A DNA stretch of 64,000 nt from Arbacia lixula (lineage: Eukaryota > Echinodermata > Echinoidea > Arbacioida > Arbaciidae), in NCBI GenBank assembly GCA_963669155.1, contig OZ022588.1, forward strand, positions 3,225,228-3,289,227, read 5' to 3'. Below the pieces are notes generated by a model that had not been told where the DNA came from, did no database searches, and saw only the letters and a list, made by a program, of their open reading frames with translations. Position numbers and translations under genes: made by a program. Shown piece by piece: positions 1-64,000 of the stretch (position 1 is the stretch's first letter; every line of letters begins with the position of its first letter).

Positions 1-135
1 TCTTGAGCTGCCAGCAATTCCATGACTTTTCCATGACCAACATCCCCTTTCCATGACTTTAAACAAATTTTCCAAATTTTCTGACATTTCCCTGACTTTC
101 CATGTCCAGGATTTTCCAGGATTTTCCATGACTGT
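1..135. repeat. Degenerate short tandem repeat of TTCCATGACTTT type
   Basis: The window opens with several imperfect copies of TTTTCCATGACTTT, including variants TTTCCCTGACTTTCCATG and GGATTTTCCAGGATTTTCC. The copies are irregularly spaced, so this is a degenerate simple array and not a clean minisatellite. It is cut by the window edge and lies in an intron of the GPCPD1-like gene. No coding potential is seen. Confidence 0.6.
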
Positions 136-289
136 GGGAACCCTGTTAGATTTCTGGGCTTCGCGAACCCTTCTCCAGTAAGGATGTCAACATTTGCCAC
201 GGAACTGCAGTAACCAAAGGGGTGTGGCTTAATTGTGCCTCATAAGGAATTTTGTAAGTAAATACAGTCCATTTGTCAAGATTCCTTAC

Positions 290-382
290 CTCTTTCACAC
301 ACAGTGAGAAGTCAAAGTCATGATACAAGACGGGATAGCCATCTTTGGTGACATGGACGTCAAACTCCACAAAGTCAGCCCC
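290..382 (-). CDS. GPCPD1: GPCPD1 coding exon 8 (VEFDVH and YHD motifs)
   Basis: The acceptor is CTGTGCAG|GGG and the donor is GAAAGAG|GTAAGG; phase 0 on both sides, 31 codons. It encodes GADFVEFDVHVTKDGYPVLY then HDFDFSLCVKE, with the conserved Glu/Asp metal ligands and the second catalytic His. Later exons fall outside the window; nothing coding is seen at 1-289. Confidence 0.93.
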
Positions 383-3300
383 CTGCACAGGTGTCAAAAT
401 TGCAAGAAAACAAAAAGCAAACAAATGTCAGATTCCACATAAAAAAAGGAACAGCCTCAGATGTCATAATTAGCGATGAAAGCAAAATTCATCTCAATGT
501 ATAACTCATCATGAATGTGTACAGCTGAGAAATTGGAGATTCTTATACTGGACCAGGTACACAATTAAACATGCAGAGAAAATAAATAAAGACCATTACC
601 ATCAAGCAAACTTAATAAATCATATTCCTTAGCACCTACATGTATAGCAATAGATTTTGCCACTTAGAATGCAGAATATAGAATGAAATGTGGTTGTTAT
701 TCATATTTTACATGCAAGAAAACACAAGGAATCTTTATCTTTTCACCTTTTTTACCATTTCCCTTCTACACACCATAATTGGATCAACTATACCTAAAGA
801 GTAAAACCACGTGGTGCTTCCAACAATTTTACAATTTTCTAAATAATACTGAGGAGGAATTTTGATCAGGTCTGTGATATGTACTCCAAACCAAAAATAG
901 AAATCATCAGCACTCTTGGTACCAAGTACTGAAAACTGTATTGATACTACACATCTTCATGTTAACGATACTGAGAGAGCGAACTACGATGACTCACATG
1001 ATCAGCTGCTTCCTTCAATGACAAGATTGTGTTTTCTGGAACCGACACAAGTTTCTCCTCCGACGGTCTGCAAATAACAACAACAATAAATTCCTTGATA
1101 GAAATATTTCTATCACTCTATCATCAAATGTTAGAATTACTTTCAACCAGGTAAATATTTGCTGGCTTATGTGAATTTGTTTTAAAATGAAGCATAGTTT
1201 TTCACTTTTCCTGAAAAGCTTTGTGACGCTATGGATGATACTTGCCGAGTTTCATAACTTTTGCAAATGGGCTACCTGTTCTTTACACATTGAGAGAATG
1301 GGTTAAAAAAGATATTTTGATGAGATGAGAAATGGTGAATTGTGGGTAAAGAGCCCCTTGATTTACATTTTGATGAGCGAGTGATCCTTGAGCGACCTGC
1401 CCATCCCCCGATGTCCAATGTTGAGGGTCTCCGCCCGTCTCTTCCAGTGCGTGGCGTACGTGACCTCAAAGCTGTGGACGTCGGGGTCATCCAGGGACTC
1501 GATCACAGCATAGGACACTGAAGCAAGCACAGTCAAGTCAAGAAAGACAAGAGGATGAACTAAATGTGCATTACATTCACATAGGCCCATGCTCTTTAAA
1601 CTCTTCTTTTGAATGCCAAGTACAAAACACTGGTCACAACTACTTACACATAAATTACTATTTTACATCACTATTTGTTTGTATTGTTTACAGATCTTTG
1701 GGGTGTACATTTATTATTAATTACCAGTCATTTCATATTTATTTATCTGGGACCTATCACAGATTTGTAAAATGAATGAATACATGTATACTGTTTGGGG
1801 CAAATCCTCAGAATTAAAAGAAAATCATACAAAAAACTGCATTCTGCATTCTGCATTCAAAGTTACTGATACTGAATGGGCTATGGAAATTCCATGACAT
1901 CACAGGAATTACAACTGAATTTCCCATTTTGCAGAGATTTCTGGCTTACACCTTGGATTCATCAACATACCCCCCATGTGCCCTGATCACTGCTTTACAG
2001 ATTCTTAGCATGCGAGCTACAAGTGTTTTGAAATAGCCCATTCTGTATCAATAAATTTGAATACAGCATGCAGTGTTTTGTATGATTTTCTTTTAATTCT
2101 AAGGGTGGTCCCAAACTTTTGGCCTGTACTGTATGAATGTCCACAATAATCACACTTTGCTCACCTGGGACACTGCCAAGCGATGAGCCATCTTTGCTGA
2201 AGAAGTAGATCGGGCAACTGCCCACACTGTTTGTCAGCGTGTTGCTGACAAGTCCACCTTCACCAATGATGCTGACCTCTCCCTTTAACTTCTTGGATGG
2301 ACTGCACTCAGCTGACTGGCATCTGGAGCTCACAACCTGGATGATGAATTTCTGAGAGTGACACAGAGAGAACAATTAACAGGCAATGACCAATACTATC
2401 TACCAAATCACAAACATCACAAGCAGTGACCATTGTAAACATGGCGATTATTAGGACATAAGTTTTTCTTTGGAGCAAAATGTATCAACTGTTGTAGAGA
2501 AGAGAGAATGCATCGGAAATACAAAAATGAGGGGGGGGGGGAGTTAAAGGTGAAGGGCATACGTAGGAGAAAATAAACTAAGCATCGGGAGGTGTGCGAT
2601 ATGCGTCGATTTGGCTGCGCTTTAGCCTGCGCTTTAGCCTGCGCTTGAATGTATAGATGGTTACGGATGACTGCAGTTCACTGCTTAGTGAGTTCCACAG
2701 TTGCGGTCCTTGATATAAAAATGTTCTGTGGGGACATAATGTCAAGAAAGTATATTGACATAAAGAAAGTATATTGAATTAGTGATAATTACGAAGTTGG
2801 AAGTGATATTTATCTACAAGGTACATGATATAATATAGACACACAAAAGGGTGTGATTCCATATGATTTGCGTGTATGGTTTATCTGGTCCGTATAAATA
2901 ATTTGTATTTAATCATATGATTTTGTTATTGAAATGTAGGATTAATGAAATTTTCAGAAGTTTTTCCCGTTTACGGTGTTTAATCCAGTACAGATTGTCA
3001 TGAATGTCTACTGGTATACCATGTATATCCAGAGTTTTCAGTAACTGATTAACTCTTTGTACGTTTCGTTCGCATCAATGCACAACCGTGGACACGTTTC
3101 GTTTGCAATTTTGCACAGAACACACGTAGGTGAATGGAAATGGAAATATGTGCGTACTGCGAACCGTACCACTGTTCAGTACTATTGCTCGCGATCGTCA
3201 CTGTAACAGGCTTTCCGCTCGTTCGCGTTGCAGCATAGGATTACATAGAAGATTTCGGAGAATTTTGATCATTTTGTTTCGGTATTTTTCCATCTTGTAC

Positions 3301-6300
3301 AGTGCAGTACAGAAGAAAATCACACAAGTTCCTTGTTATTGTACTGTGATTATGTGGGTGCGTGTACATGTACATGTACGCATATTGTAGGCGATCTCTT
3401 TGTATTACAACACAAAGAGCTCCTAGAGTCCTAACCAAGCCAAATTCTTGGCCATACAGGCTTTTCTATGCACATCCTGTATCGAACTTTCTTCTTTTCA
3501 ACACTTATTGATTTTGATATCAATAGAAAGGTCACGGTCTTAGTGGATGCGTTTACATGTCCGCATTGGAGGCGATCTCTTTGTATTACAACACAAAAAG
3601 CTCCTAGAGTCCTAATCAAGCCAAATTCTTGGCCATACAGGCTTTTCTATGCACTTCCTGCATCGAACTTTCTTCTTTTCAAAACTTATTGATTTTGATA
3701 TCAATAGAAAGGTCATGGTCTTAGCAAAATAACTGTAATAATTTCCCTGCAATTTACAGCAAATGAAGAGTCCGACATATCATTTACATTAGCACAACTG
3801 AACACATTGACATTTTTTTTTACAGTAGCTCCTCAACTGCTAGACAAAATACATATGAGTGGAAAGCCCATGCAATTCTCTATATTTTATGTATACACTA
3901 TTTTTCCTCACGACAATCTAATAAAAAGTTATAGCCCTTGAAAGCTATTACTCCGACAAGAGTTCATTGGAATATGCGCACACTCAAATTAATGCAACGC
4001 ACAGGGGGTTCACAGGTGAACGCACAAAGAGTTAAAATAATGTTAAGTTTAATTGATTTGTCCTAGTCGTTTTGTTGTGTTAATTGTCCACAAGTTCTTC
4101 CTCTTTTTATTTTACTGTCGGCTCTAAACCGGGCCGTGACAAGATACATCCCCTTTGTTACTTGCTTCCTTTTGACAAAGAAGAGCAGTTTTGACTTACC
4201 ACTTCCTGGTTTGCCTGTAGCCCTTGAGTAGTGAATGTGATGACGTCAGAGCCGGGTCGCATCGCCTCACCTCCTTCTGCCTGGAGGCGGGGATGCAAGT
4301 CTGCCTCTTCCAAATTCTGCGGGAATGCAAATCACAGAGACAGTCATTACTTTCCACTTCAAAAAAAGGATAAAGGGCGATTTACTGTTAACACCATATA
4401 TCAATTTTTCGCAAATCGGGACTTCTCGACAATTTCGCGAGTGGTTAAATTTGTGATCATGGAGTACTAGTGCTAGTAGCACATGTGCGTGTGCAGGTTG
4501 TATTTATATATTTCCGTGTATTATTGAATTTGCGAATAGCACCACTCACTCACAAAATTCGCGAAAAATAAAAACCCTGTGATATTTATGGAGTATACAT
4601 TAGCCCCTGAAAACAAAAATGAACCCCCGTAACTACCAATAGAGCCCCTGTCAAGAGAAAAACATCCATGTAGGTCATAATGCAAAACATACTGCAGGGT
4701 AGATGTTTCATGCATAAGGCTTAAAAAGTAGCTCCCACAAATATGTTTATAGATTCCCACTGTTATTTTATTAATCGCATCGTGGCACACAAAACAACTT
4801 GCCATGACTGGGCGCCGTTTGGCCAATATGTGCGTAAGTTAGGCACAACTTTACGTACACGACTGGTGACCCGTTCTTGTGCTACATGAGAAACCCCAAT
4901 TTGTTTGTGTGTTAACATAGTGGGAGAGATATTCCTACATTCCTGATCAAATTTGACAAATTATAAGCTTTGCATTCAGATGCTTGTTAACAACAAGAAT
5001 TTTATCCTACAAAGATCAGATTTCAACTTTTGCTGATGGGAATCAAAATCATTGAGAATCTGATTTGGCACCCAAGAATAGGTCACCAGTCATGCGTAAA
5101 ATTCCTGCGTAACTTACAAACATCTTGGTGAAACACCCCCCTTCCCCTCCAAGCTTAATTTTGTATAAAACTAGCATGAAACTGGGCCCCCATCTAATAA
5201 AGAAAGTCAAATCCCCTATCTCTACAAATGACATTAATCGCAAGTCAAGTTGCCATCAATCGCAATTCTTTATAAGACGGGGCTCGACCAAGGTTGTGCT
5301 TACATTGACTAGGACTGGGATCTTGCCAGCTGCATCCGTTAAATTGAGAGCCATCACTCGGAGTCTGCATTCAGCGTCCCCCTTGACCAGCGGAGTGAAG
5401 GGAGTGAGGGCAGAGGTGCCAAACATGAGTCGTATCTCTCTGGTATTGACCAGCCAGCCCCGCTGGACCTTGGACTGACCGCCTGCATCATGCACAGACC
5501 AAGCAGAGAGAACAAAGTCTCTATACATCATTCAAAACACAGTGTCACACTTTGTTATTACAAAATATTTAATTCATTAAGAACAAACCAAATAATTCAG
5601 GTATATTACCCCGAAAATTCAAAATAAACAACTAGAATAATCATAATAGCCGAATCCTTCACAATCATATCCTTTATATCACTTCGTCTATTTACCAACA
5701 CCATTTCACTTATGACATTATATGTTTCTTCCATTTCTTCCATCCTTCCCCCTCTCTATCTCCCACCACTTCCCTCTCTTTCTTCTATCTACAATTTACA
5801 AAACATAAAGATCTGCTTCTCCCTCTGTGCTTCTGTATTTGCGACTTACCATAGTTTCCAAATGTCTCTGTTTCTGTGGAAAATGGTTGATCTGAGCAGA
5901 AGGAAAAAGGAAAAATTACAGTTGAGTAAAAACCATAAAGTGTTGATACTGCAGATTATGATTTCAGAAGAGCCAAGATTGATATATGGAAATGAAAATG
6001 TATACTTGGGGAAGGTAAGACTTATTTGTATGCCATAGCTATGACTGGCGTATCATCATCTATTTTTACTATGTACCCCCCTTGAACTAAACCTTGAACT
6101 AAACCTGTACTTTTTAAATACAGAGTGATCTACATTTGTGAGGAATGCTATGAGAAGGTGATGCTACACAGAGTATGACTGTGTCAACTGGAGCGCAGAG
6201 TGCCACTGGAAATGTTTTCTAAATCCCCATCAAAGGTGACTATGCTCCATTTAATCATTAAATCTTTTAAAAGCCACTCTTACAAATCCCATAGAGCAGC

Positions 6301-8819
6301 ATTTTGTCTGGCACACAAAGGGTTAAAAGAACGAGAGGACATGCAGTCTTATGACATTGAGTCTGCATAAGATTTCTTTTCTTTAAAGGGTCCCTGCAAT
6401 CAAAATACATGTTGACTTATGTTGATGCAACTTAATATGTATATCACAAAATCAGTAACGGCTCAATGGAAATATGTGTCCTATATTTTAAAATAATTTG
6501 TCTGTATTTCTTCTCAGCACTGATAAGCCCCGCCTCCAAAAATATCCTCCAACTCAAGATTCTTGTTGTGACATCATCACAGGTATAAATTAGCAAGATA
6601 ATAGACATAATTTATGCACAAACTTAACATAGCAATGACTACCTGCAAGTGCTTATAATGTCATCACATGTTTATACAATGCATTTTTCTCCCTTGGCAT
6701 AGCTAGCACATTTCTGACATAAGTAAATGATTATTCCCACATGAAAGGTTGTCAGGTTGTATTGTGTGAAGACATGTAATGCTCTTGTGGGCAGGTGGGG
6801 GTAGTCATTGCAATGTGTAATTTGTGCATAATTCTATTATCCTGCTAATTTTTACCTTTGATGACGTCACAACAAGAATCTTGAGTTGGAGGATATTTTT
6901 GGAGGCGGGGCTTATCAGTGCTGAGAAAAATATAGAAAAAATTATTTTAAAATATAGGACACATAATTCCATTGAACAGTTAGTGATTTTGTTAAATACA
7001 TATTTAGTTGCATCAACAGACGTCAACATACATTTTGATTACAGGGGACCTTTAAAGGGAATATACTGTGATTTAATAACCAAATAACAGTTGACATAGT
7101 CATACACTGTGTAACATCTCCTTCTCATAGCATTCCTCATCACAAATGTAGATCACTCTGTATCTAAGAAGTACAGGTTTAGTTCAAGGATTTGTGATTT
7201 AATCACTTATTACTCCAAATGTGGGTCACTTGAGGGCAAATAACTTTCAGGAAGTTTCTGATATGGACAATACATGAATTTAAGACCATTGGCAAGAAGA
7301 TTGCTCATGATCACCCTTTAGAAGGCTTTTTGTCTTCCCAGTACAGCATATTCCCTTTAACCCTCTCAATACCAACCAATCATAATCCCCACATCAAGTA
7401 CAACACCATTTATAGCTTATGAGACATGGACATGTTTTCTATAGAGAGTGGCCTGCCTGACTACTACTCCCTATCAAAGGTGACAATACACTCCCTTTGA
7501 TCATTTACCGTATTTTTCGGTGTATAAGACGCATGTTGCTTCCCTTGGAAAAGCTGGCGCCAGCTTGTGGCCAGAGCTGATGACAGAATCAATGGCAGTC
7601 TCCATCAAACGGAGTTTTTCAGTTTAAGCCTTTTGATCAGCAGTTTCTTTGAGTTGTCTAGCGGACAAATACTACTCCTGGGGCTTTTTTAGTTCTGGTT
7701 AAGTATGCTGGTGATGTGATTGAGATCATATTACTGGTACATCAATTGTGTCAGGCTATCAAAGCCATCTATTTTGTTGTTGACTGTATATGGTCCCATA
7801 CATGTGTATATGTGTTGAAACTTTATACGGACCCAATTTTGGGGTTTTTTTCAAATTGCGTGCTCAAAGTCGGGGTGCGTCTTACACGCCGTTGCAACTT
7901 GTACGCCGAAATTTATGGTAACCGATAACGCAAACCTTGTGGATTATTTCACCATCAATACACACAAATCCCATACAGCAGAATTTTGTCTGGCACCCAA
8001 AGGGTTAAAAGAACAAGAGGACATGGAGTCTTATGACAATAAGTCTTCATAAGATCTTTTTTCATCAACCCTTTTGTGCCACATACAATGCTGCTCTATG
8101 GGATATGTGTTTATCATTGTGCCAGAATGTATCAATGACGCATAAACGGTTAAACCATTCAGTATCAACCAATCAGTTCCATGTTACAACACCGTTTACA
8201 GCTTATGGGACTTAGCAGGTTAACAGACAGACCTGAGATGTGGACTTGTCGTGGAGAAAGGCCTGCCTCCCACTTATGCACCACTAGCTGGCCAGCCGAG
8301 AGAAAGCTGCACACAGCATAGCGATAGCAGACGGTACAGTCTGCTGGGGCATCAAATGGGTAACTCCAACTAAGTCAGTCCGCATGCATAAAGAGTGAGA
8401 GGGAGAAAATGTTCCAATAAAAGATCCACAACCAGTGCATCTCGTGAATACATGGGACTCAGGGTAATTTCACCCTCGTAATATAAGAAAAACGACTCCC
8501 ATGAATAGCCCCTGTGGAATATTACACAACATAACACAAAACATAGTTCAGGGTATTATGTTTCATGATTAATCTTTTTTTTCTTCTGGGCATTATTGCT
8601 TTATATGGATCTGACATTTCAGCCTGTTCGTTGCAACCAATAGGTGGGGCAACGTATTGAGTGTCCACCAAACTGAACTAACCTTGAACCGGATTCTTTG
8701 ATCAGGGGTTTGACAGCCCTGGCAGCCCAGGCACCCAGGGCTGGAATGCTTCCTGTGACACACACCACCTCATCGTCACTCGCTGTCTCGTAACTGACCT
8801 GCAGCGTGACCAGGGGCAT
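290..8819 (-). CDS. GPCPD1: GPCPD1-like glycerophosphocholine phosphodiesterase, 5' part (8 coding exons, gene runs off left edge)
   Basis: Coding exons in transcription order are 8683-8819, 8233-8369, 5304-5482, 4200-4316, 2165-2351, 1367-1517, 998-1067 and 290-382. They sum to 1071 nt, or 357 codons, with every junction GT-AG and every phase matching. Residues 1 to about 100 form a CBM20 starch-binding-like domain, with GSIPALGAW in the first exon and YRY...VVHKWE in the second. The linker is typical of GPCPD1/GDE5. The GDPD barrel starts near residue 284 with GHRG (287-290), then PENT (313-316), VEFDVH (331-336) and YHD (346-348), which supply the catalytic His/Arg and the metal-binding Glu/Asp/His. 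Known members hydrolyse glycerophosphocholine in the cytosol to glycerol-3-phosphate and choline. The rest of the barrel lies left of position 290. The start Met has A at -3. Identification is strong; enzyme activity is inferred from the family. Confidence 0.93.
998..1067 (-). CDS. GPCPD1: GPCPD1 coding exon 7 (PENT motif)
   Basis: The acceptor is ATTTGCAG|A and the donor is GATCAT|GTGAGT; phase 2 in, phase 0 out. It encodes PSEEKLVSVPENTILSLKEA. ENT matches the GDPD metal-ligand Glu segment. Confidence 0.92.
1367..1517 (-). CDS. GPCPD1: GPCPD1 coding exon 6 (GHRG motif)
   Basis: The acceptor is TTGCTTCAG|TG and the donor is AAAAT|GTAAAT; phase 1 in, phase 2 out. It encodes VSYAVIESL, then SFEVTYATHWKRR and LNIGHRGMGRS. 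GHRG is the first GDPD active-site motif (His288 and Arg289 in this model). Confidence 0.92.
1781..2133. mobile_element. Tc1/mariner-like MITE in GPCPD1 intron
   Basis: The right end reads GGTCCCAAACTTTTGGCC then TGTACTGTA, a Tc1-type terminus. The inner arms CAGAATTAAAAGAAAATC (left, from 1811) and the reverse complement near 2070-2103 form an inverted repeat of about 45 bp. No transposase is present. It lies in the intron between exons 6 and 5. Confidence 0.72.
2165..2351 (-). CDS. GPCPD1: GPCPD1 coding exon 5
   Basis: The acceptor is CACTCTCAG|AAA and the donor is CCCAG|GTGAGC; phase 0 in, phase 1 out. It encodes KFIIQVVSSRC, then GEVSIIGEGGLVSNTL and FFSKDGSSLGSVP. The pattern resembles the linker just before the GDPD barrel in GPCPD1 proteins. 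Confidence 0.85.
3049..4035. mobile_element. TTAA-bounded non-autonomous element (about 985 bp)
   Basis: Left end TTAACTCTTTGTACGTT and right end (reverse complement) TTAACTCTTTGTGCGTT form short terminal inverted repeats starting at TTAA. That is the hallmark of TTAA-targeting DNA transposons such as piggyBac-like or Kolobok-like elements. No transposase reading frame is seen. It contains the 181-bp tandem duplication listed separately. Confidence 0.6.
3380..3724. repeat. 181-bp tandem duplication
   Basis: A unit starting GGCGATCTCTTTGTATTACA at about 3390 recurs at about 3571 with few changes, through CAATAGAAAGGTCAYGGTCT at the end of each copy. Two copies are present inside the TTAA element. 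High identity suggests a fairly recent duplication. Confidence 0.85.
4200..4316 (-). CDS. GPCPD1: GPCPD1 coding exon 4
   Basis: A 39-codon phase 0-0 exon with a clear acceptor (TTCCCGCAG) and a strong donor (GTG|GTAAGT). It encodes NLEEADLHPRLQ followed by SDVITFTTQGLQANQEV. Sequence similarity to vertebrate GPCPD1 is weak here. Support comes from splice signals, phase and position. Confidence 0.78.
4379..4600. repeat. Putative dispersed repeat with TTCGCGAA-type motifs
   Basis: Between exons 4 and 3, AATTTTTCGCAAATC and CAATTTCGCGAG are followed by AATTTGCGAATAGC and AAAATTCGCGAAAAATAAA. This is an inverted arrangement typical of a short DNA element. Boundaries are uncertain and no target-site duplication could be fixed. 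Confidence 0.4.
5304..5482 (-). CDS. GPCPD1: GPCPD1 coding exon 3
   Basis: The acceptor is CATGATGCAG|GC and the donor is TCAAT|GTAAGC; phase 1 in, phase 0 out. It encodes RGWLVNTREIRLMFG and ECRLRVMALNL, corresponding to the human GWLTCQTEIRLR segment between the CBM20 and GDPD domains. Confidence 0.9.
6283..6380. repeat. TTAA-type dispersed repeat, copy 1
   Basis: This stretch, starting CAAATCCCATAGAGCAGC and containing GGCACACAAAGGGTTAAAAG, recurs in the same orientation at 7965-8062 with about ten differences. The AAAGGGTTAA core is shared with many other TTAA-bounded repeats in the window. Confidence 0.65.
6383..7056. mobile_element. Foldback MITE family A, full copy
   Basis: Ends are TTAAAGGGTCCCTG and CAGGGGACCTTTAA. 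Arms of about 250 bp are inverted copies containing AAGCCCCGCCTCCAAAAAT and its complement. A second full copy is at 50786-51418 and a right half at 14390-14659. No coding capacity; it could form a long RNA hairpin if transcribed. Confidence 0.85.
7054..7362. mobile_element. Foldback MITE family B, diverged copy
   Basis: The left end AAAGGGAATATACTGT and the right end ATATTCCCTTTAA match family B. The right half (7190-7362) is close to the full copies at 13854-14226 and 48716-49070. The left half is replaced by the arm of the outer inverted repeat. Confidence 0.7.
7506..7920. mobile_element. Non-autonomous element with TACCGTATTTTTCGG ends
   Basis: Left end TACCGTATTTTTCGGTGTA then AAGACGCA, and right end CCGAAATTTATGGTA preceded by TGCGTCTTACACGCC, are imperfect inverted repeats about 415 bp apart. 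Elements with this terminus occur in many animal genomes. No transposase is visible. Confidence 0.7.
7965..8223. repeat. Cluster of TTAA-type MITE fragments next to GPCPD1 exon 2
   Basis: Holds the second copy of the 6283-6380 repeat (7965-8062), then CAACCCTTTTGTGCCAC and CGCATAAACGGTTAAACC (about 8065-8153), then ACCAATC...GGGACTTAGCAGGTTAA ending at 8223. The last TTAA starts at intron position +10 relative to the exon 2 donor. Confidence 0.6.
8233..8369 (-). CDS. GPCPD1: GPCPD1 coding exon 2 (CBM20 second half)
   Basis: The exon has no Met in frame and is easily missed. The acceptor is TGACTTAG|T and the donor is CTCAG|GTCTGT. It completes the Ser codon left by exon 1 (phase 2) and reads WSYPFDAPADCTVCYRYAV followed by QLVVHKWEAGLSPRQ, which aligns with the human YRY...VIVHKWE stretch. 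It ends in phase 1, as exon 3 requires. A TTAA-bounded MITE ends only 9 bp inside the intron after its donor. Confidence 0.9.
8683..8819 (-). CDS. GPCPD1: GPCPD1 coding exon 1 (CBM20 start)
   Basis: This exon encodes 45 residues plus 2 nt. It begins MPLVTLQVSYETASDDEV and contains the CBM20 signature VTGSIPALGAW. The donor is AAG|GTTAGT at 8682/8683. A possible splice acceptor lies 5 nt upstream of the ATG (pyrimidine-rich, ending GCCAG), so the 5' UTR may begin in a separate upstream exon. Confidence 0.92.
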
Positions 8820-8998
8820 CGTGTCTGGCAGTGTGATGGGGCAGCTCGACAGTCAAATTCGTCAGCATGCAAGATAAAGATGTGTGATTGACATAAACAC
8901 AACAAAAAAGTAAGTTTCCCCCTAAGCAAAATAGCATAACTTTTTATCAAAGACATTTTGAGCAAAATAACTAGGCAGGATTGTTCCTTCACTTATGC

Positions 8999-9068
8999 CC
9001 CTTTTATAGTGAGAGTTACCACCAGATCAGGTCCGGACCTGATCCGGGGTAACTCTCACTATAAAAGG
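8999..9068. repeat. Near-perfect 70-bp palindrome upstream of GPCPD1
   Basis: CCTTTTATAGTGAGAGTTAC (left) pairs with GTAACTCTCACTATAAAAGG (right). The centre AGGTCCGGACCT is itself palindromic, giving a hairpin of about 34 bp with one bulge. TATAAAAGG occurs on both strands. It lies 180-250 bp upstream of the GPCPD1 start codon, so it may be a small mobile element end pair or a regulatory cruciform. Related strings (CAGGTCCGCATCAGGTC) follow at 9119-9140. Confidence 0.85.
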
Positions 9069-9540
9069 TCAAAAAATATTTAGCCCGAGTTTGAGTTAAT
9101 CCTAGCTGAGAGGAGGGTCAGGTCCGCATCAGGTCTGGATCAGACCGTTCACCATATATTGCGAGAGAAAAACGATTAGCACTAGCCAATTGTCCGCAAT
9201 GAGCAACATAGCAAATTTACACTCTCTCTCTATCTCTCCCGCCTGCCCCTCTTTCATCTCGGTTTCCGGTCTCTTGAGCTGGAAATGCTTTTAAAAGATG
9301 CTTCTCAAGCTTTAATTGTAAAACTTCAGCTGATGCACCCACAAAAAGTAAAGAACACTAAAATTCGGAGCTTTAGTTACGGCTGCCTGTGAAGCAAAGA
9401 ATATAAAGTTCATTCGGAATAGTCTCTCAATATTCTCTTAAGAATATATAAAGTTCATTCGGCATCGTCTCTTAATGAAAACAAAAACAGAACGAGGCCC
9501 TTGACTTTTCGCGCGCTTAATGCGTCATGTCACATGATAC

Positions 9541-10179
9541 TTTACTTACTTTACTTTACTTTAATCCAACAATGATTGTAGGACTTCGCCTGTTCATCGA
9601 TCGTAGATTAAAACAGTTTCCTTGACTTATCACATTAACATGTATGTGGGTTAGAACAGTGTGTAAAATACATACAGCCTATACAGGCTCATAAAGGAGA
9701 TCATGATTATTAATCCAATTATTTGTCAAGCCTATTTTTGAAGGAGTTCACAGAAGTTGCTGATACAACACAATCAGGAAGACTATTCCACAAATCAACA
9801 ACTCTGTTACTGAAGAAATACTTCCTCATGTCAAGACGAGAGTACTGCTTATCTAGTTTCAATTTGTGACCTCTAGACGTTCTGTGTGCCAGGTGAAAAA
9901 GATTGTGTTCAGTGTTGTACACTCCGGTCAAGTACTTAAAAACATCTATCATATCACCCCTCCTACGCCTATGAGCAAGAGTTGGCAGTTTGAGCTTTGT
10001 GAGGCGCTCACGATAAGTCAAATTTCTAAACCCCGGAATAATTTTAGTTGCACGCCTCTGTACACTCTCCAACTTCCTCGGCTCTCCTATTCTATAGCAT
10101 GGCTGTCGCCAGGGCGGTGCGGAGGGTGCGAACGCACCCCCTTCAGAACAAAAAAAAAAAGAATTAAAAAATAAATAAA

Positions 10180-10211
<32 letters not shown>

Positions 10212-10640
10212 CGGGGGGGGGTAGGGATACTTGAGGGCTCTTTTGAAAAAGATCTAGGCGAAACACATGGCCGTCACCAGGGAGAGTGCGGAGGGTGAGA
10301 ACGCACCACCCTCCAGACCACAATTTTTTTAAAAAATTTTTAGAAGGGAACTTTTTTTTTTTTTTGGGGGGGGGGGGGACGTCGCCGAGGGGGGGGGGGG
10401 GGGGGGCTATAGGTCTTTTAGATGGGCGAGCACTGCCTCACATCAGAATTGGTAATGTTTGTGTCTTTTCCCCCCAAACGCACCCCCCTTGAAAAAAGCT
10501 GGTGACGGCACTGTATAGGGTGACCATGCTGCCTGACCAGACTCTAAGATGGGTCTGACAAGACCCTTAAACAAAAACAACATCGTAGCAGCATCACGAT
10601 TCACAAACGTCCTTCTTACGCTACCTAAAACCAGGGACGT
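9541..10640 (-). mobile_element. 3' tail of a CR1/L2-like LINE, interrupted by a MITE
   Basis: Minus-strand translation from about 10640 to 10518 gives SVRRTFVNRDAATM, FKGLVRPILESG and QAAWSPY. The frame resumes at 10096 with RIGEPRKLESVQRRATKI, then LTYRERLTKLKLPTLAHRRR and VDLWNSLPDCVVSATS, and ends at 9719. This is the usual C-terminus of CR1/L2-group reverse transcriptases. The 3' end carries an AAAGT-type short tandem tail (9541-9563). It is 5'-truncated. The frame is open on both sides of the inserted MITE (10097-10513). Confidence 0.88.
10097..10513. mobile_element. MITE inserted in the LINE tail, TATA target-site duplication
   Basis: The ends GGCTGTCGCCAG and CTGGTGACGGCACTG are imperfect inverted repeats. 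TATA occurs on both sides (10093-10096 and 10514-10517), and removing the element plus one TATA restores the LINE frame across ...WSPY|RIGEP.... The interior holds GGTGCGAACGCACC palindromes, an A-rich tract and long G-runs (10361-10406). Confidence 0.85.
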
Positions 10641-11452
10641 GATATGGAAGGATATGAATCAACTTTCTTTCTTTGAACCCATGTGCCAAGCCGCTGAAAA
10701 GTTATGGTGTTCTCAACAGGTGCTGTTCAGGTGTTTGAACAATTATGAACATGATTGTGTGGCAACGGCTTCTCAGAGAGAACAAAAGAAATGTACAGTC
10801 TCATTTCGCTTGTCCCGTTCTGTTAATGGAATTAATACTTCCATGAGCACAACAGGTATCAGCAAACACAGATAAACAAGTTTTTCAAGTAAAAATATCT
10901 CTGCTTCACGCAAACACACACAAACGCCGTTAATGATAATACACAGCTTAATATATCATCTTTAGAGTGGTTGAATCCCCCAAATGCACAAGATGTCGGA
11001 AAGTGAAGAAATTGGTCAATTTTGTAAGCAATACAAATAGCTTATATGTCCGTTTTTTAATGATTCCTCAATACTTTTCGAAACAAAAGCAGAGTATTAA
11101 GATCCGTCATTATCTGCCGTTAACTTCCTTATAGTTTGCAAACGAATTTGTCAAAAACAAAACGTCTACAGACAAATGGGAAATTAAAGAAATTTCTTTT
11201 CAAGTTGACATCAGCTAAATGTCGGCTCGGCACATGGAACATCAAAGCATTGTCATGATTATGGAATTCTTTTGACATTCATGAGCACGCTTTAGAACCC
11301 ATACAGATGTGTGAATGTACTATTATGCTCGAGTTTCTACTCCTTCCTAACACCTCCCTGCTAAAACTCTGTTAGCTTTCAAGCTTGCTTGGGAGACTTG
11401 ATTTTTTAAAGACAGTTTTGAGTCTACTGAAATTCCTGGATATTTTTCAACA
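10641..11452. other. Intergenic DNA, no gene recognised
   Basis: AT-rich sequence without a convincing exon or repeat. An ORF at 10549-10875 partly overlaps the LINE on the other strand and has no recognisable domain. Confidence 0.5.
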
Positions 11453-11697
11453 GGGCCGTCGCCAGGGGGGGTGCGGTGGGTGCGAACGCACCCCCCTTCA
11501 GAACCAAAAAAAAACAAAATTAAATTTAAAAAAAAAAAATTTAAAAAAAAAAAAAAAAAAACCGGAGGGGGGTAGGGATACTTAAGGGCTCTTTTGAAAA
11601 AGATCTAGGCGAAATACATGGCCGTCACCAGGGAGAGTGCGGAGGGTGAGAACGCACCACCCTCCAGACCACAATTTTTTAATTTTTTTTTTTTTTT
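11453..11697. mobile_element. Second copy of the GCCGTCGCCAGGG MITE, partial
   Basis: GGCCGTCGCCAGGGGGGG and GGGATACTTAAGGGCTC then GGCCGTCACCAGGGAGAG match the interior of the copy at 10097-10513. The right terminus is missing and the sequence ends in a T-run. A-rich and G-rich tracts are polymorphic in length between copies. Confidence 0.75.
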
Positions 11698-12454
11698 GAA
11701 GATGCGTGCCGACTCAATCAAGTTGTTATCGAGAGTGAGGAACAAAGACTGGAGAGCGCTGGTGGCCAGTGCGAATCAGCGTGATGGTGAACAAAGAACG
11801 GTGTTGTTCACGTGGTATCGATGCGCGGTTGGTTGAACAACATGAATGGATGGTTTGTAATGGAAAAAGGACTAGGGGCAAAATACATGGATGGCAAATC
11901 TGAGAGAGCTAGTAGTTAACGAACAAAGAAAGAGTGGCTGTATAGAGTCACTACACAGGTATTGAGGTAAGCTAGCTTTTGTCGTTTTTAAGCACCATTT
12001 AAAAAAGTTAGATTCTAGGCTTGGTAAGCCTACCAAAAGTAACCCGACTCAGGACACACACACCACGCACTACAAAATATATAGATATGAATGAACTTGA
12101 AGTTGAACTAAAATCGGTAAGGCTGACTAGGCAACCCTACCAAACAAAAAAATGCTGTGACTAGAACAAAAAAACGTGGCTCGATCACCTAGCCGCTGCG
12201 AGCACCTTCCTCTCACGCATCGGGGAGCGCATTCAACAGTACAATGCCTAACGCGAGGCCTTCTTAGCTCACAACAAACCAGCAAAATCTACCCCCAAAT
12301 CAAACAATTAACTCCCTACAAATACAGCGAACACTTTAACTGCTCGCAGCGCCAATGAAGCGGTTCGTCTATAGATCTATTGTATTGGTGCTACGAAACG
12401 CTTGAGCGGACCGAGAGACTAAGCACAGAGGAGCACAAAATGAGCTTTTCTTAC
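11698..12454. other. Intergenic DNA, no gene recognised
   Basis: No exon with a recognisable product. Short ORFs here lack domains. CpG is more frequent around 12170-12420 than in flanking DNA, in line with the putative promoter just to the right. Confidence 0.4.
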
Positions 12455-12508
12455 CTTGTTTCGGTGCAGTATCTTGTTCTGGTCTCATAGTCGGTCTGCC
12501 TTCTTCAG
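12455..12508 (-). other. Putative non-coding first exon (possibly GPCPD1 5' UTR)
   Basis: On the minus strand a strong donor, AAACAAG|GTAAGA, ends at 12455 and a TATA box lies 80-87 nt upstream. Transcription is expected to start about 25-30 nt past the box, near 12508. GPCPD1 has a possible acceptor 5 nt before its ATG, so this exon could splice there over an intron of about 3.6 kb. It could equally belong to a non-coding RNA. Confidence 0.35.
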
Positions 12509-12534
12509 TCCGGAGCATAAGCTAGCTAGTAGGG

Positions 12535-12542
12535 CTTATATA
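12535..12542 (-). promoter_or_regulatory. TATA box candidate (TATATAAG)
   Basis: The minus strand reads GGATATATAAGCCC. It sits at a sensible distance upstream of the putative exon whose donor is at 12455. Function is inferred only. Confidence 0.35.
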
Positions 12543-12777
12543 TCCAGTAACGTATCGAGATCTAAGTTATGGGGTGTAAGTTACAAAGTCTTAGTCTTAC
12601 GTTAGATATAGAGTATCAGCAGTTGTCGTTGACTAACTGTCTATCCGTGTCTTTCTGAGCTGAGTGAATACGTGTATAAAGATCAAAGATGTTAGAGCGC
12701 CGCGTAGCGTGCATGCTGATCGACCGTGCACGTAGACGGTAGCATGCATAGACGACTTTTTCCACCGAATGTAGCCT

Positions 12778-12852
12778 AGCTTACAGGCTGTTGGGCATTT
12801 TCAATTAATTGCAATATTCTGTAAATGGGTCTGGCTGCAGTAGACTAATCAT
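12778..12852. repeat. Family E short repeat (AGCCTNG...CAGGCTGTTGG)
   Basis: GTAGCCTAGCTTACAGGCTG then GGGTCTGGCTGCAGTAGAC. The same pair of motifs about 50 bp apart recurs at 32990-33060 and 45312-45402 (inverted), 46090-46255, 48552-48700, 52695-52790 and 61948-62035. Confidence 0.65.
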
Positions 12853-13535
12853 TTTCAATTCCTTCTCCGGCTCGAAGGAGAATAGAGGAGAATAAAATAG
12901 TGACTGATCGTGTAAGTACAAGTTTGAATTTAAGTTTGAATTAATAATGTCCAAACGCCTTGAAGCCAGGCAATACATGGCACAGCTGTTCTTCTGCTGT
13001 CATCGCGAATAAAAATTCACGATCCTTGGTTTGTTAGATTTCAACTTACACGTATTTTGAGATGATTGATCTTTCAAATGATCCTGAAATGTAACAAGAA
13101 ATGGAACATATTATGACATTAGAGCAGTTCTGCAATCTTCACCACTTCACCCTCAACATCCCACATAGGACATTAAATCAACTGAACATTCTTCACCATA
13201 AAAATAAAGAAAAGGAATATAAACAGCTCATGTGTAACAATTTGAACATAAATTTTTAATTAGAATAATATCATAGTTTTCCCACTCTTGAGACTCTGCT
13301 TGCTACAGTGTAACAAATACATTAATTGATATGCAACAAGTTTCCTTCATTATCAGGCAGGGGGGGGGGGGGCTTTTATTATCCATACATTCATCCTCCT
13401 GATCAACTCTTTCAAGACCTCTTTATGTGCCATCGAGACATTTTTTAAGTAATGTGCATAAACCCATAGACCAGCCATTTGTCAGGTACCCTAAAGGTTA
13501 AGTATCCAAACAGCATTAGTCCTGCAACAAGACTT

Positions 13536-13591
13536 ACACAGCAGCTCAAAGGAATTGGCATTGGTGCCAATTCCTTTGAGCTGTAGTGTAC
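13536..13591. mobile_element. Minimal family D hairpin (ends only)
   Basis: A 56-bp palindrome made of TACACAGCAGCTCAAAGG plus AATTGGCATTGGTGCCAATT plus CCTTTGAGCTGTAGTGTA. It consists of the two terminal repeats of family D joined directly, with about 190 bp of interior missing. Confidence 0.88.
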
Positions 13592-13853
13592 ATAAGCTAA
13601 TGCTTATTAGAGTGAGACTGCTGATGTTACACATACTGATGCCAATGAGTAATATTTGTTAAGACACAAATGTTTTAGGTAACAATGCTTCCTTAGAGTC
13701 TTCCACCCTTCAAAATAATGCATTTTCATAATAATTTTCATAACAATTTCATAATAACATTTTGGAAAGGAATACTCATACTGTTTTATTTCACATACAT
13801 TTGTATCAGCATTGCATTGCATATTGTGAACAAAAGGGGAAATCTAACATTCA

Positions 13854-14226
13854 TTAAAGGGAGTATCCTGTACTGGAAAGACAAAAAGGCCTTCAAAAGG
13901 TAATCGTTAGCAATCTTCTTGCCAATGGTCTTAAATTCATGTATTGTCCATTTTAGAAACTTGCTGAAAGTTATTTGTCATAAAACTATCCACATTTGGA
14001 GTAATTAGTGATTTAATCACAAATCCTCAAATTGTTCGTGTCGAACATTTTGAGGATTTGTGATTAAATCACTAATTATTCCAAATGTGGATCATATGAG
14101 AGCAAATAACTTTCAGCAAGTTTCTAAAATGGACAATACATGAATTTTAGACCATTGGTAAGAAGATTGCTCACAATCACCTTTTGAAGGTCTTTTTGTC
14201 TGCCCAGTACAGTATACTCCCTTTAA
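13854..14226. mobile_element. Foldback MITE family B, full copy
   Basis: Bounded by TTAA at 13854 and 14223, with ends AAAGGGAGTATCCTGTACTG and CAGTACAGTATACTCCCTTT. The two arms of about 180 bp are inverted copies meeting at CAAATTGTTCGTGTCGAACA. TTAA on both sides fits a TTAA target site. Confidence 0.9.
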
Positions 14227-14389
14227 CAGAGTTTGACAGAAGACCAAAGATAGAGGAATCAGAGATTCCTGCGATAGACAACATCTTTTATGTGACAGCT
14301 CTTACAGGTGATGAACATTTTTATTTTGGCGCTCTAGACAGAAATTAATTCCAATCAAGTCACCACATCACCTGGCGGGTGTTGCGCAT

Positions 14390-14659
14390 GGCAGGTAGAG
14401 GTAGTCATTGCAATGTTTAATTTGTGCATAAATTCTGCTTATTATCCTGCTAATATCTACCTTTGATGATGTCACAGGGGGAATCTAGAGTTGGAGGATA
14501 TTTTGGAGGTGGGGCTTATCAGTGCTGAGAAAAAATAAAGAAAAATTATTTTAAAATATAGGACACATATTTCCATTGAACAGTTAGTGATTTTGTTATG
14601 TATATATTATGTTGCATCAACAGAAATCAACATATATTTTGATGACAGGGGACCTTTAA
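14390..14659. mobile_element. Foldback family A, right half only
   Basis: Matches the right arm of 6383-7056 and 50786-51418, including GGTAGTCATTGCAATGT, GGTGGGGCTTATCAGTGC and the end GACAGGGGACCTTTAA. The left arm is absent. Confidence 0.85.
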
Positions 14660-14802
14660 ACCTTAAAGAGACTGGTGGTCTTTATGGACATGTGTAAAAT
14701 GCAGGCAAACTGCTCTGAATCAATTTTTGTTAACTGATTCTTACAGAGAGTAGGTGTCTAAAGACAGGTTTTACTGTATAACTAGCATTTGAAAAAGGGA
14801 AG

Positions 14803-15300
14803 TTAAAGGGATAGTTCACCCTGAAGATAAGTTGGTTTCAATAAAAGCAGAAACATGGAAGAAACACATTAGTGAAGGTTTGACGAAAATCCATCAAAGG
14901 ATAGGAAAGTTATCATGTTTTGAAATACCAATTTTGTGATGTCACATGCAGGTGCTCTCCTATATGTTATGTGCAATATATTTCCATAAATTGCTCTTTT
15001 TCTGTTTTTGACATAGGATTGATTTGTTTTCACACAGGGACTTGTGTAAGTCTAACTTTCTAATGATGTATCCAATGCACAGGTAAAAGGATACATATTT
15101 GTTTTTAGAAAATGCACATTTTCAAAATACTCTCATTGTACAAAACATATGGGAGGGCACCTCGCATGTGACGTCACAAAAAACTTTCAAAGATCATTAC
15201 TTTCTTATCCTTTGACGGATTTTCATCAAACCTCCAGTAGTATGTTTCTTCCATGTGCCTGCTTTTATTGAAACTGACTTAATTTCAGGCTGAACTATCC
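14803..15300. mobile_element. Foldback MITE family C, nearly full copy
   Basis: Begins TTAAAGGGATAGTTCACC and would end GGTGAACTATCCCTTTAA. Here the right terminus stops at GAACTATCC, where the perfect inverted duplication starts. Inner inverted arms include GGTTTGACGAAAATCCATC and its complement. Confidence 0.88.
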
Positions 15301-15595
15301 ATCTGAGTTACGTTTTGGCTGTATTGTTTGCGTTGTAGCCTTCTTACTTATTTAGGACAAGAATATATTGTAGTACTTTCATGATCACTGTTCATGACTC
15401 AAATGAAAGTATGAGAATGGGAAACGATGTTCGCAAATCGATGAGCCTGAGGCTTTCCTGACTAAAGGTGATATCATTCTCATACTTTCATTTGAGTCAT
15501 GAACAGTGATCATGAAAGTACTACAATATATTCTTGTCCTAAATAAGTAAGAAGGCTACAACGCAAACAATACAGCCAAAACGTAACTCAGATGG
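15299..15595. repeat. Perfect 121-bp inverted duplication with 55-bp spacer
   Basis: Left arm 15299-15419 and right arm 15475-15595 are exact reverse complements over 121 bp, from CCATCTGAGTTACG to GTATGAGAATG. The spacer is 15420-15474. The left arm starts with the last two retained bases of the family C element, and those bases are also present in the right arm. No coding potential is evident. Confidence 0.95.
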
Positions 15596-16312
15596 GAATC
15601 TCCTTTCATCAAATTTTACGTCATTTCTATAATATATGTGTACTTGTAATAGAGGAAGAATCACAGGCTTAGAAAACATCACAACTGTCTATCAAGATCG
15701 GTTACATAATACATATATCTGCCTAGTGCACTTGATATACTAAAAGCTTTCTTTCAAATATTAAGTGTACTCAAATATGAATTCTGATATTCTCTAAAAA
15801 CTGCTCATCCTCAGAAATTGGTATGTAGCTACAGGTTACATTCTATATTTTTGCTCAAACATATTTGTGAAAAAAAAAATCATCATCGTGGAAGCTCAGA
15901 GGAATCCTCTGCAGAGCTCACTTGACAAATAACGCAATAAACTCAAGGGCATGAAACATGACCCTTACAATACCCTTTTCACATCTTACATACACTACCA
16001 AAAAAGCATTTGGCACAAATGACCTTGATTAAATGAATCAATCAAAATGCTGGTACTGTGTGTAAAGTGAATGGCTTCACCCATTCCAGTATACACTGTA
16101 CATGTCGCTTGATTTAGTTGAACATTGGAACAATATGCTTAAAAACTGCAGTACCTGTACAGTATACTGTAGTGAATTTACAGTCTAAAAATGGGTACAT
16201 GAACAAGAAGCACATTGAAATATCAGTTTAAAACAGTGTGGTGTAGCCTTTTGTGGGTTTAAAATATAGAGTTGTGAAATACCACAGGGTATAAGCAACT
16301 AGTTTTAAGACC
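15596..16312. other. Intergenic DNA, no gene recognised
   Basis: AT-rich, with scattered GTACAGTATACTG-like strings near 16150-16175. No exon or clear element was found. Confidence 0.5.
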
Positions 16313-16774
16313 TTAAAGGGATAGTCCACCCTAAAATTAAATTGGTTTAATCAAAGCACATGAATTTGAAGGAAACAGAAGTGAAGGTTTGATGAACATC
16401 TGTCAAAGGATAAGAAAGTTAAGATTGTTTATTTTAAGTACACTAATCTTTTTTGAAATTTTTTTCTGAAAAAGACTTTCAAAAAAGGATCTATGCGCCA
16501 TTTTACCAGTGCATTTGATACATCAATAGAAACACACTTTTACACACACACCCATATGAGCAAAAATCATTCCTTCATCAAAAATTTTTAAAAGAGCAAT
16601 TTATAGAATCATACTGCACACAACATATGGGAGAGCATGTGATGTCACAAAACAACAATTTTAAAAGATTGTAACTTTCTGATTCTTTGAAGGATTAATC
16701 TTCATCAATATGTTTCTTTCGTGTTTCTTCTTTTATTAAAAGCAATTCAATTTCAGGGTGGACTATCCCTTTAA
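16313..16774. mobile_element. Foldback MITE family C, full copy
   Basis: TTAA at 16313-16316 and 16771-16774 bound TTAAAGGGATAGTCCACC...GGTGGACTATCCCTTTAA. Internal arms hold GAAGGTTTGATGAACATC and GGTGCTCT-like halves of the family. No ORF. Confidence 0.88.
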
Positions 16775-16910
16775 GTAGCCCTGCAGCATAATAAAGAGCG
16801 CTCACAAACAATGAGAAAGCCACTGTGAAAAAAAAAAACTCTTCAAAGGGTATAAAATGCATATTGTTTCATGACATCATGTTTGCCTCGTTATTGGTTG
16901 AAATGGCTTA

Positions 16911-17717
16911 ACAGGGAAACCCTGTTAAAATGAGGGGGATGGGACCCACACTTTTTCCTCGTTATAGCCGATTGCTCGCTATACCAGCACAGAAATAAAT
17001 GTATCTATAGGACTACACAAACAATAAAATTTTTAGCGCTAGGACTGAAGTATTTAAATGGCTTTGCAAGCATTCTAAACTCAATTCATTAGCTAAAAAT
17101 GCACTAAAATATCTAACAGCACAGTTGAAAAATGTAAATAAATGACACATCCAACGCCTCCCTTTATCGACAAATGAAGCAGCGGGGAGGCCCAGTTACC
17201 CGGCCACGCCTGCTGTCATGACCGCATTTAAGCAATGAGTAATGCGGCCGCGATCGTACACGCGTGGTGTCCCATACATGTGTTAAGAGGCTCTTGCCAT
17301 GTGCGTGCGTGACTGTTGATGTTTTGGCGCAGGAGCATGCAGTACCTAGAGCAGTACCGCACGCGCGTAATGTGGACATATGCATGTGTGGTGTGCTGCG
17401 TGTGTGGATTCTTGCACGGTGTGTGTGATCAGCATTTAACAGGGCAAAGAAAATTGCTTGTGCTGTTGTTGCGTTACTCTCGCTGAGCGGCGTGCCTAAA
17501 GCGAGTGCTCGTAGTAACAGAGTCAATTTCCTTTCTTTTTCTTTATTCTTGGGCTGGGAATTTGCCTCGCTATAGCAGAAATTTTGCTATAGCCGATCTC
17601 GTTATATGAAAACAGAATACACGGAGGTCTATGGAAGAAAAATCGGGACCCAAAAAATGTCCTCGTAATAGCAGGGTTCTCGCTATACCCGTGCTCGTTA
17701 TAATGGGGTTTCCCTGT
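16911..17717. mobile_element. pogo-like non-autonomous element (about 807 bp)
   Basis: The ends ACAGGGAAACCCTGTTA and TAATGGGGTTTCCCTGT are terminal inverted repeats. Subterminal CCTCGTTATAGCC and TTGCTATAGCCGATCTCG strings recur, as in pogo/Tigger-type elements with CAGGGAAACCCCGTTATAACGAG-like ends. A CpG-rich interior (17160-17500) carries only a short unrelated ORF and no transposase. Confidence 0.75.
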
Positions 17718-17982
17718 ATATATCAACATACATGTATGGAGGTCAAAATAAATAACACACAGTTTTAAAACACAATTCCATCAGCACTTTGAGCTTGCAG
17801 AGACCTAGAAAGATACTACCTGTACATAATCTCAAGTACTGTGCTTTCCCATACGTTGCTCACACAGAATTATCATGAAATCACATCCAACAACATATAT
17901 CGTACAGTCAGAAAAATAAGACTTCACTGAGAGAAGCAGCATGATTCAACTAGGGCAATTCGACTGCCACGCAGTCGATAAA

Positions 17983-19098
17983 TATGCCTCCGCCTCTTTG
18001 CTATTCTCAGAATATGTGTATGTTTGGTGGGCAATGTACCATTGCTCCAATGTGAAATGAAACATTCTGTTTTTTCAAGTTTAGCCAAGTTTGGCAATGT
18101 TCATTGACTTTTGACCACTTGGTTTGAATTGAATCATTAGTATTGGATTCAATGTGAAAAATATCTATTTGGGGGCAATTTTTAGCCAATTTTGGCAAAG
18201 TTCATTGACCTGTGATCCCTGACCTTTGAGAAATTTCACCAAAAATGTCATCATTCTAGTAGTGATCCATCTTTGCACCCTGTTTGGTTGGTACTGCTCC
18301 ATTGGATTTGGATATATTTTAAAAATTATCACTTTGGGGGCAATTTTTAGCTAATTTTTGGCAAAGTTCATTGACCTCTGACCCTCGAACTCTCAGGAGT
18401 TTTACCCAAACTTTCACCAGTCTACCTCCATGAAGTGATACATCTCTGTACCATGTCTGGTTAGAATTGCGCCATTGGATTTGGATTTGGATTCGGGTTT
18501 ATTGTGAAAAATATCAATTTTTGCAAAGTTCATTGACCTTTGACCTCTGACCTTCCAGCAATTTCACCAACAATGTCACCAGTCTACCCCCAAGTAGTGT
18601 CCATCGTTCCACTATGTTTGGTTGGAATTGCACCATTAGATTTGGATTTATTGTGAAAAATTTAAAGTTTGGGGCAATTTTTAGCCAATTTGGGCAAAGT
18701 TCATTGACCTTTGACCTCTGACCTTTCAGGAATTTTACCAAAAATTTCACCAGTCTATCCCCAAAGAGTGATCCATCTTTGTACTATGTTTAATGAGAAT
18801 TGCATCCTTGTTATTGGATTTATTGTGGAAAAGGTCATTTTGGGGCAATTTTTTACAAAGTTCATTGACCTTTGACCTTTGACCTAAATCAGATTTGACC
18901 CCAATTTTGCACACTTCATAAGTTTCATGCAATACATACATGTACCAAGTTTGAAGCAAATCTGCTGAACGGTTCTCAAGATATTGCCTAAACGGATTCG
19001 GGACGGACGGGACGGACGGACGGACGGACGGACGGACGGACGGACGGACGGACAACCCGAAAACATAATGCCTCCGGTAACTTCGTGGCGGAGGCATA
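17983..19098. mobile_element. Element bounded by TATGCCTCCGCC with internal tandem monomers
   Basis: Left end TATGCCTCCGCC (17983) and right end GGCGGAGGCATA (to 19098) are inverted repeats. Inside, about six monomers of roughly 165 bp each contain GCAAAGTTCATTGACCTYTG (near 18100, 18204, 18367, 18530, 18701, 18861). A GGAC tetranucleotide array lies at 19010-19053. A fragment with the same end is at 33998-34035. Confidence 0.85.
19010..19053. repeat. (GGAC)n microsatellite
   Basis: About ten near-perfect GGAC units inside the TATGCCTCCGCC element. In other genomes the same element type carries a similar GGAC/GTCC tract, so the tract is probably part of the element. Confidence 0.9.
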
Positions 19099-19305
19099 AA
19101 AACTGCATTTAGAAAAGGCAATCTGTGTTTAGATGTTCACTTTTTAGAAAAATAGTGTGATTCAAACTAAATATTGTATGTTCAGTCAAGTGGGTGACCC
19201 TTGACAAAAATGGAAGCATAAAGCCAACATATTGTGCTCTTGGACATATTAAATCTGATTTGTTAAAATCAAATGAATATTAGGTAAAGTTTATAAAGTT
19301 CAGTC

Positions 19306-19311
19306 TTTATT
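19306..19311 (-). terminator. NTMT1: Poly(A) signal AATAAA just after the NTMT1 stop
   Basis: The minus strand reads ACAAATAAAGACTG, placing AATAAA 15 nt past the TGA stop at 19326. If used, the 3' UTR would be only about 30-50 nt. More distal signals may exist, but the proximal one is canonical. Confidence 0.5.
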
Positions 19312-19325
19312 TGTAGTAATGTGAA

Positions 19326-19838
19326 TCACCTTAGCGCATACATTTTCACTTTGAACAATCCCAGGGGAAAATCCTTTTGCAGCTCCTCCTTAACAATCGT
19401 CATGCCAGCCAGTTTGAAGAGTTTCTTGAGCTGCGGAGCCGACCGCGTAACGCTGCTGTCCTGATCGTCGTAGATGACGCCCGCCTTTGCAATGTTCTCC
19501 TTCACACAGATGACTCCATTCTCCGTCAGCCCCGTCTTGCACCTCTTCAGAAAGTGGACGAAGTGTTCGTCGGTGAGGTGGCCGAGCACCCACTGGCACC
19601 AGATGACATCAAAGTGCTCCGGCTGGGGAGTGAACTCCTGCAGCCCGCGGCAGATCATGCGCTCCACCCGCTCTGCGTCCGCCCCGATGTAATTCCTGGC
19701 CTCGTCCAGGAACTTCTGCGTCTGCTCAACCATGACTACTTGCTGGAAGAGCGGGAGAAGCAGATGCTTGGTGATGCGACCGATGCCAGCCCCACAGTCC
19801 AGGGCACGCTGGGAAGAAACTCTCTCGGGCCATCCACA
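19326..19838 (-). CDS. NTMT1: NTMT1 coding exon 2 (methyltransferase core)
   Basis: 170 codons plus TGA, carrying all class I methyltransferase motifs. The 11 residues from the acceptor to ALDCGAG match the length of this region in human NTMT1, so no extra exon is needed. Confidence 0.95.
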   Translation of the reverse strand, partial: CGWPERVSSQRALDCGAGIGRITKHLLLPLFQQVVMVEQTQKFLDEARNYIGADAERVERMICRGLQEFTPQPEHFDVIWCQWVLGHLTDEHFVHFLKRCKTGLTENGVICVKENIAKAGVIYDDQDSSVTRSAPQLKKLFKLAGMTIVKEELQKDFPLGLFKVKMYALR

Positions 19839-21934
19839 CTAGAGGGGAAAAACAGAAGAGAATCTGCACTTAGACATACATGAAACTCAAGCTCAGTTGG
19901 GGATAGTAAAGTGGTTCATTTATTGTGATTAATACTGAATATGCGGGTCAGGCAAACAGCGATTATCACAGCGGGGGCTGTGATAGGGATTGCCCGACAC
20001 TAAACCGATAGACAATATCTGACCGCTAAGCCTCTCACTGCAGCGAGTCTGAGCAGATTGTCTTGACAACATGCTCATGTGGCATGACCACTTCGGTGCT
20101 ATATTCTCTATCCTGCGTTTCGTGTTCTATGCCACATTTGTGTTTCATCATAAAGAGCGAGCTTCTTGGTGTTTTTGATATATAATTAATTAATTAGTAT
20201 GTATTTTTAGAGCCTCATGCTCTTTATGGTGAAAAGTCAGGAATGTGGATAGTTGTGATACTGCGATGCACCCAAGAGCAAGTAGCTTGATCGTGCATAT
20301 AACTTTGGCAGGTCGCAAGGTAATTTTCCTCTGCAACAAATTTATTAACTCACTCGTACTATTGAAATGATTGAGCACGCGGAGGTTTTTTTACCTTGCT
20401 TGGGTGGTGCGTAGTCACATATTTTGTTGTAATTCAAGTTGCCCTCAGCACGTGTGGAGGGGTATACTACATAGTCGTATTATACTTCAACATTTTGATA
20501 TTACATACTGTTTACTTTGCTGATTATTCAATATTGTCTTAGCTGTTAAACATTCGTTTGTTTTTGTTTTTGTTTTGTCTGTTTTTTGTTTCTTGCTTCG
20601 TTTGTATTTGCTTGTATTAGTCTTTCTTTGATGCTTTTTTTTTAAGTATGTATTTGTATGTTATTTGTGTACTCGGGTTCATCTTACTGTATGTCATTTC
20701 AATAATGGACTTTATACTTATGTGTTTTGAACCACATGTTTAAGGTTATCACACCTCAGAAGCCATTGGCTTTCTGGTGATGTCTTATATTCATTGTTCA
20801 TGAAAATTGTTTATTCTTGTTTGTTAAATGAATAAAAAAAATATATATATCAAATTTAAATTCAAATTTTTACAGCGATTTTATGGCCCAGTTTTCACAG
20901 AAAACAACCTCGGCTTTGATCTCAGGCTCAGGACGCACACTCCTGATTCTTATTATGAGTCTGACTCTGAGTCTGATTGCAGTCTCCAGACTGAGCTACC
21001 CTATGCCTCTGACTGAAGGTGGTATTCCAGAACGATCTTAAATGCTAACTTAGGGGAAGTCTTATCCTAAGTCTAAGATTCTCCTAAGTGGTAATCCAGA
21101 ACAATCTTAACTTTTCTCCTAACTACTAAGATTCCTCCTAGGTTTCCTCCTACATACCTTTATGCAAATTTATGCAAATCATAAAGTTAAAGGAAACTTA
21201 GGAGAGCCTCCCCCTGTCTTAGCCACTCGTAACAAATGCAATAAAAAAAGATTGGTGTGCGTGCACATAGATAATTGCACAACCACAAAGTTAGGATCAA
21301 TCCTAGGGGGAGGGCCCGATGAGTTCATGTGATTGTTATTGGCTGTTCATAAATGAAACACTTCCCTCCATTGTCTAAAATGTGCACTGGGTGGGGTCAA
21401 ACTTTCCCTAATTTGCACTAAGAGAGCTAAGAGAGTCCTAAGAGGACGTTCTGGAAGACCAATTTCTTGCTCTCTTAGGCACCTCCTAACTCGGAGACTT
21501 AGGAGAAAACTTAAGTCACTTCTGGAATACCTGACTCTAGTCTAGACTAGTCTTGAGTTTCTCACTTTCTGTCTCTTGATTCTGATTTCTGGCTTCTTCT
21601 TTTAAGTTTATTCCACTTCAGTTAGAGTACCTATGCATGGCAGATTTAGTATAAATTCCCCTGCTTTTTGTAGTGCAGCACTGGACTAATCTACTAAGTC
21701 GGCTAGCAGAGCTGAGCAAAGCCAAAGCCAGGGCTGAGCTGAGCTGTGCAGGACCGGACTTCATACCGTGAGGAAGGGCTTGAGAAACTCCAGCGAGCCG
21801 TTGATATCTGCCCCGGAGATCTGGCCGAATCCACCGAGCATGCCATCCACAGTTGCAGGGATTCCTTTCCAATACTCCGCTGCATCTTTATAAAATGACT
21901 CCTTAGTCATTTTATCAATTGGTGGTTGCGTCAT
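19326..21934 (-). CDS. NTMT1: NTMT1-like alpha-N-methyltransferase, complete two-exon gene
   Basis: Exons 21767-21934 and 19326-19838 encode 226 aa, against about 223 in human. Exon 1 reads MTQPPIDKMTKESFYKDAAE, then YWKGIPATVDGMLGGFGQIS, matching the family's YWK.IP.TVDGMLGG.G.IS. Exon 2 has the SAM motif LDCGAGIGR (69-77), then LQEFTPQPEHFDVIWCQWVL (122-141) and GHLTD, and ends MYALR. Known members methylate the exposed alpha-amino group of proteins starting X-Pro-Lys after Met removal, mostly nuclear targets such as RCC1. The donor is ACG|GTATGA and the acceptor CCCTCTAG|TGT, phase 0. Downstream lie the 18-kb repeat element and then intergenic DNA. Identification is very secure. Confidence 0.96.
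19946..19998. repeat. Imperfect palindrome in NTMT1 intron
   Basis: GTCAGGCAA...TATCACAGC pairs with GCTGTGATA...TTGCCCGAC around GGGG. The central stem ATCACAGC/GCTGTGAT is perfect. This is probably a small element remnant. The rest of the intron up to 21020 is AT-rich with nothing recognised. Confidence 0.55.
21021..21531. mobile_element. MITE with GGTATTCCAGAA ends in NTMT1 intron
   Basis: The left end GGTATTCCAGAACGATCTTA and the right end TAAGTCACTTCTGGAATACC are inverted repeats 511 bp apart. Subterminal TCTCCTAAGT-type repeats lie on both sides (for example CTAAGATTCTCCTAAG and CTTAGGAGAAAACTTAAG). No ORF. Confidence 0.82.
21767..21934 (-). CDS. NTMT1: NTMT1 coding exon 1
   Basis: 56 codons, ending GSLEFLKPFLT in phase 0. 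The ATG at 21934 is the first in frame. A possible acceptor, TTGCTGACAG, sits 4 nt before it, so a 5' UTR intron is possible. Confidence 0.93.
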
Positions 21935-22239
21935 GACTCTGTCAGCAAAATGCCTTTATTGTATTGAATTCAATAAAAAGTACAGTTTTAGATCACTGTC
22001 AAGAGAAGTAGAGATTCTAAGACGAAATTTGTCAGTTCGAGCTCGTCGCCAGCTTGACAACCATGAAGTGGCGTTAAAATGCACTCAAATCCGCGATGTA
22101 TCTTAGATAATAAGCCCAATATATTCGTGAATTACCAAAACATATAATAATTCGTATAATAATCAAAATCATCACCATTCTTCATTATGCAAATGTGATA
22201 TAGATTGAGGTGGAGGACGGGATGGAGAACGGAAAGAAA

Positions 22240-22480
22240 TTCACGTGTCTGGCGAAAAGAGAGAGAGAGAGATAGGGAAAGGGCGAACATGGAAAGGATG
22301 ATGGGAGAGAGAGAGAGGGAGAGATAGAGACAGACAGAGAGATGTGGGGAGGGCGAGTTATTTTTGGATGATGGATGTAAGAGAGGGAGAGAGAGAGAGA
22401 GGGGGGGGGGGATGGGGGAGGGCGAGTCATGTATTTATAATAAATGAAGAAAGAGAGATAGAGAAAATAAGAGAGGGAGT
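22240..22480. repeat. GA-rich array with GGGGAGGGCGAGTTAT spacers
   Basis: GAGA runs alternate with a spacer resembling GGGGAGGGCGAGTTATTTTTG, then GATGATGGATG. The same spacer occurs in the GA array at 38245-38560, so the two arrays are related. Confidence 0.8.
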
Positions 22481-22502
22481 GGGGGCAACATGAAGTTCAT
22501 TG

Positions 22503-22915
22503 TTAAAGGGAAGCATTTCTCTGGGGGTTTTTTTTTAAGTGTCATCGAAACTTTTTCTTTGTCTAGTATCTACCCGTTTTAAGTTTTGATTTTTGGACGT
22601 CACGTGTGAGATATTCATATCCCATATGTTATTTACTATTTTTTTCTTGTTTTGTCAAAAGGATGTTACCTTTGCATTTGATTCAATACTAGACATGTTT
22701 TTACATACACACCTACATGACAAAGATTATATCCTTCTTCAAAAAGTAGGAAAAGGGGAATTTATGAGAAAAATATTACACAGCACATAGGAGAGCATCT
22801 CACACATGACCTCACAAAATTAAAACTAAAAAAAAATCATAGCTTTCTTTTCCTTCGACGGATTTTCGCCAAACTTTCAATAATATGTCTCTTTCATAGT
22901 GGATTTCCCCTCTAA
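22503..22915. mobile_element. Foldback family C, diverged copy
   Basis: Starts TTAAAGGGAAGCATTTCTC and retains the right-arm features TAGGAGAGCATCTCACACAT and TTCGACGGATTTTCGCCAAA, ending near CCCCTCTAAG. It is much more diverged than the copies at 14803 and 16313. Confidence 0.65.
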
Positions 22916-23025
22916 GTTCATGAAATGTTTATGCCTATGTCAGATGCTAGTAATGGGACATAATGGTGATTCACGTCATGCATGTCGCATTACTACAGTG
23001 TAGTTGTAACGTTTTATCATATTTC

Positions 23026-23097
23026 ATGTGTGTGCGTGTGTGTGTGCGTGCGTGCGTGTGTGTGTGTGTGTGAATGTGTGTGTGTGTGTGTGTGTGT

Positions 23098-23179
<82 letters not shown>

Positions 23180-23187
23180 GTGTGTGA
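23026..23187. repeat. (GT)n microsatellite, about 160 bp
   Basis: Long GT run with occasional GC and GA interruptions. It ends about 20 bp before the foldback at 23208, and all ORFs across it are artefacts. Confidence 0.97.
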
Positions 23188-23207
23188 GATCCCCACCCGG
23201 CCACCCG

Positions 23208-23379
23208 GAGGGCGTTTCATGAACATTTCAGTCTGACAAGCTGTCTTTCTCCGACAGTTACCATAGTAACAATCCTCGGTTTTGATTGGCTGAGAAGCAC
23301 TAATAGCCTCTAACTGTTACTATGGTAACTGTCGGAGAAAGACAGCTTGTCAGACGAAAAATGTTCATGAAACGCCCTC
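23208..23379. mobile_element. Foldback MITE with GAGGGCGTTTCATGAACATT ends
   Basis: Arms GACAAGCTGTCTTTCTCCGA then CAGTTACCATAGTAACA are inverted around a loop of about 40 bp (172 bp in total). A diverged relative sits at 37447-37566. Confidence 0.88.
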
Positions 23380-24016
23380 ATGGCTTTGACCCGGGGGGGG
23401 GGGGGGGAGCATGGGCATTTACAACCTTGAACCACTTTATCATGAAAACACATGAGGACTTGCTGCTAATAGGCCTTATTGTGATCGTTTTTCCCTCTAC
23501 AGATAAACACGTTTCAATACATTTCAGACACCGTGACGGCCGGGACTACGATTTTTTTTTCTTTGTCCTCTTGCTTATCGGTCATGCTTATAATCATAAT
23601 AAGCGCTGGACCCAATATGCCTATAAACAATAAATTAATACACAATATATGTCTGTCATTCATGCGGAACCCTTCCCCAAATAAGGGTATTGGCTCGTGC
23701 TAAAGTGCAACTGCTGCTCTATGGAATTTATGTGTATTACTTGTGAAAACCAAATCACACGTGGCATACAAAGCGTTAAATACCGGAATGGATCAGACTT
23801 CCATTGTATAACACTTACGTGATATTTGAGACCCTCGGCTCTCTGGATGAAGCCAAGGGGAGGAGGAGAGGGGGGGGGGGGGGGGGGGACTTGCCATCGG
23901 GTATAATGCCACTGGTGATCAGCTAGTCTATTAACGTTGTGTGACACGTGTGCCATTCTTCTCACAAGTGATATACATACATCCCATGAAGAGGCAGTTT
24001 ATCTGGCGTGCAATCG
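23380..24016. other. Intergenic DNA with G-runs and a TTAA-type fragment
   Basis: G-runs at 23391-23407 and 23870-23888. The stretch 23700-23790 has ATGGAATTTATGTGTATTAC and GGCATACAAAGCGTTAAAT, a diverged TTAA-type repeat. No exon is recognised. Confidence 0.5.
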
Positions 24017-24417
24017 TTAAAGGGATAGTTCACCCTGAAATATTAGTTTGGTTTCAATCAAAAGAGACACATAAAGAAACATGAGTGGAGGTCTGACCAA
24101 AATCGGTAATTGTTCTTTGATGAAGGAATACATTATTTGATAGCGGTATTTATACAAACATGTGACTAATGATATATCATCCGCACAGGTGAAATGGTAA
24201 ATATCCACGTCAGAAAAATTGACATTTTCAACAACAAAAAAATGTACACAACATAATGGAAGAGCACCTCACAAGTGATGTCACAAAATCACATTTTTTA
24301 AAATGCAATATTTGTCGATTCCTTTGACCGATTTTCGTCAAACCTTCATATTATATTTCTTTCATGTTTCTGCTTTCATCAAAACCAGTTTAACGTCAGG
24401 GTGAACTGTCCATTTTG
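24017..24417. mobile_element. Foldback MITE family C copy
   Basis: Begins TTAAAGGGATAGTTCACC and ends near GGGTGAACTGTCC. Both arms carry GGTCTGACCAAAATCGG and ACCGATTTTCGTCAAACC as inverted halves. Confidence 0.82.
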
Positions 24418-25545
24418 ATTATGTGCCATGTATGTATTTTTTTTTTATACAATGCACACATATCTTACAGAGAATAAATTTGACTGCCCCCCCCCCCCCA
24501 AAAAAAAAAGGTTAAATCTTAGGGATATCAAATTGTATAAATTCTACAATAGGCCTACAACATGAAAGTAAATAATAAATAAGAACTTAAAGTGACTATT
24601 ACAGAATTAGAACATGGATACTTCATTTCGCACTTGAGAGGGAGCTGGGCTTGAGGAGATGACCTGACTGCAATTCATCCTACGGTTTGATTTCTTCATC
24701 ACCGTTTCCCTCACAAGCTGTAATGGCACTTTTATGCCTATAAAGTAGTGATTTGTGAATTCTAATTGTGAATTTCATCACTCTGGGCCTACCTGAAAAT
24801 GTTAAATTGACGTAAATTTTGCTTCATGACTATAAGACATGAATAATACATGAAAAGGAATACTGTGAGCATGATGTTACATAAGAAAAACAACTTGCAC
24901 ATTGATTATTGTGTATATTACATTATATTAAGTTTTGCAAGTTTGTCTCAGTATTGTTTTTATAATAAATTAAATTCGATCTCTTGCTCAATCACTCTGA
25001 CCTCTGTTCCTAGCGTTATGTTGCATATAAAAACAAAAATGGTTATTTATACATATATGATGCGTACTAGCATGATGTACAACCTGTTAGAGATAGAGCG
25101 ACAGTTGCGATATACGATTACATTTTCGGGTAAAAAATTGCTCTAATATGTATATGACATTACACTTTACGGAAGTCTTGTCTACTTCAGCACTATTCTA
25201 CATTCAAGTAGTTTTTTTTGCCATTTTCGGGTCACAACATTGCTCTAAAACATGTTCCCCTTATTACATGCTTTCCTACGCTAACCCTATTCTACATCCG
25301 GATCCTATAACCTAACCTAATTTAATCTATTAATTCATCGGAGAAACCATCCAATTGAATCAAAATGAGGAAAATTCCTGTCTGTTGAAGTATGGATACC
25401 CAACATTTATTTTGATGACCCGCAAGAGTACACAGTTTACGTCAAATGTAGATATTTTGTCCCTAAAAGTATATCGTTTTCTCTTTTCACCGAGATCAGA
25501 ATCAATCCACATGATCCATGCTGCTTTAAAAACAAAACGAATCTA

Positions 25546-25556
25546 GCGCCATCTTG
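25546..25556 (-). promoter_or_regulatory. YY1-type site (CAAGATGGCGC) in FNBP1 promoter
   Basis: The plus strand has GCGCCATCTTG 176 bp before the start codon. This matches the YY1 core seen close to many animal TATA-less promoters. The surrounding 25545-25700 has more CpG than flanks. Inferred function only. Confidence 0.45.
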
Positions 25557-25731
25557 CTGAAGTCAGCTGCAAGCTTGCGCAGCCCATAATGCACCACGCC
25601 CCAGTGGATCGGAGATTGATATCAACACCACCTCTGAAAAGTGGCCCGTTTCCTCCTTTTCTGCGTCGGAAAGCGACTTCTAAGCCGGGTATTTTCTTCA
25701 ATATTGGAATACTGAGTAGAAGACAGCAATC

Positions 25732-25755
25732 ATGAGTTGGGGAACGGATCTATGG
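25732..25755 (+). CDS. FNBP1: First coding exon of an FNBP1/TOCA/CIP4-like F-BAR protein
   Basis: ATG begins MSWGTDLW, and the donor TGG|GTAAGA follows at once, phase 0. Vertebrate FNBP1 starts MSWGTELWDQ, so the exon is one residue from identity. An exon of only eight codons is unremarkable for an F-BAR first exon. Known family members bind curved membranes as F-BAR dimers and recruit N-WASP/dynamin through SH3 during endocytosis. No exon 2 (expected D-Q-[FY]-D-N-L-E-K-H) was found to 64000, so the intron exceeds 38 kb. Head-to-head with NTMT1 at 3.8 kb. Confidence 0.82.
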
Positions 25756-26294
25756 GTAAGAAAATGATGATACAATTGTGAATCGGCTTATGTGGCGATC
25801 AACTGTTTATGGCTTCTTCCTTTATCGTACGTTGACGAAATGAATGAATTAGCGAGTGTGTGTGTGTGTGTATAAGGTGGATAGGTGATGGATGGGATGC
25901 GAGTGAGAAGGCGTAACGTAACGATCCTGCTTGTCCTCTCCAAACCAACAACGACCATGAACGACAATAATAACTATCTTGCACGCCATTACAGTGACCA
26001 CTAATTAATAGCATCAATGTGTGGAGGAAAGATCAAAGTCCCATCCTACACTTTAGGGAGATGTATATCTCTATGTGTATTTCAGTAAAAACGTTTTAGA
26101 AATTGAGTTTGTTTTGCTCTGCGTCTGTGGCATGTTCACGCATGTGTTGCTTCGTGTCCAATTATTTTGGGACATCTATTTCTTTAAAGATGCTCTCATC
26201 TTTGCCAGTTGAGTTTGTTAAGTTTCATATGTGTTGAATGGATGTTAGTTTTTGCTTAACACAATCGTGGCATGTCAATACACCAGATGGTGGG

Positions 26295-26538
26295 TACACT
26301 ACAGCTCAAAGGAATTGGCATAGCCTAGGGAAAGGGAAAGGCCGGGGGGAAGAAAGGGAAAATTAGGGAAGGAGCCAGTTTTAAAAACGTGGTATATTTT
26401 GTCCAGTTCAGCATGAAACACGATGCTTTAGCCTAAAAAGCATCATGTTTCATGCTGAACTGGACAAAATATACCATGGTTTAAAACTCCTTCCCTTTCT
26501 TCCCTTTCCCTATGCCAATTCCTTTGAGCTGTGGTGTA
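26295..26538. mobile_element. Family D hairpin element, full copy
   Basis: Ends TACACTACAGCTCAAAGG and CCTTTGAGCTGTGGTGTA. Arms of about 110 bp include GGTATATTTTGTCCAGTTCA and its complement, with the loop near CTTTAGCCTAAAAAG. Other copies are at 53067-53293 and 60926-61163, and a minimal form is at 13536-13591. Confidence 0.92.
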
Positions 26539-27169
26539 TGTAGTTTACCTCTCAAAAAATATTGAAGGAAATACTCTGTCAAGAGGCTGGTTTAGTACTT
26601 CATAAAGCAGAAGAAGCAGAACAATTGTCTAAAGTGCACTGCAAGTGTAACACAAGCCAACATTAAAGTGTTTCATTTGTTTTTTTAGAGAGAGGAGTCG
26701 TACTCCAAGAAACCAGAGCACAATGTTAAGACACATTGTTTACATTTTGACGTAGTTGCCTAGTTACTTGAAGTGTACCCTGGCAATTTTAATTCAAATT
26801 TTTGCCCTTTTCATTAACTTAACAAAAAAAAAAAATCTCTGAGTTCAGTATTTTTCAAGGTAGTAGGATATTATTTTAGATAATCCTCCCACAAATCAAG
26901 TTGAAATGCAAATATTGTAAACCTATTTTACAACTACTTTTTAGTTCCTGTGTTTCGAATGGAGCATTTAAACAGTATTTTTGTTTATGTTTGCACAACT
27001 GTATTTTTTTTACTTGCACAACAAGCGTCACCTAGACAATGACCTTATAGAATCATTCCTTAAGTACATTTTTAGAATTAAATGTTTTAAAGGTGAACAC
27101 CTCCTCTCCAGACAGACATCCATATTGCCTACACCACAATGTATGTACATTAAGTAGACTGTATTAACC

Positions 27170-27240
27170 ACCTCATTACCGACCATTGATAGTCCCAAAT
27201 GAATTGCGACACAATTTATCACCTACGGGACTGAGAAAGT
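27170..27240. repeat. TTAA/GGGACTGAGA short repeat (family F), fragment
   Basis: AACCACCTCATTACCGACC...TATCACCTACGGGACTGAG matches units at 7366-7430, 8154-8223 and 61187-61352 that share ACACAGTTTATNGCNTATGG and GGGACTGAGA. Confidence 0.5.
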
Positions 27241-27886
27241 GTAGCGCATAGTTGCAGCGTGGGGAGATCCAGACGAGTGATAACACTGGGCACCCCATTT
27301 GAGGTTTTCAACTTCCACCGCGTGACTGATTCTCTACACCGTTTGAGTCAGTCACTGTCACTTATGAATTGTGGAATCTGATAGAATGAGATTGATCTGC
27401 AGCTGATTAAGATTGATTAATGGATTGATTTACTGATGACTGAATTCAATGAGTGAATGGGTGAATGAGTGAGTGACTGAGTGAATATAGAGTATGAGGT
27501 AATGTGCCATTATAAAAATTACTTCAACAAAAAACAGATACACAGCTCATTCTATTACAATGCACATGCCATACATTACATGAATTGTATAGTACCTAAA
27601 GAAGAATAGGGTTAGTATTGAAAACAAATTGATATCATAAAGGAGTTGATGATATATTGAGAAAATATTCCAGTGGACTTGTCATTTTGCAGTTACATGT
27701 AATATAAACTGTACAACAGGTACAGGTGCATAGATATTACAATTCCAATGATATACACTGTGATTTTTACATTATTAGTACACACATTCGGTATATTGTA
27801 ACTCCCCGCCTATGTTAATGCAATGTACGTACACATTACACATAAGAATTGCATTAAACAAGGGCATATTCTCATCAGCATACAAG

Positions 27887-28340
27887 GGAGGGGGTATTCG
27901 GAAAATCCACAGAGATAAACATTTTACTCCCCTAAGATACAATGTCCCTAAAATATTTTATCTTTGGTATTCATAAACATCCTCTCATGGCTTTTGCATA
28001 CATTAACATCATCAAGCTAATGGTGTGATGTCATGAAACTGAAAGGGACATTGCGCATCAATGTCTATCAGCACGTCTTATTGCATTTGATGCGCCCATG
28101 TGCAAAAAGTTGAATGCACGAATTATTTTTGCACGTAATGCTATGGGCCTAGGCGCATGCGTCTAACTTTTTATCCTAAGTGCACTTTGGAATACTGATT
28201 TAGCTCATTTGAATAAATTTTTTATCTTTTATTGTAAATTGTCTTTTCGTAATACCAAAAAAAATTTTTCTCCTAAGTCCCTGAGATACAATAATTTTTT
28301 TTCGTAAGTTTGTTTTCGGAATACCCCCCCCCCCCCCCCC
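27887..28340. mobile_element. MITE with GGGGTATTCNGAAAA ends
   Basis: The left end GGGGGTATTCGGAAAATCC and the right end TTTTCGGAATACCCCC are inverted repeats. Subterminal CCTAAGATACAATGTCCCT and CCTAAGTCCCTGAGATACAA also mirror each other. A C-run marks the right end. No ORF. Confidence 0.78.
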
Positions 28341-29140
28341 TGTTCTGTATCAATAATTTTCAAGACCCTATCAATACGGTCATACCAGAACTGCACACAA
28401 GTTCCTGTACAAGTGGAGTGCAGCTCTCAAGACCGTTTCAAGCTCTCTGATTTTGCAGACATTAAATCCTGTGTGGTCACCGTCTGTAAGTCTGTAGTAA
28501 CACCAACTTCCTTCATTTGGGCTAAGGAGGCAGGAAGCTTCTGATCACGTCAAACATTTTCAGATCGGGTCTCTTAGGGATTTGTCTGTCTCAAAGTGGA
28601 GCCAAGTTCATGCTAAACATGGTGTACATACCTGAAGGTGTGGGTCCTTTATTAGATTGACATTTAATGTAATATGATGGTTTTATAACAGGGTCATTCC
28701 ATGAGGTTGGTGCAAAGTTTTCATGCGATGTCCAAGTAACGGAGGTATCAAACTTTGCAGTTCACCATGAAAATGAATTCAGATGTGGTTAAGTGTTGAT
28801 TTATCCATGAAAAATTGCTCCCTTTTTTCAGTAATAAACATTAAAATTGGAAATCTTTTATGGATTAGAAGCAACAGGCATACAAAAATCTTCTACCATT
28901 ATATGGACATCACATTGTTTTTACATGGACAAGAAATTTTCATAAGTCAAATTGCAAAATGCCATATTTTTTTGCTCATGCCATTACTGGACTATATTTG
29001 CCTGGTTTGAAAAAGATATGGATTTGGTGTTGTGGTATGTCACAAAAAATGTCCCAACCCTGTGGAATCACCCAACAACATTCATTTGTACAAGTATTCT
29101 TACAACAGTATAAACATAAAACAAAAATTTGAGCACCAGT

Positions 29141-29295
29141 CAGGGAAAAGATTAATTCAACATTTTTGGGGGCCACTTTTTGAGCACATTGGCCGATTTG
29201 TCTACAATTTTACATTGTGTCTATGGGAATTTTGGGGGCTCTTTTAAGCATTTCAGGGGTGAAATCACCTGAGCCCCAGTGTATTTTTTCCCCTG
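29141..29295. mobile_element. Family H MITE (CAGGGAAAA ends), copy 1
   Basis: Starts CAGGGAAAAG and ends TTTTTTCCCCTG. The interior GCACATTGGCCGATTTG and GTGTCTATGGGAATTTTGGG is shared with copies at 35625-35798, 57233-58277 (split) and 60341-60514, all in the same orientation. Confidence 0.85.
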
Positions 29296-29421
29296 GTATC
29301 GGTATAGACTCATCTACTGTAGCCCTTTGCCTGCAAGTGCACTTGATTATATTGCTGATATTAAACACTGGTCTGGTACCAGCCCAATCCTGGCTTAGTC
29401 AGTGCTATGGCACAATCTGCT

Positions 29422-29632
29422 TTAAAGGGAATATACTGTACTGGGAAGACAAAAAGCCTTCAAAAGGGTGATTGTGAGCAATCTTCTTACCAATGGTCTT
29501 AAATTCATGTATTGTCCATTTTAGAAACTTGCTGAAGGAAATGACATTTGGAGTAATAAGTGCTTAAATCACAAATCCTCAAATTCTTCGGGCCAAACAT
29601 TTTGAGGATTAGTACATGTATATCCCCTTTAA
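29422..29632. mobile_element. Foldback family B, internally deleted copy
   Basis: TTAAAGGGAATATACTGTAC begins an intact left arm, the hinge CTTCGGGCCAAACATTTTG is kept, and then the sequence jumps to ATATCCCCTTTAA. Almost all of the right arm is deleted while both TTAA ends survive. Confidence 0.85.
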
Positions 29633-30605
29633 CATCCATGAGGGCAGTGTTTAGGGGCTTGTTTATCATATATCCCTGTCTTCCTGTTGGTCTGGTTTGT
29701 GCATGGAAGTTTCCTCTACGTGTCCTGTTGATGAACACAGATTTCCTTTGGCTCCAAAGATCTACACTGTATGCTGTGAGGTTGTGTACAGTGCACACGT
29801 GGTTGCAGGCCTTTGCAGGGTACATTGTACATGTACATCTGTCCGCTTATTTTTCTGATAATTTTTCTTCAGGTCAACAACATTTTGTCACTAATAGCAC
29901 AATATGCCCATGCTCTGAAGAAGAAATTGATTTACAAAGATTTTCTTGATATCTTTTTTCACAAATGAAATATGGCTACTCAGTTTAAGATTAAGATGAA
30001 ATCAACATCTACATGTAATTTCCTTTTGTCATGTTACAGATTTCCAATTAAAATTAGATATGATTTATAGCATAAATCTGTACATTTGACTACAGTAAAC
30101 ACTGTTCGGTTTAGAATATATGGCATTTAGAAAGTGTAATTATTATTATTTATTTGATATTCATGTATTATTAGTTTTAATGATTGTGATTCATTGTAAG
30201 AAGCAAATTACCCTTCGAGTAACAAAATTAATCCAAAATAAATCTAAATGAACAACTTTTATAACAATAGCAATAAAAAATGTATTGCAGTACAAATACA
30301 ATGGTGAGAAAAGATTGAAGTCTTTATACTCAAAAGTAGAACTATTCTTAATGTGACATGTTCAATTTCAGGCATCTACCACAGCTTTTGTTATAATCAT
30401 GTAACCTTTTGGAAACCTCAGGAACTGAGTAATCAATGCATTACACTGATAGGCGCGTGCTTTCTTTAGACCCAGAAGATGTAATATAAACCGATCAGGG
30501 CCCCTAGAGGAAAATCACCTGAGCTAGGAAAAGCGCGTCAATAGCAGTCATTAGCAGTCTGAAACGAGCACATTTCAGACTTGAGGCTGAAGACAGGCAC
30601 CTCGA

Positions 30606-30758
30606 CCCTGTTGCGTGAAACTTACAATTGATGGTAATTTTGTTCCCAATGTCAACTTCTAGGGAAGCCTTGCATTTGATTGGCTGTTGAGTGATATTAC
30701 CATGGTAGTTACCAATGATGACAGAGTTACTATTAATGGTAAGTTTTATGCAACAGGG
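30606..30758. mobile_element. Short MITE with CCCTGTTGCNTNAAACTTAC ends
   Basis: CCCTGTTGCGTGAAACTTAC and GTAAGTTTTATGCAACAGGG are inverted repeats 153 bp apart, with ATTACCATGGTAGTTACC inside. Only one copy is seen. Confidence 0.82.
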
Positions 30759-32262
30759 CCCTGGTCATAGCCTCCTTTGTCACAGCAAGGAGACAAACTC
30801 ATTTATTAGTTGGGGATAAGTTTCAAGCCTGTTGTCGTCAATGAGTGCCCCATTTGTGCATTATGTATGCCCTATGAGGGAAAATCTATTGTATTTACAG
30901 GGGCTTGTAGGTGTATTTCCAGAGCTCTTTGTGTTTGCATTGCATGGGCTTTTAAATTTGCCCTGAGCCCCTATGTAATGTGTTCACTAAATCATGGTTG
31001 GAGGCACATGTACAATATGTTGTTTGTGCCTAACATGTAATGTAGATACAAGCCTTTCAGATAGTGCATCTTTATCTGAACATGTTCTTTTTTTATGCTG
31101 ACAAAATTTAAATGGCCCCTTTGAATTTGTGTCTGTGTAACAAATTGCCATGTTTATAGTGATAGCTTGCTACTGATGCTACATGCCCATGTACACAGAC
31201 ATGGACTAGTATTTATCTAGAATTAATTTGTTGGAAAGATATCATGGGAAAGAAGATAGAACCTTGAACCAAAGTACAATGTATGGACATGCATACTTAG
31301 CTTGTTGATCACACTGATCTATCTCAATAGGACGCCCAATATGCCTGTGTCAACCTGTGACTAATTCTGTATATCACGTGGCATTGACAGTAATAAATGC
31401 CTCACAGACCCTCCCTTCTCTACCAATGCCAGCTACTACAAGACACAATGCATGGTGTTCATAATGCTGCTCCAAAAAGACATTAAAAAGTAATATTACT
31501 ATTTTATGACATTATTTGGACTGGAGTCCATGTACTCTATACACTGTAGTAGTCTTCAGACTGCAATTGTTTTTTAATAGGTGTTTCCAAAGGTACCGAC
31601 CTCGTAATTTCTGAGCTGAGCTCAATTTCAATTTCATATCACAATTGCATAGAGTAATAAATTAGCGCAGTTAGTGAGTGTTCCATCTGGCTCAAAGAGA
31701 TAAAGAGCTTATTATGTGAAGTGAATATCATTATCATGTGAGCTGGAACATTATAGTTGGGTGTATCTGGTAGTCCATGTACGATGGTGTACTCATCTTA
31801 TGCAAAGTCTAGTTTAGGAGACAATTAACTGAAAAAAGGGAAATTCTAACCTATTTTTAGCTTGATTTTATTGAGTGCACTTCTGGTTAGAGCTCAAACT
31901 GCATTGTTTTTGAACAGGGAAAGTTCTATTATTGTGCTTTGTTTAAAACCATAGAAACCTACATGAAATTTGGCTCTGCACACTACCCATTTAAACTCTA
32001 TCTGTCTTATTCCTCATATCGTTTTTGCTTCCTTTGAGCCAAGCATTTCCGAATTGTGCATTGTACAGTTGGCACAGATAGTTGATTAAAAAAGGGATTT
32101 CTGCTCTTTGGAGCTGCATGCAAAATATTTTCTGGTGCTCAACTTTCATGTGACTATCATGAGCAGACTGATGGGAAAGCAATACTGCAAAGTGCTCATA
32201 CACATGTACACTGCCTATTACGCGTAAATCTCCTCGTATCCAAGCTGGCTATGTATGCTTCC

Positions 32263-32537
32263 TTCAAAGAGATAGTTCACCTTGAAATTAAGTTGGTTTT
32301 GATAATAGTGAAAGAAACATATATTGGTAAAGGTTTGATGAAAATCCGTTAAAGGATAAGAAAGTTTTGATTTTCTGAACTTTCAATTTTGTGACGTCAC
32401 GTGCGAGCTGCTCTCCCATATATTGTGTGCAGTATAATTCCATTATTTTTTTATATAGGGTTTCGTCAAAAATTCACTTATATCATGTTTCTGCTTTTAT
32501 TAAAACTAAGTTAATTTCAGGATGAACTATCCCTTAA
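32263..32537. mobile_element. Foldback family C, shortened copy
   Basis: GAGATAGTTCACCTTGAAAT begins the left arm and GATGAACTATCCCTTAA ends the right arm. Both arms are shorter than in the full copies, with the middle reduced. Confidence 0.8.
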
Positions 32538-34469
32538 AGCCGTCTGTAGGGAGAGATTGGTGAACTTCCTTCCAAAGCTAATTGGGGCAGCTCTGCAGCT
32601 CTTCCACTCCACAACTGAAACCTGGAGTTGTGTGAAGGCAGAGAGGATGGCGGTTTGGGTTGAGGGTCTGGTCAGGAGGCCTGGGGCCCTGTGCTTTCAA
32701 TATCTCAACATCAGTTGGGCCGAGATCGAGAAGATAATTAATGTGAAACTGCAGTTCTTAAGAGCCTTGTGGAGACTAGAGAGACAATGGTTTCCAGGAG
32801 AAGTGGTAAATCATCTTGGTGGGTGTACTGTGCACAAGAGCATAGATAGCCTTGTTTTCATACTGTTGGGCATTTATGTTAGAAACTGAAAAATAGAGTC
32901 AAAAGCACTCATAATTCATAAACAAAGTACTTAAACATCCGCGGGTAAGCCATGGGTAAGCCAGCAAGGAAATTGAGCATGATTAGTCTACTACAGCCAG
33001 ACCCCTTAATGAAATAGTTTGCATTATAAATGCCCACAGCCTGGAATCCAGGCTAAGACTATGGCGAAACTAGAATGGAGATTATATGAGGTGACATGTC
33101 AAAAGTTTGGACCATAAACATGGAGACATTTTTAATATCCATAAATTTCTTTCCAAGAAGGTTTATAGTTCATTGGGGATTAATACACTCATATGATCAG
33201 TTGAAATGATCAGAAAGTAATCTTGTGATAATTTTGTCTCTGAAGGACAAACTCATGCTATAAATTCATGTTAGGAATGGCTGCTCTGTAGGCCTAAGCG
33301 TGGTATAAAAAGGAACTGAGCAAGAGATTTTTGTTATTTCCTTTTTTGAAAATTCCTGAACATGAGACTCGTGATAGAATGAGAGCATGGACGTGCCCTG
33401 ATCTGGTATGTACATGTATCTGGTACACGGTACAGCATACTGTATACACCATGCATAACTGTGGACCTTCTCGCTTCACGCATAAGAATGCGATGCATGC
33501 CACCAACGCTGAAACGAGCATTCCAGTCCCCAGACGGGCGCTATCACATCGGCTTGGATTAATTACGCATGTGCATCCTACCTGGAGGTTTGCTCTGTGG
33601 ACAGCTCTGAAACTGATAACACATTTCTATCTCATGAAACTTTTATTGAGGTCACACCATAATTCATGATATAAGGTCTGGTGACAATAATGCCTATTTA
33701 CTGACTTGTACATGTACACTGTATGTTTGTACAGTCACACACAAATATCAAACTTTCAGTCAAATGTGGACAGAGCCTGACCACAGTTCCAGTTCATGCC
33801 AGCTCTCAAAATATTCTTTGGAATTCCTTCTGTACATTGCGATCATGTAGCACTCCAACATACTGTACATAGCACAATTGTTTACATTCTGGGTACATTG
33901 TAAATCATGATAATGCATAATTTGTGTTCCTTCATGCATGAATTGTCATTCAATACTTCCTTCTTTATATGGCTGTGATCATTGTAACATGTTTTTTATG
34001 CCTCCGCCATTTAAGTGGCCAGAGGCGTTATTTTTACAGTGATATATTTAGGGTAGAAGGAATGGTGTGACAGTATTTGATCATGTTACACTAATGATTC
34101 TTATATAAAGATGACCTCTGCTTGATATCCACCTTTCTGTTATAATCATTCAAAGTTCTTCACACCAGGATCTTGTTCATTTCATCAGCAAGTTTACTTA
34201 CTGCTAGGAAAGTTCAATAAATTTGAATCTGGTTATGTATTTAAGTTAGATGATGAGATTGAGACATCTTTTCTCCTGTGAATTTACAATTTCTGTACAT
34301 TTCCCCTTCCAGTCTCCCCTGTTACATTCAGTATTGAATTAGAAGTAGTGTGGTTCCAAGTACATTACCACATGCTGGAACGATCATTCTGTCATAAGAA
34401 GGAAAGACATTGATTAAAACATTTAATGTACGCGCAGATTGGCCTCAAGGCTCGAACAAAGAGCACTAC
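32538..34469. other. Intronic DNA without recognised exon
   Basis: An ORF at 32557-32889 (110 codons) has no recognisable domain or splice context. Family E motifs (CTACTACAGCCAGACCC and GCCTGGAATCCAGGC) lie at 32990-33060, and the fragment TATGCCTCCGCCATTTAAG lies at 33998-34035. Confidence 0.5.
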
Positions 34470-34800
34470 ATTTAATGTGAACAGGTCTCCTACAACGATT
34501 CATTCATTATGTGTAAACAGGCCCTCTAGCAGGGTTTCCTCTGCATGCGTATGCATTATATATGAACAGGCTTCTAGCTGTGATTGATAGGTTAAATGTG
34601 AACAGTCCTCTAGGAGCAAGTAATAAATGGAATGTGAACATGCCTTTGGCAACACGTAGCAATGTTCATTTCAGTTCATGTGAACAGTCCTCTAGCAGGG
34701 ACAAATAGCTGTGAAGCTGTCATAGCAGCACTCAATGCGTTGAATATGAACAGGCTGGTATTAAGCGTTGAATATGAACATGCCATTAGCAGCATGGTAT
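34470..34800. repeat. Degenerate repeats of ATGTGAACAGNCCTCTAGCAG
   Basis: About eight imperfect copies occur near 34474, 34508, 34559, 34596, 34632, 34679, 34743 and 34772, irregularly spaced by 30-65 bp and all on the same strand. This looks like an old decayed minisatellite. Confidence 0.7.
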
Positions 34801-35624
34801 CCCTCTTCCCTGTCGCTGTAATCATTCAACACTTCCTCTCAGTAGGAGCCTGTCTGTTTCTTCAGCGTTCATGTTACACTATTCAGGTTTCAAAGTGTTG
34901 CTACGTATGTAAGTATGCATGGGAACTAGGGAACATGAACATGTGTAGAATGTAGGTGAAAGGTATACATACTACACATTCACATGAAACTACATTTATT
35001 TTCAAACTTATATTTTGCCAATAAGTACATCATCTAATGTGCTGGACGCAAAGACTCACAAATGTGTCTGTATGTGCAACTTTTCCATTATCGACTGACC
35101 GTTGTGGATGGGGCATCATTTTACCCTCCTGTTTGGTGTCGCAGTGTGTAGCACAAATAAATATACGCTATGTACGACATGAATAGAGTATAGTATACGA
35201 GTACATGACAGTGTTATTTATGAGGAAGTTGCTGTCAGGTTTGCATTGCCAATATAAAAGGGGGAAGAAGGATTTTATCTGGCTGCTTGACATTTTGCTC
35301 AACTTCCTTTTTATAGTTGTGATATCCTTGTGCAGGTTGGTGCATGTAGGGGGCAAAGTTACAGTAAACATGGCCCAATATCTTCAGGACTGGTTTGGGA
35401 ATACTGTACATGTAGGCAATAGGACTGATTTGATAGCATAACACTCATGTACTGTACACTACGTGTCCATTTCATTGCAAACACAAATGCTGGTCCTGCA
35501 CATTTTGATTGTGTGAATTAAAAAAATTAAGTCCCCTTATGAATTGTAAACTTGGACAGGCCTTTGTGTACATATTTGCAGGCTTACACATTACTTTTGT
35601 CATTAGTAAATCATCTACAGAACA

Positions 35625-35798
35625 CAGGGAAAAAATATTTTTTAATTTTCGGGGGCTACTTTTTGAGCACATTAGTCATTTGGCTACAATTTTACATTGT
35701 GTCTATGGGAATTTTGGGGGCTCTTTTAAACATTTTTTAGGGCTCTTTTAAGCATTTCGCGGGCGAAATTGCCCCAAGCTCCAAGTATTTTTTCCCTG
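35625..35798. mobile_element. Family H MITE, copy 2
   Basis: CAGGGAAAAAATATTTTTTA to TTTTTTCCCTG. It carries a small internal duplication of GGGCTCTTTTAA near 35718-35755. Confidence 0.85.
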
Positions 35799-37446
35799 AC
35801 AGAACATGTCAATTGTACAGTTATGTGATGTACATTAACAATTTGCAAGATTTGAGCAATATGAAATGTGTGTAATTGATATAAAATAGTATGATTATTA
35901 TGCAAAAGCCACACCTCTATACATGTACAGATACGTAGGTCTGTGTTGGATGATTTAGCAGCAGAATTCATGTACATGTACCTGTACATGTGGGTACAAT
36001 ACAGTACATAAGTGTGAAACGGAATGAGTCATTGCGGCGTGCTCTCATGCAGCAAATATGCTTGGCTCAGGTGAAAACTCACACAGGAATTACTATACTA
36101 CACTACCTGTGCGTTGTTGTGTACACAAGTACATGTACATAATGTACAGGTACAGGTACAAAGAGGAAGTAGAGAAAACACAGGGGGAGGGGGAGCTCTG
36201 GGGGGAAAATGTGTTCTTTAGGGTGGGGGTTGGCCTACTGTAGGGGAGATGAATGGTGGAGATTGTGTGGGTGGTTGGGGGGGGGGGGGGTGTCATACCT
36301 AAAAAAGTGACATGATGTATGCATTTAGCTCTGCAATATTGAATTACCAGTAGCACAGAGGTAACTTAAATGGAACATAATTTTAGCATACTTGTGCAAC
36401 ATGAGTAAAGCAAGTTGCAGCAGGGATAAACAGGGGTAAGGGGAGGGGAAGATATTGTTTTCTATCATGTATCATGTGTTACAAAATTCTGCAATATTGA
36501 ATTACCAGTAGCACAGAAGCGACTGCATGTACATGTAGTAACATTATCACAGCGTACCTGTTAGACACGACAACAGCTTGTTGCAGCGGGGTAAACATTT
36601 CTCTGTGAATTTAATCAATTGATGGGGATGCTTGCAGGGGTTAATGCCCATGGCTCAAGTCAACCCATGGACTTCTTATTATTGCAGAGGCAACCTCTTT
36701 CAGCCCTCCATTAATTAGTGAACCTTGTACACCTTATCTGGTAGACTCCATTAGCACTAAAAGATTGCATGCTGTTATGTAATCGGCCATCCACTGATTT
36801 GTGCGTGGGTACAGGTACAGCAATTTTGCCCCAGCCTAACAACTGGTTCCATCCATTTTAATTTGCTGTGCATTCTGTGGTAAGGTGTACAGTACATGCA
36901 AATGAATTGGAAATGATAGGATCGGGCGTCTAATTTGTAACTTGTCAATATCCGCTTGTCACTCAATAATGCCTCGCACACTCTACACATAGTGCATGTT
37001 TCAATTTTTGTTTCACACTTTCCGTGTGCAGCTATACAACTTAATTAAGCTGTAGAGATATACTTGTTAGGTAATTAAATTCTAGGCTGTTGAGCTGAAG
37101 AGCTTTTTTTTGCATCTGCCACAAAGAGGTCGGAGGACATTATATTTCATAATATAGAATACATAAAAAGTGTAAAAGCGATAGATTAAAAATGATTTCT
37201 GGGTTAATTATCAAGCCTGATGTCATAAAAAAGACACCTTGTTTTAAAATGTATTTAACCACACAGCTCCTGCAGAGAAAAAGTTAATAATATTTGCTTT
37301 GCTCCGAGAGATGTGTATGGAGTATATCACTGAAAAGATTTCATGAATTTTATGTTTTTAGGATTATGATCAAAATTGGATTGAATTAAAATGCAGGATA
37401 CATGTATGTATCATGCGCGTACATGTAGTATCATGTCTGCTATTCT
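35799..37446. other. Intronic DNA rich in TGTACATGTACA strings
   Basis: Between 35920 and 36150 there are at least five overlapping TACATGTACA-like strings, and G-rich tracts lie at 36170-36290. No exon is recognised. Confidence 0.6.
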
Positions 37447-37566
37447 GGGGGGCATTTCATGAAAGTTGTCAGCACGGACAAGCTGTCTTTTTCCGACAAT
37501 TACCATAGTAACAGTCAGAGGCTAGTGCCTCTCAGCCAATCAAAACCGATTCTTTCATGAAATGCC
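37447..37566. mobile_element. Diverged copy of the GGCNTTTCATGAA foldback
   Basis: GGGGCATTTCATGAAAGTTG, GACAAGCTGTCTTTTTCCGA and CAATTACCATAGTAACAG match the left arm of 23208-23379. The right arm is reduced to TTCATGAAATGCC. Confidence 0.8.
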
Positions 37567-38244
37567 GTACTGCTGATCTAAAAGGAGGGCACCATCTTCA
37601 CCAATGAAATTGAGCTTGGAGATCATGCTAGGCATCAATCTCTTTCATAGTTAACCCCTTACAGCACTAAAATTTCAGTGTCTGGTTCAGAAGTCTGGTT
37701 CAGCAATCACATTTTTTAAAGGTTTTCTGAGAATTATGTGCTTCAATAAATGACGCAGCGACATTTTCGTCATCTTATTGGAAAAACATCTGGTACTAGC
37801 GTTACTGTTGTGTCTACATTGGTACATTGTACAATTGTAGATGGTCTCAAAGAACAGTACATGCATGTAGTCCTATTCAAGAATTCTTACACTGTTCACA
37901 TGTGATTGTAGAAATGTATGTTTGTCAGTCGGTCTTCGATTCCATCTGTACTATACGTAAGGGCATGAGGTACTATGACGGCTGTATTTCTTTGTCATGC
38001 TAGCTAATATTTGCACATGACATGACCAATGGCGTTGCAGTCATCTCATTATCTGAAGCACATGGTCTTGGAGGAATAACAGGGGATGGGGGAGATTCAG
38101 CGAAGGGGAATTAAAAAGCCTGGAATATCCCTTCTGTCTGCCGGTCCCCTAACAACCGACCGACCGTGGCTTGTTGGCGGGTGACTCATCGGTGACGAAG
38201 ATGCCTCATCACGTGCCCACAAAGCCGTTAGCATTCACGTGTAT

Positions 38245-38560
38245 GGTGAAGAGAGAGAGGGGGAGAGATAGAGAGAGATACAGTGTAGAAGGAGAGAGAG
38301 AGAGAAAGAGAGAGAGAAAATTGGGGGAAGGGCAAGTAACGTGGATAAAGGATGATGTGAGAGAGAGAGAGAGAGAGAGAGATGATAGAGGAGAGAGAAG
38401 GACATAGACAGAGAGAGAGAGATGTGGGGAAGGCAAGTTATATTATGGACGATGAGAGAGAGAGAGAGAAAGAGAGAGAAAGGGGGGAGGGAGAGGGAGA
38501 GATGGGGGCGGGGCGGGGCGAGTAATACCATGGATGAAGGATGATGAGAGGTGAAGAAAT
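38245..38560. repeat. GA-rich array with GGGGAAGGCAAGT spacers
   Basis: Four GAGA blocks alternate with spacers such as GGGGAAGGGCAAGTAACGTG and GGGGAAGGCAAGTTATATTA then ATGGACGATGA. These match the spacer in the array at 22240-22480. Confidence 0.85.
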
Positions 38561-41500
38561 AGCACATCATTTATCTTGGGTTTGGCACTCCAGACAATTT
38601 GTGATTTGTGATTGCTTTGCTATCCACTCCCCTCCCCAAAGCCCTTTCCCCTCTTTCTCTTCTCCTGCCTCCTTTTCTCTCTGTCTCCACCCCTTCTTTT
38701 TATCCCTGATGATGTCATATGTCTTCCTTTGCTTTACCCCATATCTTATTATCACTTGCTTGGTTTGTTTGCTTACATAGGATTAATGAGTAATACAGAG
38801 ACTGAGAACATCTTATATATCATTAACAAACCTTTTCAGTATGCCTTCCTTCTGAATGTGCATCTAGACCCATTCGTGCTCATCTGTGCTCATTATTTGC
38901 AATGCACAGTGTGCACTATAGTGATAATGTATATCCAGGGACCCAGTGGTTATTAATGAAATCCCTCTGATACCCCAGTAGTCAATTTCTTTCAGAATAA
39001 ATTACTGGAAGGCGTATTGACTTACACGGTGTGCTCAAATTGCCTGATTGGTTTGCTGTATCAGGGTCTCAGGATGTTGGTATGGTGAAAATGTTAATTG
39101 CAAGGCCATAAAAAAAAAACAGTCCTGGCCTGGGTTATACGCCTCACAGTGTATTCAATCATAATCAAAATCTGAGCAGAAATTTAATACCTAAAATGGT
39201 ATGACATGCACCAGTCTACTACAATGTTCCCTTTACCAAACATGTACTGCGCATACCTCTGACTCCAATTTTACATGAGAAAATGGACTTTTACCACATT
39301 ATAAAGCAATATGATAATACACTTTACATGGAATTTAGAGACTCGTAGGTTCAGTGCTTAGGTCATCTTTTATTCATGTTTGTGCTGTGGCCTTATAAAC
39401 TTTTTTTTTTTTTTTACAAAATGGTGAATCGACCTGAGGATGTGTGGATCAAACACGATTTTGTGAGATAGCTCGATAAGAACTTAACCTGGGGATTAGG
39501 GGTAATTGACATGAGACTGCAACTTTCATGTCGGTTCAAGTTCCACTAAAGATTACAGTTCTAGTACCTCATCATAATCTTGAAAAAAAAAGAAAATTTT
39601 TATAAAAGAGCACAATAAATGTCTGAGTGCAGGCTGTTAATGAGACCAGCACATTAAAGAAAATAGAATGGCAATAAAGAGGCCTTCCTTCTACATACAA
39701 ATGTAGACCAGCTACATGTGGATAGGCTGATAGCCATCTATATGAAGATATGTTAACAGATATTTCTAACATAGAATATACAGAAAAAAATGTATCATAT
39801 GATACCATTGGTAAGGCTGCTGGAAATTAAACACATTACCTCAAATGCAATAATTTAAATACCCTTTAATCATTCAGCCTCATATTACAATGAATTAAAA
39901 TAAATGCAATTTTCCAGATGTTGGAAGAAGCCCCAGTTATCAGACTATAGTGAGACATGTATCATTTCCGGATATATCCGCCTTTACTCCAAGTGTTTAA
40001 TTGAGGACATCATACATCTGTCTTCACTCTTGACTCCAAGTGTCTCATTGAGGACATAATAGACTTGGCAAGACTCATTGTAAGATTACTGTTGCTTGGG
40101 TGTTTTCCCTTGTCATGATAAATCTCTAGAAGAGTTTGAAATGTGTAATCTCGCAAATGCTGTGTTTCATTGAAATACAGAGCTTTAATGTTGCTCAATT
40201 TTGTTATATTTTGTGTTATTCCAGTTGAATTGACCCCTTTCCTTCATTTTCTTCCAATATAGTGTACATGTATTCCCTTCTCCCTTGTGTTCTTCTTTTC
40301 CTTCTCCTTCTTTCCTTCTGCTGATTGTTTTTTCTTCTTATCTTTTCCTCCTTCTACTCTTTTTTCCTTCCTTCTTCTTGCACTTCTCTGCCTCATTCGT
40401 TGTAAGATAACTCCCTAATAAGCATTTCCAAGCGTCTTCATCTTGCCAGTCTGCATTAACTTGTGTGTGAATGCATCCTATCCTATACACGTACGTCATT
40501 ATGTTTAACAGTAACACACAATTATCTAGTTAAATCTTGGAAATTCCTTAACGAGCATGGATTCGGATGTGCCAGAATTTAGTGGCCTCATGCTGCTGAC
40601 AGATTTTATTCAAAACGTAAGATGTTTCACCCCCTAAAAAGTGCTGCTTAGGCAAATTCCCTGCTCTGATCCAGACCCATCAACATTTCCATGTTGATCT
40701 TGATCGCAGAACGACGTAAGCACCGCTAGTATCGGGCTAAAAATCGCTGGATTTGAGCGCGTTTTTATTTTTGTGAGGACATTTTGAAGGAGCTTGACAT
40801 GTCTCTGGTTTGTGCATCGCTGTAGAGTTAACCATTTGTTTGCTGGATAAAGTGCTGCCCCATGGGAATAGTGCGTATTACTTGTGAATGACGTCACTCG
40901 TAGCACACCAAGACTTAACCATTTCTTTGTAGGATTGTGATACTTCTTTGGTGAATTTCGGCGTGAGACATGCGAGACATTATGTTAGAGAAGGCTAGAG
41001 TGCTCAGAGAGGAACTCCAAATCTCTCTTTGGATGAAGCTGACAAAGAATGGAAAGGCAAGATGTATAGTTTATATCTCCAGTTTTGTTTTTATTTGTTT
41101 GACATGGTTCCTTACATGTAGTTACTGTACAGGAAGTCACAGCTCACAATATTCTGTTCTTTACAGCATATTTTTGTTGATGTTTGGACTTCCTTATGAA
41201 GCAGGTTTGTTTCCTTGTGAGGTATAATAGATTAATACTTATTTTTGACAAAATATGATTTGATTGATTTCCTTTCGAAGTTGTCATTTAATTATCAAAT
41301 TCTAATATTGAATATGGACTTGATTTGGTTGCACATGTACATGTATTTACACTGTATTTTTTTTTTTCATTCAAAGTGACTCTGTAGTCATAAGGAACCT
41401 AAAAAATAATGTACCAGTCTGTTCAGGAGGTCTAAGAAATCAGGATCCTGCATGTGCATAAATTTTGCATAATCCCTAGAACCACTTTTTTTTCTTGTTT

Positions 41501-42385
41501 TGTTCCTCTGTATTTCTTTCTGGAGATTGGCATGGTTACTTCCTACATGTTGGTTGCAATTACTGAATGGAGTTGTTGTCTGGTGCAAGTTGAAGGCTGT
41601 GTGATTAATGAGGATGTATTTGGAGCAGGTACCCACACCCTAAAAAATCCCTTCACGCATACATCATACAAAATGGGCACTGAATGACGGTTAATTGGTT
41701 ACTAATCTGCTGTTAAGCCTATCTGTGGTAAAGGGCAGACAGCTCATAGTGTGTGCTTTGTGAGACTCTTTGGCTGGTATTCTTCTAATGATGAACAATA
41801 GCTGAATTTAAACCCAAGAGTGAGTCAACCTTTAACCCATTATGTGTTGGACCTAACGTTGCTCAATGGGATTTGTGTGTATCATCATTGCAAAAATGCA
41901 CAAATGACACTGAAAAGATTAAAGGATGACCATTAAACCCAATCGATGGTACAATAGGATTGAGGGAAGTCTTTACTCATACTGAACTTTTAAGTACATT
42001 TTTTGCATTACGGAATGAATGCATTTTGTCTGAGACATGAAGGGTTAAATTGTGATCTGTAACCACAAAACTACATCTACATGATTAATTCACAAACATG
42101 TGCGTTATTATTGTGATTACAAGTTCTTCAATGTCAAAGCTATGATGCATGTCAAAGTTACATGTATACAGTTGTAGTTTAGTTTAAACATTACTATTGC
42201 AGTTGATTGTTTACATTACCTTTCTAAATATTATTAACTTTGGTGAAGATTGTAAGACAGAATCATTATTGAATATCCAGCATGTCACCTACAGTAGTTT
42301 CTTTCTTCCATCCCATGTCTCTACATCACTCTCTGTCTATCTGTCTTTCTGTCTGTCTTTATTTTCTTGCTCTACATGTATCTCG
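38561..42385. other. Intronic DNA, no exon recognised
   Basis: Contains a polypyrimidine stretch (about 40230-40400), a two-copy repeat of ACTCCAAGTGTYTNATTGAG with a 47-48 bp period (39988 and 40035), and TTAA-type fragments at 40830-40925, 41830-41930 and 42005-42050. Nothing coding is recognised. Confidence 0.5.
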
Positions 42386-42555
42386 AGTGCCATTCTCATT
42401 GGGCTTTTAAAAAAAATATAGTTTAAAAAATCGCGAAATTAGGGGACAGGGACAATAGGACCATTCGGCTTTTGGTACGGTTGGTAGGCAACTTTTACCC
42501 TAACTTCGTGATTTTTGTAACTTCACTTTTTTTTAAGCTCAATGAGAAAGGCACT
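42386..42555. mobile_element. 170-bp MITE with AGTGCCNTTCTCATTG ends
   Basis: AGTGCCATTCTCATTGGGCT and AGCTCAATGAGAAAGGCACT are terminal inverted repeats, extended by A- and T-runs. Single copy in the window. Confidence 0.85.
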
Positions 42556-43007
42556 TCTGAAGCATGCTACACATGTCCATTTGAGCGCTGTGTGATACAT
42601 GTATAATGTATGCACACACATAGCTCTACAGGCATGATAGCACAATTATGATTGAAAGAATGGGGGTCACGGTTGAGTGAGTGGCAGTGAATAGAGAGAT
42701 AGGGCTTGGGACAGCTTGTACAACCATCTATTGTTATTGAACTTGTCTGATGCTGAGTGGGTTGAAAATACCATAGCATGGGATTAAGTCTTTGACTGGC
42801 TCACAACAGGTGAACTGTATGAAGAAAAAGACAAGCCATTCTCCGGGTTCAGTTGACTGTAGCAACATAAAAGGAGAGTTTTTCCTGTACACCATAGATG
42901 CTTGTTGGCATTGTGTGAAGAACCCTTGTGCATTATTGAGTGTCATTCATTTGGCTACATGTTTGTGTTCATTGGGTTTCTGGTTGTATGTACAGAACCT
43001 GACAATA

Positions 43008-43622
43008 GGGACTTTTCGATTGGGTGAACGAGAGTGATGTGACGCCTGGCGGCAGGCGTATGTCAACGCGTTTACTCCCTACGTTGAGCCGCTCCTGAAA
43101 TGCGTTTCGATTTTGAGCGTCATGTCTAGTGAACGTAGTCATGGTAGTGACGTCGTGGCCCGCGTGGCAATCACTGATCTTCCCACTGGTGGCAATACGT
43201 ATACGGGCGCGGTTAAAATATATATGTGGGACTGTAGTGTGCATTTGCAACTTGCTAGACGACAGAGCAAACAGGTACCTGATAGGCTGTAGTTGGTACG
43301 TCAGTGGTGCTCATGTTAAGTGAGAAGATGATGAACTTTCTGACAATATAGCTATTTATATTTTGTTTAAAAAAATAAATGGAAAAAATCGTTGAACTTC
43401 CCACTGATTTGCTGTAACTCAGCATAATCTTCCTCCGGCACCGTCCATAACGAGAGGAGTATGACGTCATAGACAGCACGGGATGAGCCTGGCGCGAGTG
43501 AATTGGGTGGTCGGTGAAAACCTGGGTGTTGAGCCGAGGTGTCGACATTGACGCATGCGCGGTGCGTAAAAGTGACGTCATTCACGGTGACGCCTGGCGG
43601 CACGTCCAAATCGAAAAGTCCC
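43008..43622. mobile_element. TA-flanked element with GGGACTTTTCGATT ends
   Basis: TA|GGGACTTTTCGATT and AATCGAAAAGTCCC|TA bound 615 bp of CpG-rich DNA. Subterminal GTGATGTGACGCCTGGCGGC and CACGGTGACGCCTGGCGGCA recur near the two ends. The flanking TA fits a Tc1/mariner-like target site. No transposase. Confidence 0.82.
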
Positions 43623-43639
43623 TAATGTCTTCTAGGTAT

Positions 43640-43699
43640 ATGCCGGGGGTGGGGGGGGGAGGGGGGGTGGGGGGGGAGGGGGGGGGGGGTGGGGGGGCA
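43640..43699 (+). repeat. G-run tract, G-quadruplex-prone
   Basis: About 60 nt of almost pure G broken only by single T or A. It directly follows the element at 43008-43622. Length in an assembly is unreliable here. Confidence 0.9.
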
Positions 43700-44860
43700 C
43701 TCACATACATTGGTGGTACGGGGACGTGCCGCTTTGAAGACCCCCTTTTTGAGACCTCGATATCTGTTCTTTAGATCCTCTATATCCTAAGCATGGCGAA
43801 AGTTCCGGGTACATGTAGTTGTAGGACAGTGTATGTACATGTATTTAATACCTTCATAATGACTAATTCTTAGAATAATATCTAGATACGTGCAATCAAA
43901 CAAGCTAATATTTTTGGAGAAACGATGAAACATCAATTCAGATTTGTTTATTTGTTACTACACTCATCTTAAACAGCATGAGATTATAATGAGGTACAAA
44001 GTATTGGAATCTAGTATACTACTATACAAAGAGTACACAGAATTTCATGGAAATGAAGGAGCCAACAGAAAAATATTAAAAACAATATTTATGAAATAAA
44101 TTAGTTTAGTTATTACTTGTCATAAAAACATACATGATGAGGTATTTTAAAAGTATTGGAAGCAAACGTACATGTACAAAACAAAACAAAAACAATACAA
44201 TATTGACAAAATAAGCAGAAAAACAGAAAAATATGCATGCTGCACTAACAAACCCAACAAAGCATAACTTTTAATTAAGGTGTTGATAATTTTATGACAG
44301 ATATTTCTGATGACTTATCTAACAGCACAGTACATAGAAACTGTTAATTGCTGTACATTAAATGTAATTTATTAACATGGGAAAATACTTTAATGAAAAT
44401 GTGATGTTTTAAAACTTAAATTATATTACTTGATCTAGAGCCCAACTACTGGCCCATGTACTGCATATCACTTTTGCATTAAAAAATAGATAGATAGCAA
44501 CTTGTTATAAATGTGTATAGAGCACTTATGTACAGTTGAATACATTGCACATGCATGCATACAGGTACATTTACAGTACTGCCCATGTTCATCATGTGCA
44601 GTGTATTAGTAAACAACTGCTGGTATGTGCATTCATGCCTTCTTACTGTATCTCACCATGCTCTTTGGCTCTACAACTCAGGTTGTTTGATAACAACCAA
44701 TTTCCACAATGGCTTTAGGAAAAGTCTGCATGATGTGCTGGTACCCAACTGTCATAATTATTCCCCACAGTGCTCAGTGCAGGGAAAGTTTATGCTCTAG
44801 GCTTAGCCTTGCCTCAAGGCTTTTGGACATGGCTAATTCAAACTTAAAGACTAGAGTCTA

Positions 44861-45240
44861 GGGGCGTGTTTATCAACTCTTTTTTTGGTAGCATTAAGGT
44901 TTCCAAACGTGTTTAATTTTTTTTAAACGTGTTTAAACGAGTTGATAAACGTAAAGGTGTTTCGATTATGGGGTTTGGAAAGCTGTTTTGAAACCCGCAA
45001 ATTTGTACGATCCTAAACATGTTTAAACCAGAAACACGTTTAAAGAGGCGAGATAAACGCAAAGTTGTTTTGAAACGCGTTTAAACCACGCGTTTTCGTT
45101 GACAAGGCTGGTTTTCGACTTGGGCGATCGAGTTGATAAACGCACCGGTTTTTTGAATTCGTTTGGAAACTTGTTTGGAAACGCGTTCGTAAAGGCCTTT
45201 GGAAAAGCGTTTAAATATCTGAAAAGTTGATAAACACGGC
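44861..45240. mobile_element. TA-flanked MITE with GGNCGTGTTTATCAACT ends
   Basis: TA|GGGGCGTGTTTATCAACT and AGTTGATAAACACGGCC|TA. The interior repeats GAGTTGATAAACG and AAACGTGTTTAAAC several times. No ORF. Confidence 0.85.
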
Positions 45241-45311
45241 CTAGTACTCACAAGACTAGTCACTGTTTCATTCTCCTCTTTTCTCCTTCCGTCCCAAGGC
45301 AAGCCCAGGAA

Positions 45312-45743
45312 GGAATTGAGAAAGATTAGTCTACCGCAGCCAGACCCGGTTATTGAATAATGTAGTTTGGATTTAAAATGCCAAACAGCCTGGTAGCCAG
45401 GCTAGGTGACGCCTGGCTCTTGTCCAAGCTCACAAAAGTAAATTTTTATTATTTGATGTACGCTATACATGTAGGTTGACATACAATGTCAGTGAGTTAG
45501 TCCCAATCAATAAGTCTGAAATTGCAGACTAGCTGTTAAATGCCTTGCCGCAAGGGACACAACTAGCAAGTCACAGTGCTAGTCTCATAATCTAAAGATA
45601 CATATTTTGAGAAAGTGGCTGAACTTTTTATGTGCCATTTGTGAATATGTTGATTATGTTTACCAGTAATGCACAAAACATTGATAGAGCATCATTTTAT
45701 CTGCTGTGCATAGGGTCTGTTATTGTAGACTACTGATCACCCA

Positions 45744-45774
<31 letters not shown>

Positions 45775-47097
45775 CATCTATTAACTGCATACTTCTCAAC
45801 TCGAGATGGAGCTATGTAAGACATTCAAAGAATGTTGAATGTGTTTAATTACATTCATGCTGTCATACAAGGACAAACATACAATAGACCATTTTATTAA
45901 TGTAGTCAAATTTATGGAATGTTTCTTCCAAGGGGCCTAGTAAGAAGTTATTCCATTAACCTGTACCTATCAATATTTGTGTCATTTGTACTGGCATCAA
46001 TATAATGTCCTAACACATTAGGTTGAATATCTCAAAGAAAGCTGAATATATCTGTTCCAGATTTTGACTGTTCAGCATTTTAATCCAAACTATTTAATAA
46101 AAGGGTTTGGCTGCAAACTAATCATTCTTGATTGCTTTTCTGACTCACCCAGGCCCACTGAGAAAACAGGACAAAGCTAAGGTGACTAGTCTTCGAGTTT
46201 TTGAGTCTTTGAGTTTGCATAAAAAATGTCCAACAGCCTGAAAATCAGGCTACTATGCGTACCTTGTAGGACTTAAGGCAAAAGAAGGAGTAAGATGAAT
46301 AATGAAATAATTCCAATTCATAAAGAAGGTGTTGGATATGCTAAGTCCATGTAATTCCATTACCACACAAAAGTCTCCTATCAAATAGCCCAACACAAGG
46401 CTAAGTACATCTGTGTGATTAAATTATCATAGATACCCTCCTTCAGGGCATATAATCTAATGTAAGCATGTGTGCGTGGATTGCAGTCAGAGATAGATGC
46501 CGTGCACCGCGTGCATCGCGCATCACAGCCGCAGCCATATGCTGGGCTCGTAAAACCGTAGGTGTCCGGAGCGTGAGCATGCGTTAATGATGTCTAAATG
46601 AAACACCATCTACCAGGCTGGGAGGGCATCTGGCTGAAGCATTGGTTTGGAGGCCTTTGTTCATGGGGAAAAGGAGGTTGAGATAAGAAGGAAAGGGGCT
46701 AAAAAAGTAGAAGGGGGGGGGGGAGGGTGGGTAGATTGATTTTAACCCCGTCCACCCCTCTTTTATGCAACTTCTTTCCGATTCTGATGCTACCATGTTC
46801 CAGTCGGCCCATTGCAGTCAAAACGAGAATGGAACCCTGACAAGTATAACCCTCTCAGTATTTAGCCTTTAACCCTCTGTGCGGCTTTGTTGGATTTCTG
46901 CACAGGTAATACACATAAATCCTATAGAGCAGCGTTCTATCTAGCACACAAAGGGCACACTAAAGGCTATTGAGTTTCAATTATGGTATTGAGGGGGTTA
47001 GCTGCATAAGGGCAAAGCATTCAAGTTTAAGTTAATGTATAGGGTATTGGAGATGAATGTGCATGATTTACGGTACAAGTGTAAAAATTATGGGAAG
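45312..47097. other. Intronic DNA with family E repeats and a CT microsatellite
   Basis: Family E copies at 45312-45402 and 46090-46255, a (CT)n tract at 45747-45775 and a TTAA-type fragment at 46865-46960 (TAACCCTCTGTGCGGC). No exon is recognised. Confidence 0.5.
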
Positions 47098-47310
47098 CAC
47101 TCGTTATTCCGAAGGTTCTTTATTCTGAACGTTACGTGACAAATGCTCGGATTAACAAACCCTTTTTTGTTTCCGGACTAACGAGCATCGAGGTGTAGGC
47201 AATTTATGTGTTTCGGAATTACAAATCTTCGGATTAACGAACCATCGGAATAATCTTTGGATCAACGCACCTTCGGAATAAACGAACCTTCGGAATATCG
47301 AACTGTAACC
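47098..47310. mobile_element. Short element built of TTCGGAATAACGAACC motifs
   Basis: TCGTTATTCCGAAGGTTC at the left, and CGGAATAAACGAACC and TTCGGAATATCGAACTGTAAC at the right, are inverted. The motif is repeated about six times in both orientations. It resembles ends of pogo-like DNA transposons. Confidence 0.7.
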
Positions 47311-48715
47311 AAAACTATGTGCATACAATGCATGAAGGTTCTTAGAAATGAAGTACATTTACATGTACTGTAGATTAATATCACGTCAAATATCAATTAT
47401 TAATTACATGTGGGTAATTTGATATGGAAGTGAAACCAAACTAGGCTGTTACATGCCACTATTGTTCACAGTCATTGCAGTGGACATTTGTCAAACTAAA
47501 TTGCATGGGGGATATGTGTAGGATTCAGGGTCTTTTGCAATTGTGAGTCAAAACTGATTTATAAATTTGAATAAAGATGCAAAGATAGTGGAACCAATTT
47601 GTCAGAAATTATGAAAAAAAAAACTATGAAAAAAAAACATGAAAACAAAGAAAATAAACAAATATGAAAAAATATGAGATTTTATACATAAAATCCTTAG
47701 TGTTTATTGCTGATCCATGCTGAGTTTCATGACATTTGTAAAAGGGCTTCCCTGTCTTTTGTAGGAAAGGGTAGAAGTGGTAAAGACTATTGAACCCATA
47801 AGTAATGAAGTGCCAGGCTGCTATGACCCATGGGCCCCATTTCTCAGAGCTGCCATGTCTCCCTGATTTTGCAGGAGACTCCCCGAAAGTAGACCAATAA
47901 TACTGCATTGGATTTCATCGATCATATCACCCAATCTTCCTGAATATTGATAGACTATTGTCATTAGGTTGTATGCATTTTGATCTCCCTGATTTCTGAT
48001 GAAATTTCCGCAAATCTTCCTGATTGTTGAATTTGAATGTTGGTAGCTCTGCATTCTTCTATTATTTTAGGATACCAGGAAGTAATTATCTCAAGGGTTT
48101 ATATACAAGCATCAAAATTAAACAAAATGTTGACTCTATGATGACAATGATAATCATGGTTCTTTAATGAGTTATTTTACTGCATATATAATCATTACTA
48201 CTTGTACCCCTTACCTTAAATGTCTTTCTCTTATCGACACCTACACTACTGTAATTGAGTAAATGCACATTAGAAGATGCACCCAGGTTGACCGTGAAAA
48301 AGAGCAGACCCACGTGCTTAAATTTGAGTGGTGTTGAGTGTGAGGGCTACTGTCTTTGTTTATAGACGCCCTCTTCCCTGCTGTAATTGTATTGTGTGAG
48401 ATGCGCTGCCATTGGCTGCGGGATAACAAGCTGCATTATGCGGTGATCTGCTGGTGATGAGGATGTCTTCCCCAGCTGGTCTGGATATGCTCTGGAGAGC
48501 TTTAAAATGAAGCTGTCTGGTCTCAATAGTGCAACACATCTGTCTAGTTAGCCTGCATTCCAGGCTGTTTTCCATATATAATCCACATAATAACAATAAA
48601 CATGTCTACTTTCAAAAGCTAGCCTGGCTCCAAGGCTGTGAGACATTTCTGATCCCAGCTGACAAATAGAGTCTAGTACCCTTGAGACTAGTCACTAGAT
48701 TGGTTTGGTACAGAC

Positions 48716-49070
48716 TTAAAGGGAGTATACTGCACTAGGAAGGCAAAAATGCCTTCAAATGGTGAAAGTGAGCAATCTTCTTGCCAATGGTCTTAAATTG
48801 TCAGTTTTAGAAACTTGCTGAAAGTTATTTGCCCTCAAATGATCCACATTTTTAGTGCTTATCACAGATCCTCAAAATGTGCGGGCCGAACATTTTGATG
48901 ATTTGTGATTTAATCACTTGTTACTCAAAATGTGGCTCATTTGAGGGCAAATAACTTTCAGCAAGTCTCTAAATTGGACAATACATGAATTTAAGACCAT
49001 TGGTAAGAATATTGCTCACGATCACCATTTGAAGGCTTTTTGTCTTCCCAGTACAGTATATTCCCTTTAA
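48716..49070. mobile_element. Foldback MITE family B, full copy
   Basis: TTAA-bounded, TTAAAGGGAGTATACTGCAC to CAGTATATTCCCTTTAA, with hinge CAAAATGTGCGGGCCGAACA. Arms of about 170 bp. Close to the copy at 13854-14226. Confidence 0.9.
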
Positions 49071-50785
49071 ACTCAAAACATCATCTCATGGGCCTATTGC
49101 TGATGTCACAAGGATTTTCCTACATGTATTTCACAAGTCCCGGATTTAGGTGATTTCAGTCAATAGGGCTTTGTTGATAAAGCTGACTCAGCATTTTAAA
49201 TCACCGGTTTCTATAGTACTTTGCTGATCCCAAATACCAGTTACTAATTCCCCCTTTGTTAACCATCTTAGTACCAAGGCGTGAAAAGACAATTGATTTA
49301 CACAGGGAATGAGCCCATGACAATGAGAGGTGTAAGTGGTCATTAAACTATTTGACCCTTTCCGAACTGGCTTTGGAATTGTTCAATAAAGCAATATAAA
49401 TATTGTCATTGGCTACTGTCCTTGGCCTCGTGATGATAAACCATGAGGAATACTGTCTTTTATGGCAAAAATACTCTCAAGGGGAGACAGGAACTGAATT
49501 TTAAAAGCTGGTGGTCTCTTTAAATGGGTAACTTTAAATATGATCAAGGGAAATGCTAATTGTGGTTGCCAAAGCAGCTTGTAATGCATTTCCTGTTATG
49601 TTATGTGTTCCAGTTTATTAGCCATTTAGTCTGCATACCACATACATGTATTGCATGTTCATTTCCCTTTGAAATGAATCTGTCAGGACTCTATAAAAGA
49701 TTTGGCTTCTTGTATAGATGTTTTTGGTGGTCGTTTCTCATCCCTAATTATCACAAATGTTAGTCAGTCAATGCAATCAATGTTATTTTAAAAAAATAAT
49801 TAATCTTGATACATGCCCAGTTGTATTCAGCGGATGAATTTCATAACTACATGTAGCTGTATGTATGTATAGTTTTCTACAGACTTTTCATACCCATTCA
49901 GAATATTGCAACAATAGGACTTACGAGCAAGTTTCTCCAATAAGTTGCATGTCATCTTGATTACTGCAATAGAAATGATGTAGAATAGGATTTTGCCTGT
50001 AAGGGGTTACAGTCCACTTTGAGAGAAGCTTTTGGTTATAGTGGGTAGGTGTGATGTACTTGTAACTGAAATGTTTGTTACAGGCTTCCTGTTTTTTCTA
50101 TAAAATGCAACTTCAGTCCATGGAAAGCTCAAAATCAGGTCAGTCCAGGCTGAAGTGCAGCTGGTGAGTGTAGTACAACTTGATTGGAGGTTGAAAAAGA
50201 AGGCATTTCCAGACACGTACAGTGTGTACATGTAGTCCTGTACTAAACTACAGCTACACAAGTGAGAGCAGTTCAAATCACTTCCTGTATTGCTTACAAT
50301 GTAACTGATCTTCTTTTTATTATTGGTTATTTTGGTGAAATATTCTTTATGGAAAATGTTACTAGGATTAAAAAAGTGTTATTTTATAAATTCTGCTTTT
50401 TTTTTTTTTTAAATATGAAGAAAATACCTGTACTTTTGAAGCTCCTCACAATATTGTGAATTGTTAGGTCTATTCCTTGCACACTTTACATCTACCAGGT
50501 GTTCCAAAACCTCACTCACATATTGTTTGTAGGAAGAGTTCATGCAATCATTTAATCTATAGACCATGCCACACTTGTCCCTGCAATGCCAGGCTCATAT
50601 CTGTCACTGTTGATTAAGATGGAATTCCTGTCTATCGCTGTGCTAAAGTTGTCAATCACGTGAGCATTGCATTCCTCTCCCAAGTCCTCCTCTCAAACCC
50701 AGTGAAAATGGCACTACTTCATCTATGGTACTCATAGCCTAGCGTAGGTACAAGGCTGCAAGTTGCATGGACAAAACCCAGTCTA
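49071..50785. other. Intronic DNA, nothing recognised
   Basis: AT-rich. No exon or bounded element was found. Confidence 0.5.
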
Positions 50786-51418
50786 TTAAAGGGCCCCTGT
50801 CATCAGAATGCATGTTGACTTCTGCTGATGCGACTTAATATGTGTATAACAAAATCACTAACTGTTCAATGCAAATATATGTCCTATATTTTAAAATAAT
50901 TTGTCTGTATTTTTTCTCAGCACTGATAAGCCCCGCCTCCAAAATATCCTCCAACTCAAGATTCCCCTTGTGACATCATCAAAGGTAGAAATTAGCAGGA
51001 TAATAGACATAATTTATGCACAAAATAAACATTGCAATGACTACCTGCAAGTGCTTATAATAGCATCACATAGCCAGCACATTTCTGACATAAGGAAACG
51101 ATTATTCCCACATGAAAGGTTGTTAGATGGTATTGTGAGAAGACATGTGATGATCTTGTGTCAGGTGAAGGTAGTCATTGCAATGTTTAGTTTGTGCATA
51201 AATTCTGCTTATTATCCTGCTAATTTCTACCTTTGATGATGTCACAGGGGAAATCTTGAGTTGGATGATATTTTGGAGGCGGGGCTTATCAATGCTGAGA
51301 AAAAATATAGAAAAATTATTTTAAAATAGAGGACACATATTTCCATTGAACAGTTAGTAATTTTGTTATGTTGCATCAAGGTAAGTCGACATACATTTTG
51401 ATGACAGGGGACTTTTAG
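50786..51418. mobile_element. Foldback MITE family A, full copy
   Basis: TTAAAGGGCCCCTGTCATCA to GATGACAGGGGACTTTTAG, with arms of about 270 bp including CCTCCAACTCAAGATTCCCC and its inverted partner. The right TTAA is altered to TTAG where the next small hairpin abuts. Confidence 0.88.
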
Positions 51419-51523
51419 TATGTCTGGTAAAACAGACTACGCCCTAATTACGTCCTGGCTCCTCTGATTTCTTCCCTAAGGATGGGATTGGAGCATATAG
51501 TCTGTTACCAGACATAGTAAACA
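51417..51523. mobile_element. 105-bp hairpin MITE abutting family A
   Basis: AGTATGTCTGGTAAAACAGA then CTA pairs with TAGTCTGTTACCAGACATAG. It starts exactly where the family A copy ends, so one probably inserted at the end of the other. Confidence 0.75.
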
Positions 51524-51873
51524 GCCTAGCTTGTGTCCATGCACCTCACAGCCTCGTTCCTAGGCTATGGTAATCATTCTGGTGTTTGAGAAAAAAGCAC
51601 ATACATTGTATAGAGATGTATGTATTAATGCTGAATGGCACTTTGAACATTAAATCAGGTGCAGAGGAGTATGCAAGATATTGAATAAGAAAAGGGTAAG
51701 CAGAATCTGAATAATTTATAGCTTTATAGGACTGTACATTGTCATTGTAGGCAAGAATCTCGCCATTTGCTGAGCATTGTGTATCAGAAGCTTTGAAAAA
51801 GTGTGTAGCCAAAATCAAATGTGCAACATGAGGGATTATAGCACTCATAGTGTTCATTTCCTGTGGAAGCTGT

Positions 51874-52694
51874 GTACATCATTGTGATAGGGAAGGTGAA
51901 CCATGCGTAAGGTGGCAGTGAGAGTAGGCCTGCAGACATTGATTAATGATCTGTATGTCAGGATGCATGTAGGTCTTGTTCTGTACAAGGGTTGTACATC
52001 ATTGTGATAGGGATGGTGAACAATGCATAAGGTGGCAGTGAGAGTAGGCCCTGCAGACATCGATGAGTGATCTATATGTCAGGATGCTTGTACGTCTTTT
52101 TCTAAGGGTTGTACATCATTGTGATAGGGATGGTGAACCATGCATCAGGTGGCAGTGAGAGTAGGCCCTGCAGACATTGATGAGTGATCAGTATGTCAGG
52201 ATGCATGTACGTCTTGTTCTGTATGAGGGTTGTACATCATTGTGATAGGGATGGTGAACCATGCATAAGGTGGCAGTGAGAGTAGGCCCTGCAGACATTG
52301 ATGAGTGATCAGTATGTCAGGATGCATGTACGTCTTGTTCTGTACAAGGGTTGTACATCATTGTGATATGGATGGTGAACCATACATAAGGTGGCAGTGA
52401 GAGTAGGCCCTGAGACATTGATGAGTGATCAGTATGTCAGGATGCATGTAGGTCTTGTTCTGTACAAGGGCTGTACATCATTGTGATAGGGATGGTGAAC
52501 CATGCATAAGGTGGCAGTGAGAGTAGGCCCTGTAGACATTGATGAGTGATCAGTTTGTCAGGATGCATGTAGGTCTTGTTCTGTACAAGGATTGTACATC
52601 ATTGTGATAGGGATGGTGAACCATGCATAAGGTGGCAGTGAGAGTAGGCCCTGCAGACATTGATGAGTGATCAGTTTGTCAGGATGCATGTAGG
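51874..52694. repeat. Minisatellite, seven copies of a ~120-bp unit
   Basis: GTACATCATTGTGATAGGG starts each unit at 51874, 51994, 52111, 52232, 52353, 52473 and 52594. Each unit contains GGTGGCAGTGAGAGTAGGCC and GTCAGGATGCATGTAGGTCT. Units differ at few sites, so the array is young and likely to vary in copy number. Confidence 0.95.
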
Positions 52695-52790
52695 TCTATA
52701 GCCTGGCATCCAGGCTGTTAGACATTTATTTATAGTCCAAACTATTCAAGAAAGGTATCTGGCTGAAGTGGCCTACCGGTATCATTGTTG
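52695..52790. repeat. Family E short repeat directly after the minisatellite
   Basis: TAGCCTGGCATCCAGGCTGT and AAGAAAGGTATCTGGCTGAA. The join to the last minisatellite unit is immediate (AGGTCTATAGCCTGGC). Confidence 0.65.
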
Positions 52791-53066
52791 ATTTATTTTT
52801 TAGGGAAGGACAGGGAGAAAAGGATGATGATAAGTGATAAGCCTTAGTTTACTAGACTCTATTTTTATGCCTCTGCAACAATCCACTTTTGGTTATAATA
52901 TCCAAGAGCCTGAAAGCTAGCCTATTGGACTCCACTGTACATATGTAGGACTGGGGCTGGGTATCTCTGGCTCCTTGACAAGAATGCAGAATGTGATACA
53001 GTGTGGAAGGGTGACTCTGCTGGGGGAACATTCATGTCATACCTGATCAGCTTTCATCTCAACTAG

Positions 53067-53293
53067 TACACTACAGCTCAAAGGAATTGGCAGAGGGAAA
53101 GGAAAAGGGAAGGAGCCGCAGTTTTAAACCATGGTATATTTTGTCCAGTTCAGCATGAAACAAGATGCTTTTTAGGCTAAAGCATTGTGTTTTAAGGCTG
53201 AACTGGACAAAATATACCGCAGTTAAAAATTGCGTCTCCTTCCCTTTCTTCCCTTTCCCTTTACCTATGCCAGTTCCTTTGAGCTGGAGTTTA
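53067..53293. mobile_element. Family D hairpin element, copy 2
   Basis: TACACTACAGCTCAAAGG to CCTTTGAGCTGGAGTTTA, with arms GGTATATTTTGTCCAGTTCA and TGAACTGGACAAAATATACC-like and loop near TTTTTAGGCTAAAGC. Slightly more diverged ends than copy 1. Confidence 0.9.
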
Positions 53294-55109
53294 CATGGAT
53301 AGATTTGTCTTGTTATTTAATAGACTATTGTTGATACGTGCTGGGTATGCAAATTTTGGACATGTTTTGAACAATATCCCTCAACCCACTTCTGATGAAA
53401 AAGATGCAAAGTCCAGGTGGGGAAAATGTCAGATTACGGTAGAATTGTGTGTGACATTAACACAATCCAAATGGTTGCACCAATGCATGCATTTACTTGT
53501 GCTTAAACTGTACTCAAACATGTCCTTTCCATGTATGATACATGTTTGTTTCTCCCCAGACTTCTCTGTATAGGGGAAAAATTTTACCCTAACTACTTAG
53601 TGACGCGTTATTACATTGGCCTATAATTTCAGTTTCAATGGTTGGAATGCACTCTGAAATCTGAATCTATCAGTTGTTGCTCCTCGGACAATCCTTGGAC
53701 AAGCTTTGGGGTTATCATTTATAATATATTGCATGGACGACACAAATAAAAAACGGTCTATAGCAGAGGCTGTCACTTTACCAGCAGAGAGCTGTTCAGT
53801 TATATCTTTATTACACATCAAATGCACAGTAAGAAAAGTGGATGTATGAGTAATGCACAGCGTGTTCATGTACATGTGACTGATTTGTAATCCTGCTCTA
53901 AAAATTTTAATGCTGGATTACAAATCAATGACAACATAGATCTGTATGTTGAAATGATTTTAAAAAAAGGACATTCCTGCATTCAATTTGAATGTTCAAA
54001 AGTCGTCATTTCCTATGTTCATGTACTTGAATCCTTTGCCTCCTTCTGTGCACCTGGTTGGAACAGCAGCAATGCCATAGCTATTTTCAGTAGGTATCCT
54101 TCACACTGAAATAAACATTAAAAACCTTTATACGAGAATATGAGACTTGAAAACAATAATACTGCAGATTTTCATAACGTTGCAAATGTCCTAGAAAAAG
54201 ACGCTATTTTTAGTCAGCGCTTCTCCTAATCTGGATCAAGTAGTTATCTGGTCTTGGCAGGACGTTAATCCGGTAATGACAGGAGGGGGGTATGACATCA
54301 TGGATCTGGATATGGATCTGATATGGTTGCACTCCAGGTCACGGCCCACCGAGGGGAGGGACTCAGCCAGATGGGGGCATTGATTTCCCCCTCCGATTCA
54401 AGAGAACAACCCTCCGGTAATTAATCCCCGACGATGACTGTACGCCCACTAATCCAATGAGTAATGAGAGAAGGGAAAAGGCTGTGTTTTTGTGACAGTT
54501 TCTTGGCCGAGTCAGTCGTAGAAACTCTCTCTCGCTGATTTTCTTTAATTCTAGATTTGGTTGAGGCTGAGTGAAAGCCAAGAGAAGGCACAGCTGCAGA
54601 CAGTTGTGTGTCCGTAGTGTGTCCCTCTGGAGCCTCTTGGATAAAGCAACAAAATCCCTCCGTTTATTCAGTCCTTCATAAGTACATGAGGCTCAACATT
54701 ACGTGAGGCAAGGGTAGAAGGCTCTCCATTGCGTTTTTGGCTCAACAGCTTGTGTCGTCTTCTGAAGCATTGTCTCTGAATGCTCTCTGGGAAACAGAAC
54801 ATACAGAACATACCCTCACAGAGCTATTACTGCCACGTAATGCAAGGTATGAATCCGGGATAGCGTTTGCTGTCGCTTTTTAAAGCCGTCGCATTTTGTT
54901 GTGAGACTACAATGAGATCTACTTGTATCCCTTGCGTCATTTGATGATGATGATGATGCTGGCAATGGACGCGATTTGAATTCTTACTTCAGGAATCAAC
55001 TGGTTGCAGCGCTTTGGATTTAAAGTGAATCTTAACAATATCGGAGATTGTTTTATAGACTAGCTTGTGTCTGCAGATCCAGTTTGTGATTCAAGGAAAG
55101 GTGATCTGC

Positions 55110-55154
55110 ATGCCTACGGTAAAGGCAGCACTTTGGATTTTAAGTGAATCTTAA
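55110..55154 (+). CDS. Small upstream ORF 1 (14 aa) in leader repeat
   Basis: MPTVKAALWILSES then TAA. It starts at the ATG of leader copy 1. Its start context matches the main ORF start in copy 3 (MSTVKAGS). Translation is unproven; it counts as a uORF only if the transcript starts upstream of 55110. Confidence 0.4.
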   Translation: MPTVKAALWILSES

Positions 55155-55267
55155 CAGCAACCAAACAAACATTCTCCATTGTTTTTTTCATCTGGATTTT
55201 GGAGAGTGTTTGATAGACCAACTTTCGTCTGCAGATCCAGTTGGTGATTCGAAAAAAGGTGATCTGC

Positions 55268-55312
55268 ATGCCTACGATAAAGGCAGCAATTTGGATTTTA
55301 AGTGAATCTTAA
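55268..55312 (+). CDS. Small upstream ORF 2 (14 aa) in leader repeat
   Basis: MPTIKAAIWILSES then TAA, the counterpart of uORF 1 in leader copy 2, differing at two residues. Same caveat as uORF 1. Confidence 0.4.
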   Translation: MPTIKAAIWILSES

Positions 55313-55412
55313 CAGCAACCAAACAGACATTCTCCATTGTTTTTTTCATCTGGATTTCGGAGAGTGTTTGCGTCTGCAGGTCCAGTTGGTGATTCGAGAA
55401 AAGGTGATCTGC

Positions 55413-55604
55413 ATGTCTACGGTAAAGGCAGGATCCGAGAGGAGAACTCTGCAGAACCGTGTTTCTCAGCTCGGTGTGATGTCCACCAACTATAAGCCCC
55501 CCCATAAGGTCCGGTCAAGTATCCATCGGGACAGGCGCAAGTCTATGCCTGATCCCTTGGAGCCCACCGTGTCCTACAGGGAAGCTATCAACAGCGTGCT
55601 TTGG
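55413..55604 (+). CDS. FNBP1: Candidate alternative first exon of the FNBP1-like gene (64 codons)
   Basis: The frame opens after an in-frame TAA at 55299. The first in-frame ATG is at 55413. It encodes MSTVKAGSERRTLQ, NYKPPHKVRSSIHRDRRKSM and PTVSYREAINSVLW, then the donor TGG|GTGAGT. The product is basic (about +7) with an RRKS basophilic kinase site at 41-44. It ends Leu-Trp in phase 0, as does the canonical exon MSWGTDLW at 25732, so splicing to the same exon 2 would keep the F-BAR frame. I do not recognise the sequence from another family. The link to FNBP1 is inferred; a separate gene cannot be excluded. Confidence 0.55.
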
Positions 55605-55640
55605 GTGAGTTCCCTGGGGTAGGATCTTGAACTTAGATAT

Positions 55641-55842
55641 TCGGCTGGAGTCATTTTCAGGAAACCTTTCTTGCCAACTGTAGGTACATGTACACTGTAC
55701 GGTAGGTGCTATGCCTATGCATGCCTATGGCTCTGGCTGGAGTCATATTCGTGAAACCTTTCTTGCCTACAGTAGCTTCATGAAGTATGCATGCCTATGG
55801 ATCTGGCTGGAGTCATATTCGTGGAACCTTTCTTGCCTACAT
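55641..55842. repeat. Three-copy repeat just after the alternative exon
   Basis: GGCTGGAGTCATATTCGTGA then AACCTTTCTTGCC recurs at 55643, 55735 and 55805. Periods of about 92 and 70 bp. Together with the leader repeat, the exon is flanked by young local duplications on both sides. Confidence 0.85.
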
Positions 55843-56476
55843 GTAGCTGCCTGAAGGTGCTAAAAATATGTGTAGCTGAATGCACAAAATGCAAATTATT
55901 AGGCTTATCAATGTTTAATAGCCGTAACAACTGTCCTTTGGTTTTGCATGCCTGTGGATCCTTCTTAATTGATCATAGGTAGTGCTAAGAAATAGTTACA
56001 CATGATGTTCATTGTGAGGACAGTTCGTATACAGAATTTTCTTCCCTTTTCCATGGTATTTACAAAATTGTACGTGTTTGACCCCCGTAAAGGTCTCCCC
56101 TAGTCTTAAAGGGGGAAGTACCTTAACTTTGAAAAACACTCACATACAAAGTGCAAATGCCCTCTTGGTACATGTACATACATTGTGTAAGCCTAATAAA
56201 GGAGCAAGGAAGTAAAGCACATAAATTCTCTAGTATGTTGCATACAATTTGATGTCTGCACTGTTTGTGTACAGTTTTCTCAGCCAGATTAATTTGTGTA
56301 CCCTTCCTTTGTCAGTTAACCCATTCTGTTTAGTATTAGTTCCTTTTCAAGTTTCATGTACAATCCAGGAAGCTGAAGCTGTACTTATAGTACACAGAGC
56401 ATGAATTGATGACTTTTTCTGTAAAGTGCATTGCATCACAAGCGAATAACAGCTGCAATGGTGACTAGCAGTGCAG

Positions 56477-56542
56477 GTGTGTGTGTGTGTGTGTGTGTGT
56501 GTGGGGTGGGGGGGGGGGGGGGTGGGGGGAGGGAGGGGGGTT
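56477..56542. repeat. (GT)n followed by a G-run
   Basis: About 12 GT units lead into a tract of nearly pure G of about 40 nt. It is G-quadruplex-prone on the plus strand. Confidence 0.9.
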
Positions 56543-57232
56543 AAATTGAACATCACTGAGGTACATGTATGCCTGGTATATCATTATCTACTGTGCCACA
56601 TTAGGTGCCTTGTGTGCAATAGTCCTGGTGCTTGCGTTTGAAATCCTGCATACTGTAGATGGATACAAAACTTAAATTTATAAGATTGAAAGTTTCAAGT
56701 AGCTGTTTTGAAGGGAGGCACTCATGCAATAATGTAGATCAAAAAGGTAACACAAGTCACAGAAAGTCACAAGAGTAATTTAGTTCGAACTTGATCACTG
56801 GGCATTGCATGCTCCATATTGACGACACAATGACAATAAGATTGAATTGTGACTTGCTGTTAACAATTGTTTAGATTTGTGGACCACGACTTGTATGGTT
56901 TGCAAAACTATGCAATACGGTACACACCAGTAACTGAGAACAGCTCCCGGTTTACCCTATGCTTGGGACTACAGTACAAGCATGGTAGAAAAACAGATCG
57001 TCATACCTTTATTTGCATTGATTGTGTAGCCAGCTTCCATGTACATGTACAAGTATGCACTCCCAAGGAGGAAGTCAAACAAAAGATATGTTGCAATTGT
57101 CTGCATTCACATTTTATGTGGTTGAGTGCCCATGTGTAGAAGTTGCTTGTTATCCTATGCAAAGCAATGGCAAAACATGCAAGGTCAAAGGCCAGTACAT
57201 GTACTTCCCTATGTAAAAGTAGTATTAGGGAA

Positions 57233-58277
57233 CAGGGATAAAATTAATCAAACATTTTCGCAGGCTACTTTTTGAGCACATTGGCTATTTGGCTACAATT
57301 TTACATTGTGTCTGTGGGAATTTGGGGGGCTCTTTGAACATTTTCCAGGGCTCTTTTAAGCATTGAAGGGGCAAAATCGCCTGTAGTCCCCGTGTAATTA
57401 CGGAGCTTTCTAACCCGAGACCGAACGTCAGCTACTACGAGTTAACTGGTGCGTATCGAGGTTGTGCAGATCTCGTTCGTTCTGTCGCAGAAGCGCTTTC
57501 GGTCAACGACGGGGCCGCGGCCTTCGGCGATACCATGTGACTATATGTTCAGATCAAAGACCGTGCGTAGAGCGGTGCGAAGCTTCGCCAGCGTTATGGT
57601 CGAATACATCGCACGCTGAATCATCCGAAATGGCGAGCTTCAGGCTCCGGCGCAGGCTTTAACTTACACCGATCTAGGGATATGCTGGCATTTGCATAGG
57701 CCTACTGTCTGCGATATGCTGGACAATAGGCCTAGTAATTTCTCAAACATAAAAGTTAACCCTAACAATGTTCATAAACGAGTATTTTTGTGCAAATACC
57801 TGCGCTTATACCGATAGCTAAAACCATTTGGGCTAGGCTACTCACCCGATTTGTCGCCCGCCAGCCGCGGCGGCCGGCCTTGTCGATTTCCGCTGGGAAA
57901 CATGACTTAGGCTAAAACATGAAATTCAAAACTTTCACTCAAATTTACATGATCTAAGAAACGATTTCATGAAAAATGTGATCGCATAATGATGGGTAGT
58001 TTATATTTGAAGCCCTCTCAAGAAACTATTTTATGATGCAAGAAGTAGAAACAACAAAATAGACCTACCTATTCCGATTGTTTAGACAAGTGAATCGCAC
58101 TCACGTCGTCGTTTTCACCACAACGTGGAATCGGGGAAATTTCCCCCGACTCCCGTCGTCAGAATTGGACGGCGACGCGAGTGAAGGCTTTCGGGCATGC
58201 GCAGTGGTAAAATATGACGTCACTCGTAGTAGCTTGTCGTTCGGTCTCGCGTTAGAAAGCTCCCTATTATTTCCCTG
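57233..58277. mobile_element. Family H MITE, copy 3, split by a younger element
   Basis: The left part 57233-57400 runs from CAGGGATAAAATTAATC to CCCCGTGTAATTA. The last bases TTATTTCCCTG appear only at 58267-58277, after the 864-bp insertion. Joining the flanks restores the family H end. Confidence 0.82.
57401..58264. mobile_element. TA-flanked element with GGAGCTTTCTAACNCGAGACC ends
   Basis: TA|CGGAGCTTTCTAACCCGAG and CTCGCGTTAGAAAGCTCCC|TA are inverted repeats that extend through GACCGAACG and CTACTACGAGT. The interior is CpG-rich with palindromic stretches. A 66-codon ORF at 57462-57662 has no recognised domain. It is inserted in a family H MITE. Confidence 0.85.
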
Positions 58278-60340
58278 CTGGGAACCTCCTTTAGTGAAGC
58301 CTGTATTGAAAGACCACAATTGTTGAAACATGATTAACTATTAAGTATCTAGTTGCTATATGGTATGATATGGTAGAAGATATGGCTGGTACAGTACAGC
58401 AAATACAGGGATGTACAGTTAAGAGTAAATAGTACGCTATGTGCAGTGTGATCTGTATGCAAGATGGGTATGTTTGTTTGACTCGTTTTGATTTACAATG
58501 TGTGCCATTGTGAGTTGTGACAGCCAGTTATTCAAGCTGAGCTGAGCCGGTTTTTATTCTTTCTGACTTCAACAATTGTTGTGCACATTATAAACTGCCT
58601 GATTAACTTTTATGTGCCTTACTCACTGTAAGTCTAATCTGGTAGAAGCTTCAAACTGGCTCAGTACAGGAAAGAACAAGGATGATATGTTGAATTGTAC
58701 AACTTGTTGGATGAATTGTCTCAATTTGATTTATGCAGTTGTGACAGCTCGATGTATTCAAGCTGAGCTGAGCTTATTTTCATTCTTTTCGACTCCACTT
58801 GGAACAATCGCTGTTGTCCGCTAGGTTAATCTCCATGCCTGACTGACTCTTGGCATGCTCCTGTGTATAACATACAGTAGGAATCACACCGTACAAAGTT
58901 CAGTATATAGTGCGAATTATGCATGTAAGCTCACCCATTGATACACCCACAAACAAGCAGTTGTTTGTGAAATGTGAAATGGATACTATCGCATATAATT
59001 CAAACCCGACTCTATTGTATTGAAAGAGGATGGTTGGAATTGTTTTTTCCTTCTATATTTTCATGTTGATTTGACAATGATACATGTATGTTACAATATT
59101 TAAAGGTACAAAGTGTATCTTTGAGTGAAGCCAACATTACAATCTCATTTTAGCTGGTGCTGTTTACTATTCTAGGTTTGTTGGTACAGCTCATATCATA
59201 AAAAGAACACATTGCCTTATCCTCACATTTCTTACTCTCAGCTTTATTAGATATTCTGCATTTTATTTGCATATGATACAAATGTACATGTAGGCTCTAA
59301 ACATACAATGTACGCTGTACAGATCCAGTGAATGTACATGTACACGTACATGAACATGTACATACGTTGCCTGTGTGACTGTAAAATAGCTCTTCAGTGG
59401 TTGATCGCTAAGCCTTTCAAAATCTCGACATCAAACTAATTTCCTGACCTGACAAACTTTCCTAGTGGCGAGGTGGGACAGGAAATATTTTTCCTCTTAA
59501 CGAGGAACGTGTAGTGCCAGCCCACAACTCCCCAAATTAATGTAATATGGGCAAACGAACATGTCCTATTTCTGTTGCTTCACCATGCCACGTCTTTCCC
59601 ACTGTTAGTTGCGGTCATTTAAGACTCAATAGGATGGTAGACTTTAGAGTCACTATATTTTTCAGTCTTACATACTGTCACACTGCTGAAGAGCCTGTAG
59701 ATTGTATTGCAAAGTCATTAATGTTGATGAAATAGGTCATTACCTGACCTACATGTTGATTTTGCACCAGCATGTTGTACCCGCTTGTCCCGCTTTCCAT
59801 TTTAAAGGAACATGTCAGGAAGATTATTGTCTCTGTTCTATAGCTCATGTAGATGAACTACTGTAACTAAAGTGGTGTGAATTAGCTGTGCTTATTTGTT
59901 TGGGAACTCTATACTTCACTGTGTATCAGTCCCCTATGAAGCAAACAACTGATGGTCTTCTCATATTAAGTGATGCATTGTTGGGGTGATGGAAGGGAGT
60001 GCAGGAGTGAAAGAAGTATTATAGAGAAAGAGAATGAGAGGGATTGAATGGGAAGAGAGATTTGGGGGGGGGGGGGAGGGGTGAGAGAAATACCATGACA
60101 AACAGATTGATGGAGATTGTTTGCTTTGATGAGAAAGTTATTTAACTTCAGTTTGAATGCACTGATGGCTCAACCTGTGTGTTCAATGATATTCCCCCTC
60201 CATGGATAGTGCACTTGTGTTGCTGCTCTTAGATGTCGATCATCTTTAAAATATTCTACAGTTCATGTAAAGTATTTGTACAGTATGTGGGTAATGCTCT
60301 CAAACCACAAGATATCCACAATGCAATTAAGTCTTAGCGG
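58278..60340. other. Intronic DNA, no exon recognised
   Basis: Holds a two-copy motif TTCAAGCTGAGCTGAGC (58533 and 58758), a dense TGTACATGTACA cluster at 59283-59360, and a degenerate GA/G-rich tract at 60005-60090. Confidence 0.5.
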
Positions 60341-60514
60341 CACGGAAAAAAAATAATTCAAAATTTCGGGGCGCTCCTTTTTGAGCACATTGGCCATTTG
60401 GCTACAATTTTACTTTGTGTCTATGGGAATTATGGGCCTCTCAACATTTTCCAGGGCCCTTTTAGGCATTTTGGGGGTGAAATCGCCCGGAGACCCTGTG
60501 TATTTTCCCCCCTG
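60341..60514. mobile_element. Family H MITE, copy 4
   Basis: CACGGAAAAAAAATAATTCA to TATTTTCCCCCCTG, with the shared GCACATTGGCCATTTGGC core. The first base of the terminal CAGGG is altered. Confidence 0.83.
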
Positions 60515-60925
60515 CTAAGCCGTCTGTGGAAATCCCTCGCCCTTCCCTCCAGCTCAGACTTTCAGCCATGTTTATCTGTCTAGCGGCATGCTGTATTGCC
60601 AGAAAATCTGCTACTTCCTCCTGTGTTTGATAGACGAGTCGCGTGGTTCTCCAACACTATGTCAGAAACCGAGAGCAGAGGGTGCTCATAAAAACTTAAA
60701 GACATCTTATTCCTCTTGTTCATGGACTGTCTTATGTACTATGGAAGGATCGTAGCGTACTATTCAAAGTTCCTTTACAACATGATTTATTGCCTCTGGG
60801 ACTGAGGAAGTTAACGGTGATAACCCTTCACAGACAACATCAAATAAAGCCAAGAGCTGCATGTGCTCTTGTAAACGTCATGTTCCTCTTGAACTTTGAC
60901 TATGTCTTATGCAGGATCATACATG

Positions 60926-61163
60926 TACAGTACAGCTCAAAGGAATTGGCATCAGGTATTGCGAAAGGGAAGGAAAGGAAGGAGCCGCAGTTTTGTATCG
61001 CGGTACTTTTTGTCCAGTTCAACATGAAACATGATGCTTTTTAGGCTAATGCATTGTGTTTCATGCTGAACTGGACAAACGCTACCACGGTTTAAAACTG
61101 CGGCTCCTTCCCTTTTCTTCCCTTTCCCTTTACCCTATGCCAATTCCTTTGAGCTGTAGTGTA
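60926..61163. mobile_element. Family D hairpin element, copy 3
   Basis: TACAGTACAGCTCAAAGG to CCTTTGAGCTGTAGTGTA. Arms with TTTTTGTCCAGTTCAACATG and its complement, loop GCTTTTTAGGCTAATGC. Confidence 0.9.
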
Positions 61164-61186
61164 CATACAACTGTCGCTTAGCTTTA

Positions 61187-61352
61187 CCCTCTCTGTACCA
61201 AACATTCATAGGCTCAATGTTAATTACAGCACAGTTTATTGCACATGGGACTAAGAGAGCCATAGACAGTTAACCCTCTGGCCCCGAGTATACATTCATA
61301 GGCCCTTGTCAACTACAACACAGTTTATTGTCTATGGGACTGAGATGGTGAA
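61187..61352. repeat. Two tandem family F units (ACACAGTTTATTG / GGGACTGAGA)
   Basis: CTCTGTACCAAACATTCATA...GGGACTAAGAGAG is followed at once by TTAACCCTCTGGCCCCGAG...GGGACTGAGATGG. Both resemble units at 7366-7430 and 27170-27240. Confidence 0.65.
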
Positions 61353-63468
61353 ATATGGTATACATCCCATTTGCATATGAAACCAAATTCATGAACCACA
61401 AGAACAACAGACTGTTTTAAGGTTGAGAAATTTATGAGACTTTAAAGTGAAATAGCATTTGAATTATGTATGAAAAACTTTATATTTTAAATGTGTATGG
61501 TACTCTAAATGCATGTATTTGAAGATGCTACAAACATACTGTACGTGTAGTATGTAGGAACAGAAAGTGACAGATGTCCCTGCCGTGTCAGTCATGAGTC
61601 AGTCAGTAGTCGGTGTGTTACAGGTTTCCATTTAAACTAGGAACACTAGAACCAATTTTCAATTTTGTGGTGTTGAATTCTCAATGAATGAGTGATGAAT
61701 TCTTGATGAATGAGTCATATTTAAACAAGGAAGGAGTCTATATTTCAGGAAGGAAGTTCTGTTGTTACGCGATACACATACTTCCAACCTGAGATACAGG
61801 ACCATCTTGTATTTCATCCCTTCTGAAAACTTTCCTTTTTGGATTCTTGCCATCGCTAGAGCAAGAGATCCCTGTGGTCTACCTCGATGTAACCTTGCTT
61901 TCAGGCATTTTTTATTTTAACTCTACAGTAAACAGGTCTTGCCGTCAGGTAGCCTGGTTCAAGGCTGTTGGGCAGTTCTATTCCACACTCTAGAATTAAC
62001 AGGTCTGGTGGTAGAAGACTAATCTCTCTGTCTCAGTCTCTGGCTGTGAGATAGACAGGAAGGGGAGGCGAATTAGCCTTTATATCTGAATATACATGTG
62101 ATAGTGAGGGTTAGAAATGTTATACCTCCTGGAAGCGAGACTAGTCCGATGTGATCTACATGTAAAGCAATAGATCCCCACTGTCTGTCTGGAAGCCGTA
62201 GTGAAATGACCACAATCCCAGTTCTCAGGTTTCCCCCGCAACAGAGAAAATCCATCAATATGCCATTGGCATAAACTTAACAAGTACTACGCTATACAAC
62301 TACTGAACTACCTACATATTCACCTGTGAGTGTATACATACATGTAGGTAGTCGTGTTTATGAATCTTTCTTCAGCATTTTCTGATTCTTTCACATCTTT
62401 GTGTGGGTGTGGGTATGTCATGTTTTTTAGTTGTTATGGGAAGGGTGGGCACAGGCCACGATCTCTGTGTACATCTCATGCATTCTTTACTGTATTGAAC
62501 CATCTCTGAGCTATGTAATGTACAGTACTTGTGCAGTACACATGAACACGCATGCACAGCTTTGTTCTCAGCATATATAATCATGTGGTATGGCAGCCAG
62601 CAAATTCCATAATGATTGTTCATACTTGATGGGTATACAGGTCATGGTTGTGTGTAGCATTAGAGGTGATTATGGTGAAGTGAATGATTTTGTAGTTCAG
62701 AATAAAGTACAGAAAACAACTATTTCCAAATCTGGGCCCTTTCTAGAAAGTTTTTTGATAGATCATGACTAGAAAATTGTGATCGATCATAACTTGAGTA
62801 AATTGTAACTCTGTTTATTAGAGATAGGGGATTGAACTTATTGATCGATCAGATAAATGGCAAGTACTGTACATGTGTTTTTATGGCTCTGGGAATGAGA
62901 GAGTTAAAAACGACAGCTGGTGAAGACATTAAGGGGGTGTGTACTGTGTAGCTTGGGTTCACTCCCGCTGGCTTGCCAATACAAGTCTGGTCTGTGCGCA
63001 CATGCACACGTCTGTGCGAATTCCAGATAGAACAACAGGATATCTCACACTGCAGGCTAGATTGAATGTTGAAGGTAAAGTGGTAAAAACTTCAGGGCCT
63101 GGTAACATAAAGGTCTGCGATCAATTGGAAATTTGAAAGACAAATTCTGATTGGTTACTGGTCAGTCTTTTGAACAAAGAGTGCATGTAACAATGGTGTT
63201 GATTGGCCATTGTCATTTTGTGATTGATTGCAAATCTTTACGTTACGGGGCCCAGGACTTGTAATTAATAGAACACCATTCTGCAGTTTTTCCTGTCACC
63301 TTTAACATGATGAATTCCTTTACCATCTGGATGAATTGGAACATTCACAAACATTTCAATATACATGAACATGTAGTATGTCGCACTGTAGTGAGCATGA
63401 CACATTTACGGCCTATGTATCTACAAATGCACTGAAGCACTGATAGCAGAGTACTTAAAGATCCTCCA
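61353..63468. other. Intronic DNA, no exon recognised
   Basis: A family E copy at 61948-62035 (GTAGCCTGGTTCAAGGCTGT). Otherwise AT-rich, with short ORFs that have no domain. Confidence 0.5.
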
Positions 63469-63610
63469 TTAAAGGGAATATACTGTACTGGGAAGACAAA
63501 AAGCCTTCAAAAGGGTGATTGTGAGCAATCTTCTTACCAATGGTCTTAAATTCATGTATTGTCCATTTTAGAAACTCACTGAAAGTTATTTGCCCTCAAA
63601 TGTGGAGTAA
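63469..63610. mobile_element. Foldback family B, left arm only
   Basis: TTAAAGGGAATATACTGTAC and the left arm up to GTTATTTGCCCTCAAATGTG. The sequence then changes to TGTTGCGGTAAAACACCGCA, a short unrelated palindrome. The right arm is missing. Confidence 0.85.
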
Positions 63611-64000
63611 TGTTGCGGTAAAACACCGCAACATGCTTTTGCGGCTTGCTTGGAACTTGCTGACCGACGTGCATCAGTAATAATAGCGGTATATGGTACA
63701 TGAACGGGGCTTATAAAAACACACATGAAGCATGTTCTAGGCTGACTAGGCATGATTCATCATTGTACTGTACATTACTAAATGCATGCACGAATGCATG
63801 AGTTCTACATGTTATGTATAAATTTGCTTTCATCTTGAATGTGTGTGTGTGGGAGGTGGGGGGTGGGGGGCTTTGTGGAATGGTACAAATACTGTGAAAT
63901 GAAAGATGAAAGTACAGTCATTTGAAGAAAAAAAATGACTAAACACTATTTGTACAACATGCCAATCGTGAAGTTCATCAGTACACATGTTGAGTGTGTA

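Follow-up and report, generated by a model that had tools for sequence, protein, structure and literature searches.

F-BAR proteins of the TOCA family couple membrane curvature to actin assembly, and in many F-BAR domains an aromatic residue, often Trp, lies directly before helix 1. Members of the TOCA/CIP4/FNBP1 family usually begin with MSWGTELW, and the start of FBP17 is also present in chain 2efl_A. FNBP1 has a cassette exon 10 (PMC8070448), and alternative promoters have been described in another gene (PMC11335299). By analogy, the nearest precedent in print for the arrangement discussed here is FER/FerT: a promoter in intron 10 of FER, which encodes an F-BAR kinase, drives FerT, a product that has a 44-residue tail and is without the F-BAR (PMC10049441). 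An alternative first exon in a TOCA-family gene was not found among the titles and abstract openings that full-text searches of an open-access library gave, a scope outside which most subscription papers fall. Could an F-BAR gene exchange its N-terminus from within an intron and still keep its F-BAR? A locus of the sea urchin Arbacia lixula suggests that this may be so. Like FER, it would combine an F-BAR gene, an intronic promoter (here a putative one), and a product with its own N-terminal tail. Unlike FerT, whose transcripts are described, the new start is a prediction from sequence; it would precede exon 2, with the whole F-BAR retained.

The window analyzed here is a 64,000-nucleotide stretch of contig OZ022588.1. 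On its + strand, the coding part of exon 1a (25732..25755) reads MSWGTDLW, identical at 7 of 8 residues to the start of FBP17, and is followed by the phase-0 donor GTAAGA; a generic donor matrix places 68 of the window's 3910 + strand GT sites level with this donor or above it. There is an A at −3 of its ATG, and the observed/expected CpG ratio at the exon is 1.07 (300-base windows). Head to head with exon 1a lies NTMT1, whose first coding exon (21767..21934) and last coding exon (19329..19838) are both on the − strand, the two ATGs being 3.8 kb apart. Among the 120 best of 1286 protein matches, the NTMT1 protein is closest to echinoderm sequences: it is 80–81% identical to two unnamed ones, 76% identical to that of Diadema setosum, and at most 70% identical to those of further animals, a sea cucumber and sea stars among them.

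The rest of the F-BAR gene was sought with FBP17 and FNBP1L as queries, the FBP17 query matching 2efl_A over its entire length, after 100 kb past the window had been added (164 kb in total). All the matches are on the + strand and have identities of 30–65%: beyond the end of the window, F-BAR and linker exons span about 3.5 to 8.7 kb, the HR1 part is matched near 30 and 33 kb, and the SH3 part near 46 kb, with best E-values in the 164 kb of 2e-11, 4e-7, and 1e-8, respectively. With an MSWGT[ED]LW start followed in order by F-BAR, HR1, and SH3 exons, the gene is, as judged from its sequence, of the TOCA/CIP4/FNBP1 type. This bears out the FNBP1/TOCA identity proposed by the first-pass annotation of this DNA, since these exons lie downstream of both candidate first exons on the same strand. 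The start encoded by exon 1a and the order of the domains are thus those of the family; what is extra is a second candidate first exon, hereafter exon 1b, which like exon 1a stands upstream of exon 3. Exon 2 itself, expected to encode the first F-BAR helix, was found neither by tblastn in positions 55601–73500 nor with a profile built from four sequences across the whole 164 kb. Between the window and exon 3 there is a stretch that reads N, and it is here that exon 2 most probably falls; both candidate first exons would then precede it. The genome has FCH matches at other places too (C17, C1), but these looked PACSIN-like and srGAP-like by eye, and were rejected as TOCA exon 2. Within the window, intron 1 extends over more than 38 kb.

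Exon 1b (55413..55604, + strand) comprises 64 sense codons ending SVLW in phase 0. Its donor GTGAGT (55605..55610) is equaled or exceeded by just 15 of the 3910 + strand GT sites of the window. Both first exons break after a complete Trp codon and end Leu-Trp in phase 0. Their coordinates, strand, peptides, phase, and donors, as first annotated, were all confirmed on the sequence, and the spacing of about 29.7 kb given for them corresponds to the start-to-start distance of 29.7 kb. The frame of exon 1b is open upstream as far as a stop at 55299 and, if unspliced, ends at 55620; these 106 codons from stop to stop are equaled or surpassed by 28 other frames of the window, and its length by itself is unremarkable. 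Its 5′ side is more complicated. A 158-bp tandem repeat (55041..55431, 2.5 copies) abuts the 64-codon frame on its 5′ side and overlaps its beginning, leaving residues 1–6 (MSTVKA) inside the last copy. The first ATG (55413) has a T at −3, which is a weak context, while an ATG with G at −3 opens a shorter coding part of 42 codons (55479..55604). A start at this Met would be more plausible than the 64-residue one.

The first-pass annotation had described a 64-residue basic tail with an RRKS site. The basic character and the motif stand in both versions (computed pI 10.9 for 64 residues and 10.2 for 42, with charges of +6.7 and +3.7), but the 64-residue length is doubtful, given a first ATG that sits within the repeat and in a weak context. 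RRKS in a basic peptide is in any case weak evidence. The structure predicted for the 64 residues alone has a mean pLDDT of 66, with predicted helices at 6–20 and 55–62, and was given no weight as evidence. In the 607-Mb assembly (590 contigs) the peptide maps to one place, and is therefore not itself a dispersed coding repeat. Before and over exon 1b the CpG ratio is 0.58–0.65 in 300-base windows, and no CpG enrichment was found upstream of it.

What exon 1b supplies to the F-BAR entry is phase 0 and Leu-Trp. A PACSIN-like exon in the same genome reads SFWEVG at the same position. The alignment of the solved CIP4 chain 2efk_A with FBP17 begins only at residue 9; it therefore seems that the fold can do without the first eight residues, and by this comparison the F-BAR could bear a different start in their place.

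Codon usage gives exon 1b a modest coding signal, which is supportive but not decisive. It was trained on 751 codons from known or presumed exons of the locus, and for the scores in bits per codon this training included one 17-codon exon in the wrong frame. Scored in this way, the annotated frame is the highest of the six (0.191 bits per codon; the next, 0.143). The 57 codons after the repeat reach 0.211, a value equaled by 1 of 154 stop-free intronic stretches, and by 1 of 32 when only those with a GC content of at least 0.48 are compared. For the last 42 codons the score is 0.156 (9 of 402 intronic stretches are as high), and the part of the open frame within the tandem repeat falls below zero (−0.109). 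In a 40-codon coding scan, made with the corrected training set, the region ranks 12th in the window, after known exons, the antisense of these exons, repeats, and a few unexplained stretches.

Relatives of the peptide were sought as well. The 64 residues have no Pfam match. Searches of a protein collection returned no relative among proteins of about 35–112 or 364–1157 residues, the longer range yielding, for residues 1–64, five word-sharing candidates, none of them with E ≤ 1. The collection includes Diadema, sea cucumbers, and sea stars among its NTMT1 proteins; if their TOCA proteins are in it too, an exon 1b isoform that is both conserved and annotated would have been expected to turn up. 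Exon 1b would then be lineage-restricted, unannotated, or not real. Among solved structures there were only two weak matches (E about 0.9), both to one methyltransferase, and on viral contigs 18 pattern matches, none of which was confirmed; neither was retained as a relative.

The last of these possibilities, that an unused ATG frame of intron 1 meets a good donor with Leu-Trp by accident, deserves to be weighed most carefully. The missing relatives and the modest coding signal are what it would lead one to expect, as is a frame that is partly tandem repeat. Long frames at good donors do also arise by chance: ATG frames that run for 60 codons or more and end in phase 0 at a donor scoring no lower than that of exon 1b occur twice on the + strand (the other at 5712–6014) and not at all on the − strand, while in 40 locally resampled sequences they average 0.225 per strand, with one or more in 8 of the 40. 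Against this, such a frame ending Leu-Trp is observed once and in none of the 40 resampled sequences. Sites were called donor-like if they scored at least as high as the exon 1a donor on a generic matrix, a threshold set after the sites had been seen, and 336 were counted in the 164 kb on both strands (172 on + and 164 on −). Just two of them have [LF]W in phase immediately upstream, and these are the donors of exons 1a and 1b; even with a threshold chosen post hoc, the contrast with 0 of the 334 others is strong. Exon 1b is moreover on the right strand, and its place is between exons 1a and 3 of the one gene for which this Leu-Trp ending is required. On this evidence an accident is unlikely.

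A real exon might also be used otherwise than as a first exon. Were exon 1b a cassette between exon 1a and exon 2, the protein would read MSWGTDLW, then about 75 residues, then exon 2, with both ends in phase 0. Between the upstream stop and 55470 there are eight AGs that would keep the frame; 55380, 55386, and 55470 are among the exon starts that they would give. On a simple acceptor matrix, the highest of the eight values is 0.10, at exon start 55386 (rank 334 of 3743), followed by −0.49 at 55470 (rank 399) and by −2.87 to −14.66 for the remainder. By comparison, of 11 acceptors at known exons of the F-BAR gene and NTMT1, each taken as the best AG near its exon, a choice that favors high values, 9 score 3.59–9.48; the other two are close to −2 (−2.23 and −1.78) and have uncertain borders. 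To have a good donor but no good acceptor suits a first exon better than a cassette, in agreement, within the limits of so simple a matrix, with the first-exon reading made originally, and cassette use is thus quite improbable. Less probable still is that exon 1b belongs to some other + strand transcript in intron 1, whether a nested gene or a non-coding RNA. An intron of this size has room for one, and small exons without Pfam domains would escape detection. Yet the three + frames of 25756–64000 contain no other Pfam domain at E ≤ 0.1, and the next + strand exons to be recognized belong to the F-BAR gene. The − strand of 55620–64000 is likewise without a Pfam domain.

The reading that we favor, with fair though not firm confidence, is that exon 1b marks a lineage-restricted alternative promoter and first exon that adds a basic N-terminal extension, its transcription and its splicing to exon 2 being inferred from the sequence. 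From the usual promoter, in a head-to-head arrangement with NTMT1, would come transcripts starting at exon 1a and encoding MSWGTDLW. A second promoter within the long first intron would give transcripts starting at exon 1b, and the 42 (or 64) residues of this exon would substitute for the first eight. Through their common phase 0 and Leu-Trp, the pair of residues at the entry to the first F-BAR helix, either exon could be joined to the same exon 2 with the fold kept, and the two would presumably be used in a mutually exclusive manner. The tail brought in by exon 1b would be basic, probably mostly unstructured, and would place an RRKS site at the entrance to the F-BAR; it may thus provide an extra electrostatic contact with the membrane, and possibly control by phosphorylation, wherever the second promoter is active. 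Whether an echinoid lineage has in this way evolved a TOCA promoter switch, from the eight-residue start to a basic and potentially phosphorylated extension with Leu-Trp kept, is in our judgment an evenly balanced question. If it has, membrane binding in a Cdc42/WASP adaptor would be switched by the choice of start site, and a promoter-chosen N-terminus at the F-BAR entrance would allow that binding to be tuned simply, tissue by tissue. The locus would also illustrate the way in which a long intron can give rise to a new first exon, here next to a tandem repeat, with phase and two entry residues as the constraint.

The TOCA gene (a TOCA/CIP4/FNBP1-type gene on the + strand) stands head to head with NTMT1, the two start codons being separated by 3.8 kb (21934-25732), and human NTMT1 and FNBP1 are presumably neighbours likewise, at 9q34. 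Apart from exon 1b, the candidate alternative first exon of the TOCA gene (55413-55604, +), only one ATG-opened frame of at least 60 codons in the window reaches a very good donor in phase 0: it lies at 5712-6014 (+) and ends in Gly-Lys, with a donor score of 6.4.

The 300 bases richest in CpG in the window are found 2 kb downstream of exon 1b, at 57351-57650 (32 CpG, observed/expected 1.48), and another CpG-rich block follows at about 57951. This may reflect promoter activity or a recent insertion. Elsewhere, a 121-base unit forms a tandem array of about 7 copies at 51873-52697 (94% matches), a frame of 184 codons at 9722-10273 (-) looks, on reading by eye, like the terminal part of a reverse-transcriptase protein from a retrotransposon, and the frames at 1366-1662 (-) and 8652-8777 (-) resemble, also by eye, pieces of GPCPD1.

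Further along the TOCA gene, 8.1-8.7 kb beyond the window end, lie two neighbouring + strand exons that are related to each other, one of 72 codons (L004:8074-8289, counted in the 100 kb past that end) and one of 69 (L004:8467-8673). Both are in phase 0 at both ends and have strong acceptors (8.98 and 8.84, respectively); the donor of the 72-codon exon is weak (0.70). Each encodes its own variant of the stretch where the F-BAR domain ends and its linker follows, which makes the pair candidate mutually exclusive exons.
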